From positions 422,190 through 486,189 of the forward strand of contig WFMF01000099.1 in the NCBI GenBank assembly GCA_011033025.1: a DNA stretch of 64,000 nucleotides. The letters are read 5' to 3'. How positions within the stretch are numbered: the first letter of the stretch is position 1; every line of letters begins with the position of its first letter. This document shows, piece by piece, positions 1 to 64,000 of this stretch. Made by a program: the position numbers and the translations under genes. Below the pieces are notes generated by a model. That model was not told the origin of the DNA. It was given only the letters and a program-made list of their open reading frames with translations, and made no database searches. The DNA comes from Beroe forskalii (lineage: Eukaryota > Ctenophora > Nuda > Beroida > Beroidae).

Positions 1-119
1 CACAAATCACCCAAAACATCGATAAAACTAACGAATATTGTTTGAAACTATAGTAATATCAATAACAACACATTAATAGCATCAACAATCCATATTGGCA
101 TGAAAAAGTCAAAATTTTT

Positions 120-285
120 GAAAAGAACCTAACCCAAAAAAAACCAAAAAATACCAAAAAAAGCCAAAAAATACCAAAAAAACCCAAAAAATACCAAAAA
201 AAACCAAAAAAAACCAAGGCCCACCCTACTTTTCCGATTCTTGGGCTAGGTTTTTTTTGGTTTTTTTTGGTTTTTTTTGGGCTTC
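120..285. repeat. A/C-rich simple repeat with T/G-rich inverted tail
   Basis: Runs of A broken by CC or GCC about every ten bases (120-215) are followed at 250-283 by runs of T broken by GG at the same spacing. The two halves can pair as an imperfect hairpin. There is no coding potential. It is a low-complexity repeat and possibly the tail of an unidentified element. Confidence 0.7.
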
Positions 286-292
286 ATCCCCC

Positions 293-1210
293 CCAATAAA
301 TTGTAGAGCGATTTAGCACCTCTCAGGCTCTGTGTGAAATTTATCTCCCTGCGAACTTCACCTTCATTGGATATTAAAAATGTATACTCATACGCTCAAT
401 GTACATTCACTCAATGTATAGCGAATGGAGCATCTCATATCTGCCATATTATCAAAGGTACAATTTTGCAGGTCCATTGTTACAAATGGCCACGATATTA
501 CTTGCACATTATCATAGCGTTTTGAACCCGTCTTAACTCCTTGTCACTAAAGCTAATAACTGGTTACATGGTAATATAAGGATGTGGTTATTGTTCATTA
601 TTTGTTGAATTATCAAGTATCAACACCATTCATAACCCCAACTCAGTTGTCAGTACGTTCAATGTAAACACTTGCCCACCTATATATATAGGGCTTGGAA
701 TAGTGTATGAACAAAGCAACAATAGCACCTTTACTNNNNNNNNNNNNNNNNNNNNNNNNNNNNNNNNNNNNNNNNNNNNNNNNNNNNNNNNNNNNNNNNN
801 NNNNNNNNNNNNNNNNNNNNNNNNNNNNNNNNNNNGGCAAGTGTTTACATTGAACGTACTGACAACTGAGTTGGGGTTATGAATGACGATGATAATTCTA
901 CAAATAATGAACAGTAACCACATCCTTATATTACCATGTAACCAGTCATTAGCTATAGTGACAAGGATTGGAGACGGGTTCAAAACGCTCTGATAATTTG
1001 TAAGCAATATCGTGGCCATTTGTAACAATGGACCTGCAAAATTGTACCTTTAATAATATGGCAGATATGAGATGCTCCATTCGCTATACATTGAGTGAAT
1101 GTACATTGAACGTATGAGTATACATTATTTAATATCCAATGAGTGTGAAGTTCGCAGGGAGAGATGAATTTCACACAGAGCCTGAGAGGTGCTAATCGTT
1201 CTAAAATTTA
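293..1210. repeat. Long inverted repeat spanning an assembly gap
   Basis: The sequence at about 293-678 reappears as its reverse complement at about 836-1210. Both arms contain the stretch GTGTGAAATT at the outer side and CAATGTAAACACTTGCC at the inner side, with scattered substitutions. The loop holds a TATATATA stretch, about 55 unmatched bases and the 100-N gap. Arms of nearly 400 bp suggest a transposon with long terminal inverted repeats or a contig end folded back on itself. Short open frames inside the arms are mirror images of each other and are not genes. Confidence 0.8.
736..835. other. Assembly gap of exactly 100 N
   Basis: One hundred N in a row is the conventional placeholder for a gap of unknown length. 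Sequence before and after it belongs to the two arms of an inverted repeat, so order and orientation of the flanking pieces are not secured by the sequence itself. Confidence 0.98.
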
Positions 1211-1559
1211 TTCTGAATTATACATTTCGATCAAAATGCATTCGATCTAAGATGACGTAGAACTTCTAATCCTGTACACCTAAACATACATCTAAACCTA
1301 GATGTTTCATGTAGACCCAGGACCTATCGTCATGTCTTCACATAACCTAGATATATCCTTTTAAAACCTGGTATAGTTTCAGTGATCAGTTTAGCGATAT
1401 AAAATGAGGCTTACTAAACAGAGAGCAGTCATTTAGGCTCGCAGGTTTACATGTTTCCTTAAAGGAAGGCGTAGTATAGGGGAAATAGTGAGCTGTATAG
1501 ATTGTACATATATTGAGCTAGTATTGGAACCGATAACTGTACATCCTGCTAGTATCGGA

Positions 1560-2880
1560 ACATGACCAATCAGTTGTACATCCGGTGTTGTTAATAAGTG
1601 GCTTCCAGTGTACTCTGTGCACACACAGAGTTTCACCTAGTACACAATATTGCTGGTATCTGAAGTAAACCAATCAGTGTACTGTGAGACCCAGGTATAC
1701 CAGGAGACTAAACGCCCCCCTAGGGAGGGGGGAACACAGGCCCCCTGGCCTCCTAGAGGAGGTACAGGCACTCTAGACTTCTTCCGGGGTTATTAATGTA
1801 GGTGGTACTTTCGAGTGTACTCTGTGTTTACACAGAGAGAGTTTCATGAAGCCGAATAGTACACGCATATTGGCAATAAAACAGTGCGCATATTGACAGG
1901 AATGATTGGTTGGGAGTGACGTAATGCTAATCTTTTGCTGGTGAGCTGCCTATCATTGGTGTAGGCTGTGTAGGCTGTGTGTACTTAGTACAGAAGCTTT
2001 CCAGTTTGTTGGGCAGACTTCAAAGACAAGTGCAGCACACAAACATACACAGAACTTGTTATTCAAGCAGCAGGCAGGCAATGGATACATACAGGACATA
2101 TGCTAACCATAGGATACACAGAAGACATAGGCCCGACATCATATCTCAGACTTACTACAGAGTTATACTAAATACACAGAACACTGCTCACTGCTCAGTG
2201 CACACTGGATGAAACTACAGATTACAGAATGGTGGAATGTAGTCATGTGACAGAACTCCAGAGGATGATTGAATGGTACTGGGATGTAACAAGGTACCTT
2301 GCTGTAACAAGGTACCTTGCTGTAACAAGGTACCCTGCTGTAACTAGGTACCGTGACTAGGTACCCTAGGGGAGAGGGAGCAGGCCCTCCTAGATTCCAT
2401 CTGGTTTATTATTAATTGGATCTTTCCAGTGTACTCTGTGTTTACACAGAGAGTTTCATCTAGTAGAATAGTACCCGCATATTGCCAATAAAACAGTAGG
2501 CTGTGTAGGCTGTGTGTGTACTTAGTACAGAAGCTTTCCAGTTTGTTGGGCAGACTTCAAAGACAAGTGAAGCACACAAACATACACAGAACTTGTTATT
2601 CAAGCAGTAGGCACGTAATGGATACATACAGGACATAGGCCCGACATCATATCTCAGACTCACTACAGAGTTACTAAATACACAGAACACTCGGTGCTCA
2701 CAGAGACTGGATAGTGGATAATGAGAATGGTGGGAGGTGGTCATGTGACAGAACTCCGGAGGATGATTGAATGGTGCTAGCATGTAACAAGGTGCCTTGC
2801 TGTAACAAGGTACCTGATTACAGCAAGGTACATTGCTGTAACAAGGTACCGTGACAGCGAATGCAGAACAAGTCTCCATC
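1560..2880. repeat. Degenerate tandem duplication, unit about 500-600 bp
   Basis: A block beginning with a CTCTGTGTTTACACAGAGAG palindrome, followed by the TAGGCTGTGT pair, TTTGTTGGGCAGACTTCAAA and a run of short AAGGTACCTTGCTGTAAC repeats, occurs at about 1805-2345 and again at about 2430-2860. A shorter third match to its beginning lies near 1565-1660. The copies differ by indels of tens of bases. The 18-bp AAGGTACC motif is itself repeated three to four times in each copy. There is no protein-coding signal; short open frames here are not conserved between copies. Confidence 0.75.
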
Positions 2881-3305
2881 CACATTGATTGAAATATTGT
2901 AGTGGGCTGGAAAGAATGAATCTAAATGAGCTAGATTGAATCATGTGGTGGCGTGAGGCTACTAAGAAACAAGATATAAATTTCTATGAAGTGCTCATGA
3001 GACCCCATTTCCCATGTCCAGGGTACACTGCTCGATTTCTAGGAGTACACGGCCCCCGTATTCTCCTACACTCTACAGTCTCAGTGAAATAATACAGTCT
3101 ACACGTGTGTTTGAGGGAGTTCCATGTGTGTGAGGTATCAATGGGGAAATGTGTGTACAGCGAACCAGGGAGCCATGTTTCAAGAGGAAGTTTTCACTGC
3201 TAGTAGCAGTAATGCAGTGAGATTCCCATGAGTTCACCACTGCAATAATGCAGTGAGATTCTCCATTGTTCAGGGGTCAGAGTACTTAGAATATTCAGTG
3301 AGCTA

Positions 3306-3354
3306 TGAATTGGCGTACACTCACCTGAACTTCAGGAGAGTGTACGCCAATTCA
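3306..3354. repeat. Perfect 17-bp inverted repeat (hairpin)
   Basis: TGAATTGGCGTACACTC at 3306-3322 is followed, after a 15-base loop, by its exact reverse complement at 3338-3354. The loop contains a shorter palindromic core (TGAA/TTCA). It lies in unique-looking sequence about 0.9 kb before the ORF1-like coding region. It could be a mobile-element end or a structured transcript region; nothing in the sequence decides. Confidence 0.85.
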
Positions 3355-4174
3355 CAGCCGAATATTGGCGCAGGTATTATATTGGTGTATAGCCAGAATT
3401 TTACTCTGTTAAGTCGTTGTCCACAGCTTTGTGGTGAAGTAGATATGAAGAACATTCCAGAACGTGTGTTTAGCTGTGTATTATTAGATGTGTAGTGTAG
3501 GTGTACAGTTTATGAGGGAATGTGTGTAGTATTCCATCAACAGATGGCGAATTCTCATTATAATTCAAACATGTGGTCTCACCATTATTTTGAACATGTG
3601 GTCTCATCATTAATACTGCATTTGATGGAGTTGAGGTTACTACTACAGACCTACAGTAACATATCGATATAGCGCAACAGTAGGGGAAGCTGTATTGATA
3701 ATACACAGAATCAATTAACCCTGATAATAGACTCAATAATAACCTGAATATAATATTATATATTGAGAAATTGAGGAAGCATTATTCCTTTAAAGGAATA
3801 ATGATCATGTTTGAACCGTGCCTTGCAGTGCAGTGCTCATAGCATATAGATTTGCTAATGAGTTCTCTCCGTACAATAGAATGTTGGGAGTTAATTAGGA
3901 TTCCAATGCCTGGTATTTGATTTTAAGGTCTGGTGTTTTCCGGCCACATGAGGTAATAACAAAAGAGCACACACTGGAATCGGGCAGAGGACAATACACC
4001 AAAGACTATAGTGCGGTGTGTTTACTGTGTTTTAGAGGAATAACAAGAGAGGGTTACCTGATTGTAACCGTTTAACGTGAAAAACTTTAAAAAAGGTAAA
4101 CTTGAGGGATATAAAAAACTTGAGGTATAAAAAGACATTTTGTTTTTACCTGTGGCACTCTTTCATTCCAGATT

Positions 4175-5287
4175 ATGACAACTAATTTTCAGATTGCTAT
4201 TATCAGTTTTCTTGTGTGTGTTAATTCTGCAGCTCGCTTATCAGTTATCTCAAATCTGCAACACGCACACAATTACTCTGTGCAACACTGTGTACAAGGA
4301 GTACACAAAATGGAGTTTTCATTGGAAAACCTATACGCAGTGGAACATGATGTGGACTCAGTATTCAGTGGATTGTTTGGTGACAAGTGGCAGGAGTTGA
4401 CGAAGGCAGCATTGATGAAGTGTGACAAAGCGACCCTTTCAACCCTCGTTTTGTCAGCTGTGGGCGTTCTGGGGAAGAGTAAGACCATGCTACGATCAGC
4501 GGCTGTGTACGTGGAAGGGCTACACAAGGAACAGATTGAGTGCCAGAAGGCACTACTAAAAGGTAAACTCCAGGAGAGCCTGTTAATGAGTAACTGCGAC
4601 AAGATTGAAGCTCTAGAGACTACTGTGAAGAAGGAGATAAAGAGTTTCAGCGATGTCCTGAAGCAGGGCTGTGATGAGAAGATAACAGCAAAGCAAGTTA
4701 AAGCGGCAGTCAAGTCGGCTGTAATGGACGATGACAGAAGGAGAACCGTGATGGTTTTCGGACTTGAGGAGGCATCCAACGAAGTCGTTCGGGAGAAGAT
4801 CGATGAAGTTCTCAGTGTCAGCTGTCCGACGGAGAAGCCTGCAGTTAGTGACTGTGTTCGTGTTGGGAGTGTAAGAGCAGGAGCCCGGCGTCCAGTCAAG
4901 ATCGTGTTTCGCAGCATCGAAGGAGCAGCGGCGGTGTTACGGAGTGCCAAGAACTTGCGGGAGACTCGTTTCAGAAGAGTGTTCATCTCCCCCGATAGAA
5001 CGCGTGAAGAAAGAGCAGAACGGAATGGACTTGTGAGCAAGATGAAGGAGAATATCAGGAGCCAGCCACAGCTTTATCATTACATCAGTAATGGACAAGT
5101 GTGCAGCAGAGAAAAGGTGCAACCCTCTCCTCTCATTGTATCGCGTTTGTCTCAACCTCAGCCTATCACGCCTCAGACAACGCCACGGATTACATCATCC
5201 ACGAACATTCAAATCACGAGCCGTGATCCCTCACACAGGACAGGACTGGGTGGAAACCCTCCGCCAAGTCCTTTTCCACCGTTTTAA
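4175..5287 (+). CDS. LINE ORF1p-like protein (coiled coil plus RRM-like domain)
   Basis: A 370-residue open frame. Residues 46-185 are helical and charged (coiled-coil-like). Residues 191-270 (TVMVFGLEEA ... RRPVKIVF ... VLRSAKNLRE) resemble the RRM-like core of ORF1 proteins from CR1/L2-type non-LTR retrotransposons, followed by the characteristic ISPDRTREER segment at 271-280. Such proteins bind RNA or single-stranded DNA and chaperone retrotransposon RNA. The first 45 residues look unlike the family. The ATG at 4310 (residue 46, CAAAATGG context) is an equally good or better start. No reverse transcriptase follows, so this is either an orphaned ORF1 or a gene derived from one. The tail (residues 310-370) is Pro/Thr/Ser-rich. 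Family placement comes from pattern memory, not a search. Confidence 0.6.
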   Translation: MTTNFQIAIISFLVCVNSAARLSVISNLQHAHNYSVQHCVQGVHKMEFSLENLYAVEHDVDSVFSGLFGDKWQELTKAALMKCDKATLSTLVLSAVGVLGKSKTMLRSAAVYVEGLHKEQIECQKALLKGKLQESLLMSNCDKIEALETTVKKEIKSFSDVLKQGCDEKITAKQVKAAVKSAVMDDDRRRTVMVFGLEEASNEVVREKIDEVLSVSCPTEKPAVSDCVRVGSVRAGARRPVKIVFRSIEGAAAVLRSAKNLRETRFRRVFISPDRTREERAERNGLVSKMKENIRSQPQLYHYISNGQVCSREKVQPSPLIVSRLSQPQPITPQTTPRITSSTNIQITSRDPSHRTGLGGNPPPSPFPPF

Positions 5288-6807
<1,520 letters not shown>

Positions 6808-9807
6808 GGTTAGCTTTAGGTACAAATAATTTAGAAGAGGTCATGAAATGAATTTGATTCAAGTTTTAATGATAACATATATGTTTGCAGATTCCTTGAT
6901 TGCAGGATCGAGGGGGTGCAAAATTTATTGTCACAGAATCAATTTTTCAATTAAAATTCAAAATTCTATCAAAAATACAGTGCAAAATTGCATGTCTTAA
7001 TATCGATCCCTCTGTCAATTAAGGAATAGTGTCAGCAGATAAATTTAGGGGCCTGTATTGGTCAAAATTAATTAATCAATTATTTCTTGTAGTGAAGTGT
7101 GTCATTACCATAAAATATCTGAATAGTTAACCTAAAATTAATATCAAATTGGTCAAATGGAATTCAGGTCAATTGATCAACTTCATTTGATCATCTAATG
7201 TGTTTAACACAGAAAATTGCCTTATCAACCACAACTCAGCAATGTAACACATCAATCATTCGAAGGGAGGTAGCCTTGTTAACAATCTTTGTGATTGGCT
7301 GAATGCTTTCCCTCAGCACAACCAAGAAGCTTCTTTAATTGAATAGGAATATATACTGAAATTGTACTGTAAAAATTATTTTCAAATTCAAATTCAGGGA
7401 GTTGATCGATGAACCAATTCCATTTGATAAAACTGATGTGTTGTTGTCCAAATCATAAAATTATTGTTGAAATTGAATTACTTGGGTCATGAAACAACTG
7501 TGGTGTTTCCACATAATTTCCACTGCACACTTAGGTGTGCAGCATGGTTGCCAAAAGTGTACATCATTCAATTATAAATGCTAACAACTAGAACTAGAAC
7601 TACAAAAAAGTGTGGGCATTTTCACAGTGCAGACCACATTATTACAGAAGGGCTCGATAAAGAGGCATGGATATAAATAGCTTCCATGGAAAGGACACAG
7701 TTGAGTCCAAATTTTTTGAGCCCTTGGCCTCCAGTAATTGAGGGCCTGCACACATATGCATCACCAGCTTTTACAGTACCTTATCACATGCTGATCCAGC
7801 TGGTTGTGTGACATTCAATGGAAGTGTACATGGTGTGTGATGAGTAGAGAATCACATGCCATGGGAGAGAACATTCAGATGCTTGTGATTTTGTTCTGTA
7901 AAAAACAGTGTTATTATCTAGATGAATAGCCAGATCTGTACAACTTTAACCTTGCATAGCACAAATGTATTTCCTGTATACTGGTTAAGAGTATAGTAGC
8001 AGATGCTTTTGTGCATCATGAAATTGCCCATGCTTTTGCCTGTAGACCTATTTTATGTGATTGCAACATTGAACATTGATTGACTGAATGTTGATATTCG
8101 TTTTTATTATTATTTTATATTATTATTCAGATTATTATATTTCCCCTTATATCCCTTTACTTTGATATAGTTATTCCCCCGTGAATATAACTTTCCCTTA
8201 TATCTGAATATAAACTCAACATACTCTTCCTTCCTAGGCTAGATGGTTCTTTACTCCTGATAACTGACTCTCATTTGGTTTCTGGGTTCCAGTATACTTC
8301 CACTATAAATATCTCACTGAATCAATTGATTCACCATGGCTTGCTCTAAAAAGTGATGTGCAGCTCAGATGTATAAAAATGCAGTTATGAAATATTGACT
8401 TATTGGACTGCTCGTCCAAAGATGATAAACAGAAAATAAGATATATCACACTAATATCACTGCTCTTTTCAAACCAGTGTCAATGATTCATTAAATAGTA
8501 TGCTGGATCTTCCAGCCCATGTTATGTAAACATTTAAAGTGACAAATAAGGTGGGGTTATGTCCGGTGGGGTTATGTCCGGTGGTGTTTTGTCCTACCAT
8601 CCTTCCAGCCATGTTATTTTAAACAACATGATTTTATGCAGTGATATTAAGTTAATAGCAGTTACAGCTCACCTTTAAACTTTACAACACTACTTTATAC
8701 AATCAAATTTGAGGTAACTCAATGACTTTTGCACTGATGATGATTTGAAAGTACTTTGCATTAAAAAGTCAGCTCGTGGTGGTTATCCGTGTTGTGGAAC
8801 TTGGCAGTTTCGATTTCACATGAATTTATTTGAGTAATGAAAAAGTATGGCTTCAACAATGCATTCGATTTTATTGTTAGACCAGCCTAGCAAGTAGGCA
8901 CTCAAATTCAATGCCAGGAATTGAACCTTAAACATCTGACAATGAATACTAATGTAATGCATTATGTGATCTAAATACAGCATATGCTGTGTCAGCAAGA
9001 TGCATATTGCGTATATTAAAGAATGTAATATTGCTTGACAAATTACAGAAGAAACTTCATAAGCCATCAGAAGTGTTGTTTGCATTCTTACTGTTCTGCG
9101 CGGTGCTCAAATAACAGACCAGGATGGATCAGGGATTCATGACTCGATGGCAGACGCGCGCATTCAGCAACAAATCGCCAAGTATTTATAAAAGTTTGTA
9201 CGTGAACTAATTCAATTATTTGCGCGAATAGAAGCAAAAATTTCGGCATCACGCCTTCCGTATAATACTTCGCAAAAATCGTAAACATTGCCATTTGGCC
9301 CACATCAATTCAAGCTCACAATTCAAAACAAAGTTTAATAATAAAGTTGGAAAACCTGCTTCAGGAATTGAAAACCTTCACAAAATTCACACAAAAAATA
9401 AATTTGGTGCCATGTTTCGACTAGTTTCATGGCATAATTGTAATCAGAAAACGATTTGATTTTTTTGGTAAAACTTAGGTGCGAATAACTCACTAAGTGT
9501 AATACATAATCGTAGAAAGTTCAAATCATAAGGTCGTGAATTGCTATTCTAATCTCTATTGATAAAAGAAAGAATCAATATGGTAAAATCTGAAACCGAA
9601 GAGTCATATCTAACGCTCAGATAAGTAAAAATTTAAAACAGCAAACAACACAAAAGAATATAATATAATGAGCTAAAACTAATCAGTACATATTTTACAA
9701 TTAAAAGTTCATTACGAAGTTGATGCACGTTGAAAAGTTTTTAAAAGAATCCCCAATTAATAAATAATACACAATTCTGAAGAAATAAAGCAACTTTCAA
9801 CGCAATC
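6808..9807. other. AT-rich interval without a recognised gene
   Basis: About 3 kb of AT-rich sequence between the REEP-like first exon and the stop codon of the JmjC gene. It contains TTA/TAT low complexity near 8100-8180, a GTCCGGTGGGGTTAT direct repeat near 8558-8595 and a slightly GC-richer patch at 9090-9300 with a 71-codon minus-strand frame of no known family. Promoter sequence for the REEP-like gene may lie just above 6830, but I see no defined site. Confidence 0.5.
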
Positions 9808-12800
9808 TCACAATTCTGACTTCTCATTCTCACCAGCAGCTAAACTCTGCTCCATCTCTTGTGCCGCCCTCCTCGCCACCTCATCATTTCTCTCCGCCAT
9901 ATCCCCGTCTCCCCTATCATGCTCCCTCCCAAACCCATCAAACACGTGATCATTGTTCGTGACGTCATACCACGTGACAGTCTCTCCTCCGTCATTGGAC
10001 AGTTTCCCGAACAACTCCCGCCCAACTCGTGTAGACCCGTTTAAAGTCCTGTACGCCGCTACGAACTGCTCCTCCGTTACTCCACCGTAGTACGTAGCGT
10101 CTTTCAGCGCTTTGACTACAGCGTGTTTAGAGATGAAGAACATCTCGTAGTCAGGGTCGTTTGAGGGCTCGTAAGACATGGCAGCAGTTAACTCTCTCCA
10201 GACATCTCCAGGAAGGTCCTCCAGGAACTGAGTCGTGATGAAGTCCAGCCCTCCCATGACTAACTCATCACTCATCGCATCTCCCAGATGTTCTGCGATG
10301 TAGGGCATCACATCGTCCAACTTGTCCAACACGTCCTCCATGAAGGTTTTAGTCGGCACTTTGTCTGTCTCAAGCTGTTCCATCATGTCAGTCAGGTGCT
10401 CCAGGAAATCCTCCTTTAATTCCTCAGGATCGCTGTTCCCAAGGTTCATCATCCCGTGACCAGGGTACGTCCACTGAATCTTAGCTTCCTCGAGGGGGGA
10501 GGAAGTAGGGGGTATGTCACAGTCTGACATCTCAAAGTCTGAGTTTGTACCGAACAGATAGGATACTGCAAAGTTACGATCTGTCGACTTGACTCTGTGG
10601 TAATACCTGGAAGTTTAATAAAGGTTCAGGTTTAGGTGATTAAGGTGGGAAAAAAGGAGAGAGTGGTAAATTGGAAAATAGTTCAGTCACGTGGGGTATT
10701 AAGATCTTCAGACAATTTAATAAACGCAGCGGCACTCAAATAGATTTTGCGCCCTTTTTTGGCTAAAACGTTTGCTGTCAGTTGGTGCGATTGAATGTTA
10801 AATAGCTACTTCGTTTCAGTGTCTTAACATTTGGTATTACATAGTAGTGTGCTCAGAGCTCAATCTATCAGTTAAATAAACATGATTTCTTACGTTTTGT
10901 TGAATAGATTTTAGTTTTTACGACAAAAGTTTTTGTTTCATACCTACACTCAAAGCTCTATCTTTCAGTTTGATGAACATGACTTCTTACGTTTTATTGC
11001 CTGATTTTAGTTTTTACGACAAAAGGCTTAGTTTTTCTCTTGCCACCTGCTGATGTAGACATTCTCATCGCAGTCGACGAGGGAGGACCTTACATCTGTA
11101 GGGTAACCGCTGATGATTCGCAGTTATTAATCCAATGTCTTATCTATAGAGGTGTATGAGTATACTACAAACATAACAAATACTGTACATCGATTTTCTA
11201 ATTCAAGGATTGACATAAGAGGCGGAAGAGACTAAACTGTGAATCATCAGCGGTTACCCTACAGTTGTAAGGTCTCCCTGCCATCTGCGATGTCGGTGTC
11301 CCATCAGCAGGTGACAAAGGGAAACGGAGGGGTTTCGGCCCACGTACCCCTCACAGCTTACAACTGTAGGGCTGGGCCACCCAGGACTCCGGATTCCTGA
11401 GCGACACAGTTTAGAGGGAAGGGGGGAGGAAAAGGAAAGAGTTCAGTAGAGGCAAAAGATCAATGAGTGTTAAATACGGGTGAAACATCTTAATGTTACT
11501 ATCTAAAACCTGAAAGTGAAAGTTATTAAAATGAATGGGAGGTTACAGGCATCTGCCTATCCAGCCCCACATTCAGCCCCAGGCTAATCATACAGTAAGT
11601 TGCTCAAGGTCAGCAACAAGCTGCACAACTATCCAGTACAGAATGTGAAGAACCTCGCGTGCCAATACCTAAACGAATTGATCTAAAATTGTACTGTTAT
11701 CTAAAATTGCATATTTCTGAAAAACTAAGCTATTCTTATTAAGGCAACGTTTAATAATGTCTACAAGATTGGAGTTACTATATCCTCTTTCAATCAGTTT
11801 TTGGAAAACTTTTTGAAGATTGAAGAGGAAAGTTTCTAATTCAGTACAAATGTTAGCATACCTAAGGATTTGACTATAGAATACATTATGGCCTACTTCT
11901 AGAGGGATATTACTCTGTGGAAATGTTAAGGAAACTACAGAGAAATTAAAGTCATCGGTCTTGTTATATACAGACACAATAACCTTGCTTGGTTGGATAG
12001 AAATATTGAGGTCCAGGTAGTTCACGTTCTTGCTGTCATTACCTGACCTCTCCATTTCAAGAGAGAAGGATGATAGATTTGTTTGATTAGAGCTTCAAAG
12101 TTGAGATAATTAGTGGTGATAAGATCATCGACATAGCGTCGTGTTTTAGAAAGAATCTTAGCTAGGGAAAACTTTTAGACTTTGAAAGATTAAGCATGAA
12201 GTTAAACTCTCGTTTAGCGAGAGTGAGATCCGCGATGGGGGAACTGGAATTTCCACCCATGGGGATTCCTAAGACTTGGATAAAAACTTTACCTGCGAAA
12301 ACTATATAGGTGTGATAGATGATAAAATGAACTGCTTCTTTGAGCTGATCTCTATCAAAACTGTGGTAGCCGTCATAGATCTTCTTCGCGAAGAAACACT
12401 TATTTGTATCATATTTACAAATATTTATGTACTTGTTTCTTTCAGAGAAGATCAGATCTATAACTTCTCCAATCATATCATCAACTTCTTTAAGGTCTAA
12501 ATTGGTATATAAAGTGGTAAAGTCATAAATTTGGAGATTAAATGCTTCACTGCCCTGCAGTGACTCAAGAAACTGTGCAGAAGAATCTATGCTCCAGAAC
12601 ACATTGACACCACTGTTATTGTATATTGTCTGACAATACTTCTTGAAGTATTCTCGTAGGAGTTTAAGACTACAATTAACAAGGATGTTCAGCTGTTTAG
12701 TAGCACAGCTTCTCGCCCCAGCTATGAAGCGTGCTTTGTATGGGTTCTTGTGGAGTTTAGGATTCCAGAACAGCCTTGGTAGACACATGTTTTGGTCATC

Positions 12801-15800
12801 GATGGTGATGGAGTACTTATCTCGTAGTGTCGAGGCAATTTGTTCGACATAGAAGTCAGGGTCGTTTGGGAGAGGAGAGTAGGTTTTGTTACCCGTACAT
12901 TCTAGGGTATTAGTGTCAAAACCAAGTTCTTTGAGAAGAGTTATAACATAGAACTTCTTACAGATAAAAAGCGAAGTTGTTAGATGCTTTATCAATAGTA
13001 CAAATGATATAAAAACTTCTGAAGACGTTTGAGTTCTTCCTTGACACCCCTCTCTCAAGGACATTGTCTTCAGTTTGTTCAAAGACATGTGGATGGTTGT
13101 CTTTATAAAATCTAAGTCTATTATCAACGATATCCGACACTCTGCTATACCAAGAATCAAAAGCAGCGTTCTTCAAGTGGTACTTCTTCCTCCTCCTGTT
13201 TCGATCCTTGAAGTATAAAATCGGTTTGCAGTACTTTGATATGCTTGTAATATATCCATACACCTTTATAGATAAGACCTTGGATGTTATACCTCCACCA
13301 TCTTCCAAGTTCCTACCTTTCAGATTACACTTTATTTAACTGTGAGAGTAATTTCATCTTAGTCTGTGATTTAACTGTCTGTGCAGAGTAATGTATAATG
13401 TGTGTCAAACAACACAGAGCACAGTGATACTGCACTGTCCAGAACTTCTGTCTTCTGAGTTCTGTGCAGCGGTTTGTATAATATTTGTACACATACAAAT
13501 ATTGCTGTACATTGAGGCACTACGATCCACATTCACAGCATTCTCAGGAAGAGTGGTAAGCTGTATGGGCTTCTGTCAAAACATTAGTCTACAATCTGTC
13601 AATCTACTGTAAACACTACGATTCCAAAACTAAGGCCTTGACATCTTAATGATTGTGCAGGGAACTCTGTCATTATGGCATGAGCTGTGTTGAGTTGCCG
13701 AAGTCATGTGGAGGGAAATTGTACACCGTACTTGGCAAGTGAGATATGCAATATCAAGAAAAGTGTCAATGTATGATTTGTTTCTATATGATTTGAACCT
13801 TTTGAAATGAAAATCAGTTTACACCATGTGAGATTTAACGCACGTGTCACTTGGTATAAGAGCAAGGTATAACAATAACACAGTGCAGAAGGCTTTATAC
13901 TTTTATAAGTCGCATGATTGACTATCCTACTCAAATAAACCCTTACTTTCCTCCAATTTGCGAAGAATTATAAACAAATCAGAGTAGAATTCGATAGCAA
14001 TTCATTGCATATATTCTTACTTAATAAGGCACGAAGTGAATGAAGGAGCCTGTAACTGAACTGTGACCACTAGAAGCGTTCCACCATAGAACAGTGGCAA
14101 TCAGTTCCAGTAATTAGGGTGGTAATAAGTTAGCTAGTTCTCAAGTCAGATCATATTAGAATGCTATAGAGGTCACAGCTTTATATTGACGTACGTGCCC
14201 ACATTTAAAGTTCCATTACAATCCTTAAATTCCTATGTAAGAAGTTGGTTTCTATCAATCTATAATCCTGATTTATATTTGAGTTTTGACTTTTGAATTG
14301 TGCTGAGGGCCAACTAGTATCTTCTTCTTCTGACTATGCGCGTTTGTCGTAACTCGTAGCTCTCGATATATTAGCAAATATTTAGTACAGAAGTACAGAC
14401 TGTACTTGAAAGTAAGTATTCTTTATGTACTATATGCATAAGTACAATGTACATCACTATGAATTGTATTCAGTAACACTGTAGTAGTATTCCCATGGTG
14501 ATTACATGTCTCCATGGTTACTGCGCTTTTAAATACAACTCCTTGCCATCCAATGTATATGTTCAAAGAGCATTTGTATCTACACAACGGAAGTGTAGGA
14601 AAGTATGAAGTTGGTACACACAATCGAGAACGTACAAAACCCGGCAAGACAGATGCACACATTCCACATTGCATCACACTTTTGCAAAACCACGAATCTG
14701 CGTAAAGAGTAGTTTACTGCGGAAACTGCTGCCAACCTATTGTTACGAGGGATTTACTGTATCTATATTTGGAATAACTTTGAATTGCAAGGTTCGAATT
14801 CCCTGATCTCCTTACGAAACTTTGAGTTTTGATCAATTTTTGAGGAACTGGGATTAGAAATGAATAATTGTAAGTTATAGCTCGCTCATTCACTTTTGTT
14901 TCCTCACTGCTGGGGTAATGGGTATCCGTATAGCCCTTATTCGCATGGGGATTTAGCCCTAGGCTCTGTGCCGCCATAATTGGTGGTAGAGCCCTGGCAA
15001 TCGAACTATGCAAACAATGCCCACGAGATGTGAAGGTAGATTCAGAGACAAGCTTCCTTATGCCACAAGATTAGACATGTGTTTACCTGTGAAGTAACAT
15101 TGTTATAGTATCATGATTATGCGAGAGCTGTGTTGTATTGTCGGGAGTAACTATTTAAACATTTAATTGGGGTCTCAAGGTGTGATAATGAGAAGGGCTC
15201 AGTGAAACAATGCTTCATTTGGTACCTGGCCATTGTGATTTGATAACGGATGTTGTTTTGCAGAGAGAAACATGTTTTTATAAAGCTGTGAATCCCGAAG
15301 TTGCGAACTTTCAATTTAATCTTTTCTTAATACTTAATCACTCCGCAACGCTCATTTACCATGTCTCTCATCTGTTTGAGGATTTGAATCGGAGGGGGTT
15401 TTGCAGCTGGGGACCCCTTTTGTCGTCATCAAATGCGGTATGCAAATGTCGTCAGATTACAGGATGCGCTTTGGATTGTTGTGAAAGTTAAAGCTCATTT
15501 CGAAGTCCACTATATGCCAGGAAAGCCAGGATATCTCCCTGCAAATTGTTTAATGAAGTGTGAGATTGCATCTCATTGCATGGAGTAACAATGCGAAGTA
15601 ACACAACACTAGACTTGTCTAGAGAAAGCAACAGGAAGTAGCAAACCCGGTACTTTTACAGCTTTACCACTGGAAGTGTAGTTTATCCATATAGTCATGA
15701 GAGGAATTAGCATCCATTGTGTTTGTGTGTCTCAATGTGCGTGTGTCTGTGTGTGCGTGTGTCTGTATGTGCGTGTGTCTGTATGTGCGTGTGTCTGTAT

Positions 15801-18800
15801 GTGCGTGTGTTTGTATGTGCGTGTGTCTGTGTGTCTGTGTGTTTGTAACGCTGCAAGCACTCAGCAATGCTCACGGTATAATTTGATTAAATCACAAGGT
15901 GTTCCACGTTATGTTTTGTGTGGACTTTAGCATACCAGCATACCTCACATTTGCTTTGATTTGCTCTGAAAGACGCAAGTCTATACTTTTGTAATTGTGA
16001 AGAATAGGTACAACTAATTGTGCTAACTTTTGTCAAACTTTACCAGAGTTTTGCATTTCTCTACTCATAGTCTCTCATAGTCTCTCAGATATAACGCAAG
16101 GTATCTTCATTTTTATTTTCAAAAGTAAGGGATGAGTACATTCTGGTGGCATTTTTTTTCTCCATAATCCTTTTCATACACTACAGTGCTTTCTGTTCAG
16201 ACGAGCGTGAAAAGCATCTGCAAATGTGCAATTCCACATTTTGCAAGATGTAATCTTTCTTTTCTTCATTCAATGTGATAGAGCTACCTGAGATTGGGCT
16301 GGTATAAAGTTACTAATCTTTTCATGAGTAGATTCTAGTACCGACAAACTTCTTATGACCCATTGGTCTACTCCTTTGTAAAATCTATCGCCGAAAATTA
16401 ATTTCTGGTCACGAGCCTTACAACGCCTTGTGTTTCACTTTTTCTCCATTTTATATTTCCCTTTATTTCGCTTTCTCCTCATTTTGCTTTTTCTTCATTT
16501 CGCTTTCTCCTCATTTTGCTTTTTCTTCATTTCGCTTTCTCCTCATTTCGCTTTCTCCCCATTTCACTTTCTCCTCATTTCGCTTTCTCCCCATTTCACT
16601 TTCTCCGATTCTCTCCATTGCTTCACTTAGTAGACATTCTCTGTGGGGTGGAATGTTGCATGAACAGGGGTAAATACCTATTCCTACAACTTAATAAGCC
16701 TCAGAAAGTGAAAGTGAGAGCACTCTAAGTGAGAACACTCTCAATGAGAGTGCAACTTAATGAGAGCAACTTAATGAGGGAAAGTGACTGTCACCCTATG
16801 CTATTATGTGTAGTTACCATAATATTGTGTAGCCCCATTTGTCTCGAGTCCTTGACCTAGATTGCCATCGATTATAAGCTCTTAGGCTGAGAGCACTAGC
16901 CATCTCAGAGTACTAACCACAAGGTAGCTGAACTTCATTTAATAAGTATTGAGTTTCAATTCCAATCTTTCAATGGGTAAGTTTTGCTTGCTCGGGTTAT
17001 TCAACTTAATAATAATCAGGTAACCCACTAAGGGTTATTTGTCAGCTGTTTTTGCCCGTTTGGTTTGTTAAATTGCTCAGCTGGAAAAACGAACCACTTC
17101 AAAATCGAGCAATAGTTACCAGCGTTCAGCACATACCACTAATTTACAACTAATTATGCTACTCATATGCACAATATATCTGACGAATGAATAAGATGTG
17201 AAGGCCCTATTACACTACCTACTTACCTATCATAACATAACACAGTAATAAATGCATCATCACCAATGACAGGGGGTCAAAGTCACTAACAAAAAGCACC
17301 GCAAAGTTACTTGACATTCGTTCCCAGCAATTTGAACACAGAGGAACATGTTCACAGGTTTCTCAGGGTTAAAGGACAGGAATTGGCACATTATTAAATA
17401 ACGACCTTTTATGATAGTCAGGGCAGTGCCTTATAAGATGGCGTCAGGACGAGTGATCACATATAATAAAGTTATTAACTGTATTACTACTTTACTACTA
17501 CATGTGGGCCTTGAATTTGTACTTTTTTACATTTTTCTCCTTTAAAATCCGTTTCAGCAGATTGTCGGAAACCTGATACTCGGTACTAGGTCAATACAGT
17601 ATAAAGCCTCACCTGAGGTAGATTAAGTACTTATAAATTGGCGTCCATTCTTACTCTAATCAAACATTCGCTGTCTTTATTAGGACCACGTCAAACCTGT
17701 AGTGTGTATTTGTCTAGTCTTCTTACTTTCTTATCTCAGTGTCATAGTTTGTCATTTCAGTGATATACCGTTTCATTTTACAATTGCGGTTAGGTGATAT
17801 TTGAGAATGGACGTTTCAAAGCCCCGTTTTCTTGTTTATATTGTCGCCAGCGACCAGTATCAACCTGGATTGCCAAACATGACCACATTTTATCACTCTT
17901 CTCGCTCTTCTAGCAACTTTGCAGCCACCATTGTTACCCCGAATTAAAAACTCATCTTTATTTAATCTCATTTACACCTTTTTATTTATGTGTACCCTGT
18001 TTTAAAATACCGTCAAGATATTAACAGATCCCAGCAATCTGTGAGATTAATTGCAAGGGTTGTCAAGTTGAAGAGTCAAAGTAGCCTGTAATTTAACATC
18101 GCTCTTCTACCTAAGTTTGTGCTTTGGTCTTGATTAGAAATTTCAACTTATTACATATCTCAACTCATTATACATATCAACTTATAACATATCATACTTG
18201 TAGTATGTAGATAATAATACCTGTAGTGTGTATTGACGTATTTGTCTAGTCTTCTTATCTCGGTGTCATAGGTTGTCATTTCAGAGATATACGTTATACC
18301 GTTTCATTTTACATTCGCAGTTTGATGTTATATACTGAACGTTTCAAAGAGCAAGTGGAGGTTTCAAAGAGCAAAGATTGTATTTTTTCGATTTGTTTTT
18401 ACCCCTATTTTATAAATGTTGCCAGCTGAAGCATTTTGATGGAACCTGGGGTTCTTATGCCTGATCACTGCATGTTCAAAAAAGCTTCTAAAAACTTCAT
18501 TCAACCACAATTGTTGAAGCAACTAATATAAATAATTCTGTAGCAACTAACTGTTTCCAAATTAAACCACACGTTATCACTCCGTGTAGCAATACTATAC
18601 CACCATTGTTCCAAGAGAGAGACTTTTGATCTGCACATATAATCTCATCTACACATACCGTAGTGATATTATTATTAACAGATCCTTGTAATCCATGAGA
18701 TTAATTGTGAAGGTAGTCAAGTAGAAGAGTCAAAGTAGTCTGAAAGTGAACATTTTACCTAAGTTTGTGCTTTGATCATTATTATTATCCTAACTCCGTT

Positions 18801-21800
18801 TTCTTGTTTATATTGTTCCAGCGACCACATAACTCATATATGCGATCAATGTTCGTCCGTACGTCTTCTAGCAACTTTGCAACCACCTTTTGTATATTCC
18901 GAGTTTTGACTGTTTTCAAATGATTAGTATTCGAAGAACCACCATTGTTCTTTTGTATATTCTCGTTTGAAGTTAGCAACTTAGCAACCACCATTGTTTC
19001 AACGAAATGAAGCAACCACCATTGTTCCCCGGGGGCAACCACCATTGTTCCCCGGCAACCACATGTAATCACTCTTCTAGCAACTTAGCAACCACCATTG
19101 TTCCCCGGCAAGCAAATCATCTCAGACCCTGCCTTTATAACATTTTACCTAAGTTTGTGCTTTGATCATTATTATTATCCTAATAATACATAACATATGT
19201 GATCAAAGTCCGTACGTTTGCTGAGTTTTACTGTTTTCAAATGATTAGTATTCGAATTTCCGAAGAAAGTTTTGTTTTTGTTTTTTACTTAAACTGATAA
19301 TTGATAAAAGATTACAGACCCTGCCTTTATATAGTTTTATAATAAGTTGCATAATGACATAAGTTACCAAGTTTTACTTCTGAGTTTCGCTTTTACTTGT
19401 TTAATTAATACTTGATTAAGCCACTCGATTATATTTTATTAACAATTTGCGTCCTAAATTTTTACCAAAGATTCTTATCAACGCACATAAATTCATCTCC
19501 TTCTCATTGAGCTAGCAGGATCTCCCAATAACCCCATACTCTTCCAGAGAGGAACATGACTATAGAGCACGTGAGTGCTGTCTACCGCCTAGACAGCCCT
19601 AGTCTAGACAGGAGTCTGTGGGTTGTCTACCTGTCTGTGGTCCTCCTCTCCACGCTCATTGGGGACTGCATCATCCTCTACTCTTCCCTCAAGCACTCCG
19701 CTATCAAACTCAACCCTTATCTCGTGACTGTGATCGTGCATCTTGCAGTGTGCGACCTTTTGTCAGGGATAGTGTTTGTTCTGCCTACTCTAGTGTCTCT
19801 GATAGCAGATTCCTGGGTTTTAGGGGAGCCTCTCGCGTACATACACCTCTACCTCAACAACTGTACATATCAGATTAATAACTACTTGATCAGCATTCTA
19901 GCCTGCAGTAAACTAATACTCCTAAAGTTCCCGTATAAAACAAGGTTCTGGGACAGAAGACACGGTCACGTGATATGTGGGATTGTGTGGGTGTTAGCCC
20001 CAATCTACCCTGCAGTTAGGATGCTGTGTGATCAGCACGGTCTGGTGTTCAGCTATATTCACTATAACATAGACTTCGGAGTAGCTGACCAGTACACTCA
20101 CATAGACAGGGTACTGGTGTACCTGTTCGTTGTGGTTATAGGGTACATCCCCTTCTTGCTAGTGTTTGGGAGCAATGTGGGTACGCTCTGCTACCTTGTA
20201 GGTACTAGGAAGTCTGCTAAGAAGTGTGGGGGTGAGATGCGCTGGCAAGGGATTGTCACAGTGGTCGTCACAGCAACGGTCTACTGCATATCCTCCATAC
20301 CAGACACAGCAGCCATCATAGCTTTTACTCTGCTTCCAGTTCAGAACATTGTGACTTACAAGAGGGTGGCTGAGGCTATGAACTCACTGAATGTCATGGC
20401 TAACTTCTACATTTACTTCCTGACCATCCCTAGTTTCAGAGCCTATGTGAGAGGTCTGGTGTCAGGGGTGAAGGGAAAGTGATGGACAGTGTTCTGGCAA
20501 TCTGTCAAGGGAAGTGTGGAGACTACTGTTGTAGGAGAATGGTGGGAGGGAGGGCAAGTCCGAGGAGGTCGTTTCTATGAAGGATTTGAAATGATATGTG
20601 AATAGTTTGCTTTTAATGCTGATTGTCATTCTCACCGATTTTCCAGTGTTTCTGCCAGTAATTATTGGTTGATTGAGAATATTATGATTTGGTCGAGCTA
20701 TCAATATCTCACTATTAATCAAACTTTTGACTTTTGAGTTGATGAATTTTAAAGATGTTATTTTAATGATTGTACTGTACTGTAAATTTGCTATTGTATA
20801 TATCATTTGTCATATACAACTGAGTATGGGGGCCAGGTGTACCAAAGTCCACCTCTCTAGATTTCAATCTCTTCGAAGTAATTATCATCTAAAATTATAA
20901 GTGGTGTCTCGTATCATTTTGCCGCGTCTCGCATCGTGGTGTCGCAGGGGTTAACGAGTCACTAATCCCGAAGTGGGGGGTTCGACTCCCACTCAGGGCA
21001 ATGAGCGTGGTAAAATCAGGAGAAAACATTGAACATTGCGCAATGCTGTTAATGAAGAGGCTGCAACCCATCGTGACAAAGTCTTGGAATAAGCGCCTAT
21101 TCCTTTTGGAGGGGGGGACAATTTATAAATTCTCAAATATATCTGTGTTTTTACCTGGGTGGTAGGTAAAGGCAGTCCCCAGCATGAACAGTAGCGTACT
21201 CCCAGGGGACCTCAGCAAACTTGGGGAAGGTGACGTAGTTGACTTGCTCAGGGTTTATCAGGGAGAATCCCCCGTGATCCCCGTCTACCTGTAGGGGGGT
21301 AGTCAGGGTGGGTAGAGGATGGGTAAGGAGAGAGAAGTGGTTAAGAGGAGGAGAGAGAGAGCGGTAAGGGAGAGGGGGTTAGTTAGGGTGAGGGGATAGT
21401 AAAAGAGAGGAGATTACTTTATTGGAAGCTGAGGATAAGGGGTGAATGGTGGCTGGGGAAGGGCAACAAATAGGGTATTAATAAGGATACAAAGGATGAA
21501 AACTACGGATAAAGGTTTAAACAGGCATGTCAAGTTTCTCGAAAGTGGAACTCGCTGATGCTACGAATGTCTCTTCTCACCTCTTCTGCTTGGTAGATGG
21601 CGTCGTTGTATTTGTTGTTAATGAATATCCAGTCTTTAGAACCCGCCAATAAGCAGTTCATCTGGTTGTGTGCGTCCTGAAAAAGGAGCAGGTGAGACAC
21701 CACGGGAATAAGGGGAATAGTAATAGGTGAAGGGGTGAATCTAGCAAACCGTGTGTATTGTGTAATTAGTAATATGTCTTCATAAACACACCATCGCGAA

Positions 21801-24558
21801 CTCAGGAACTATCTATCAACCTTCCAAGAAAAACTGAAGCTTAGACAAGCAGTAAACACACAGTCATCAGTTTCTTAAACAGAAACCTTGTTTACATCTT
21901 GTGTAACTCTAGTGTATAAATATGCCTAGTGATCTTGCATTGTCTACCTGGTGTAGGTCTATTGAAGCTGGCTTTATTGTTTATGTTTACCTTGTGTATA
22001 ATGCTTTGTGCTCCCCCACTATTGATCCAGATATTCATCTCCACAATGCTATTCTTCATCACACCACAGTTCATTGGGGCTGGGATCAACAGGTCACGGA
22101 ACATCGGACTTGGTAACTGAAATATAATGTCATGGTAACTGAAATATAATGTCATGGTAGCTGAAATAATGCCATGGTAATTGAAATAATGCCATGGTAA
22201 CTGAAATATAATGTCATGGTAGCTGAAATAATGCCATGGTAACTGAAATATAATGTCATAGTAACTGAAATATAATGTCATGGTAGCTGAAATAATGCCA
22301 TGGTAACTGAAATAATGTCATGGTAACTGAAATAATGTCATGGTAGCTGAAATAATGTCATGGTAACTGAAATATAATGCCATGGTAACAGAAATATAAT
22401 GTCATGGTAACTGAAATAATGCCATGGTAACTGAAATATAATGTCATGGTAACTGAAATAATTCCATGGTAACTGAAATATAATGTCATGGTAACTGAAA
22501 TATAATGCTATGGTAACTGAAATATAATGTCATGGTAACTGAAATAATTCCATGGTAACTGAAATAATGCCATGGTAACTGAAATAATGCCATGGTAACT
22601 GAAATAATTCCATGGTAACTGAAATAATGCCATGGTAACTGAAATATAATGCCATGGTAACAGAAATATAATGTCATGGTAACTGAAATAATGCCATGGT
22701 AACTGAAATATAATGTCATGGTAACTGAAATAATTCCATGGTAACTGAAATATAATGTCATGGTAACTGAAATATAATGCTATGGTAACTGAAATATAAT
22801 GTCATGGTAACTGAAATAATGCCATGGTAATTGAAATAATGCCATGGTAACTGAAATACTGCCATGGTAACTGAAATAATGCCATGGTAACTGAAATAAT
22901 TCCATGGTAACTGAAATAATTCCATGGTAACTGAAATAATGCCATGGAAACTGAAATAATGCCATGGAAACTGAAATAATGCCATGGAAACTGAAATAGT
23001 GCCATGGTAGCTGAAATAATTCCATGGTAACTGAAATAATGCCATGGAAACTGAAATAATGCCATGGAAACTGAAATAGTGCCATGGTAGCTGAAATAAT
23101 GCATGGTAGCTGAAATAATGCCATTGTAACTGTAATAATGCCATGGTAACTGAAATAATGTCATGGTAACTGAAATAATGCCATGGTAGCTGAAATAATG
23201 CCATGGTAACTGAAATAATGCCATGGAAACTGAAATCATGAATAATCCCAATTATTGAATTCTACACTCTGCAAGCATCATTTCAAACTTGATAAAAAAG
23301 TATAAAGTGAAGTTGTTGTTCAGGGCTTTTATTAAAACCCAAAATTGATAGGTTTTTTAATTTCATATGAAATTCAGAGATGCTATTCCATCTTATCTGC
23401 AGTAAGATTAAGGATTAAAGTATATGCAGGGCACTGAATGTGATTAAAGTGGATGGTTACTATGTGAGTTTGAATACAAAGCTTGATTTTATGCAGGAGT
23501 AATGACAGGGAAGCTGAGTCACTGGACTTCCCTTATTATACATTGGGAGAGTGGTCTGAATCTGTTTGCATTAGGATTAAAAGCGATCATTTAGCTTTCT
23601 AGCGTTACTTGCATTAATAATGAAATTGAAAGCGATACGAGCATTGGTATTATGCATAATCTGGAATGAATAAACCATATCGCAGCGAATAATCAATCGT
23701 ATGCACTTTGTACATTCGCGATGAATCTCTAATGTTCGGAGTCCAATATCAATTATCAAAAAGAAGCAAGAATATAAGCTATCGAGATACCAGGGAGCAC
23801 ACATACAAGCAATAAACGAATACATCTCCCATGCCCTCCTAATGAATATGCAATCAAACGTATCAGCCATTTCTTGTGAACTGATAACCTCACAGCGAGT
23901 GAGTGAAGAAAACACGATGATAACATATACATCTGATTTTCTGATACACAAGAACTGCCTTTCAAAAAGGTGAAATTTAAATCGTTTGACAGGTCTACGA
24001 GAGATTTGATCATCAGAAGCTATTCAGAACACCTCATTACCTCTGATACACAGTACATGTTGTCTGTCTTGTATCTGTCCAGGAACTCCCTTATGGTAGC
24101 CCTCCCTAACCCCACCTCCCCTAATGGAGTGTGGGACTCTTTCTCCTTCTTAGCTTCCAAACGAACCTCCAGGTCACCGAACTCCTCCTGAAATTATGTG
24201 ATCAGCAATGACACACATTTCAAATCAACAGCAGTCAATGTCAAGGATTATACATAACATTTTTAAAGTTTTTAACAATTATATAACACATCTGGAATTA
24301 CCTACAGTTAGATCTTTTAATTCCCAATACCGGCCTTTTTAAGTTTTCATGCCCTATTATCTAACACCAGCTGTTGAGAATTAAAAGCCGCCCAGACCCA
24401 TCATCTGAAAATATCACACATACCTTGAGATACTCGTCCGTCCACAGCTTGAAAGCAGGGAATGTCTTAGCCAGACCCCTCAGAATAACCGGAGTCCTGG
24501 TAGCCACGTACTTCTTCTGGAACTGTAGAGGGGTCATCTGAGAGTAGTCCTCTCTACC
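9808..24558 (-). CDS. JmjC-domain (cupin_8) Fe(II)/2-oxoglutarate oxygenase, six exons seen
   Basis: Minus-strand exons: about 24558-24424 (start uncertain), 24187-24041, 22116-21991, 21676-21581, 21288-21155 and 10606-9808. Phases agree at every junction. The protein shows the JmjC order: QFQKKYVATRTPVILRG, GGAQSIIHKDAHNQMNCLLA (iron-binding H-x-D, split by an intron after HK), GSKDWIF, and GDCLYLPPRYYHRV with the distal iron-binding His, also split by an intron. The fold predicts a 2-oxoglutarate-dependent hydroxylase or demethylase; the substrate is unknown. About 240 acidic residues of unrecognised type follow, rich in Asp/Glu, ending in EKSEL. KSEL resembles a KDEL-type ER-retrieval signal, which would suit a secretory-pathway enzyme if a signal peptide lies in the unseen first exon. 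The penultimate intron is about 10.5 kb and hosts a GPCR gene on the other strand. Confidence 0.85.
10607..11032. other. Intronic sequence of the JmjC gene
   Basis: AT-rich intron sequence with two partial copies of a GACAAAAG / TAGTTTTTACGACAAAAG motif (near 10915 and 11010) preceded by similar CAAAGCTCTATC-type sequence. It is a degenerate direct repeat of about 100 bp. No exon was found. Confidence 0.5.
11033..11322. mobile_element. MITE-like element with about 90-bp terminal inverted repeats
   Basis: The sequence at about 11033-11126 (CACCTGCTGATG ... GGTAACCGCTGATGATTCGC) is repeated in inverted orientation at about 11232-11322 with a few mismatches and small indels. About 105 bases lie between the arms and there is no open frame. 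This is the expected form of a non-autonomous fold-back or MITE-type DNA element inside an intron. A target-site duplication was not identified. Confidence 0.7.
11669..13308 (-). pseudogene. Penelope-like reverse transcriptase, frameshifted
   Basis: Three consecutive minus-strand frames form one reverse-transcriptase protein. The first (13308 to about 12963) ends with IICTIDKASNNFAF. The second (about 12963-12178) has ICKKFYVITLLKELG, PKLHKNPYKARFIAGARSCA, FTTLYTNL and QVLGIPMGGNSSSPIADLTL. The third (about 12178-11669) starts KILSKTRRYVDDLIT, with the catalytic YVDD near 12130, and continues with thumb-like NYLDLNI ... VYNKT ... LRYANIC ... RGYSNSNL. The PKxHKxP, LYTN, MGxxxSP and YVDDL pattern is that of Penelope-like elements. 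Frame breaks near 12963 and 12178 mean it is inactive as read. I see no GIY-YIG endonuclease downstream. It lies in the long JmjC intron, antisense to the GPCR. Confidence 0.75.
13309..15700. other. Intronic interval, possible SINE remnant
   Basis: No exon was recognised. On the minus strand, 14900-15010 contains GTTCGATTGCC (a possible polymerase III B box) followed by GGCGGCACAGAGCC and ATCCCCATGCGAATAAG, which could be the body of a tRNA-derived SINE, but no clear A box or target duplication supports it. Confidence 0.35.
15715..15846. repeat. GT-rich minisatellite
   Basis: Tandem variants of TGTGCGTGTGTCTGTA (14-16 bp) form an alternating purine-pyrimidine tract of about 130 bp. Open frames on both strands through it encode low-complexity Cys/Val or His/Thr repeats and are not genes. 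Confidence 0.9.
16437..16615. repeat. CT-rich minisatellite
   Basis: About a dozen copies of a 16-bp unit related to TTTCGCTTTCTCCTCA form a pyrimidine-rich strand. Just downstream (16700-16790) a second short repeat built on GAGAGCACTCTCAATGAGAG forms small palindromes. Open frames here read as Phe/Ser/Leu repeats without meaning. Confidence 0.88.
17690..19195. repeat. Diverged tandem duplication upstream of the GPCR
   Basis: A block with CTGTAGTGTGTATT, TTTGTCTAGTCTTCTTA, CCGTTTCATTTTACA, TTAACAGATCC, GAAGAGTCAAAGTAG and ACCTAAGTTTGTGCTTTG occurs in the same order at about 17696-18135 and 18231-18775. A partial third copy covers about 18800-19195. Between 18930 and 19110 the phrase CAACCACCATTGTTCC is repeated about five times. 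The array ends about 360 bp before the GPCR start codon, so it may lie in its promoter region, but I see no defined regulatory site. Confidence 0.75.
19556..20482 (+). CDS. Class A (rhodopsin-like) GPCR without a DRY motif, single exon
   Basis: A 308-residue protein with seven hydrophobic segments at about 22-45, 55-80, 93-120, 138-158, 185-210, 232-256 and 270-293. The TM2 motif LAVCD (63-67) has the conserved Asp. Cys103 and Cys158 can form the usual disulfide. NFYIY (283-287) stands at the NPxxY site, and a short tail follows. Departures from the consensus: GD instead of GN in TM1 (36-37) and SKL (118-120) in place of DRY before LLKFP. The ligand is unknown. It would sit in the plasma membrane, coupling to G proteins if active. 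The ATG at 19556 follows GAGAGGAAC and precedes TM1 at the usual distance. The gene sits wholly inside a 10.5 kb intron of the JmjC gene, on the opposite strand. Confidence 0.88.
   Translation: MTIEHVSAVYRLDSPSLDRSLWVVYLSVVLLSTLIGDCIILYSSLKHSAIKLNPYLVTVIVHLAVCDLLSGIVFVLPTLVSLIADSWVLGEPLAYIHLYLNNCTYQINNYLISILACSKLILLKFPYKTRFWDRRHGHVICGIVWVLAPIYPAVRMLCDQHGLVFSYIHYNIDFGVADQYTHIDRVLVYLFVVVIGYIPFLLVFGSNVGTLCYLVGTRKSAKKCGGEMRWQGIVTVVVTATVYCISSIPDTAAIIAFTLLPVQNIVTYKRVAEAMNSLNVMANFYIYFLTIPSFRAYVRGLVSGVKGK
20925..21135 (+). mobile_element. tRNA-derived SINE-like element
   Basis: GTGGTGTCGCAGGGGTTAAC near 20936 resembles a polymerase III A box region, and GGTTCGACTCCC at 20979-20990 is a good B box. 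The interval lacks a clean cloverleaf (mismatch in the T stem, no proper acceptor stem), so it is tRNA-like rather than a tRNA. A tRNA-unrelated body follows (GAGGCTGCAACCCATCG ... TAAGCGCCTATTCCTTTT). A poly-A or simple-repeat tail and target duplication were not resolved. Confidence 0.55.
21300..21480. repeat. Purine-rich intronic tract
   Basis: GGGTAGAGGATGGGTAAGGA-like purine-rich sequence with GAGAGAGAG runs between two exons of the JmjC gene. On the transcribed minus strand it is a polypyrimidine tract just upstream of the acceptor at 21289, so it may strengthen that acceptor. No further function is visible. Confidence 0.5.
22114..23238 (-). repeat. Minisatellite of about fifty copies of a 20-23 bp 3' splice site unit
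   Basis: On the plus strand the unit is close to ATGCCATGGTAACTGAAATA, with TAATG length variants and substitutions. On the transcribed strand each unit reads CATGACATTATATTTCAG then TTACCA: a branch-point-like CATGAC, a T-rich stretch, a CAG acceptor and the same six bases that begin the exon at 22116. The array abuts the exon directly, so the annotated acceptor is simply its last unit. Many units are in frame with the exon, and open frames of 90-149 codons run through the array (FQLPWHY/FSYHG repeats). It occupies about 1.1 kb of a 1.9 kb intron of the JmjC gene. Confidence 0.92.
23240..24040. other. Intronic sequence of the JmjC gene
   Basis: Between the minisatellite and the exon at 24041. 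Open frames of up to 124 codons on the minus strand (23577-23951) have no recognisable family and no conserved splice context. I see no further exon. Confidence 0.45.
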
Positions 24559-25423
24559 GCTGGCACTCCCAGGTCATTGTGCTGCCCTAACTCCTTGCCA
24601 TGTCCCGGGGGAAGGGAGGAGGAGAGATGGATGTGAGGAGGGAGAAGAGGGAGAGGAGGAGGAGAAGGAGAGACATGAGCTGATGACGGAGGGCTGATCA
24701 GTGCTGAAAGCTTGATGAGATCAGACAGAGAGGTGGAGAGGTGCTGTGATTCATTTACTCAAAATTGGCTTAAGATTTATTAATATACCTAGTGAAACTA
24801 ACGACAATATGTATCATGATAACAAGTGAAGAAATAAGACTCTCAAATCAAGGTGAATTGTTTAAAACGATCTTAACCATAATTTTTACCAGAAAATCAT
24901 ACTTCGTCAGGAGGAAGTACAATTTTCAACAAATCGTAAAATAAGAGTGTTGCAAGGACTGCATCAAAGTTCAGAAAGTCAAGGCAGCATCGTGAAATGA
25001 CAAGTTGAAATATCTCAACACAGATTCACAGAACCTCAACATAACTTAGAACATAAACGAATTAACTTGAGGAAACATCTTGAATACAAGAGAGAGAACA
25101 AACCAGTTGTGCACAGCCTGTAACTACATTTTTAACAAGACCAGCTAAATGTTAATTCAGTAAATGGCGCCTTAAACAATTTTTCCCTTTGTCAAAGAAA
25201 CAAAACCCCATAGAAATTAAACGTTTTATTCTTTTCATTCCACACAACTAAAAAGTATTAAGATTATTGTGAGAACATTATGAAATAACCACAATCCATC
25301 ACAGATCCTCCTCTTTGATTCATTTCATTGACCAGCTTAAAGAACACACAATTAACTATTCTTTCCGTATGTGAATTTCTCTCGTACTACTCTACAAGAA
25401 CACGTCATCATGAACATGCCAAT
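24559..25423. other. Interval between the JmjC gene and PI31
   Basis: A purine-rich tract (24600-24680, GGAGGAGAGAT-type) is followed by AT-rich sequence. The first exon(s) of the JmjC gene, including any signal peptide, should lie here, but I could not identify them with confidence. The 3' UTR of the PI31 gene occupies the right part. Confidence 0.4.
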
Positions 25424-26209
25424 CTACATGAACATATCATCATGATCAAACATCCTGGTCCTCCCAGGCGGCATCAACGCATCGTTATCTGGTTCCCTGC
25501 CCCCAGGCCCAATGGGGTCATACCGTGCACCTGGCACTGGGCCCCATCCTGGCCCCATGCCAGGAGGTTGACTCCGCATAGGGTCCATAAACATGCCTCC
25601 ACCTCCTCCCCTGCCAAAGGGGTCCAGATCACCCCTGCCAACTGCAAATGGATCAGTGTTTCTGGGCAGACCAGGGTGCCGGTGTCTGTCATCCCTGAGG
25701 GAGTCTGGAGGAGGCATTACTGGATCAGAGTCATTTCTCCTCTCAAAGGAAGAGGCTGTGGAGGGACTGGGCTTGGGATCTAAGGGGGAAATAATGTCCT
25801 TATAGATCTTCTGATCAAAGTTAGGAACGTCTTTCGACTTGTACGTATTTGTGTCATCGTCAAAGTTTTCAATATGCTCTTCAATATTGAAATCAAGAGT
25901 TTTTAGCTCATTATTAGAGATTGCATTTATGACAATGACATTATTCATCAACAAAGCCTTAATTTCTGTAGTTAAATCCTTTTCTTTGTTCATGTACTTC
26001 AACGAAACTATGTCATCTTTGTCATCCCAATTCCTCGGAAGACTGACTTCCTCAGAACCAAATATCACAAAGCCTTTCTTTACAATTGCATCGTGAAACA
26101 AGGTGTAAATTGCGTGGAATTTACTCTTCGCTATCCTCTTGTACTCCATTATCAGAAAGTCTGATTCATCAGAGATCAAAATCAAACATAGGAAGAAACA
26201 TAGAACCTG
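25424..26209 (-). CDS. PSMF1: Proteasome inhibitor PI31 (PSMF1) homologue, main coding exon
   Basis: The N-terminal part (SKFHAIYTLFHDAIVKKGFV, then LPRNWDDKDDIVSLKY) matches the PI31 FP domain that dimerises and binds FBXO7-type partners. The C-terminal part is the Pro/Gly-rich proteasome-binding tail with the hallmark DPFAVGRGDLDPFG, GMFMDPMRSQPPG and GARYDPIGPGG segments, ending DHDDMFM. PI31 binds and modulates the 20S proteasome core and helps transport proteasomes. The first ATG in the exon is 26149 (241 residues, versus about 270 in vertebrates). The frame stays open upstream to an acceptor at 26210 (TTTTTTCAG), so a short 5' exon encoding the beginning of the FP domain probably exists but was not found. 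A corrupted second copy lies at about 63700-64000. Confidence 0.9.
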   Translation of the reverse strand, partial: QVLCFFLCLILISDESDFLIMEYKRIAKSKFHAIYTLFHDAIVKKGFVIFGSEEVSLPRNWDDKDDIVSLKYMNKEKDLTTEIKALLMNNVIVINAISNNELKTLDFNIEEHIENFDDDTNTYKSKDVPNFDQKIYKDIISPLDPKPSPSTASSFERRNDSDPVMPPPDSLRDDRHRHPGLPRNTDPFAVGRGDLDPFGRGGGGGMFMDPMRSQPPGMGPGWGPVPGARYDPIGPGGREPDNDALMPPGRTRMFDHDDMFM

Positions 26210-26971
26210 AAAAAAGGAAAGAGTGAGTAAGCAATATATTCAATATTCAATCATCTTTTTCAAGGAATACCAAATGGGACTTTAGGTTCCCATGACCATT
26301 ACAAAATTGTTCATCCTAGAATGTACCTAGTCAAGTTCATTTGCCAGAAAATTGATCAATATATCTCCAAGAAAGATAATTTCATATGGTTCAAATCAGT
26401 ACATATTTTTAAAGAGAAGTTTTTACTGCAGGTCATTATTTTTGGATAAATAATACAAATAATGATTTTGTAAAGATGGAAATCGATCAATATTGTACAC
26501 CACTTTGTTCAAATCATTTTAAGTTAATTATATCTATATACATTTATATACAAAAACAATAGAAATTAATTCCTTTTGTCATTGAAACTCTAAACAACTA
26601 AAACATGATTATCTGACTTTTTAAATAACATATACCAGATATGGATACTAAACATCATTACCTCAGGGAAAATAATATCATGCACATTAAAATAAAAACA
26701 TAAACTGTACATTAAAATAATACTGAGCATCATAAAAACTGTGGGAGAACCTGAGAATAATGAAAGCTAAATTTGGTGGTATTGTAATAGTATACCTTAA
26801 GAGTTATCAAATGAATCATTCATTGTGAATACAATACAACTAGCTCAGGGCACTGCTCTAAGCAGGGCCATGTGTACCTACCTAACTTGTGAATAACAAT
26901 AGCCATTCTGCCTTTGTTGTATTCTATTACGATTTTTAAGTAAGCTGTATAGTATTGTTTTATGAATATTC
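26210..26971. other. Interval between PI31 and the TIR gene
   Basis: AT-rich sequence. A short 5' exon of PI31 and the 3' UTR of the TIR gene should lie here. I could not place either precisely; no open frame of interest is present. Confidence 0.4.
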
Positions 26972-28189
26972 TCATCCATATGCATGCAGTACATCATAGG
27001 GATTTGGTGCAACCCTGAGATCTTCTGCAAAGCAACAATACTCTAATGCATAACCAGAATAAGTTACCCATTTGCCATCATTAGCACCTTTGGAATGTTC
27101 TCCATAACATCGCAATCTATTGGAGCTACAATGTTCTATCCTTTTCACAATTCCTTCATGGTACCTCATTCCACCAGTCCTAACACCTTCTTCACCCCTA
27201 TAAGATCCTTGTGGGAAGATTACACGAGTTCCAACAGCAATGTCTTGAGGATTAGGTACTTTATTCAGAGCTACCATTGTCAAAGGTGGGAACCTGCCAC
27301 TTTCATCTTCATCATCCCACCTTATCTCAAAAGTCATATCCTCCTTAATGAATCTTATGATTGTTGCAGGAAAATAAGAATGTTTAATCCAATGTGCTAT
27401 TACATAGTCACCAACTTTTGGAACTTTATCTCTGATACTTTCATCAAGGTTTGCTGTTTGCATGGCAATCACTTCTGAATATGTGGGAGGTGCTGATGCT
27501 TCACCACTATCCTGAATAGAAAGCTGGTTTAGTCTGGTTGATGCTACTTCAGTATCCACCATGCCAAGCATACTCTTAATTGCACCAACAAGAAATCCCA
27601 TTTTTTCCTTAAATTCTACATCTTGTGTAATGGGTACATTCATTAAAAATGGCACTCTTCCATCTTGTTTTATATATGAATCAATTGTTGGGCAGATCTC
27701 TCCTGGCCTGATTAGCACTGGCAGGACAGGCTTCTTCAGTGATTTAAAAGCAAACTGATATTCCATTTTACACTGGTCATCCATGCAGTATTCAGGAGAT
27801 AACAGAGCAACAAATAATTTGACTTTTTGCAAGTGAAGAGCTCTATCATCATAAAAATCACCAGTGGATTGTGGTCCCAGTGATACACTGGCAAACCATG
27901 GCTTGAAATGTCTTGACAGTTCAGCTGTGATTTGCATGGGGTCATGATATTGAGAGCTACAAGATGTTCCACCAGAGCAATTCTCTGGGCAATAACTTAC
28001 ATAGACATCATAATCCTGTGAGGGGTCCTGGAATATAACAGTAGGGATACTTGATTCCTGTTCAGAATGGGTTGAAGAGTCAGATGATGATCTAAAACCA
28101 TGGTGTTCTATAAGATGATCAATATGCTCAACACCAGAAGAAAACTTAAATCTGCAGCTGTTTACACCACAAGAAAACCTCCCCATCAT
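26972..28189 (-). CDS. TIR-domain protein with N-terminal zinc-finger-like motif and C-terminal Tudor-like pair
   Basis: An uninterrupted frame of 405 residues. Residues 5-31 (FSCGVNSCRFKFSSGVEHID plus HLIEHH) look like a C2H2-type zinc knuckle. Residues 59-210 are a TIR domain: DYDVYVSYCPEN, KVKLFVALLSPEYCMDDQC, Glu143 at the position of the conserved WCxxE/NADase glutamate, then KKPVLPVLI. PPTY (234-237) is a possible WW-binding motif. Residues 255-310 (VGDYVIAHWIKHSYFPATII ... EIRWDDEDESGRFPP) and 316-393 resemble SGF29/DUF4537-type Tudor-like modules. TIR domains assemble in innate signalling or cleave NAD+; Tudor-like folds read modified peptides. The order is unlike TLR, MyD88 or SARM1. 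Start: first ATG of ATGATG. A frame-broken copy lies at 62036-63250. Confidence 0.8.
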   Translation of the reverse strand: MMGRFSCGVNSCRFKFSSGVEHIDHLIEHHGFRSSSDSSTHSEQESSIPTVIFQDPSQDYDVYVSYCPENCSGGTSCSSQYHDPMQITAELSRHFKPWFASVSLGPQSTGDFYDDRALHLQKVKLFVALLSPEYCMDDQCKMEYQFAFKSLKKPVLPVLIRPGEICPTIDSYIKQDGRVPFLMNVPITQDVEFKEKMGFLVGAIKSMLGMVDTEVASTRLNQLSIQDSGEASAPPTYSEVIAMQTANLDESIRDKVPKVGDYVIAHWIKHSYFPATIIRFIKEDMTFEIRWDDEDESGRFPPLTMVALNKVPNPQDIAVGTRVIFPQGSYRGEEGVRTGGMRYHEGIVKRIEHCSSNRLRCYGEHSKGANDGKWVTYSGYALEYCCFAEDLRVAPNPYDVLHAYG

Positions 28190-29040
28190 TCAAGCTTCAG
28201 ATTAAAGAATCATGACTCATCCTTTCTTTAAATTATCCTGTGCAATAAGGTATTAATTATTGGTGTGGATTTCCTGGGATACTGAGATCATCTACAAAAT
28301 TCATTGCTGAAACCAGGGCTCATTCGATGTCAAAAATTTTTGAAAAGCAGTCAATTTTCAAGCAAGTTTTTACTTTCATATTGAAAAATATACAAATAAC
28401 CAAGACAACGCGATTGTTTTTCATGGGGTTATCCCCCTCAATGCTATAAACAATCAAGTTCAACACCAGAGCTGTACATAAATTGAAATGGCTTCAATTG
28501 GCCAATGAATGATGTCATTATGAAGATAAAACATTGAATAACTTTTTATGCAGGAAATTCATCAAATTCAATTTTTAGGAAAAATATTTTTAATACAAAC
28601 ATCTTAACAAACATAGAAATTTCACATTTCAAGCTGAATCAAATAGAGCAGCACAGACTGACTTAATTTCAGTTTCAGATTTGCGTTTTTATTGAAAAGC
28701 TCTAATTTAGCTTGTCCATGTCAGAATGTCATGTCAGGCGTTGCTAGATGATGATCTCAGCTTGCGCTCATCGCCCCGGCCTCGTCTGACCCATGATAAT
28801 TCGACCTCAGGTATGTTTAATAGTCTAGATATAACGGTTGCGGATATGTGCGCTTCTAAAGTGGCTCACTTGGCCACTTGCTAATCTGTAAACACTTGCT
28901 AAACACATATACCATACCCATTGCCTGTTGGCATCGCATACACATTACACACACCTATGCGGGCTTTTGCCTTTTCCTACTAGAGTAGTTAGTTTTACAT
29001 AAAACAGTAATCTGTAATATAATGGGTCTGACGGTTTCCT
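28190..29040. other. Intergenic sequence upstream of the TIR gene
   Basis: AT-rich sequence, well conserved in the right arm (59340-62035 minus the 1.9 kb insertion), with no open frame. The promoter of the TIR gene should be here. A TATA-type element cannot be singled out. Confidence 0.4.
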
Positions 29041-29049
29041 CATGTCAAA

Positions 29050-29692
29050 AGACCGATTTTGTGCGCGCTTATTTTACCGAAGAAAAACGCGCGCGCTTTT
29101 CTTACTGAAGAAAACAGAAAAACGCGCGCGCTTTTCTAACCGGAATAAAACGCACGCGCTTTTCTTACCGGAGAAAAACGCGCGCGCTTATCTTACCGGA
29201 GAAAACGCGCGCGATTTTCTAACCGGAGAAAAACGCGCGCGCTTTTCTTACTGGAGAAAAACGTGCGCTTTTCTTATTGGAGAAAAACGCACACGTACGC
29301 GCTCTTCTTACTGGAGAAGAACGCACGCGCTTTTCTTACTGGAGAAAAACGCGCGCGCTTTTCTTACTGGAGAAAAACGCGCGCGCTTTTCTTACTGGAG
29401 AAAAACGCGCGCACTTCCCTTACTGGAGAAAAACGCGCGCACTTCCCTTACTGGAGAAAAACGCGCGCTCCCTTCTTACTGAAGAAAAACGCGCGTGATT
29501 TACTTACCGAGAAAAACGCGCCCGCTTTTCTTACCTTAATGAAATTTTCATTTTTCGTGACCCCCCTACTTACCGGAGAAAAACGTGCGCGCTTTTCTTA
29601 CCGGAGGAAAACATGCGCGATTTTCTTACCGGAGGAAAACATGCGCGCTTTTCTTACCGGAGAAAAACCCGCGTAAGGGCCATCCATAGAAA
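29050..29692. repeat. CpG-rich 28-bp minisatellite (left arm)
   Basis: About 22 copies of a unit close to CTTACTGGAGAAAAACGCGC followed by GCGCTTTT. Because 28 is not a multiple of three, all three frames run open through the array and give the same LTGEKRARFSYWRKTRALFL peptide in rotation; these are not genes. It lies between the 3' end of TCERG1 and the TIR gene. The right arm has the same array, shorter, at 58790. Confidence 0.92.
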
Positions 29693-30537
29693 ATCGGCAA
29701 TCCCGCAACCGAAAAGAATTCTAAGAAATCGACAAATGCGACGTCCGGGGGGGAGGGGCGGTTCTGGACTGCGGACGTCCCTCATGATGACCCCTTAAAA
29801 TTAAATAATACTTGTGTTTATGTCCATATACCACGAACATTAAAGACGCACAAACTGTCCAGATGCCGGGGTATACGTATTTGAATTTCAAAGTTAGCAG
29901 ATGTGGAGTCGAAGGAATTCTTAAATTTCATCATGATTATTCATCGACATCCCCTTTGCATTTTTGGCCACAGCAATTCAATAATTCATTTGTTGAGCAA
30001 ATGCAACTTCATGAAAGCTGCAAAAATGGCTGATTGAGTAAGAGCGCACTTTCAAGGTACCTGGTACATCCGTGCATTTTCTCTTTCAGCAATTTCAGTG
30101 GCGCAAAATACCATGCCTGAAGCTAAAACTAAAAGCATGTATTTCGCGCCACTGAAATACCAAACTATGTGGAAAGTACATTGTGGACTGGTTCTAGAAT
30201 TACAACCAATATGGCGTGTGATATACAAAAAGGCACCTGAGTTGATCTTGTCTCCAAAAATCACGGTTTTTTGAAATCTTGATCATCTCGAATCTTTCAA
30301 TCTGACATCAATATCATGAACAATTCAACATTAAAAGCAGGCCCGATTCAAACAGTTATCTTTGAGTTTGAACTTCAAGATAATCTCAAAAAGTGTAAAT
30401 TTAAAATTGTAGCTGTGCTCGGATATATAATTGGAGATAAGACGGAAAAGCAAATAAATTTGACCGGTTACAGATATAATTGATATTAATAATGCCTGTA
30501 CGCAGCGCAGAATAAAACCATGTCACACCTCACCCCC
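29693..30537. other. Interval downstream of TCERG1 (left copy)
   Basis: Holds the TCERG1 3' UTR and intergenic sequence. Near 30070-30160 GGTATTTCAGTGGCGCGAAA-type sequence occurs in both orientations (AATTTCAGTGGCGCAAAATAC and its inverse), forming a hairpin also present in the right arm at 58510-58565. The stretch 29700-29860 has no counterpart in the right arm. Confidence 0.5.
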
Positions 30538-33500
30538 TCATCTCTTGGAGGGTCGTGTAGCGGTGGGTGGTGGTGGGGGACCGTACTTCTCAATCTCAGA
30601 CAGGTAATCGTCCAGGATCTGGTCTCGTTCCTCCGGCAGATCATCCAAAACTAGACCTCGCTTATCATTCTGAGAGGAGGGGCTTAGTCTACGATCTGTG
30701 ATCAGAAACTGGAAATTTGTCCGAAAATTAATCCAATATTTTTCCTTCAAAGATAAAAATAACATTACTAACCGTGAGGAATTGTCGGATTTCTCTCATG
30801 TGAGAATCTCCGTTGGGCCCTCTCAGCACTTCTTTCGACTTGTGGGACACGCACTTTATCTCCTTCAGGAGCTGCTTGAATTCAGACTTAGCCAGAGTGA
30901 TCTTATCTTTGATGTGACCCTGGAACTCTGTTTCCCTTTCCTGGATTAGAAGTTGGTTATGCTCGACCGACTGTTTGCAATTGCCAACTCGTTTTTGACT
31001 GGTCAAAAGTGGACTAATTCTCGGAACAGATTAACATTGAATTCTGCAGTCAAATACCTTGTCATCATCAGAGAATTTGGCAAATCGAGGATCATGTTTG
31101 ATCTTTCGTCTGATTTCCTTCCAGGTTGAGGTCAAAGTCAACTGAAGGAAATAATTTATATCATTAGTTACATACCTGAGTGTTTTTTGTCAGAATTTAT
31201 TATGAATCTATCAGACGGCAAAAGCAACGCGGCTATGGATGAGAGAAATGGGGCTCTGGTTAGAGAAATGCATGAATGCTCTACTCACATGTTCGCACTC
31301 ATCCAGCAGCTTCCTGAAACTCCGCTTCCGCTTGTTAGACAGATTCTTGATATGCTCGTTGAAGTGTTTCTCCTTCTGCTCAGCATCTATCAGCACACAC
31401 AACTCCCACCTCGTATCATCCCGGAGTTGTTTCCGTGTTTTGCGCCAGGAGGCGTCAGCGTCACGCACCATGTCGTGGAGTAGGGCGAGGAAGTGCTGCT
31501 GTGCTTCCTCCCGCGCGTGCGCGCCTCGCTCCCTCTCCCACTCACGGTTCTGATCGACCTAGAAAAAGGGATCAGGGGTCAGGAGTGAGAATAGAGTAGG
31601 TTGAAGTAAGGATTGGGGGCAGTAAAAATTTATGATTAAGAAAGTGTCGTGCCATGAGCGTTGTGGAAGTAGACAGGCAAGGCGATCGACCGATCGTGGG
31701 GGTAACGCAATGGGGGTCGGACAACTTCAGAAACCGTTCCCTTACACTTTGCAGATATCCCTCACCTGTTTCCTAGCTACCTCTCCCTCCCTCTTCTTCA
31801 TCGCTGCTGCCTCTCTTTCCTTCCTCGCTATTGCTTTCTTCTCTGACTCAGAGAGTTCAGGTTCCCTCTCCTCCAAAGTCTTGGTGTACTCGTAGAAATA
31901 ACCCTCGCGAGTAGACGACGACCCTACTGCTATGTACCTATGATGAGTTGTGTGATTAGGGGAAGAATGGTGATGTGGATGCTGGCGAATTACCAAAAGG
32001 GGAGAATTTCCATCAAGATGTTATCGAATAGATTTGAATTATCAAACACCATCGTCTAGTTAAGGTTAGAAATAGAAATGACCTTTCATCGTGCGCAAAG
32101 TACTTCTTTTTCTTGCTCCAATTGCTTTCTGGGTTAATCCTCACATCGCCACTTCGCAGCATTTCCATGAAATCTTCCTTTACCTGGCAAGGTATGGAAG
32201 GTTCAATATATTGCTTTCGCAGTCGAGGGGGAGGTGGTTCCGAGCATCAGGGTTGGTTGATGTTCGAAGGGCTGAAAATTGCTGTCACACCGTACAGTGT
32301 ACGTGAAATTCGAGTACAAAATTCGCGCGCGCGGTTGCGCGCTATACGAAATGCTGAAGGGTGTTTTGCTTTTCACTCCTGAACGACCGCGCAGCGTACG
32401 CAAACAACTAAAAAGTTTGTGACCGCGCCACAAACTTCTCCCAAACTTACAGCTTTCGCGGCTTTGGTTTCCTTCGATTCTTTCCTGTCCCTACTTCTGT
32501 CCCCTGATTCCCTCCTGTCCCTCGACTCCCTCCTTTCCCCAGCTGATTCTCTTCTGTCCCTCTCAGAATTCTTCCTCGATCGTTCCTCCTTGCTTCTGTC
32601 CCGCTCACCACTCCTTTCTTTTGGAGCAGGGCTGCGTTCGCGCGGTGTTTTCTCTCGCGGAGTTCGCTCTCTCGCAGCTGGAACACTCCTTTCTCGCTCG
32701 GGTTCCTTAGCCCTCTCCTGGGGACTCTCTTTAGTCTCATCCGAGTCCTTCTTCTTCTCGGATTGCTCGGATTTCCACTCGTGGAACAGGTGCTCTCGTT
32801 CTCGCATCTTCTCGATTGCTTTGAACTTCGGATCTTTTCCGTATTTCTGAGCAAAGTCACTGAACGTAGCCCTGAAAAATGTAGCAAATGTTACAATTCC
32901 CAAAGGTAGATAATTTCAGTTCCGAGGCATAAGCATTTTACAACAGTTGCGAATAGAGAAAAGTACTAATTGACATTAGCTAAACAGAAAGATAACCTTG
33001 AAGAGAGGTTGGCTTTCTCTATCAGCTTCTTGAACGCATCCCTGTTATCTTTGATTTTGTTTCTCTTCTCTATCCTCTCATCCTCAGCTCTGCTCTTGAT
33101 AAAAGCCTCGTAAGCTTGCTTCCTCTCTCTGCCTGACAGCAGTAAGTACCGCGGATCAAACACTATCTTGTGCAGCTCCTTGTCCCAAGTGCTAAACGCT
33201 GAGACCTCCCTGTCCAGCAACATCTCACGGAATGCTGTCTGTCTTTCTTCTAGACTCATCTTCTCTTTCTGATACTTGGAGGCTTCCACCTTGTCTCCCT
33301 TATCAGGCTTAGGCTGGCTGTAGGGGGTGGTTCGGGTGATGGAAGGGAAGAAACAGGGCATCGCGGATGAAATTGAAGTTGTATCTCGTGTTATCGAGTA
33401 ACTTACTAAAATCAGCAGACGATGATAATCACATGATTTTCGCAACTCGCCAACTCCTGCTTGAGCATGTCAAGAAATAAGAAAAAGAGCAAAGCTCCCC

Positions 33501-36500
33501 ATTCGTTGAAGTAATAACTAACTCGGCCTCTTCTGTTTTGGTTGGTTTCGCGGCTGCAGCATTTGATGCCATGTTGATAATGATACCATCAGATTTCTTA
33601 TTACCAGACGCAGCTTCTTTATCAAGCCTGGGAGGAATGTGTTAAGGGGAGAACAGTTAACAAGAGAAAGATTAGGAAAGCAGTAGCAGAATTAGGAATG
33701 TGTATTTCTGAAATTAATAGAAAGTTGAGAATTCATTTCAAACTGCGAAATGTTTGCCATTCGGCATGGCATGGATACAAAATATTAGAAAAGGGGGGGT
33801 TCTGTTTGGTAGATGTTGGAAAATAGGTAAGGGTTAAGATTCGTGTCTATCGTTGGCCTGGGATAAATAATCATTCTTAGATAGATTACTTTGGGTTACG
33901 GTTATTGTTAGAAAAATTATTTAGTTCTCGATTAGAATTTCGCTTTGAACGAACAGTACCAGCAACATTGGCTTCTTTCCTGAGATGTTATTCCTGAAAT
34001 CTTCCAGTGATGTTATAAATTCCCAGTTCAAACTTTGATTTTAGTATCTGAATAGTTAGATACTATCTATAAACCTCTGTATGGCTGAAACAAGGCCCTC
34101 CAATATCATCTTAAAAACAAAAGGATTTTGTTATTGTTGCTACCCATAAAAATGAACAAAAAACCTAATTACTTTACCTTGAATGTTAGGTCAAATAAAA
34201 GGAGGCTAGCCGGTGTTACGCCAAACTGAATGGTACACAAAGTAAGAAGATGAAAATAAATAGGTATAAAATCTATTTTCATTGGAAAAAGGCACTAACG
34301 ATTGAATCAAATTTACATGAGGCATGAAAATAGAATATAAGTATTTTTAAGGTCTGAACAATCCGAGAAATCAAATTCAAATCGTTGGTGCCTTGCCCCT
34401 TAAGCATTGGCTTGAGTCGTCAGTATGAGAACAAAGATAGACGTTTCATTTTGATGTCGATTTATAATACGGAGAAACAATTGGGGAAATTTCTTTGTTC
34501 TTGTTTAATGATATAAATTTTAAATTGGCATTCAATAGAATCATCAGAACGTGCAGCATTGCGCGTTTCCTTTTCGAAATGAGACCTATTGGGTAATCTA
34601 AGAAGTAGGGATTTCTCAATATTTATGGATGGGCTGTAAATCTACAAATGGTCTTTTATAATGGGTATGATTTGTTGATTGAAACCTTTCAAGAAAATTT
34701 ATCGTAAGAATCTCTCGGAAATCATACCCATCATTTCGAGCATAGGAAAGATTTTTCCAAAAGGCATAACTGGGAGTAGGGCAATCCTGTAGGGTAATTA
34801 CGGAAGGGCGTGGGCGGCTAGGAGAGAGTACATACTTGCGTGGATGTTGACAATCCTTATACTTTCAGATCTTTGTTGTTCTTGTGTTTGAGCAAAGCAT
34901 CAGAGCATTGCAGATAAGTCCTCTCCAACCAGACCCATGTTTGGTGATTAGCAATGATTGAAAACACGAATAGAAAATTCGAAGAAAACGAATATGGGAT
35001 GCAGTAAGTTGTAAAGTCACTTGAAAAATAGGCATTTTCATTGCTAAAAGTGCGTTGAACTTCAAAAGAACAAAACTTCTTCTATCTGATTCCCGCCCTG
35101 GCCAGGGCGGTAACCCCCCGCGGTAATAGAAAAGACTGGCCAGGGTATATATTAGAGATTTGAGTGTCACAGGGTGATATAATATATACATAATAAGATA
35201 GATCATGATAATTAGGAGCAAAGTTATAAAGCCGAGATCTCAAGAACGGGAAATGGTAGAGCCATGATCGAGGTCAGGTTTTGTTGACCTAAGATGGGAA
35301 AATGTTATAGGCTATAAGAGAAGTTCTGGTGACGTCATTTTCACGTCACTATGACGTCATCAACTTAGCGAAATTTTATTGCGAATATAGGTCATCTTCG
35401 TGCGCATTTTTCTCCAAGAAGGAAAGGAGATAGCTCAAAAATTTTGAAAAATCGTTAGTTGGAAATTTAAAGAACTTTCAGAAAATCATATGGATCATTG
35501 GGCTATCTCGATTTTTCATCGAGATATACGCGATTTTCTAAGGTACGGTGAAAAATCAATTTCAAAATTTTAGGAGAAAAACTTAAACGAGTGATATGTC
35601 AAGAACTGCAGCTTATCTTGAGATGAGACCGGTCAAAGTATGTTGTACTAAGGCGGAATTGTGTGATAGGCTATATGGAAAGTTGGTTTGAGCTTATTTG
35701 GGTGCTGTGATGACGTCATCAAAATCGCGTAAAAGCACTAAAATAGCGTATTTTGTGATAGAACGCTATTTTGCGCTACTTTTACATCTCCAACTCATAG
35801 AGTGTTCATCGGATTATGTGGGTCCGAATAACGGGGGTCCGAATAACGGGGGTCCGAGTAACGGGGGTCCGAATAACGGGGGTCCGAGTAACAGGGGTCC
35901 GAATAACGGGGGTCCGAGTAACGGGGGTCCGAATAACGGGGGTCCGAATAACGGGGGTCCGAATAACGGGGAAATATACGATGGACTAGTGAAGCACGTG
36001 AGTTCACGCGGACGTTTTGTAGAAATTAGGGGATTTGAAGAAATTGATATTTACGCAGGATTTTCGACTGATTATGTTGAAATGAGTTTAAATACGACTA
36101 ATGCATGAAATTAGATCTGGTTGCCATATTTTAGCACGTGAGTACACACGGACGTTTTGTAGAAATTAGGGATTTGAAGAAACTGATATTTACACGGGAT
36201 TTTCGACTTGGTTAGGTTGACATGAGTTCAAATACGACTAATGCACGTGAAATTAGATCTGGTTGCTATATTTAAGCACGTGAGTACACACGGACGTTTT
36301 GTAGAAATTAAGACATATATCAATACTAGTAATTTCAAGTTAGAATAACTTAGTTTTGGACTTCCTCAGGGTGATTTATGTGGGTTAGACTTGCGTGTGG
36401 GCTAGTAACGAGGGTTCGGACTACGTGTAACGTGAGGGCAAGTTACGTGGGTCTAAACTGCCTTTGGGCAAGTAACATGGGTTCAAACTACATACATCTG

Positions 36501-39500
36501 TCAAGATATCACCACCAAAACCGTTGGACGGTTGGTCTAGTAACCCCCCGCGGGTTTGGATGTGACAACGGAACCTGAAAAGAGACAAAATGGGCTGATC
36601 ACATCCACACCAGCGGGGGGTTACTAGACCAACCGTCCAACGGTTTTGGTGGTGTACTAACCTGGAGACTTGAGGGTATCACTTCTGATGATTCAGGCTG
36701 AGATTTTGGTTACAAAATTGTAGAACGGAGGGCCAAGTGAAATAAGCCAATAAGAAACTAAAACCGGCCAAAAGTATGTGATTCATTCGAAACTACAAAT
36801 TTGAAGCGACTTAGTCATTCAGATTCATCCATTTGTGGATTTCAAATTGAATATATTATTCTTGGTTTGCATAGAGTAAATTGAAAAGGGGGGGGGGCGA
36901 CGTTTCCATCGCTCATTATGACAAGACCATCATGGGCCTTCAACTCATCTCAAAGCTGGAACTCATATCTTCCCTGGGTTCTAGGTTAGTAAAAACAAAT
37001 TACAGCTGAATTGAGGAAATAAACATAATCTTGCTTTGACGTTTTCAACTTTTTAGTTATTGTTTGTAAGTTATTTATTGTTAGTGTGTTAGTTATTGTT
37101 AGTAGGTTAGTAAAAACCTCATTGATGGAATGAGGAAATCAAGATGACTTGGAGCATTTCATATTACTTCCTGACCGGGTTAGTTTTGGATAATGAATAA
37201 CAAGTTTTGGGTTTTAATCTTAGTCCGGCTCACTTCAAGGGACGTTTTGGCGACCTGAAATATGTTACCCTACCTGTTTGGCTGTGAGGGACATTGTTAA
37301 TAAAAAAGTCAAAATCATATTTTCAGCAAAGGAGAAGTATCATCAGAAGAGAATCAATGAACTATAGAAGCTTTTTCGTGTTTAGATGAGTAAATTCGGA
37401 GAAAAAAGACACACTTTCCATTCAATATTTTCTTTTAGTTTCGGTGGCTCAAAGCGATTGTAGTTCATGAAGATTAAAATTCACATACTTAGGTTTTTTC
37501 TTTGCTGGGGGTTCTTCAGCAGGGGGTGCATTATCTGAAATGGTCGTTTCATCAAAAAGCGATAATTTCATAAACAAAAGGAGTGCATTTAATGTACACC
37601 GCGCAAAATTGAATTAAAACGCGCGCAATTTGCTGAATGATGATTGATAAGAAAGAAGCATCAATATAGAATATTGATTATCATTTCGCAAATTGTTCGT
37701 TGCGGGGGGGTTGGTAATTCATGTTAAAAGCAATATGTAATTTATCTCTGGATGCGGTTTCGTTACCACGCGTTCAACCTGGTTTGTGAATCGTTAAAAC
37801 TTGGTTAAGATCCTTCTGTTATCGTCTCCTGTAGGTTCAATTAACAGTGAAGTCACTGTTTTGATCAAAATTTATATCTCAACCTTGAATTCAAAAGCTA
37901 TAATTCATCAGTTTCGTTTCAGAGTTTATAATTCATGGCAACGCATGGTAGTTGACTTATTACCAACTAACCTTACAAGCTGAAATGTTAGTTAAAAATC
38001 CGAAAAACGTGTCAAAAATTCAACGGAGAATCACCCTATACTTTAAATATCAGAACTTTTGAAGTGATCATATCGAATACAATATTTAAAGTATCTTGAA
38101 GAAGATACAGTTTGCAAACCCTCCCACCCAATACAATCCTTCCCACGCCCCTATCAGTACCCCTGCATTCCCCCTACCCCTCCCTCACAATGCCCCTACC
38201 CTCCCCCTCACTCCTCTCACCTTTCTGTTTCGGGGGCTACTCCCCCTGTATTCCCCTACCCCTCCCTCACAATGCCCCTACCCTCCCCCTCACTCCTCTT
38301 ACCTTTCTGTTTCGGCGGCTGCTCCAGTATCTTCTCTACCTGCTCATTATCCTTCAGCTCGTCAGGCATAATCCAATGACTCTCCTTGCTCACTGCGTTG
38401 TAGAAGAAACTCCGCATGTCTCCAGTCCAGACCACGCACCAGGGGGTTCCTACCACACTGTTAATAGCAACTGCCTTGTTAGCATCCCCTGCTGGCTTAT
38501 CTTCTGTCTCCTCCGTCTTCTTCTTCTGCTTCTTCTTCTCTTCCTTCTCCGCTGCTTCTCTCTTCTCTTCTTCTTCCTCTTCTTCTTTCTGCTGGTGGTG
38601 AGAGTCAGGACTTCTGTCTGCTTCCTGCATCTCCACTTCGTTGCTGTCTGGAGCAGGTTCTTCAGCGTGCTCTATCACTGGATCAACTGAAGAGGGAGGC
38701 TGTCAATAAGTTTTCAGCCTTATTTTTGGTCCTTGTGGCCAAGAATAGACAAAAAAACTCAATTTTTAGCCCAAAATGGGGGTTTTCTAGAGGCTGTAAA
38801 TCGTTAGAGGGGCCGAAGTTCAAAATTCTGAAAACAGGATTTTCTTAGCTGGATCAAACTGTACTGACCTGCAAAATTTCATGAGTTAACTAGTAAGTTT
38901 AGTAGGAGGACCCCCCCCTCCCAGAAACTGACTTTGGGGAAAACTCTGTGTAAAAATGCATCATTATTTGGTTCTAGTGCACTCCCTGGAATGCAGTCAA
39001 ATGGGAAAAAGCAGTTTTCAGCCTTATTTTTGGTCCTTGTGGCCAATTATAGACAAAAATCCATTTTTAGCCCAAAAATGGGGGTTTTCAAGAGGCTGTA
39101 CCTATATCGTGAAAATGGCCGAAATTCAAAATTCTGAAAGCAGCATTTTCTTAGTTGCATCAAACTGTACTGACCTGAAACTGTAATAGACTGAAACACT
39201 TGGACTTGGGGAAAATCCAGCGTAAAATCTGTAATCGTAATTATAGTAATCATAACAATCAACTGATAGGATGAGATTTCCTACTCTTCAGTCTACATGT
39301 CAATAAAAACAACAAACTTCACCCACCGTTCCTCTCGCCACTTTCCGCCGACTGCAGGTTGAGTTGGTTCTGTATGTTCGGCACCTCGCCTCCCAGGTTA
39401 GCCGCCAAAGCAGCCGCCGCTGCCCTAGCCGCCATGATGGCGGGCGCAATGGAGTCTGGGATACCTGGGATGGCTGAAACATTTGAGGCTTACACAGTGT

Positions 39501-42443
39501 AACTTATGGCATCTGGGGGCTCAGTACACAGTGTAACTTATGGCATCTGAGGGCTTGGTAAACAGTGTAACTTATGGCATCTGGGGGCTTGGTACACAGT
39601 GTAACTTATGGCATCTGGGGGCTTGGTACACAGTGCAACTTATGGCATCTGGGGGCTCAGTACACAGTGTAACTTATGGCATCTGGGGGCTTGGTACACA
39701 GTGTAACTTATGGCATCTGGGGGCTCAGTACACAGTGTAACTTATGGCATCTGGGGGCTTGGTACACCGTGTAACTTATGGCATCTGGGGGCTTGGTACA
39801 CAGTGTAACTTATGGCATCTGAGGGCTCGGTACACAGTGTAACTTATGGCATCTGAGGGCTCGGTACACAGTGTAACTTATGGCATCTGAGGGCTTGGCA
39901 CACAGTATAACTTATGGCATCTGGGGGCTTGGTACACAGTGTAACTTATGGCATCTGGGGGCTTGGTACACAGTGTAACTTATGGCATCTGGGGGCTCGG
40001 TACACAGTGTAACTTATGGCATCTGAGGGCTTGGTACACAGTGTAACTTATGGCATCTGGGGGCTCGGTAGTTGGTTACACAGCGTGACGTACACTGTAA
40101 TAGCATCGTATCTGGGAGCTGAGGTTTTGTTAGGTCAAAAGTTAAACATACACTGGCAGCAATGTTAAGAAACAATTACAAAGGATACCCATTTCAATAC
40201 CCATACTGCCTGGCTCACTGATACACACGGTCACAACACTATAGTATACACATGAAGTTGATGATACTAACATATTTTCTGGTCGCCTGCTGCCCCTCCC
40301 CCCAATATTCCGGTTGCAGGAGCAGGCATGGGGCTGGGGGAGGTGTCGGCTGCAGCCTCATTCGCCGCCTCGCTGTCTGGCTCGGGAGAGTCGTCCATCT
40401 CCTTAGGTCGCTCCCACACCGACTGTTTGGTGATGGAGTTGTAGTAGTACACTTTACCAGCCTCCGTCTTGTGCTCGGACCACACACTTTTCTTTCCTGT
40501 GTCTCCTGAGGAAAGGGGGTATCAGTACACACTACACAGTACATGGAAAACTCCTCTTTCCTGGGTTTATACGGGAACACAGTACATTGTAATTACAGAG
40601 CATTCTGAATCTGGGAAGTATAATATGCAACACAGCATATGAAATATAAGATTGTACAAAGTAATGCGAATAAAAAGTGTAGCAGCTCTTTACCTTGGTT
40701 AGCATTCATGTCAGGAGCTGCTCCGAATGGCGGTATTCCACCAGGGAACCTTGGCATTCCGCCAGGCATACCTCCTGGGTGCATACCACCAGGCATCCTG
40801 GATGGAGGCATACCGCCGGGCATACCCCCAGCCATTCCTCCTGCTGGCATACCGCCAGGTGGCATCCCTCCAGGACGTGGCATTCCTCCGGGGCCGGGCA
40901 TCCGCATCATAGGGTTACCTGCAATGAGGTCTGAGGATTCTGATTATACATGGTACAAGGTCTAGGGATTCTGATTATCGAGTGAGACGAAAGAAAAAGG
41001 ACTGGGCTCTGAGTAGTGACTTAGTGAGCGATGGTATTTGACCAGTGCTGGAAGTTACATTTTCAATGTCTCAAATAAAGTTAAAACGCGTTAAGCGGAA
41101 TTCATTTACTCCAACGAACCTTCCTCCTTGAGTTTGGGCTTAGTCCACACTGTTTTCTGTGTTTTGCAGTTGTAGTAGTACGGTCGACCCTGATCGTTCT
41201 TATACTCTATCCACACCTCCCCATCTACGTCAGTAAACATGGGGTTTGGGGGTGGGGCACCAGGCCCGGGACCCATGCCAGGACCCATGGGGCCAGGGCC
41301 CATCTGAAACAGGTGGACGTTAAAACCAGGAATTCACAGCGTCAAAAATGAGTACCATCGATTCAAGAAAAACATAGAGTGCTAAAATTACTAATTGAGT
41401 AATTGTAAGGGAAAGCATTCTGAAAACAACGAAATTCCTACGATGAAATAGAATAAACTTACCGGGCCAGGGAAAGGGCCTCCTGGCCCGTCCCAGCGAG
41501 GAGGACCACCCGGTCCAAACATCCCTGGAGGAGGGCCTCTGAAGCCCCGGGGCCCACCCCTCCTATTGAAATCAGGGGATCCCCTGTTGTTAAACCCTCC
41601 CCTGCTGAAACCCCCTCGGTTAGGGAACCCCCCTCTCATGGGTCCAGGACCTCTCCATCTGTTGTTGAAGTTCCCAGGTCCCCTTCTGTCAAAGTCCCTC
41701 CTATCCCGGCCCCTGTCTCTGCCTCCTTCCCACTCGTTATCATCCGTGTGGGCGTGGGAACCGAAATCATCCTCGATATCGTCGCTCTTCCTGCGGTCCA
41801 TGCCCGGGGACTCAGCTGGTCTCTTCATGCCTGGGGATCTGTCTGAGGGCCTGTCCATGCCGGGAGGCCGATCCATGCCGGGTGGTCTGTCCATGCCTGG
41901 AGGTCTGTCCATCCCAGGTGGTCCATCTCTGTCCATCCTGGGCAGATGGTCTCTGTCCATTCTGGGGTGGTTATCTTGATCCATTCCCGGAGGAAGGTCG
42001 GCTCCCCCGTCCAGACCCGGTGGTTTCTCCATGCCAGGAGGACCATCTTGTTGTAATGGACGGTCCATGCCAGGAGGTCCGAAGTCATCATTAGAACTAT
42101 CTAGACCAGGTGGTCCCATGCCAGGAGGTCCCAACCCCGGGGGTCCCATCCCACTAGGGGGACCCATCCCGGGGAACCTGCTGAGGGAGGGACGGTTCCC
42201 AAAGGGGGGACGGGGTCCCTGATCAGGTTTTCCATGTGGTGATCTGTCTGGAGACCTTCCTCCTCCGGGGCTGTTGAAAGAGCTGATACTGGGTCGCACC
42301 AGGAAGTTCTGGTTGTCTGGGAAGTTCCCAAAGTTCTGGTTGTCTAGTTGTTTTCCTCTGGGAGGGAAGTCATTGTTCATCATGAAGTTCTGGGGGTCTG
42401 AGGGAGCCTCGTTGGCATCCAAACCAGGGGGACCGTCATCCAT
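30538..42443 (-). CDS. TCERG1: Transcription elongation regulator 1 (TCERG1/CA150), left copy, complete
   Basis: Sixteen minus-strand exons: 42443-41463, 41303-41120, 40918-40694, 40505-40272, 39473-39327, 38686-38303, 37534-37489, 33627-33523, 33317-32997, 32871-32451, 32183-32083, 31937-31766, 31558-31289, 31141-31058, 30940-30773, 30669-30538. All junctions are GT-AG with matching phase and the frame encodes 1324 residues (human about 1100). There is a Gly/Pro/Met-rich N-terminus with GMDRPP repeats, three WW domains ([47 protein letters not shown]) and then six FF domains ([37 protein letters not shown] and so on), ending in [14 protein letters not shown]. An Arg/Glu/Ser-rich stretch separates FF2 and FF3. 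TCERG1 is a nuclear factor whose WW domains bind splicing factors and whose FF domains bind phosphorylated RNA polymerase II, linking elongation and splicing. Confidence 0.96.
35816..35971. repeat. 15-bp minisatellite inside the left-arm insertion
   Basis: Ten copies of GGTCCGAATAACGGG or variants (GAGTAAC). The unit is a multiple of three, so an open frame (35698-36108) reads GPNNG repeats; the flanking frame has no known family and the element is intronic, so I do not call a gene. Confidence 0.9.
35985..36315. repeat. About 2.3 tandem copies of a 143-bp unit
   Basis: The unit starts at AGCACGTGAGT and contains CGGACGTTTTGTAGAAATTA, GATTTTCGACT, AATACGACTAATGCA and GAAATTAGATCTGGTTGC. Copies begin near 35991, 36134 and 36277, the last one truncated. 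It lies inside the left-arm insertion. Each copy starts with a CACGTG palindrome. Confidence 0.85.
36510..36654. repeat. Inverted repeat at the end of the left-arm insertion
   Basis: CACCACCAAAACCGTTGGAC and the following 35 bases (36510-36565) are mirrored at 36600-36654. The first 42 positions match perfectly and the inner part is degenerate. The loop is about 34 bases. The right arm of this hairpin coincides with the insertion boundary. Confidence 0.9.
38161..38325 (-). repeat. 82-bp tandem duplication carrying the TCERG1 exon 6 splice donor (left copy only)
   Basis: The last 20-odd bases of exon 6 and the donor (CCGAAACAGAAAG then GTAAGAG) at 38325-38296 are repeated 82 bp downstream in the intron at 38243-38214, where the donor reads GTGAGAG. 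Use of the second donor would retain 82 bases and shift the frame. The right TCERG1 copy has a single donor at 52007. Confidence 0.85.
38713..39190. repeat. 302-bp tandem duplication in TCERG1 intron 5 (left copy only)
   Basis: CAGCCTTATTTTTGGTCCTT through CAAACTGTACTGACCTG occurs at about 38716-38880 and again at about 39017-39180 with scattered differences. The right arm has a single copy at about 51445-51605. It is close to exon 6 but does not include its acceptor. Confidence 0.85.
39490..40076 (-). repeat. 34-bp minisatellite in TCERG1 intron 4 (left copy, about 17 units)
   Basis: The unit reads GTGTAACTTATGGCATCTGG followed by GGGCTTGGTACACA, with CTTGG/CTCGG/CTCAG variants. On the transcribed strand the array ends about 20 bases before the acceptor of exon 5 (39474). 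The right copy has about 2.1 kb of the same unit. Open frames in it ([19 protein letters not shown]) are repeat-coded and not genes. Confidence 0.95.
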
Positions 42444-42935
42444 GGTACTGTCTTCCTACAATCAGAGGGTCGGGTTAACATGTAGTGGTTCCCAACAAAT
42501 TACTATTTGTGTTGATTTAATACTTATCATTATTTCCAAGAAAATCAATCTCAGTCTGACGATTAAGAAAATGTCTGACAAATCAAGAACAGTTGCGATA
42601 ATATAAAATTCAAAACTTCAACAAATCTCTTTGACATAAAAAGCATTAATGCAATAAATACACCAAATAACATAAAATATAAAAAGGTTCTGAAATGGCA
42701 CTGATGCTGCCTAATGAAGAAGCCCCGATAGGGTGCTTAAGTTATGCTGGCCATGACAGACAATGGAATGGTAACCTAATCTATATTTTATCTCCCCGTT
42801 GTTTAAAATGCTTCAAAGAAATTAAAGCTTGAACCTATTATTTCTAGCAGTCTACACCACACGACTGGAGAGACCTATTACCATGTATGACATGTTGAAC
42901 AAATCAGTGGCTAAGAGAAACGGAAGGTATAAAAT

Positions 42936-43598
42936 CTAATCTGAATCCGAGACATCAAGCAACGCTTCATCCAGCTCCTCATCAAACAAAGACTCGTCCA
43001 CTTCAATATCCTCTTCAGCTTCACCAATAAGGTTGTCGGCCAGCTCAATATTCCCTCCTTTGGCCAGGAATATCTGCTTCCCAGTCAACTTATCCGAAAC
43101 CACCTTCACCTTCTTCAGGTTCTTCTCAATCAGGAACTTAGCCTGCCATTCCATGAAGTTTTCCCGGGTGACAATGGTTCCGTGGAACTCAGGTATTTTA
43201 TCCTTTTCCTCCTTCTCAGCCACTTTCTTGTTGTAGATATCATCAGCGAAATCATTCACTTTATCCTGGAGTTCTGACACCAGAGTGAAGACCATGACAC
43301 ACCCTACTTCATTCTCAGCTACTTTGTTCAGCTCTATCAGTATTGACTTCTGTAGGTCCTCATCTAACTCACCTCCCTCAGTAAACTCAATATGGGGAGG
43401 AACATCAGGGTACTCCTCAGGGATCCTGAACTTGAGACCCACAGTGAACTCTTTGTGAGGACCCTCCACATCCCTGATCTCACAAGGAATCTGGATGTTG
43501 TAGATGTAAGGGTCTTGGGAGAGGACTTCTAGCTCTGTAACGTAGATTGATTCCAATGCTTCGAGCTCATTTGCCTGCTCTTCAGCATATTCTGACAT
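42936..43598 (-). CDS. RWDD1: RWD domain-containing protein 1 (RWDD1) homologue
   Basis: 220 residues in one exon. It starts MSEYAEEQANELEALESIYV, the typical RWD opening, continues through FRIPEEYPDVPPHIEF (the YPxxPP turn of RWD domains, about 60-75) and VGCVMVFTLVSELQDKVNDF, and then the family-specific FHGTIVTRENFMEWQAKF segment (138-155). The acidic tail EEDIEVDESLFDEELDEALL matches the RWDD1/DFRP2 C-terminus. The family's yeast and animal members bind DRG2-type GTPases and are linked to ribosome-associated translation control. Length is close to the family norm (about 240). The start ATG follows GCCTCTGAAC. It lies in the spacer between the TCERG1 copies, in line with the PUS1-like sequence. 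Confidence 0.9.
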   Translation of the reverse strand: MSEYAEEQANELEALESIYVTELEVLSQDPYIYNIQIPCEIRDVEGPHKEFTVGLKFRIPEEYPDVPPHIEFTEGGELDEDLQKSILIELNKVAENEVGCVMVFTLVSELQDKVNDFADDIYNKKVAEKEEKDKIPEFHGTIVTRENFMEWQAKFLIEKNLKKVKVVSDKLTGKQIFLAKGGNIELADNLIGEAEEDIEVDESLFDEELDEALLDVSDSD

Positions 43599-44138
43599 GT
43601 TCAGAGGCTACAGTTAGTCTGGTCATCGGAAATGCGAATTACTGACTGACATTTCCTCAAATGAGTGTTCGATTTAGTCGAAATTTAAACTTTTTATCGA
43701 GAGAATTAACTTTGATTATAAAACTTTCATTTTAAATGATTATCGCCAATACCGAATCAGTGACGACTAGAGTCTATAGCATATATTTTGATTGAAAATT
43801 AGAATGATTTCCAGTACAAGAAAACACGAAGAATTCAAAATATGCAACGATACCAGTATAAATATCACGTTAATAACATAAGGAGATAGGCACTCAACCA
43901 AAGTAAACGTAATTGAAAAAATCAAATATCGTTGATAAAATTTTAAAAAGCATACAGTTTTAAAATAATTCCATCATAAGGACCACAATATGACAAATTA
44001 TCCAGTTAATTAATTATGCAGCTGGACGGAATAATAAATTAAACCCAATGCGAGTAAGATGCCCTAAAAATATTGCATGATACTTATTTACATATTAAAG
44101 GACTAAGAAGAGTATGTCACGTTGCTTGAAGCTCAGGC

Positions 44139-45536
44139 TTATTTTTCGTCATGGGATGCACTAAGATTCTCTTTCGATTCTGAAGGATTGTTTTGTAATT
44201 GGGATTCTTCAGCTTCATTGCTGTCATTATTTACTGAGTTAGAAGGATTGTTTTGTTTCTCCGGCGCATTATTGTCCGTGTTTCCTTCAGAAACCTTCGA
44301 AGCAGCCTGTTCAGATGATCGGCTCTCCAAGAGAACTTGAGGCAACACATCCCCCGTATAAAACTTGTGTTTGGAAGGGTGTGTAACCAGTTGAACATGG
44401 AGGACTCTCCCTTCTCCTTCCTATGAATAACACTCAGGATCTTCTCTGATTTGAACTTCTGCACCTCGCCCTCGTAAGGATCCCACACCAGTGGCGTGTG
44501 ACACCCATCAGAACCAAACTTCTTGTTGTACCTGTCCATATTCACCTTATCCAGAACCAGTCCTAGCCCTGGAGCTAACGGCACATCAATCCGTTCCTTC
44601 TGGAAGGATGTTTCCAGGTAACCTGGTGGTGTAACGTTCCTTAGCAGAGCTATTGTCATGCCAACTATCTTACGGATTTGATGGTACACGAAGCTGTCCC
44701 CATGGAGACATATCCTGATGAACTCAATGTCCTCAACAACAAAAGGCTCGGAGACAGTGATGGACCTGATGTACCGATAACAGCTCGGATCGTCTGGTGA
44801 TTTGCTGGCCGTGTAGTTGAAGAAGAACTTAGTTCCCACGAATGACTGAAGGACTGTCCTTACCTTCTCCAGCACTTCCTGTGATATCCTGTATCCACTC
44901 CAAGTCTCTCCTAAAGTGGGAGCCATGGCAAACGTGGGACAGTTATACTCGTACACACGACTAGAAGCGAACTTGTGACTGTCGAAGTTCTTCGTTGCTT
45001 TGATGAAGTCATACACGACTATGTCAGTAGGGAGTGCTTCATTGAGAAGGGCAACAGAAGCCTTAACATCATCTGGGGGAAGATGGAGGTTGAGAGAAAC
45101 GACTTGTCGAGCTGCAGACACTCCTTTATCAGTCCTGGATGCGCGCTGGAACTTTATCTTCTTCAGTTCAGCAGCAGATGGCAAACTTCTTTTTAGTAGG
45201 GTACTTGTAAAAGTCTTCTGGTGCTTTCTCTGTCTCATTCCCTTTCTTTAGTTCTGTTTCAATTCCTGCCTTGGCTTCTGTTTCATTTTCTGTCTTGGTT
45301 TCTGCTTCATTTCCTGTCTTGGTTTCTGTTTCATTTCCTGTCTTGGTTTCTGTTTCCGTCTTGGTGACAGGAACAGCTTCAGGAGCTAAGGCAGCTCCTT
45401 GTTTTAGCCGTTTGCTTTCAGGAGTTTCATCCTCACAGTCACGTTTTAGAGAAAGGGTTTCAGACTGTTCACTAACCATCACAGTGGGACCTAGTTTTTT
45501 CGTTAAAAAAAATAGTAAACAATTAAAGCTATTCAT
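44139..45536 (-). pseudogene. PUS1: PUS1-like tRNA pseudouridine synthase, disrupted
   Basis: The long frame 45183-44231 matches PUS1 over most of the catalytic domain: FQRASRTDKGVSAARQVVSL with the catalytic Asp near 45130, the KFASSRVYEYNCPTFAM segment, CLHGDSFVYHQIRKIVGMTI, and PLAPGLGLVLDKVNMDRYNK. The N-terminal part (45536 to about 45182, Thr/Glu/Lys repeats then YKYPTKKKFAI) is in another frame and jumps directly to ELKKIKFQRAS. About 50 residues that normally lie between, including the YSGxxYxGxQ motif, are absent. A second break, one G too few at 44351-44355, moves the acidic C-terminus (to 44139) out of frame. PUS1 isomerises uridines in tRNA and some mRNAs. As read, the sequence cannot make a normal enzyme; a sequencing error could explain the second break but not the missing block. 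Confidence 0.65.
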
Positions 45537-46682
45537 TTTATTTTTCCCCAAAAATTTTTAAAAACCCCTGGGGTTTTTATGATTTAAATATAAAAATGTA
45601 TTTTGTTATGGAGAGTAATTTTAAAAAATTTGAACAAAATTTTATTTTTTTAAAAGTCTGTATACTTTCCAAATGCAAAATAAAAAAAATAAAAGCAAAT
45701 CAAATCACTTGAAAATATTATGTAGCAAACAACAATAAATTTAACACAATTTATAACAATTGATAGCTGTTATTAGGAGGTTACCTAAAGCTCAATTCGA
45801 TGAACTGACTGGTTATAAATATCTGACCATATTACGATAGCCACTGCATTCTAAATCGATGCGTGCAGATAATAGATATGATATATTGTTATACACACGT
45901 CAGAAACGATTTTTCATAACTCCGGCCAGGAAGGTCGTAGCAACTTTGTTTTGGGCTCAAAAAAAGCGCAATGGCCATTTTTATATACAACTTGTGAATA
46001 AACATGTGTCTTAAAATGCTCACAAAACAAGTTATGAGCGAAAAACTGATTTTTGACAATTTGCGCTTGCTATATTTGACATATATGTATCAATCATTCA
46101 ATTTTCACGTAAAATCGCTAATCAGCCCATTTCAGGGGTTCTTCTATCATCTGTTGTGCCGCAAATGGGATCATCAGACATTTTACGACCTCTTCCAAGC
46201 TTCAATTCATCCCCAAATGTTGGCCAAGGCCCATTTTGAGCGAACGCACAGGCATAAATTGGTCACATATCAGCTTAGATTGACCTTATCTCAGCTTTTC
46301 TGCTTTAACCAGTTTATCTGAATATCTGAATGGCAGTTATATAGATTTTAAAATGGTTTTAATGCTCTACTCCATGCCAACACCATGATATTAGTCATGG
46401 AGCTAAGCACCTATCGGGGCTTCTTCATTAGGCACATCAGTGCCATTTCAGGACACAATATGTATTTGGTGTATTTATTGCTTCTTTTATGTCAAAGAGA
46501 TTTGTTGAAGTTTTGAATTTTATATTATCGCAACTGTCCTTGATTTGTCAGACATTTTCTTAATCGTCAGACTGAGATTGATTTTCTTGGAAATAATGTT
46601 AATGTATTAAATCAACACAATTAGTAATTTGTTGTGACTACTACATGTTAACCCGACCCTCTGATTGTAGGAAGACAGTACC

Positions 46683-49600
46683 ATGGATGACGGTCCCCCT
46701 GGTTTGGATGCCAACGAGGCTCCTTCTGACCCTCAGAACTTCATGATGAACAATGACTTCCCTCCCAGAGGAAAACAACTAGACAACCAGAACTTTGGGA
46801 ACTTTCCCGACAACCAGAACTTCCTGGTGCGACCCAGTATCAGCTCCTTCAACAGCCCCGGAGGAGGGAGGTCCCCGGACAGATCACCACATGGGAAACC
46901 TGACCAGGGACCCCGTCCCCCCTTTGGGAACCGTCCCTCCCTCAGCAGGTTCCCCGGGATGGGTCCCCCTGGTGGGATGGGACCCCCGGGGTTGGGACCT
47001 CCTGGCATGGGACCACCTGGGCTGGATAGTTCTAATGATGACTTCGGGCCTCCTGGCATGGACCGTCAAGATGGTCCTCCTGGGATGGAGAAACCACCTG
47101 GACTGGATGGGGGAGCCGACCTTCCCCCGGGAATGGATCAAGATAACCACCCGAGAATGGACAGAGACCATCTGCCCAGGATGGACAGAGATGGACCACC
47201 TGGCATGGACAGACCTCCAGGCATGGACAGACCTCCTGGCATGGACAGGCCCCCTGGCATGGACAGGCCCTCTGACAGATCCCCAGGCATGAAAAGACCT
47301 GCTGAGTCCCCGGGCATGGACCGCAGGAAGAGCGACGATATCGAGGATGATTTCGGTTCCCACGCCCACACGGATGACAACGAGTGGGAAGGAGGCAGAG
47401 ACAGGGGCCGGGATAGGAGGGACTTTGACAGGAGGGGACCTGGGAACTTCAACAACAGATGGAGAGGTCCCGGGCCCATGAGAGGGGGGTTCCCTAACCG
47501 CGGGGGTTTCAACAGGGGAGGGTTTAACAACAGGGGATCCCCTGATTTCAACCGGAGGGGTGGGCCCCGGGGCTTCAGAGGCCCTCCTCCAGGAATGTTT
47601 GGACCGGGTGGTCCCCCTCGCTGGGACGGGCCAGGAGGCCCTTTCCCTGGCCCGGTAAGTTTATTCTATTTCATCGTAGGAATTTCGTTGTTTTCAGAAT
47701 GCTTTCCCTTACAATTAGTAATTCTAGCACTCTATGTTTTTATTGAATCGATGGTACTCATTGTTGACGCTGTGAATTCCTGGTTTTTACGTCCACCTGT
47801 TTCAGATGGGCCCTGGCCCCATGGGTCCTGGCATGGGTCCTGGTCCCGGTGCCCCACCCCCCAACCCCATGTTTACTGACGTGGATGGGGAGGTGTGGAT
47901 AGAGTATAAGAACGATCAGGGTCGTCCATACTACTACAACTGCAAAACACAGAAAACAGTGTGGACAAAGCCTAAACTCAAGGAGGAAGGTTCGTTTTAG
48001 TAGATGAATTCCGCTTAACGCGTTTGAACTTTATTTGATACATTGAAAGTGCAACTTCCAACACTGGTCAAATATGATCGCTCACAACTCAGGGCACTGT
48101 CCTTTTTCTTTCGTCTCACTCAATAATCAGAATCCCTAGACCTTGTTCCATGTATAATCAGAATCCTCAGACCTCATTGCAGGTAACCCTATGATGCGGA
48201 TGCCAGGTCCCGGAGGAATGCCCCGTCCTGGAGGGATGCCACCTGGCGGTATGCCAGCAGGAGGAATGGCTGGGGGTATGCCCGGCGGTATGCCTCCCTC
48301 CAGGATGCCTGGTGGTATGCACCCGGGAGGTATGCCTGGCGGACTGCCAAGATTCCCTGGTGGGATACCGCCATTCGGAGCAACTCCTGACATGAATGCT
48401 AACCAAGGTAAAGAGCTGCTACACTTTTATTCGCACTATTTTGTACAATCTTATATTTCATATGCTGTGTTGCATATTATACTTCCCAGATTCAGAATGC
48501 TCCGTAATTACAATGTACTGTGTTCCCGTGTAAACCCAGGAAAGAGGAGTTTTCCATGTACTGTGTACTGATACCCCCTCCCCCAGGAGACACAGGAAAG
48601 AAAAGTGTGTGGTCTGAGCACAAGACGGAGGCTGGCAAAGTGTACTACTACAACTCCATCACCAAACAGTCGGTGTGGGAGCGACCTAAGGAGATGGACG
48701 ACACTCCCGAGCCAGACAGCGAGGCGCCGAATGAGGCTGCAGCCGACACCTCCCCCAGCCCCATGCCTGCTCCTGCAGCTGGGATATTGGGAGGAGGGGG
48801 ATCAGGCGACCAGAAAATATGTTAGTATCATCAGCTCTTCATGTGTATACTATAGTGTTGTGACCGTGTGTATCAGTGAGCCAGGCAGTATGGATATTGA
48901 AGTGGGTATCCTTTGTGATTGTTTCTTAACATTGCTGCCAGTGTATGTTTAACTTTTGATCTAACGAAACCTCAGCTCCCAGATACGATGCTATTAGTGT
49001 ACGTCACGCTGTGTAACCAACTACCGAGCCCCCAGATACCATAAGTTACACTGTGTACCGAGCCCCCAGATGCCATAAGTTACACTGTGTACCAAGCCCC
49101 CAGATGCCATAAGTTACGCTGTGTACCAAGCCCCCAGATGCCATAAGTTACACTGTGTACCAAGCCCCCAGATGCCATAAGTTACACTGTGTACCAAGCC
49201 CCAGATGCCATAAGTTACACTGTACCAAGCCCCCAGATGCCATAAGTTACACTGTGTACCAAGCCCCCAGATGCCATGTGTACCAAGTTATGCTGTGTTA
49301 CACTGTGTAGCCCCCAGATGCCATAAGTTACACTGTGTACCAAGCCCCCAAATGCCATAAGTTACACTGTGTACCAAGCCCCCAGATGCCATAGGTTACA
49401 CTGTGTACGGTCAAGCCCCAGATGCCAATAAGTTACACTGTGTACCAAGCCCCCAGATGCCATAAGTTACACTGTGTACCAAGCCCCCAGATGCCATAAG
49501 TTACACTGTGTACCAAGCCCCCAGATGCCATAAGTTACACTGTGTACCAAGCCCCCAGGTGCCATTAGTTACACTGTGTACCGAGCCCCCAGATGCCATA

Positions 49601-52600
49601 AGTTACACTGTACCAAGCCCCCAGATGCCATAAACGTTACACTGTGTACCAAGCCCCCAGATGCCATAAGTTACACTGTGTACCAAGCCCCAGATGCCAT
49701 AAGTTACACTGTGTACCAAGCCCCAGATGCCATAAGTTACACTGTGTACCAAGCCCCCAGATGCCTTAAGTTACACTGTGTACCAAGCCCCAGATGCCAT
49801 AAGTTACACTGTGTACCAAGCCCCCCAGATGCCATAAAGTTACACTGTACCAAGCCCCAGATGCCATAAGTTACACTGTGTACCAAGACCCCAGATGCCA
49901 TAAGTTACACTGTACCAAGCCCCAGATGCCAATAAGTTACACTGTGTGCCAAGCTCCCAAATGCCAATAAGTTACACTGTGTACCAAGCCCCCAGATGCC
50001 ATAAGTTACACTGTGTACCAAGCCCCCAGATGCCATAAGTTACACTGTGTACCCAAACCCCCCAGATGCCATAAGTTACACTGTGTTTACCCCCACCATA
50101 AGGGCACTGTGTAAATTTGAGCCCCCAGATACCATAAGTTACACTGTGTACCAAGCCCCCAGATGCCATTTGTTACACTGTGTACCAAGCCCCCAGATGC
50201 CATAAGTTACACTGTGTACCAAGCCCCCAGATGCCAATAAGTTACACTGTGTACCAAGCCCCCAGATGCCATAAGTTACACTGTGTACCGAGCCCCCAGA
50301 TGCCATAAGTTACACTGTGTACCAAGCCCCCAGATCCCAATAAGTTACACTGTGTGCCAAGCTCCCAAATGCCAATAAGTTACACTGTGTACCAAGCCCC
50401 CAGATGCCATAAGTTACACCAAAATGTAAGCCCCAGATGCCATAAGTTACACTGTGTACCCAAACCCCCCAGATGCCATAAGTTACACTGTGTACTAAGC
50501 CCCCAGATGCCATAAGTTACACTGTGTACCAAGCCCCCAGATGCCAATAAGTTACACTGTGTACCAAGCCCCCAGATGCCATAAGTTACACTGTGTACCA
50601 AGCCCCCAGATGCCATAAGTTACACTGTGTACCAAGCCCCCAGATGCCAATAAGTTACACTGTGTACCAAGCCCCCAGATGCCATACGTTACACTGTGTA
50701 CCAAGCCCCCAGATGCCATACGTTACACTGTGTACCAAGCCCCCAGATGCCATAAGTTACACTGTGTACCAAGCCCCCAGATGCCATAAGCTACACTGTG
50801 TACCAAGCCCCCAGATGCCAATAAGTTACACTGTGTACCAAGCCCCCAGATGCCATAAGTTCTGTGTACCAAGCCCCCAGATGCCATAAGGACACTGTGT
50901 ACCAAGCCCCAGATGCCATAAGTTACACTCTGTACCAAGCCCCCAGATGCCATAAGTTACACTGTGTACCAAGCCCCCAGATGCCATAAGTTACACTGTG
51001 TACCAAGCCCCCAGATGCCATTAGTTACACTGTGTACCAAGCCCCCAGATGCCATAAGTTACACTGTGTACCAAGCCCCCAGATGCCATAAGTTACACTG
51101 TGTACCAAGCCCCCAGATGCCATAAGTTACACTGTGTAAGCCTCAAATGTTTCAGCCATCCCAGGTATCCCAGACTCCATTGCGCCCGCCATCATGGCGG
51201 CTAGGGCAGCGGCGGCTGCTTTGGCGGCTAACCTGGGAGGCGAGGTGCCGAACATACAGAACCAACTCAACCTGCAGTCAGCTGAAAGTGGCGAGAGGAA
51301 CGGTGGGTGAAGTTTGTAGTTGCTTTTATTGACATTTAGACAGTAGAGTAGGAAATATCATCATATCACTTGATTGTTATGATTACTAATTACGATTACA
51401 GATTTTACGCTGGATTTTCCCCAATTCCAAGTGTTTCAGACTATTACAGTTTCAGGTCAGCACAGTTTGATGCAACTAAGAAAATTCTGCTTTCAGAATT
51501 TTGAATTTCGGCCATTTTCACGATTTACAGCCTCTTGAAAACCCCCATTTTTGGGCTAAAAATTCTATAATTGGCCACAAGAACCAAAAATAAGGCTGAA
51601 AACTTATTCACAGCCTCCCTCTTCAGCTGATCCAGTGATAGAACACGCTGAAGAGCCTGCACCAGACAGCAACGAAGTGGAGATGCAGGAAGCAGACAGA
51701 AGTCCTGACTCTCACCACCAGCAGAAAGAAGAAGAAGAAGAAGAGAAGAGAGAAGCTACGGAGAAGGAAGAGAAGAAGAAGCAGAAGAAGAAGACGGAGG
51801 AGACAGAAGAGAAGCCAGCAGGGGATGCTAACAAGGCAGTTGCTATTAACAGTGTGGTAGGGACCCCCTGGTGCGTGGTCTGGACAGGAGACATGCGGAG
51901 CTTCTTCTACAACGCAGTGAGCAAGGAGAGTCATTGGATAATGCCTGACGAGCTGAAGGATAATGAGCAGGTAGAGAAGATACTGGAGCAGCCCCCGAAA
52001 CAGAAAGGTAAGAGGAGTGAGGGGGAGGGGAGGGGCATTGTGATGGAGGGGTAGGGGTAATGCAGGGGTACTGATAGGGGGTGTGGGAAGGATTGTATTG
52101 GGTGGGAGGGTTTGCAAACTGCATCTTCTTCAAAATACTTTAAATATTGTATTCGATATGATCACTTCAAAAGTTATGATTTTTAAAGTATCTAGGGTGA
52201 TTCTCCGTTGAAATTTTGACACGTTTTTCGGATTTTAAACTTACATTTCAGCTTGTAAGGTAAGGTAAGTTGGTAATAAGTCAACTACCATGCGTTGCCA
52301 TGAATTAAAAACTCTGAAACGAAACTGATGAATAATAGCATTTGAATTCAAGGTTGAGATATAAAGTTTGATCAAAACAGTGACTTCACTGTTAATTGAA
52401 CCTGCAGGAGACGGTAACAGAAGGATCTTAACCAAGTTTTAACGATTCAGGTTGAACGCGTGGTAACGAAACCGCATCCAGAGATAAATCACATATTGCT
52501 TTTAACATGAGTTACCAACCCCCCCAACGAACAATTTGCGAAATGATAATCAGTATTCCATATTGATGCTTCTTTCTTGTCAATCATCATTCAGCAAATT

Positions 52601-55600
52601 GCGCGCGTTTTAATTCAATTTTGCGCGGTGTACATTATATCCACTCCTTTTGTCTATGACATTATCGCTTTTTGATGACACGACCATTTCAGATAATGCA
52701 CCCCCTGCTGAAGAACCCCCAGCAAAGAAAAAACCTAAGTATGTGAATTCTAATCTTCATGAACTATAATCGCTTTGAGCCACCGAAAATAAAAGAAGAT
52801 ATTGAATGAAAAGTGTGTCTTTTTTCTCCGAATTTACTCATCAAAACACGAAAAAGCTTCTATAGTTCATTGATTCTGTTCTGATAAAACTTCTCTTTTG
52901 CTGAAAATATGATTCTGACTTTTTTATTAACCATGTCCCTCACAGCCAAACAGGTAGGGTAACATATTTCAGGTCGCCAAAACGTCCCTTGAAGCGAGCT
53001 GGACTAACATTAAAACCCAAAACTTGTTATTCATTATCCAAAACTAACCCTGTCAGGAAGCAATATGAACATGCTCCAAGTCTTCTTGATTTCCTCATTC
53101 CATCGACGAGGTTTTTACTAACCTACTAACAATAACTAACACACTAACAATAAATAACTTACAAACAATAACTAAAAAGTTGAAAACGTCAAAGCAAGAT
53201 TATGTTTATTTCCTCAATTCAGCTGTAATTTGTTTTTACTTACCTAGAACCCAGGGAAGATATGAGTTACAGCTTTGAGAAGAATTGAAGGCCCATGATG
53301 GTCTTGTCATAATGAGCGATGGGAACGTCGCCCCCCCTCCCCCCCCCCCTTTCAATTTATTCTATACAAACCAAGAATGATATATTCAATTTGAAATCCA
53401 CAAATAGATAAATCTGAATGACAGAGTCGCTTCAAATTTGTAGTTTCGAATAAATTACATACTTTTGGCCGGTTATAGTTTGTTATTGGCTTATTTCACT
53501 TGGCCCTCCGTTCTACAATTTTGTAACCTAAATCTCAGCCTGAATCATCAGAAGGGATACCCTCAAGTCTCCAGGTTAGTATCAGATAGAAGAAGTTTTG
53601 TTCTTTTGTAGTTCAACGCACTTTTAGCAATGATAATGCCTATTTTTCAAGTGTCCCTACAACTTACTGCATCCCATATTCGTTTTCTTCGAAGTTTTTA
53701 TTCGTGTTTTCAATCATTGCTAATCACCAAACATGGGTCTGGTTGGAGAGAACTTATCTACAGTGCTCTGGTGCTTTGCTCAAACTCAAGAACATCAAAG
53801 ATCTGAAAAGTATAAGGATTGTCAACTTTCACGCAAGTATGTACTCTGTCTACTAGCCTTCCACGCCCTTTCATTGCCCTACTCCCAGACATAATGCCTT
53901 TTGGAAAAATCCTTCCTTTGCTCGAAATAATGGGTATGATTTCCGAGGGATTCTAACGATAAATTTTCTTGAAAGGTTTCAATCAACAAATCATACCCAT
54001 TATAAAAGACAATGACCATTTGTAGATTTACAACCTATCCATAAATATTGAGAATTGAGAAATCCCTACTTCTATGATTACCCAATAGGTCTCATTTCGA
54101 AAAGGAAACGCGCATTGCTGCACGTTCTGATGATTCTATTGAATGCCAATTCAAAATTTGTATCATTTAACATGAACAAAGAAATTTCCCCAATTGTTTC
54201 TCCGTATTATAAGTCGACATCAAAATGAAACGTCTAACTTTGTTCTCATGTTGACGACTCAATCCAATGCTTAAGGGGCAAGGCACCAACGATTTGAATT
54301 TGATTTCTCGGATTTTTCAGACCTTAAAAATACTTATATTTTATTTTTATGCCTCATGTAAATTTGATTCAATCGTTAGTGCCTTTTTCCAATGAAAATA
54401 GATTTTATACCTATTTATTTTCATCTTCTTACTTTGTGTACCATTCAGTTTGGCGTAACACCGGCTAGCCTCCTTTTATTTGACCTAACATTCAAGGTAA
54501 AGTAATAAGGTTTTTTGTTCATTTTTATGGGTAGCAACAATAACAAAATCCTTTTGTTTTTAAGATGATATTGGAGAGCCTTGTTTCAGCCATACAGAGG
54601 TTTATGGATAGTGTCTAACTATTCAGATACTAAAATCTCAGTTTGAGCTGGGAATTTATAACATCTCTGGAAGATTTCAGGAATAACATCTCAGGAAAGA
54701 AGCCAATGTTACTGGTAGTGTTCGTTCAAAGCGAAATTCTAATCGAGAACTAAATAATTTGTCTAACAATAACAGTAACCCCAAGTTACTATCGAAGAAT
54801 GATTATTTATCGCAGGCCAGCGATAGACACGAATCTTAACCCTAACGTATTTCACAACATCTACCAAACAGACACCCCCCCCCCCCCCTTTTTTTTAATA
54901 TTTTCTATCCATGCTATGCCGAATGGCAAACATTTCGCAGTTTGAAATGAATTCTCATCTTTCTATTAATTTCAGAAATACACATTCCTAATTCTGCTAC
55001 TGCTTTCCTAATCTTTCTCTTGTTAACTGTTCTCCCCTTAACACATTCCTCCCAGGCTTGATAAAGAAGCTGCGTCTGGTAATAAGAAATCTGATGGTAT
55101 CATCATCAACATGGCATCTAATGCAGCTGCCGCGAAACCAACCAAAACAGAAGAGGCCGAGTTAGTTATTATTTCAACGAATGGGGAGCTTTGCTCTTTT
55201 TCTTATTTCTTGACATGCTCAAGCAGGAGTTGGCGAGTTGCGAAAATCATGTCTGCTGATTTTAGTGAGTTACTCGATAACACGAGATACAAGTTCAATT
55301 TCATCCGCGATGCCCTGTTTCTTCCCTTCCATCACCCGAACCACCCCCTACAGCCAGCCTAAGCCTGATAAGGGAGACAAGGTGGAAGCCTCCAAGTATC
55401 AGAAAGAGAAGATGAGTCTAGAAGAAAGACAGACAGCATTCCGTGAGATGTTGCTGGACAGGGAGGTCTCAGCGTTTAGCACTTGGGACAAGGAACTGCA
55501 CAAGATAGTGTTTGATCCGCGGTACTTACTGCTGTCAGGCAGAGAGAGGAAGCAAGCTTACGAGGCTTTTATCAAGAGCAGAGCTGAGGATGAGAGAATA

Positions 55601-58129
55601 GAGAAGAGAAACAAAATCAAGGATAACAGGGATGCGTTCAAAAAGCTGATAGAGAAAGCCAACCTCTCTTCAAGGTTACCTTTCTGTTTAGCTACTGTCA
55701 ATTGCTACTTTTTACTGTTCGCAACTGTTGTAAAATGCCTAAACCTCGGAACTGAAATTGTAACATTTGCTACATTTTTCAGGGCTACGTTCAGTGACTT
55801 TGCTCAGAAATACGGAAAAGATCCGAAGTTCAAAGCGATCGAGAAGATGCGAGAACGAGAGCACTTGTTCCACGAGTGGAAATCCGAGCAATCCGAGAAG
55901 AAGAAAGACTCGGATGAGACTAAAGAGAGTCCCCAGGAGAGGGCTAAGGAGCCAGAACGAGAGAGGAGTGTTCCAGCTGCGAGAGAGCGAACTCCGCGAG
56001 AGAAAACACCGCGCGAACGCACCCCTCCTCCAAAAGAAAGGAGTGGTGAGCGGGACAGAAGCAAGGAGGAACGATCGAGGAAGAATTCTGAGAGGGACAG
56101 AAGAGAATCAGCTGGGGAAAGGAGGGAGTCGAGGGACAGGAGGGAATCAGGGGACAGAAGTAGGGACAGGAAAGAGTCGAAAGAAACCAAAGCCGCGAAA
56201 GCTGTAAGTTTGGGAGAAGTTTGTGGCGCGGTCACAAACTTTTTAGTTGTTTGCGTACTGCGCGCGGTCATTCAAGAGTGAAAAGCAAAACACTTTTCAG
56301 CATTTCGTATCGCGCGCAACCGCGCGCGCGAATTTTATTCTTCAAAATTTCATGATTGAGTCGAATTTTACGTACTTTGTACAGTGTGGCAGCAATTTTC
56401 GGCCCTTCGAACATCAGCCAACCATGATGCTTGGAACCACCTCCCCCTCGACTGCAAAAGCAATATATTAAACCTTTCATACCTTGGCAGGTCAAAGAAG
56501 ATTTCATGGAAATGCTGCGAAGTGGCGATGTAAGGATTAACCCAGAAAGCAACTGGAGCAAGAAGAAGAAGTACTTTGCGCACGATGAGAGGTCATTTCT
56601 ATTTCTAACCCTAACACCATCAACTAGACGATGGTGTTTGATAATTTAAATCAATTCGATAACATCTTGATGACAATTCTCCCCTTTTGATAATTCGCCA
56701 GCATCCACATCACCATTCTTCCCCTAATCAAACATCTCATATCCCAGGTACATAGCAGTAGGATCGTCGTCTACTCGTGAGGGGTATTTCTACGAGTACA
56801 CCAAGACTTTGGAGGAGAGGGAACCTGAACTCTCTGAGTCAGAGAAGAAAGCAATAGCGAGGAAGGAAAGAGAGGCAGCAGCGATGAAGAAGAGGGAGGG
56901 AGAGGTAGCTAGGAAACAGGTGAGGGATATTTCCTAAGTGTAAAGGAACGGTTTCTGAAGTTGTCTGACCCCCATAGCGTTACCCCCCGATCGCTCGATC
57001 GCCTTGCCTGTCTAGTGCAACAACACTCATGGCACGACACTTAATCATAAATTTGTACCTCCTATATTCTCACTCCTGAACCCCTGATCCCTTTCTCTAG
57101 GTTGACCAGAACCGTGAGTGGGAGAGGGAGCGAGGCGCGCACGCGCGGGAGGAAGCGCAGCAGCACTTCCTCGCCCTCCTCCACGACATGGTCCGTGACG
57201 CTGACGCCTCCTGGCGCAAAACACGCAAACAGCTCCGGGATGATACGAGGTGGGAGTTGTGTGTGCTGATTGATGCGGAACAGAAGGAGAAACACTTCAA
57301 CGAGCATATCAAGAATCTGTCTAACAAGCGGAAGCGGAGTTTCAGGAAACTGCTGGATGAGTGCGAACATGTGGGTAGAGTATTCCTGCATTTTTCTAAC
57401 CAGAGCCCCCTTTCTCTCATCCATAGCCGCGTTGCGTTGCTTTTGCCGTCTGATAGATTCATAATAAATTCTGACAAAAAACACTCAGGTATGTAACTAA
57501 TGATATAAATCATTTCCTTCAGTTGACTTTGACCTCAACCTGGAAGGAAATCAGACGAAAGATCAAACATGATCCTCGATTCGCTAAATTCTCTGATGAT
57601 GACAAGGTATTTGACAGCAGAATTCAATGTTAATCTGTTACGAGAATTAATCCACTTTTAACCAGTCAAAAACGAGTTGGCAATTGAAAACAGTCGGTCG
57701 AGCATAACCAACTTCTAATCCAGGAAAGGGAAACCGAGTTCCAGGGTCACATCAAAGATAAGATCACTCTGGCTAAGTCTGAATTCAAGCAGCTCCTGAA
57801 GGAGATAAAGTGCGTGTCCCACAAGTCGAAAGAAGTGCTGAGGGGACCCAACGGAGATTCTCACATGAGAGAAATCCGACAATTCCTCACGGTTCGTAAT
57901 GTTATTTTTTATCTTTGGAGGAAAAATATTGGATTAATTTTCGGACAAATTCCCAGTTTTTGATCACACAGATCGTAGACTGAGCCCCTCCTCTCAGAAT
58001 GATAAGCGAGGTCTGGTTCTGGATGATCTGCCGGAGGAACGAGACCAGATCCTGGACGATTACCTGTCTGAGATTGAGAAGTACGGTCCCCCACCACCAC
58101 CCACCGCTACACGACCCTCCAAGAGATGA
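46683..58129 (+). CDS. TCERG1: Transcription elongation regulator 1 (TCERG1/CA150), right copy, complete
   Basis: Sixteen plus-strand exons: 46683-47654, 47806-47989, 48183-48407, 48587-48820, 51156-51302, 51627-52007, 52693-52738, 55056-55160, 55354-55674, 55783-56203, 56491-56591, 56748-56919, 57101-57370, 57523-57606, 57724-57891, 57998-58129. Every exon matches its left-copy partner in length except exon 1 (972 versus 981 bp) and exon 6 (381 versus 384 bp), and all phases are kept, giving 1320 residues. Differences are conservative, such as loss of PLQ after GMDR, one Glu fewer in the poly-Glu run before WW3, Ser to Asn near FNRGG, and Val to Ala at the exon 5/6 junction. The same three WW and six FF domains are present. 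No stop or frameshift was found, so the copy looks functional. It is transcribed divergently from the left copy, with RWDD1 and PUS1 between. Confidence 0.96.
49020..51138 (+). repeat. 34-bp minisatellite in TCERG1 intron 4 (right copy, about 60 units)
   Basis: The same unit as at 39490-40076 in reverse orientation (CCATAAGTTACACTGTGTAC followed by CAAGCCCCCAGATG). Length variants and short deletions are more frequent here. It fills nearly the whole intron and ends about 18 bases before the exon 5 acceptor at 51156. Expansion relative to the left copy is about 3.6 fold. Confidence 0.95.
53330..53355. repeat. Long C homopolymer region in TCERG1 intron 7
   Basis: C-rich runs (CCCCCCCTCCCCCCCCCCTT) correspond to a shorter G run in the left arm at about 36890. 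A similar C/T run occurs at 54875-54896. Such tracts are error-prone in sequencing and are noted only as markers. Confidence 0.8.
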
Positions 58130-58789
58130 GGGGGTGAGGTGTGACATGGTTTTATTCTGCGCTGCGTACAGGCATTATTAATATCAATTATATCGGTAAC
58201 CGGTCAAATTTATTTGCTTTTCCGTCTTATCTCTAATTATATATCCGAGCACAGCTACAATTTTAAATTACCACTTTTTGAGATTATCTTGAAGTTCAAA
58301 CTCAAAGATAACTGTTTGAATCGGGCCTGCTTTTAATGTTGAATTGTTCATGATATTGATGTCAGATTGAAAGATTCGAGATGATCAAGATTTCAAAAAA
58401 CCGTGATTTTTGGACACAAGATCAACTCAGGGGCCTTTTTGTATATCACACGCCATATTGGTTTTAATTCTAGAACCAGTCCACAATGTACTTTCCACAT
58501 AGTTTGGTATTTCAGTGGCGCGAAATACATGCTTTTAGCTTCAGGCATGGTATTTTGCGCCACTGTTATTGCTGATAGTGAAAATGCGTGGATGTACCAG
58601 GTACCTTAAAAGTGCGCTCTTACTCAATCAGCCATTTTTGCAGCTTTCATGAAGTTGCATTTGCTCAACAAATGAATTATTGAATTGCTGTGGCCAAAAA
58701 TGCAAAGGGGATGTCGATGAATAATCATGATGAAATTTAAGAATTCCTTCGGCTCCACATCTGCTAACTTTGATATTCAAATACGTATT

Positions 58790-59195
58790 AAGAAAAGGCG
58801 CGCGCGTTTTTCCCCGGTAAGAAAAGCACGGGTTTTTCTCCGGTAAGAAAAGCACGGGTTTTTCTCCGGTAAGAAAAGCGCGCACGTTTTTCTCCGGTAA
58901 GAAAAGCGCGCGTGTTTTTCTCCAATAAGAAAAGCGCGCGCGTTTTTCTCCAGTAAGAAAAGCGCGCGCGTTTTTCTCCAATAAGAATAGCGCGCGCGAG
59001 GGGGCCAGGCAACGTTTTTCTTCGGTATGAAAAGCGCGCACGTTTTTCTTCGGTAAAAGCGCGCGCGTTTTTCTCCAAAAAGAAAAACGCCCGCGCGCGT
59101 TTTTCTCCAATAAGAAAAGCGCGCGCGTTTTTCTCCAATAAGAATAGCGCGCGCGTTTTTCTCCGGTTAGAAAAGCGGGCGCGTTTTTCTCCTGG
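58790..59195. repeat. CpG-rich 28-bp minisatellite (right arm)
   Basis: About 14 copies of the same unit as 29050-29692, in inverse orientation (GTTTTTCTCCGGTAAGAAAA then GCGCGC). There are fewer copies than in the left arm and the inner flank differs. Open frames through it are repeat-coded. Confidence 0.92.
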
Positions 59196-59686
59196 AAGAT
59201 TACTGTTTTATGTAAAACTAACTACTCTAGTAAGAAAAGGCAAAAGCCCGCATAGGTTGTCTGACGTCGTCAGACCCATTATTTAAAAATTAAAAAATTT
59301 GCGAGTCGTGGCGCGCGCGAGGGGGTCAGGCAACGCCTGACAACGCATAGGTGTGTGTATGCGATGCCAACAGGCAATGGGTATGGTATACGTGTTTAGC
59401 AAGTGTTTACGGATTAGCAAGTGAGTCACTTTAAAAGCGCACATATCCACCACTGTTATATTTAGACTATTAAATTCATACCTGAGGTCGAATCATCATA
59501 GGTCAGATGAGGCCGGGGCGATCGCTATGAGCGCAAGCTGAGATCATTTGGCAAGCAACGCCTGACATGACATTCTGACATGGACAAGCTAAATCAGAGC
59601 TTTTCAATAAAAACGCAAATCTGAAACTGAAATTAAGTCAGTCTGTGCTGTTTTATTTGATTCAGCTTGAAATGTGAAATTTTATG
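59196..59686. other. Intergenic sequence between the minisatellite and the right-arm insertion
   Basis: Matches the left arm (28612-29050) in reverse. It includes a second copy of the GCGCGCGAGGGGG / CAGGCAACGCCTGAC motif near 59310. No gene. Confidence 0.5.
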
Positions 59687-59690
59687 TATA

Positions 59691-59742
59691 GATATTCCAC
59701 TGTAAACGAGGGCCGTTAGGCCCGAGTTTACAGTGGAATATC
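59691..59742. repeat. 24-bp inverted repeat hairpin at the insertion end
   Basis: GATATTCCACTGTAAAC plus GAGGGCC is followed after a 4-base loop (GTTA) by its complement, 22 of 24 positions paired. Stable hairpins right at a boundary are seen in several transposon classes and also as termini of rolling-circle elements. Confidence 0.9.
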
Positions 59743-60419
59743 GTACATATCTCCCTGCATAATTAATAGAAAATTATCTGACGGTTTGAACCCTGTAAAT
59801 TATGTGAACCAATTCCAAGTGGTTTTTGAGAAAATCGCATCTAAAGTTTGATTGGCTCTTACACTGCAACGTGACTCATAAATACGCAGTAACATTGGCT
59901 TTCGCATAACACAGGGGTATCAGGTGTCACTCTATATGACCAAGTCACGTTGCCACATGGTTGGTACAAGTATCAACTACTAGCCTTTACACCCGCTCAT
60001 ATTTAATTTATCCGGCGAAATGACGTCATTAACATGGTAACATGCTGCCAAACTGTCGAATCTAGCCGCCTATTATTCACAGCAGGTGTATATATTAGCA
60101 CCAGTTGGTAGAGGAAAGCTCAGTGATACTTTTGCTTGACTTGCAATTTGTTTCAAACTCCTTACTTTCGTAGTACTGTTATATACCGGTTAAATTGGAT
60201 GCAGCCATAAAAACAATTTAGTTTCATCATATAAACATAGATTATTAAACTTATACCTACAGCACTCTATAGTTTTAATAAAGAAAAAATTAAGTAAGAA
60301 AGTATAAAATTACATTGACATAAACATTCGATATTAATCAAAAGCCAAAAGCAGAAATGGATGCTGAAGCTTTCAGGCAAATCAGCTGATTATGAAAAGG
60401 AAACATCTCCTCTCAGCCC

Positions 60420-61128
60420 ATCAGGGATAAGATTGAACGAAATATCGGAAATCGGGCGATTCGCTCACGAGAGGACTTGCCCGAGATCCTCTTACCGACA
60501 TCAGTACACTCTTCAAAAGTGCAAAAGACAGTTTTGTTCTCATTGTACTGATCACATCCCGGTATTCCTCATTAGTTTTCTGTGCTACAAGATTTGCAAT
60601 CCTCTTGTGAAATGCCTGTGCCTGAGGAGCCATGCCTCTAACGCATTGTACACGAGAGTGGTGTGAAGCTGCACTTCTCCACCTGTATGACTCCGCTGCT
60701 CATACTCCCTCTTCTTGATGTTCTCGTGTTGGGTGTATACTGACTTGATGTCCCGATCCTTGTAGGAGTCTGCATTGGGATGGAAGATCCTGACATCAAA
60801 CATCGTCTTCTTCTGGAAAGGTCCCCTATAACCCTCGAGCAGAGAGATGTCGAGACGGGCCTCTCCTCCACATTCCCTGGGATTGACTGAGAAGAGTCGA
60901 TAGGGATCAGCTCTTAGGCTCGGTCTTAACGTCGTGACAGACTTCTAAGAAACGCATTTGTGTCTCGAACTTTGTTGTGTCTGAAGATTAGGTAGCCACC
61001 ATTTTTACAAATAAGAGTGTGATCTACCGAATTCTTCTTCCCACACACACAAACTGCTGGAATGTTAGGAATCTGCCAACCGTACCTTAACCTGAGTGCA
61101 TCCCTGAACTCTTCTTTGTTCAGTACCC
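60420..61128 (-). pseudogene. 3' fragment of a LINE (non-LTR retrotransposon) ORF2, frameshifted
   Basis: On the minus strand, pieces in different frames read in order: LNKEEFRDALRLRYGW, VCVCGKKNSVDHTLICKNGG and FRHNKVRDTNAFL (the C-x-C, H and C residues of a zinc-knuckle-like site), LDISLLEGYRGP, MFDVRIFHPNADSYKDRDIK and SVYTQHENIKKREYEQR, then FTPL, and MAPQAQAFHKRIANLVAQKT ending RGSRAS. This order is the C-terminal domain of LINE polyproteins common in marine invertebrates. There is a stop near 60950 and at least two frameshifts. The endonuclease and reverse-transcriptase parts are absent, as in a 5'-truncated insertion. Confidence 0.8.
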
Positions 61129-61483
61129 ACCCGAGGGAACCGGGTAATAAAGTAATAACGCAGGATCATATCACTTTTTTACACTTCATATCACTTTTTT
61201 ACACTTTCCGAAATATTTCTAACATTTGGTGTGCACTCTAAATATGTATTTTACCACATTAAAATTATTGTATAATTAGATTAATGTATCTAATAAGCAG
61301 TTTGTAAACTTTGGTTTGCGATATAATTATAGTTCTCTTATTACACTGCATGACAGTTAAGTGAGTAGAACTCCATACTAACTGGCTCGATGCCAAGGGC
61401 AGTATTTTCAGATATTTCCCTCATTCAGGAAAAAATATAGGAAATGCGCCCTCCTTGCTATGACTCTCAAGATAATCTAATTA

Positions 61484-61576
61484 CACGTGATATGAAGCAG
61501 AGGCACGTGGTATAATTACAAAGCTCTGATTCATGGTCACCATGACACGTGACCTGTCACGTTCAAGGGTCACGTG
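61484..61576. promoter_or_regulatory. Cluster of four CACGTG (E-box) palindromes
   Basis: CACGTG occurs at 61484-61489, 61504-61509, 61546-61551 and 61571-61576, with two more CACG half-sites between. Four copies of a 6-bp palindrome in 93 bp is far above chance in AT-rich DNA. bHLH-zip factors such as MYC/MAX, USF or MITF/TFEB bind this core. The cluster lies at the inner edge of the right-arm insertion, about 460 bp before the TIR gene copy. Function is inferred only. Confidence 0.4.
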
Positions 61577-62035
61577 TATGGTGTCGCAATCAGCTTCCTA
61601 TGCAGGGAGATATGTTAAGATGTTTGTATTAAAAATATTTTTCCTAAAAATTGAATTTGATGAATTTCCTGCATAAAAAGTTATTCAATGTTTTATCTTC
61701 ATAATGACATCATTCATTGGCCAATTGAAGCCATTTCAATTTATGTACAGCTCTGGTGTTGAACTTGATTGTTTATAGCGTTGACTAAGGTTGGTAACCC
61801 CATTAAAAACACTCGAGTTGCCTTGATTATTTGTATATTTTTCAATATGAAAGTAAAAACTTGCTTGAAAATTGACTGCTTTACAAAAATTTATGACATT
61901 GAATGAGCCCTGGTTTCAGCAATTAATTTTGTAGATGATCTCAGAATCCCAGGAAATCCACACCAATAATTGATACCTTATTGCACAGGATAATTTAAAG
62001 AAAGGATGAGTCATGATTCTTTAATCTAAGCTTGA

Positions 62036-63250
62036 ATGATGGGAGGTTTTCTTGTGGTGTAAACAGCTGCAGATTTAAGTTTTCTTCTGGTGTTGAGCAT
62101 ATTGATCATCTTATAGAACACCATGGTTTTAGATCATCATCTGACTCTTCAACCCATTCCCAGTGCAGTGTAGCTGTGTCTTCCGAACAGGAAGCAAGTA
62201 TCCCTACTGTTATATTCCAGGACCCCTCACAGGATTATGATGTCTATGTAAGTTATTGCCCAGAGAATTGCTCTGGTGGAACATCTTGTAGCTCTCAATA
62301 TGACCCATGCAAATCACAGCTGAACTGTCAAGACATTTCAAGCCATGGTTTTGCCAGTGTATCATCAGACCACAATCCACTGGTGATTTTTATGATGACA
62401 GAGCTTTTTCATTCTTGCAAAAGTCAAATTATTTGTTGCTCTGTTATCTCCTGAATACTGCATGGATGACCAGTGTAAATGGAATATCAGTTTGCTTTTT
62501 TAAAACACTGGAAAAGCCTGTTGCCAGTGCTAATCAGCCAGGAGATCTGCCCCCCAATTGTTCAAAATAAAAAAAAAAATGGGAAAGTCCCCTTTTAATA
62601 AGGCCCCTTTCAAAGATTAAAATTTTAAAGGGAAAAAAGGGTTTTTGGGGGTTGAATTGCTTGGAAAAAATTGGGTACTGAAAATAGCATCCCAAACCCG
62701 ACTAAACCAGCTTTTCTATTCCCGGAAAAAGTGGTAAACACCCTTTTTACATATTCAAAAAATTGCCCCAAACAAACAAAGTAAAATATCAGAATAAAAT
62801 TCCAAAAAAATTGAATTTTGTTTGCCTTTGTTAAAACTTTTTTTCCCCGCAAAATTAAAGATTTTATTGGGGGGATATGACTTTTGAGGGGAAAGGGGGG
62901 ATGATGAGGGGTGGCAGGGTTCCCCCAAAGACAATGGGAGCTCGAAAAAGTACCTAAACCCCAAATTTCTGTTGGAACTCTTTTTCTTTCCCCAAAGGTC
63001 TTATTTTTAGGGGTAAGAAGAATGAGGGCTTTGGTTATTCCTAAAAAATTTAAAAAGGTAAAAACATTTGGGGCCCCTTAGATTTCCGATGTTTATTGGA
63101 AAATTCCCCAAAATGAATGATTCAAATTTTATAACTTTTTGGTTTTGCATTATTTGTTTGCTTTCAAAATTTTCCCGGGGGTTTCCCAAATTTTTATGAT
63201 GCATTTTTATTTGGAAAATTTTTTAATTTCGTTTTTAAAATTTTAAAAAA
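62036..63250 (+). pseudogene. Second copy of the TIR-domain gene, frame-broken and corrupted
   Basis: From the ATGATG at 62036 the sequence follows the left TIR gene closely to about 62560 (CGVNSCRFKFSSGVEHIDHL, YDVYVSYCPENCSGG). It lacks one G right after the start, so the ATG is out of frame. It carries an in-frame addition of about nine codons (QCSVAVSSE) and loses the frame near 62297 by a small deletion. After 62560 only islands remain recognisable, for example CGACTAAACCAGCTTTTCTA near 62699, matching codons around residue 218 of the left gene. Given the noise further right, some or all of the breaks may be base-calling errors; the nine-codon insertion is more likely a real difference. 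Confidence 0.8.
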
Positions 63251-64000
63251 TTTTTGTAATTATTTTCCCCGAGGCAATGGTGTTTGATTAAAAAATGTTT
63301 TGATAATTTGTTTTTAAAAATCCAAAATTTTTGTTTTTAAATTTGGGTTTTAAGTTTTAGCCTTTAAAACATTTGTTTTTTTTTAATGTTAAAAGATAAT
63401 TTTTTTCCCCGGAAATTTTTTTAACCAAAACTGGTTTTGTTTTCAAATGATAAATTATTTTGGATTGTTTGGATTTTTTTGCAAAAAATTAATTTCTTTG
63501 GAATAAAGAAAGTTTTAAATTTAGTTTGAAAAATTTTTAAATTATCTTTCCCCTTAAAAAAATTAAAAAGAAGTCAAAAAAATTTTCCCCGGAAGGTTTA
63601 AAAAATTAGGATGGCAAATTTTTTTTAAAAGATCTTTCCCAAAAAACCCAAATTCTTGGAAAAAGAATAAATTTAAAAAATTTTTGGAATTACCCTTTTT
63701 TTGGTTTCCTTTTTTTTTTTCCAGTTCTATTTTTTTTTCTTTACCCCATGTTTGATTTTTTATCTGATAATCAGACTTTTTTAATTATGGAGTACAAAAA
63801 GGATGGGAAAAAATAAAATTTCCCCCAAAATTTAAACCTTTTTTACTTTAAAGAAACTTTTTTAAAAAGAAAGTCAGTCTCCCAAATTTGGGGTGAAAAA
63901 TGACATAATTTCTTTGGAAAGAACAAAAAAAGTTTACTCAATTAGGCTTTGTTGTTTAATAAATTTTCATAAAATGCCCTCTCTTGGGGCTAAAAAATCT
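62560..64000. other. Low-quality sequence with inflated homopolymers
   Basis: Runs of A, T, G and C of four to eleven bases replace the mixed sequence of the left arm. The underlying order of the TIR gene, the intergenic interval and PI31 can still be followed. The error density rises from a few small indels at 62290 to every few bases after 62600, as at the poor end of a read. Open frames here are meaningless. Confidence 0.85.
63690..64000 (+). pseudogene. Corrupted start of a second PI31 (PSMF1) copy, cut by window end
   Basis: CCAGTTCTAT (63721) corresponds to the acceptor and exon start at 26209. Then TTTGATTTTTTATCTGATAA and TTATGGAGTACAAAA, AAGAAAGTCAGTCTCCC, ATGACATAATTTCTTTGG and AGGCTTTGTTG match the left PI31 exon in order. 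Frame cannot be judged because of sequence noise. It shows that the inverted duplication reaches into the PI31 gene. Confidence 0.8.

Follow-up and report, generated by a model that had tools for sequence, protein, structure and literature searches.

Two intact TCERG1 genes, transcribed away from each other, are found in the final 64 kb of scaffold C1123 of the Beroe forskalii assembly, in two arms that are inverted copies of one another. This palindrome is most probably a product of the assembly, with a chance of roughly four in five: two haplotypes of one locus would have been joined head to head at the end of a scaffold. The 64,000 bases that were analysed are called the window here. They belong to a scaffold of 486,189 bases, in an assembly of 216 Mb and 1134 pieces.

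If so, the individual would have one TCERG1 locus with two alleles. The left arm would be haplotype A, on the main path of the scaffold. The right arm would be a piece of haplotype B from the same locus, kept separate by the assembler owing to differences of 2-5% and to insertions, and then attached in reverse at the scaffold end. The sequence-only reading had offered such a head to head join as its alternative, and given the homology at the scaffold end and the recurring doubled genes, it is the explanation that fits best.

The two arms and the scaffold end

Inverted homology, as found by blastn, connects positions 25916-42739 of the window with 63984-46404. The left arm (A, 25916..42739, minus strand) contains TCERG1 copy A, which is transcribed leftwards, together with intergenic sequence and the beginning of a PI31-like gene. 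The Pfam family PI31_Prot_N is found in 25427-26239. The right arm (B) occupies 46404..63984 on the plus strand.

TCERG1 copy A lies at 30538..42443 on the minus strand and has 16 coding exons and 1324 amino acids. Copy B, at 46683..58129 on the plus strand, also has 16 coding exons, and encodes 1320 amino acids. Both gene models have AG/GT junctions and an open frame. These exon counts and lengths are the same as those given earlier from the letters alone, and the arms and open frames confirm that the assembly has an inverted duplication with two intact, divergently transcribed genes. It should be noted that the models were rebuilt with the earlier exon count already known. The model script took only splice sites common to both copies and arrived at 15 exons; one donor was misplaced owing to a tandem duplication in copy A. 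A 46-bp exon and one donor were placed by hand afterwards, and later a donor in copy A.

The Pfam domain scan was done on copy B, from which copy A differs at 14 residues and by two in-frame indels. Copy B has three WW and six FF stretches. For a 140-residue part of it, the best matches among solved structures (PDB) are named ‘Transcription elongation regulator 1’. From these domains and structure names, the genes are identified as TCERG1.

The window ends where the scaffold ends, at 64000, and the homology comes within 16 bp of that point, the last blastn piece reaching 63984. This outermost piece (25916-26221 with 63984-63709) is weak, at 69% identity over 319 columns and an E value of 5e-16. 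The next piece starts at 27187, and blastn gives none in 26222-27186. The right outer breakpoint of the palindrome is not visible, because the scaffold stops before any such point. Homology that runs to the end of a scaffold favours joined haplotypes.

It also speaks against the main rival, a real inverted segmental duplication of some 17 kb, which we consider unlikely. Under that explanation the TCERG1 block would have been copied in reverse beside two other genes (RWD and pseudouridine synthase), and both copies would be functional and under purifying selection. An outer breakpoint of such a duplication is not seen.

Sequence quality is different in the final 1.46 kb of the right arm (62541..64000, plus strand). 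This tail is smeared and rich in runs, with same-base steps at 1.85 times expectation. Compared to its partner in the left arm it is 85% identical, with 205 mismatches. In 94% of these the base in the right arm is the same as one of its own neighbours; for the base in the left arm the figure is 25%. The same measure gives 45-49% and 49-50% in two stretches of gene body. When the tail is compared to an unrelated control segment on the left, identity drops to 73% and the neighbour asymmetry is 81% versus 32%. Since the asymmetry also appears against an unrelated control, it marks error in the right-arm sequence and says nothing about homology. The homology itself follows from the higher identity (85% versus 73%) and from the collinear blastn pieces that lead into the PI31-like gene. 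Judged by its letters, the tail is base-calling error laid over homology. Poor sequence in this place, and perhaps also in the bridge between the arms, counts against a real duplication.

Divergence between the arms

With gaps excluded, the arms differ at 3.2% of exon positions (128/3963). Two sets of introns differ at 4.4% (32/722) and 5.1% (231/4554), upstream sequence at 4.0% (11/278) and downstream sequence at 2.3-2.9% (15/641 and 21/712). The differences are scattered across exons, introns and flanks, and identical runs reach 201 bp at most. For a stretch of 28-bp satellite (28953-29673 versus 58789-59260), blastn aligns the arms at only about 75-83%.

Each arm also has sequence of its own. 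An insertion of 1.56 kb (35.09-36.65 kb) is private to the left arm, and another of 1.9 kb (59.69-61.61 kb) is private to the right. Tandem repeats are unequal in length between the arms; a 34-bp repeat takes up 0.58 kb on the left versus about 2.1 kb on the right. The copy-specific insertions and repeat expansions described in the sequence-only reading are thus really there.

This pattern would look like long-separated haplotypes or an old duplication, and not like arms homogenised by gene conversion. A palindrome that persists by gene conversion was the preferred explanation before this analysis, and it is rejected here: the alignable parts are 2-5% apart, each arm has insertions of its own, and neither near-identical arms nor long conversion tracts were found between them. 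The palindrome arms of the human and chimpanzee Y chromosomes are kept nearly identical. Unlike these, the TCERG1 arms differ by 2-5% and have private insertions. What the two cases have in common, as far as the Y palindromes are covered in the part of PMC7953838 used here, is a pair of inverted arms around a spacer, with intact genes in both.

The fold-back of a single read, of the kind caused by an unsplit adapter, is rejected on the same divergence and insertions. It had been argued from the letters that such an artefact would give identical arms, and this argument is sound.

Between the coding sequences of the two copies dN is 0.0045 and dS 0.150, for a dN/dS of 0.03 (0.030). Third codon positions differ at 8.4% (111/1321). 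Two intact copies with such a low dN/dS are in line with a real duplication, and a synonymous divergence of 0.15 would be very high for alleles. The latter counts against joined haplotypes.

There are two further observations on these differences. Third-position divergence (8.4%) and dS (0.15) are higher than the divergence of the introns, which is around 5%. In addition, transitions make up a larger share of the differences in exons (82:46) than outside coding sequence (145:144).

Within the assembly, a 5.2-kb piece of TCERG1 finds two long matches and no third, with all three candidates scored (3/3). Two long copies and no third, 2-5% apart and each with private insertions, favour two haplotypes. 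Assembly searches also found no third copy of an arm, and in them neither the spacer nor the flank piece 23300-26900 had an allelic copy. This flank piece was found in its own place only, in a search of limited sensitivity, which also missed the degraded partner at 63709-63984. For joined haplotypes to hold, the other haplotype must have been collapsed or dropped at 23300-26900.

The bridge between the arms

The spacer runs from 42740 to 46403 and measures 3,664 bp. It holds two genes, both on the minus strand and both recognised through Pfam. The first, at 42939..43607, is a single open frame of 223 codons with an RWD domain (E 1e-23), and we take it to be RWDD1-like. The second, at 44234..45557, is a tRNA pseudouridine synthase gene, presumably PUS1-like, spread over two overlapping open frames. 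PseudoU_synth_1 matches it with an E value of 5e-13 for 44234-45247; the open frame at 45171-45557 has no Pfam family.

The pseudouridine synthase gene, the RWD gene and TCERG1 copy A (42443-45557) lie on the same strand with short gaps. They could form an operon-like cluster.

A piece of the spacer that includes both genes, 42745-45900, is found only in its own place by the assembly search. There is no N gap between the arms, which are connected by contiguous sequence. Both facts count against joined haplotypes, and the second arm would be easier to accept as a true duplicate for the same reasons: the sequence over the junction is contiguous and free of N, and the spacer genes are found only once in the assembly.

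At 45906..46390, on the plus strand and at the right junction, there is a truncated fragment, 485 bp long, of an element that the assembly search shows to be multi-copy and that has inverted terminal repeats. Among the 40 places scored, out of 1235 candidates, 39 are elsewhere, and several of these form plus/minus pairs a few kb apart. Seven copies of the terminal-repeat element were compared, and all continue past the part that is present in the bridge. The right arm begins 13 bp beyond it. The fragment has no partner in the spacer, and blastn against the rest of the window came up empty. An inversion driven by the terminal-repeat element is rejected on the lack of such a partner.

About 200 bp before this fragment, there is a run-rich and possibly low-quality patch of 230 bp at 45471..45700. 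The sequence between the two is found once. Same-base steps in the patch are at 1.54 times expectation, with z up to 9.5; five stretches elsewhere in the window give 1.00-1.16 times. It is a short, A+T-rich patch, and a high z is not peculiar to it. The G/C runs that occur naturally in exon 1 (47451-47600) score 9.2 in that scan, and a repeat at 151-300 scores 18.5. Run-rich stretches are also present in L009, in the left flank of the scaffold, at 801-1050, 2001-2200 and 8351-8550; by eye, the last of these has a natural repeat in common with window positions 1-300. That the bridge patch is not unique, and that natural runs reach a similar z, counts against joined haplotypes.

Even so, poor sequence beside a repeat fragment is where one would expect a contig to stop, and a false join could arise there. 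Upstream of the pseudouridine-synthase gene, the haplotype A contig would pass into poor sequence, and the haplotype B contig would stop in the repeat. The false join would then lie within 45.47-46.40 kb. The degraded tail, the bridge patch and the truncated repeat fragment together favour joined haplotypes.

The fragment could be explained in another way. Upstream of TCERG1, the haplotypes might truly differ by an inversion or another rearrangement whose breakpoint carries a transposon fragment, and both would have been threaded into one path by the assembler. The point at which the two arms part, 13 bp from the multi-copy fragment, agrees with this, but the window has no matching second breakpoint, and a contig that ends in a repeat is a simpler account of the same fact. 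We regard a true rearrangement as very improbable.

A possible second fold-back is found at the other end of the window. The 100-N gap at 736..835 has an inverted pair of copies on its two sides (295-676 and 1212-836, 92% identical), and the assembly search finds this pair in these two places only. It is possible that this is a fold-back at a known contig join, or that it is a natural inverted repeat. The first of these would support joined haplotypes, and the second would weaken that support.

The window has other repeats as well. An element of about 2 kb at 11128-13191 matches over 20 further places of the assembly at 93-99% identity. These matches come from a search with 3000-15000, in which 39 of 3500 candidates were scored; transposons filled its list, the query's own place was absent from it, and it was left out of the case on the palindrome. 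An open frame at 12165-13172, on the minus strand, overlaps the element and has no Pfam match; to us it looks reverse-transcriptase-like. A 20-bp tandem repeat with around 55 copies is found at 22111-23240.

Doubled genes and published precedents

The assembly was also surveyed for other doubled genes, using three housekeeping families with 34 groups. Hits were grouped by eye. Neighbouring hits on a scaffold were counted as one locus, and groups were called doubled if loci had the same profile stretches with near-equal scores; most doubled pairs were judged without alignment. In total, 5 of the 34 groups are doubled. MCM has 13 loci in 9 groups, of which 4 are doubled. Chaperonin has 13 loci in 12 groups, 1 of them doubled, where two adjacent full-length genes on C691, and partial hits on C447 and C184, were taken as different genes. 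The proteasome has 13 loci and no doubled groups (0/13).

The doubled groups come in several layouts. Two are inverted on one scaffold (C580 and C558), one is direct on one scaffold (C297), and two are split over different scaffolds (C165/C209 and C182/C462). The C182/C462 pair is about 3% different by blastn (65 mismatches in the three longest pieces, 2117 columns) and 4.8% different by MAFFT (105/2197, with 608 gap columns). Pieces of C165/C209 have 781 columns at 95.9% and 294 at 90.1%. In the C580 pair, blastn pieces are 97.5-98% alike, the arms measure 3-5 kb, and one of them has a transposon. The inverted chaperonin pair on C558 (L049 175300-178200 and L050 214100-217000) is 7.8% different (213/2721), ranging from 83% to 99% alike by stretch of 250 columns.

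The TCERG1 arms, at 2-5%, thus diverge about as much as C182/C462 (3-4.8%), whereas the C580 pair is around 98% alike and the C558 pair 7.8% different. Doubling in 5 of 34 groups, a divergence close to that of a pair on separate scaffolds, and the inverted pair at the N gap all favour joined haplotypes, and the first two also tell against a real duplication. Conversely, the inverted pairs on C580 and C558 could be real duplications, given the short arms (3-5 kb) of the one and the 7.8% divergence of the other. If they are, they may weaken the case for joined haplotypes, as may the lack of any doubled proteasome gene, and duplications such as that of TCERG1 could then be real in this genome too.

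Assemblies with similar faults have been described, which also favours joined haplotypes. The portion of PMC9516828 drawn on here documents false duplications from divergent haplotypes, with 7-24% of them on one scaffold in three older assemblies. It reports them to be highest in the Sanger-based ones among these, and lists gaps between the copies as a mark. As in the false heterotype duplications of that text, both alleles of a divergent locus would here be present as paralogues, which there sometimes share a scaffold. Unlike those described in it, the TCERG1 copies are inverted and have no N gap between them; where an assembly gap would be, there is the 230-bp patch rich in runs, along with the multi-copy fragment. 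The duplicate does end at a scaffold end, in degraded sequence, and its divergence is like that of another doubled locus (C182/C462).

Another precedent is the 2013 assembly of Adineta vaga, where, going by an excerpt of PMC5916493, 23 of 25 homologous blocks on the same scaffold were palindromes. In the same excerpt, gaps in the scaffolds suggested a scaffolding error for some of the breaks in collinearity. That artificial palindromes can come from erroneous scaffolding is also stated in the section of PMC7953838 consulted. These palindromes, as they appear in the two excerpts, are likewise inverted homologous blocks on one scaffold. They are however multi-gene blocks in another kind of animal, and the TCERG1 arms, found at a scaffold end, comprise a single gene and the beginning of another.

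Palindromes can also be real. Those of the chromosomes of Botryllus schlosseri were judged to be so after read depth and structural-error calling, according to the part of PMC12448946 available to us. The likeness to that case, on the same partial text, is palindromic synteny in an animal assembly, which for TCERG1 is known from the assembly sequence alone.

What the palindrome means depends on which explanation holds. If the duplication is true, this animal would have two functional, divergently transcribed TCERG1 genes, of an age sufficient for a synonymous divergence of 15%, and inverted gene pairs would be frequent in its genome. This would be unusual for a gene that is normally single copy. 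Should the second copy be the other allele, a TCERG1 duplication or palindrome annotated at this place would be wrong, and the remaining doubled genes of the assembly call for the same check.

Follow-up and report, generated by a model that had tools for sequence, protein, structure and literature searches.

Mirror-image TCERG1 copies at a contig end of the ctenophore Beroe forskalii are probably two alleles of one locus

The retention of both alleles of a locus is a known fault of ctenophore assemblies. More than half of the scaffolds of Pleurobrachia bachei, for example, were judged to be unmerged haplotypes (PMC8527503). The same source gives Hormiphora californensis a combined heterozygosity of 3.2% overall and 2.4-4.7% per chromosome, with fewer SNPs and many indels in introns and intergenic DNA, an estimate for which it acknowledges a ceiling; it also describes three heterozygous inversions on chromosome 1 of one individual (PMC8527503). 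Our literature search found no work on ctenophore TCERG1. In this study we describe a locus of Beroe forskalii at which two complete TCERG1 copies face away from each other on a single contig, and we conclude that they are probably allelic versions of a single locus which the assembler joined head to head, with no true duplication.

The window, the whole stretch of 64,000 nucleotides that was analysed (assembly GCA_011033025.1, contig WFMF01000099.1, positions 422,190 to 486,189 of the forward strand), finishes on the last base of its contig. BLAST comparison of the window with itself matched 27.2-42.74 kb in reverse orientation with 63.0-46.40 kb, an inverted repeat whose arms and spacer are listed in Table 1 together with the other features of the locus. 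Identity between the arms is 92-94% in the main BLAST blocks, gaps counted, and 85% and 90% in two outer blocks, with a 28-bp tandem array of lower identity between these two. In the arm alignment, windows of 200 columns with at least 140 aligned columns have identities of 0.91-0.995 from 42,720 to 30,149. On both sides the homology has its inner end about 280-300 bp ahead of the start codon, and neither the arms nor the spacer contain an N gap. The first-pass annotation had described an inverted duplication with two intact, divergently transcribed TCERG1 genes, a pattern that self-comparison and splice check confirm in the sequence. The length it gave, at least 17 kb, can be made more precise: the homologous stretch measures 16.8 kb in the left arm and 17.6 kb in the right, or more, because the right arm continues in badly read sequence to the contig end, which hides its outer limit.

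Table 1. Positions of the features of the TCERG1 locus, in window coordinates.
Feature	Position	Strand	Basis or remark
PSMF1-like exon (PI31 proteasome regulator domain), beside copy A	25424..26239	-	Pfam PF11566, E 1.4e-8
Left arm, copy A	25896..42739	-	BLAST self-comparison, arm alignment, tail alignment reaching 25,896
TIR-domain ORF, open, copy A	26972..28189	-	Pfam TIR_2, 28.2 bits (cut-off 28)
TCERG1 copy A, 16 exons, 1319 aa	30538..42443	-	Spliced protein-to-genome alignment, splice-site check; stop TGA 30538-30540
Insertion, copy A only	35091..36654	.	Empty site at 53,581 in copy B
34-bp tandem array, copy A intron, 17.1 units	39491..40070	.	Tandem Repeats Finder
Spacer between arms	42740..46394	.	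No other place found apart from repeat piece
Spacer ORF with RWD domain	42936..43607	-	Pfam PF05773, E 9.9e-24; DFRP_C below cut-off
tRNA pseudouridine synthase ORFs, two overlapping frames	44231..45557	-	Pfam PF01416, E 5.4e-13 for 44234-45247
Truncated repeated-element piece, abuts right junction	45906..46390	+	485 bp; 40 scored of 1235 candidate places
Right arm, copy B	46395..64000	+	Reaches last contig base, no outer boundary seen
TCERG1 copy B, 16 exons, 1315 aa	46683..58129	+	Spliced protein-to-genome alignment, splice-site check; stop TGA 58127-58129
34-bp tandem array, copy B, 7.6 + 53.9 units in two rows	49022..51138	.	Tandem Repeats Finder
Insertion, copy B only	59688..61612	.	Empty site near 28,610 in copy A
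Low-quality contig end	62500..64000	+	Homopolymer runs; substitutions copy neighbouring base

Each arm carries one complete TCERG1 gene, and both genes are transcribed away from the centre. Exon models were obtained by spliced alignment of the Bolinopsis microptera protein followed by a check of each boundary. The raw alignment split the repetitive exon 1 in two, and two exon starts differed between the copies; exon 1 was taken as a single exon, open throughout, and the same exon starts were applied to both genes. The resulting models have GT-AG at every internal boundary and a frame that runs without a stop to the terminal TGA in both copies. The 16 exons and open frames of the first pass are upheld, the lengths by our exon choice replacing the earlier 1324 and 1320 residues. 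TCERG1, normally a single-copy gene, is defined by a series of three WW and then six FF domains, and residues 321-1315 of copy B have three WW, two TCERG1-WW and six FF stretches in Pfam, in agreement with that definition. The top-scoring named protein relative comes from the ctenophore B. microptera, with one JGI protein scoring slightly higher. All 28 matches of the B. microptera TCERG1 to the assembly (216 Mb, 1134 contigs) fall on this same contig, 14 in each copy.

Of 11,410 aligned bases, 532 (4.7%) are substituted between the arms. When aligned bases are binned by 1000 outward from the centre, divergence is 2.9-5.3% with no trend in the first ten bins; in the eleventh (58.6-62.0 kb), which holds repeats and the insertion of copy B, it reaches 10.8%, and the last, short bin (62.0-62.4 kb) has 2.0%. 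The longest identical run is 201 bp and mostly exonic, and the longest runs in 500 shuffles had a mean of 144, a 95% point of 195 and a maximum of 272. With this run below the shuffle maximum and the ten bins flat, no clear gene-conversion tract was found between the arms.

At the protein level the copies are separated by 14 amino-acid differences and 4 gap residues over 1315 aligned codons, with dN of 0.0045-0.0049, dS of 0.11-0.15 and dN/dS of 0.03-0.04. Four-fold sites differ in 75 of 549 cases (13.7%) and intron bases outside the tandem array in 262 of 5291 (5.0%), values for which the heterozygosity used as a yardstick is that of another ctenophore species. Four-fold divergence exceeds intron divergence. 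The same intron sequence has 39 indel events, or 7.4 per kb. In each copy a single insertion of 1.6-1.9 kb occupies a site that is empty in the other, and the 34-bp array has 17 units in copy A against about 61 in copy B.

The spacer encodes a predicted RWD-domain protein and a putative tRNA pseudouridine synthase, the latter in two frames of which the Pfam scan covers 44234-45247 and the ORF list supplies 45168-45557. Compared with the seven other copies read, the repeated-element piece at its right edge is truncated on both sides. Copies of the element elsewhere often occur in +/- pairs. Among the 40 places scored of 1235 candidates, no other genomic place was found for the spacer except for positions 3167-3651 of the 3664-base query; the spacer, called unique in the first pass, is not so over this repeated piece. 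Recombination between complete terminal repeats of the junction element is an explanation weakened by the truncation of the piece at both ends. A search of both spacer edges for short inverted repeats able to have driven an inversion gave, arms aside, only matches of 9-19 bp with E of 0.5 or worse.

The right arm reaches the end of the contig in poorly read sequence. From about 62.5 kb all six bins of 250 bp have a mean homopolymer run of 2.0-2.6, compared with 1.395 (sd 0.097, maximum 1.984) elsewhere in the window. Substitutions equal to a neighbouring base make up 77-84% in four stretches of the tail and 51% where the arms are well read, and 59 of the 61 bases inserted in the tail equal a neighbour. 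Bins of 250 bp with a mean run of at least 1.75 are present at three of 20 contig ends from 12 contigs (both ends of C581 and the start of C592), for which a composition effect is possible. The tail can still be placed: 63,109-64,000 aligns, in order, to 26,827-25,896 (E 4e-35, 139 bits), the best match of control stretches being 41 bits. The last contig bases match, in garbled form, the start of the exon that we presume, from its domain, to belong to PSMF1. In copy B the reading frame of the TIR-domain counterpart (about 62,017 onward) is broken by frameshifts within or just ahead of the badly read tail. These frameshifts, from about 62.28 kb, extend into the low-quality end, so decay of the gene to a pseudogene is not a usable reading.

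Because the tail still aligns to the left flank, the right copy, as far as alignment can tell, contains the TIR-domain gene together with the beginning of the PSMF1-like gene, and what cuts it off is the end of the contig, not a breakpoint. Homology continues past the TCERG1 gene without an outer boundary up to the last contig base, which is the behaviour of an allelic duplication. Two outer breakpoints with different flanks were not seen; the right arm is still homologous at the contig end, and one could lie beyond it. Since 23,500-27,100 has a single genomic place, the assembly yielded no sequence that would continue copy B. The search that gave no second place for this stretch also failed to report the garbled tail, so its result holds for well-read DNA.

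Low-copy probes outside the arms gave a clear answer in four cases. Two probes from contig ends and two from flanks on other contigs, like a long query from the left flank, met mainly repeats. Three were found once: 23,500-27,100, 19,532-20,479 and the non-repeat spacer (among 40 scored of 1235 candidates). Retained haplotypes are thus not general on this contig. The fourth probe lies inside a second inverted repeat of the same contig, formed by 412.8-422.9 kb and 429.7-423.0 kb, about 44 kb from the TCERG1 repeat centre to centre, in which chained blocks of more than 100 bp have 76-95% identity. This probe has two main genomic places, both on this contig and in mirror orientation, at 86%. The arms of the second repeat meet at the sole N gap of the window (736-835). 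When 382-412 kb was compared with 429.7-449 kb, only a multi-copy element at 426-428 kb matched at E 1e-8 or better; in the sequence, this repeat has outer ends. It may have arisen by a real, older duplication in inverted orientation or through faulty scaffolding at the gap, and if it is real, inverted duplications do occur in this genome.

How the TCERG1 arms came to mirror each other can be read in several ways. Intact genes in mirror arms on either side of a spacer would suit a gene-converting palindrome as on mammalian sex chromosomes, the reading preferred by the first-pass annotation. The substitutions are flat over ten bins, arm identity is far from 100%, no clear tract is present and the 201-bp run lies within the shuffle range, beyond its 95% point; we consider such a palindrome highly improbable and reject it. 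A single molecule that folded back in a read or became a chimera during amplification would explain a mirror structure at a contig end, but the two halves of one molecule would be identical, and the 532 substitutions and copy-specific insertions leave this origin with next to no credibility. More weight attaches to a true inverted segmental duplication, in which TCERG1, the TIR-domain gene and at least the PSMF1-like start would be mirrored beside the spacer genes and selection would keep both copies. Sequence is gapless over both junctions, and a transposon fragment lies at the right one; such fragments sit at many rearrangement breakpoints. The three single-place probes, the other low-copy inverted repeat with its outer ends and the four-fold divergence of 13.7% also speak for a duplication. 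Nevertheless, a right arm without an outer boundary, a contig end inside the PSMF1-like exon and the lack of a continuation in the assembly require that the duplication end near the contig end, or that its flank be missing, which is possible, since the ends of contigs often fall at the edges of repeats, but costly. A young redundant gene pair is expected under looser constraint, and dN/dS of 0.03-0.04 over dS of 0.11-0.15 would be unusually tight. We regard a true duplication as unlikely, though worth serious consideration. It is correspondingly unlikely, though not negligibly so, that two genuine mirror copies of TCERG1 enclose a trapped two-gene cassette and that purifying selection has kept both strongly conserved (dN/dS about 0.04) while synonymous sites diverged by 11-15%.

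Two alleles joined head to head, named in the first pass as the alternative, are the better fit. We favour them because of the contig end, the missing continuation of copy B and the allele-like differences between the copies. For alleles no continuation is expected, as the rest of the second haplotype would be merged or purged. The low dN/dS, the lack of a conversion tract and the indel-rich introns fit alleles of a very heterozygous animal. Some observations count against alleles: with no N gap in arms or spacer, the assembler saw a continuous path; the four-fold divergence is high even for a hyperdiverse animal; three of the four low-copy probes were found once, and the second inverted repeat may be real. 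From the topology of the contig we infer that, if the copies are allelic, the spacer would be inverted in one haplotype relative to the other, an arrangement from which just such a contig would result. The assembler would go along allele A into the spacer and exit on the reverse strand of allele B, and each single junction would have real read support. The contig would then fold back along allele B until support ended inside the PSMF1-like exon, and the true continuation past the spacer would lie on another contig. A flank of common sequence beyond the spacer was not found in the assembly. The second-best route to the same fold-back is a plain misjoin at the repeated element 45,906-46,390.

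These readings differ in what read depth should reveal. A true duplication would predict equal depth in arms and spacer, not the ratio of 2:1 named in the first pass, because the arms were assembled separately, and half depth in the arms would mark alleles. Reads or PCR products over a single junction would be positive for a heterozygous inverted spacer as well as for a true duplication; junction PCR and single-junction reads thus fail to separate the two. If the copies are allelic, a naive gene count would report a false duplicated transcription regulator in a ctenophore, and a very small heterozygous inversion could fold a contig onto the second haplotype while every junction appears to have support. 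A real duplication would be an unusual example of two copies of a conserved regulator maintained by tight selection.

Compared with known genes and loci, the TCERG1 of B. microptera is alignable over the whole rough query, with 840 identities to copy B among 1146 aligned residues, and shares the WW and FF Pfam domains of the present copies, although it is shorter (1201 aa against 1315-1319 aa). Sex-chromosome palindromes likewise have mirror arms, a spacer and intact genes, and their arms are nearly identical; the present arms are unlike them in that 4.7% of aligned bases differ and no clear conversion tract is found. For P. bachei and for the long-read drafts of Beroe ovata, published work likewise describes both alleles retained in what should be a haploid representation (PMC8527503, PMC11184263). 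The alleles there lie on separate scaffolds or contigs, whereas here they would share one gapless contig in mirror orientation. In the chromosome 1 inversions described for H. californensis, a segment is likewise opposite between the haplotypes of one individual (PMC8527503). Those inversions are about 2 Mb each and were seen by Hi-C, whereas the one suggested here by contig topology would measure 3.65 kb.

Inverted structure on contig C1123, which carries both TCERG1 arms, is not confined to them. The two sides of a second inverted repeat meet at the only N gap of the window (736-835) and match at 76-95% identity in blocks longer than 100 bp. The repeat has outer ends, is of low copy in the genome as judged by one probe inside it, and carries a repeated element specific to one of its copies. 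It may represent an older inverted duplication or a scaffolding fold-back.

Features along the contig (window positions unless stated)
Feature	Position	Strand	Size	Remark
Piece of repeated element	45906-46390		485 bp	Abuts right spacer junction
TIR-domain ORF	26972-28189	-	405 residues	Pfam
Second inverted repeat	295-676 and 836-7538, paired with contig C1123 412,765-422,865			Same contig as TCERG1 arms
3' splice-site-like sequence	Just upstream of 42443 and of 46683	- and +, respectively

The piece at the right junction belongs to a repeated element of which about 0.77 kb is common to the seven copies read, occurring in both orientations; many copies are paired plus to minus at a spacing of a few kb. 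It is 89-98% identical to the full-length places among the 40 scored of 1235 candidates. The TIR domain in the ORF of the copy A arm only just passes the Pfam threshold, and this ORF also has a sub-threshold Tudor match. The final ~1.5 kb of the contig (62500-64000) is badly read, with homopolymers merged. Raised run lengths were also found at 3 of the 20 contig ends read, on two other contigs of the assembly: C581 at either end and C592 at its start.

Immediately ahead of both TCERG1 start codons, TGATTGTAG precedes GAAGACAGTACC ATG. This sequence could serve spliced-leader trans-splicing, a process described as common in Hormiphora in its genome paper (PMC8527503).

Copies A and B differ at 13.7% of four-fold synonymous sites (30541-42443 vs 46683-58126) and at 5.0% in introns, where indels are numerous. 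According to the same paper, SNP heterozygosity in Hormiphora is higher in exons than in introns, which the authors ascribe to read mapping; the TCERG1 comparison involves no read mapping.
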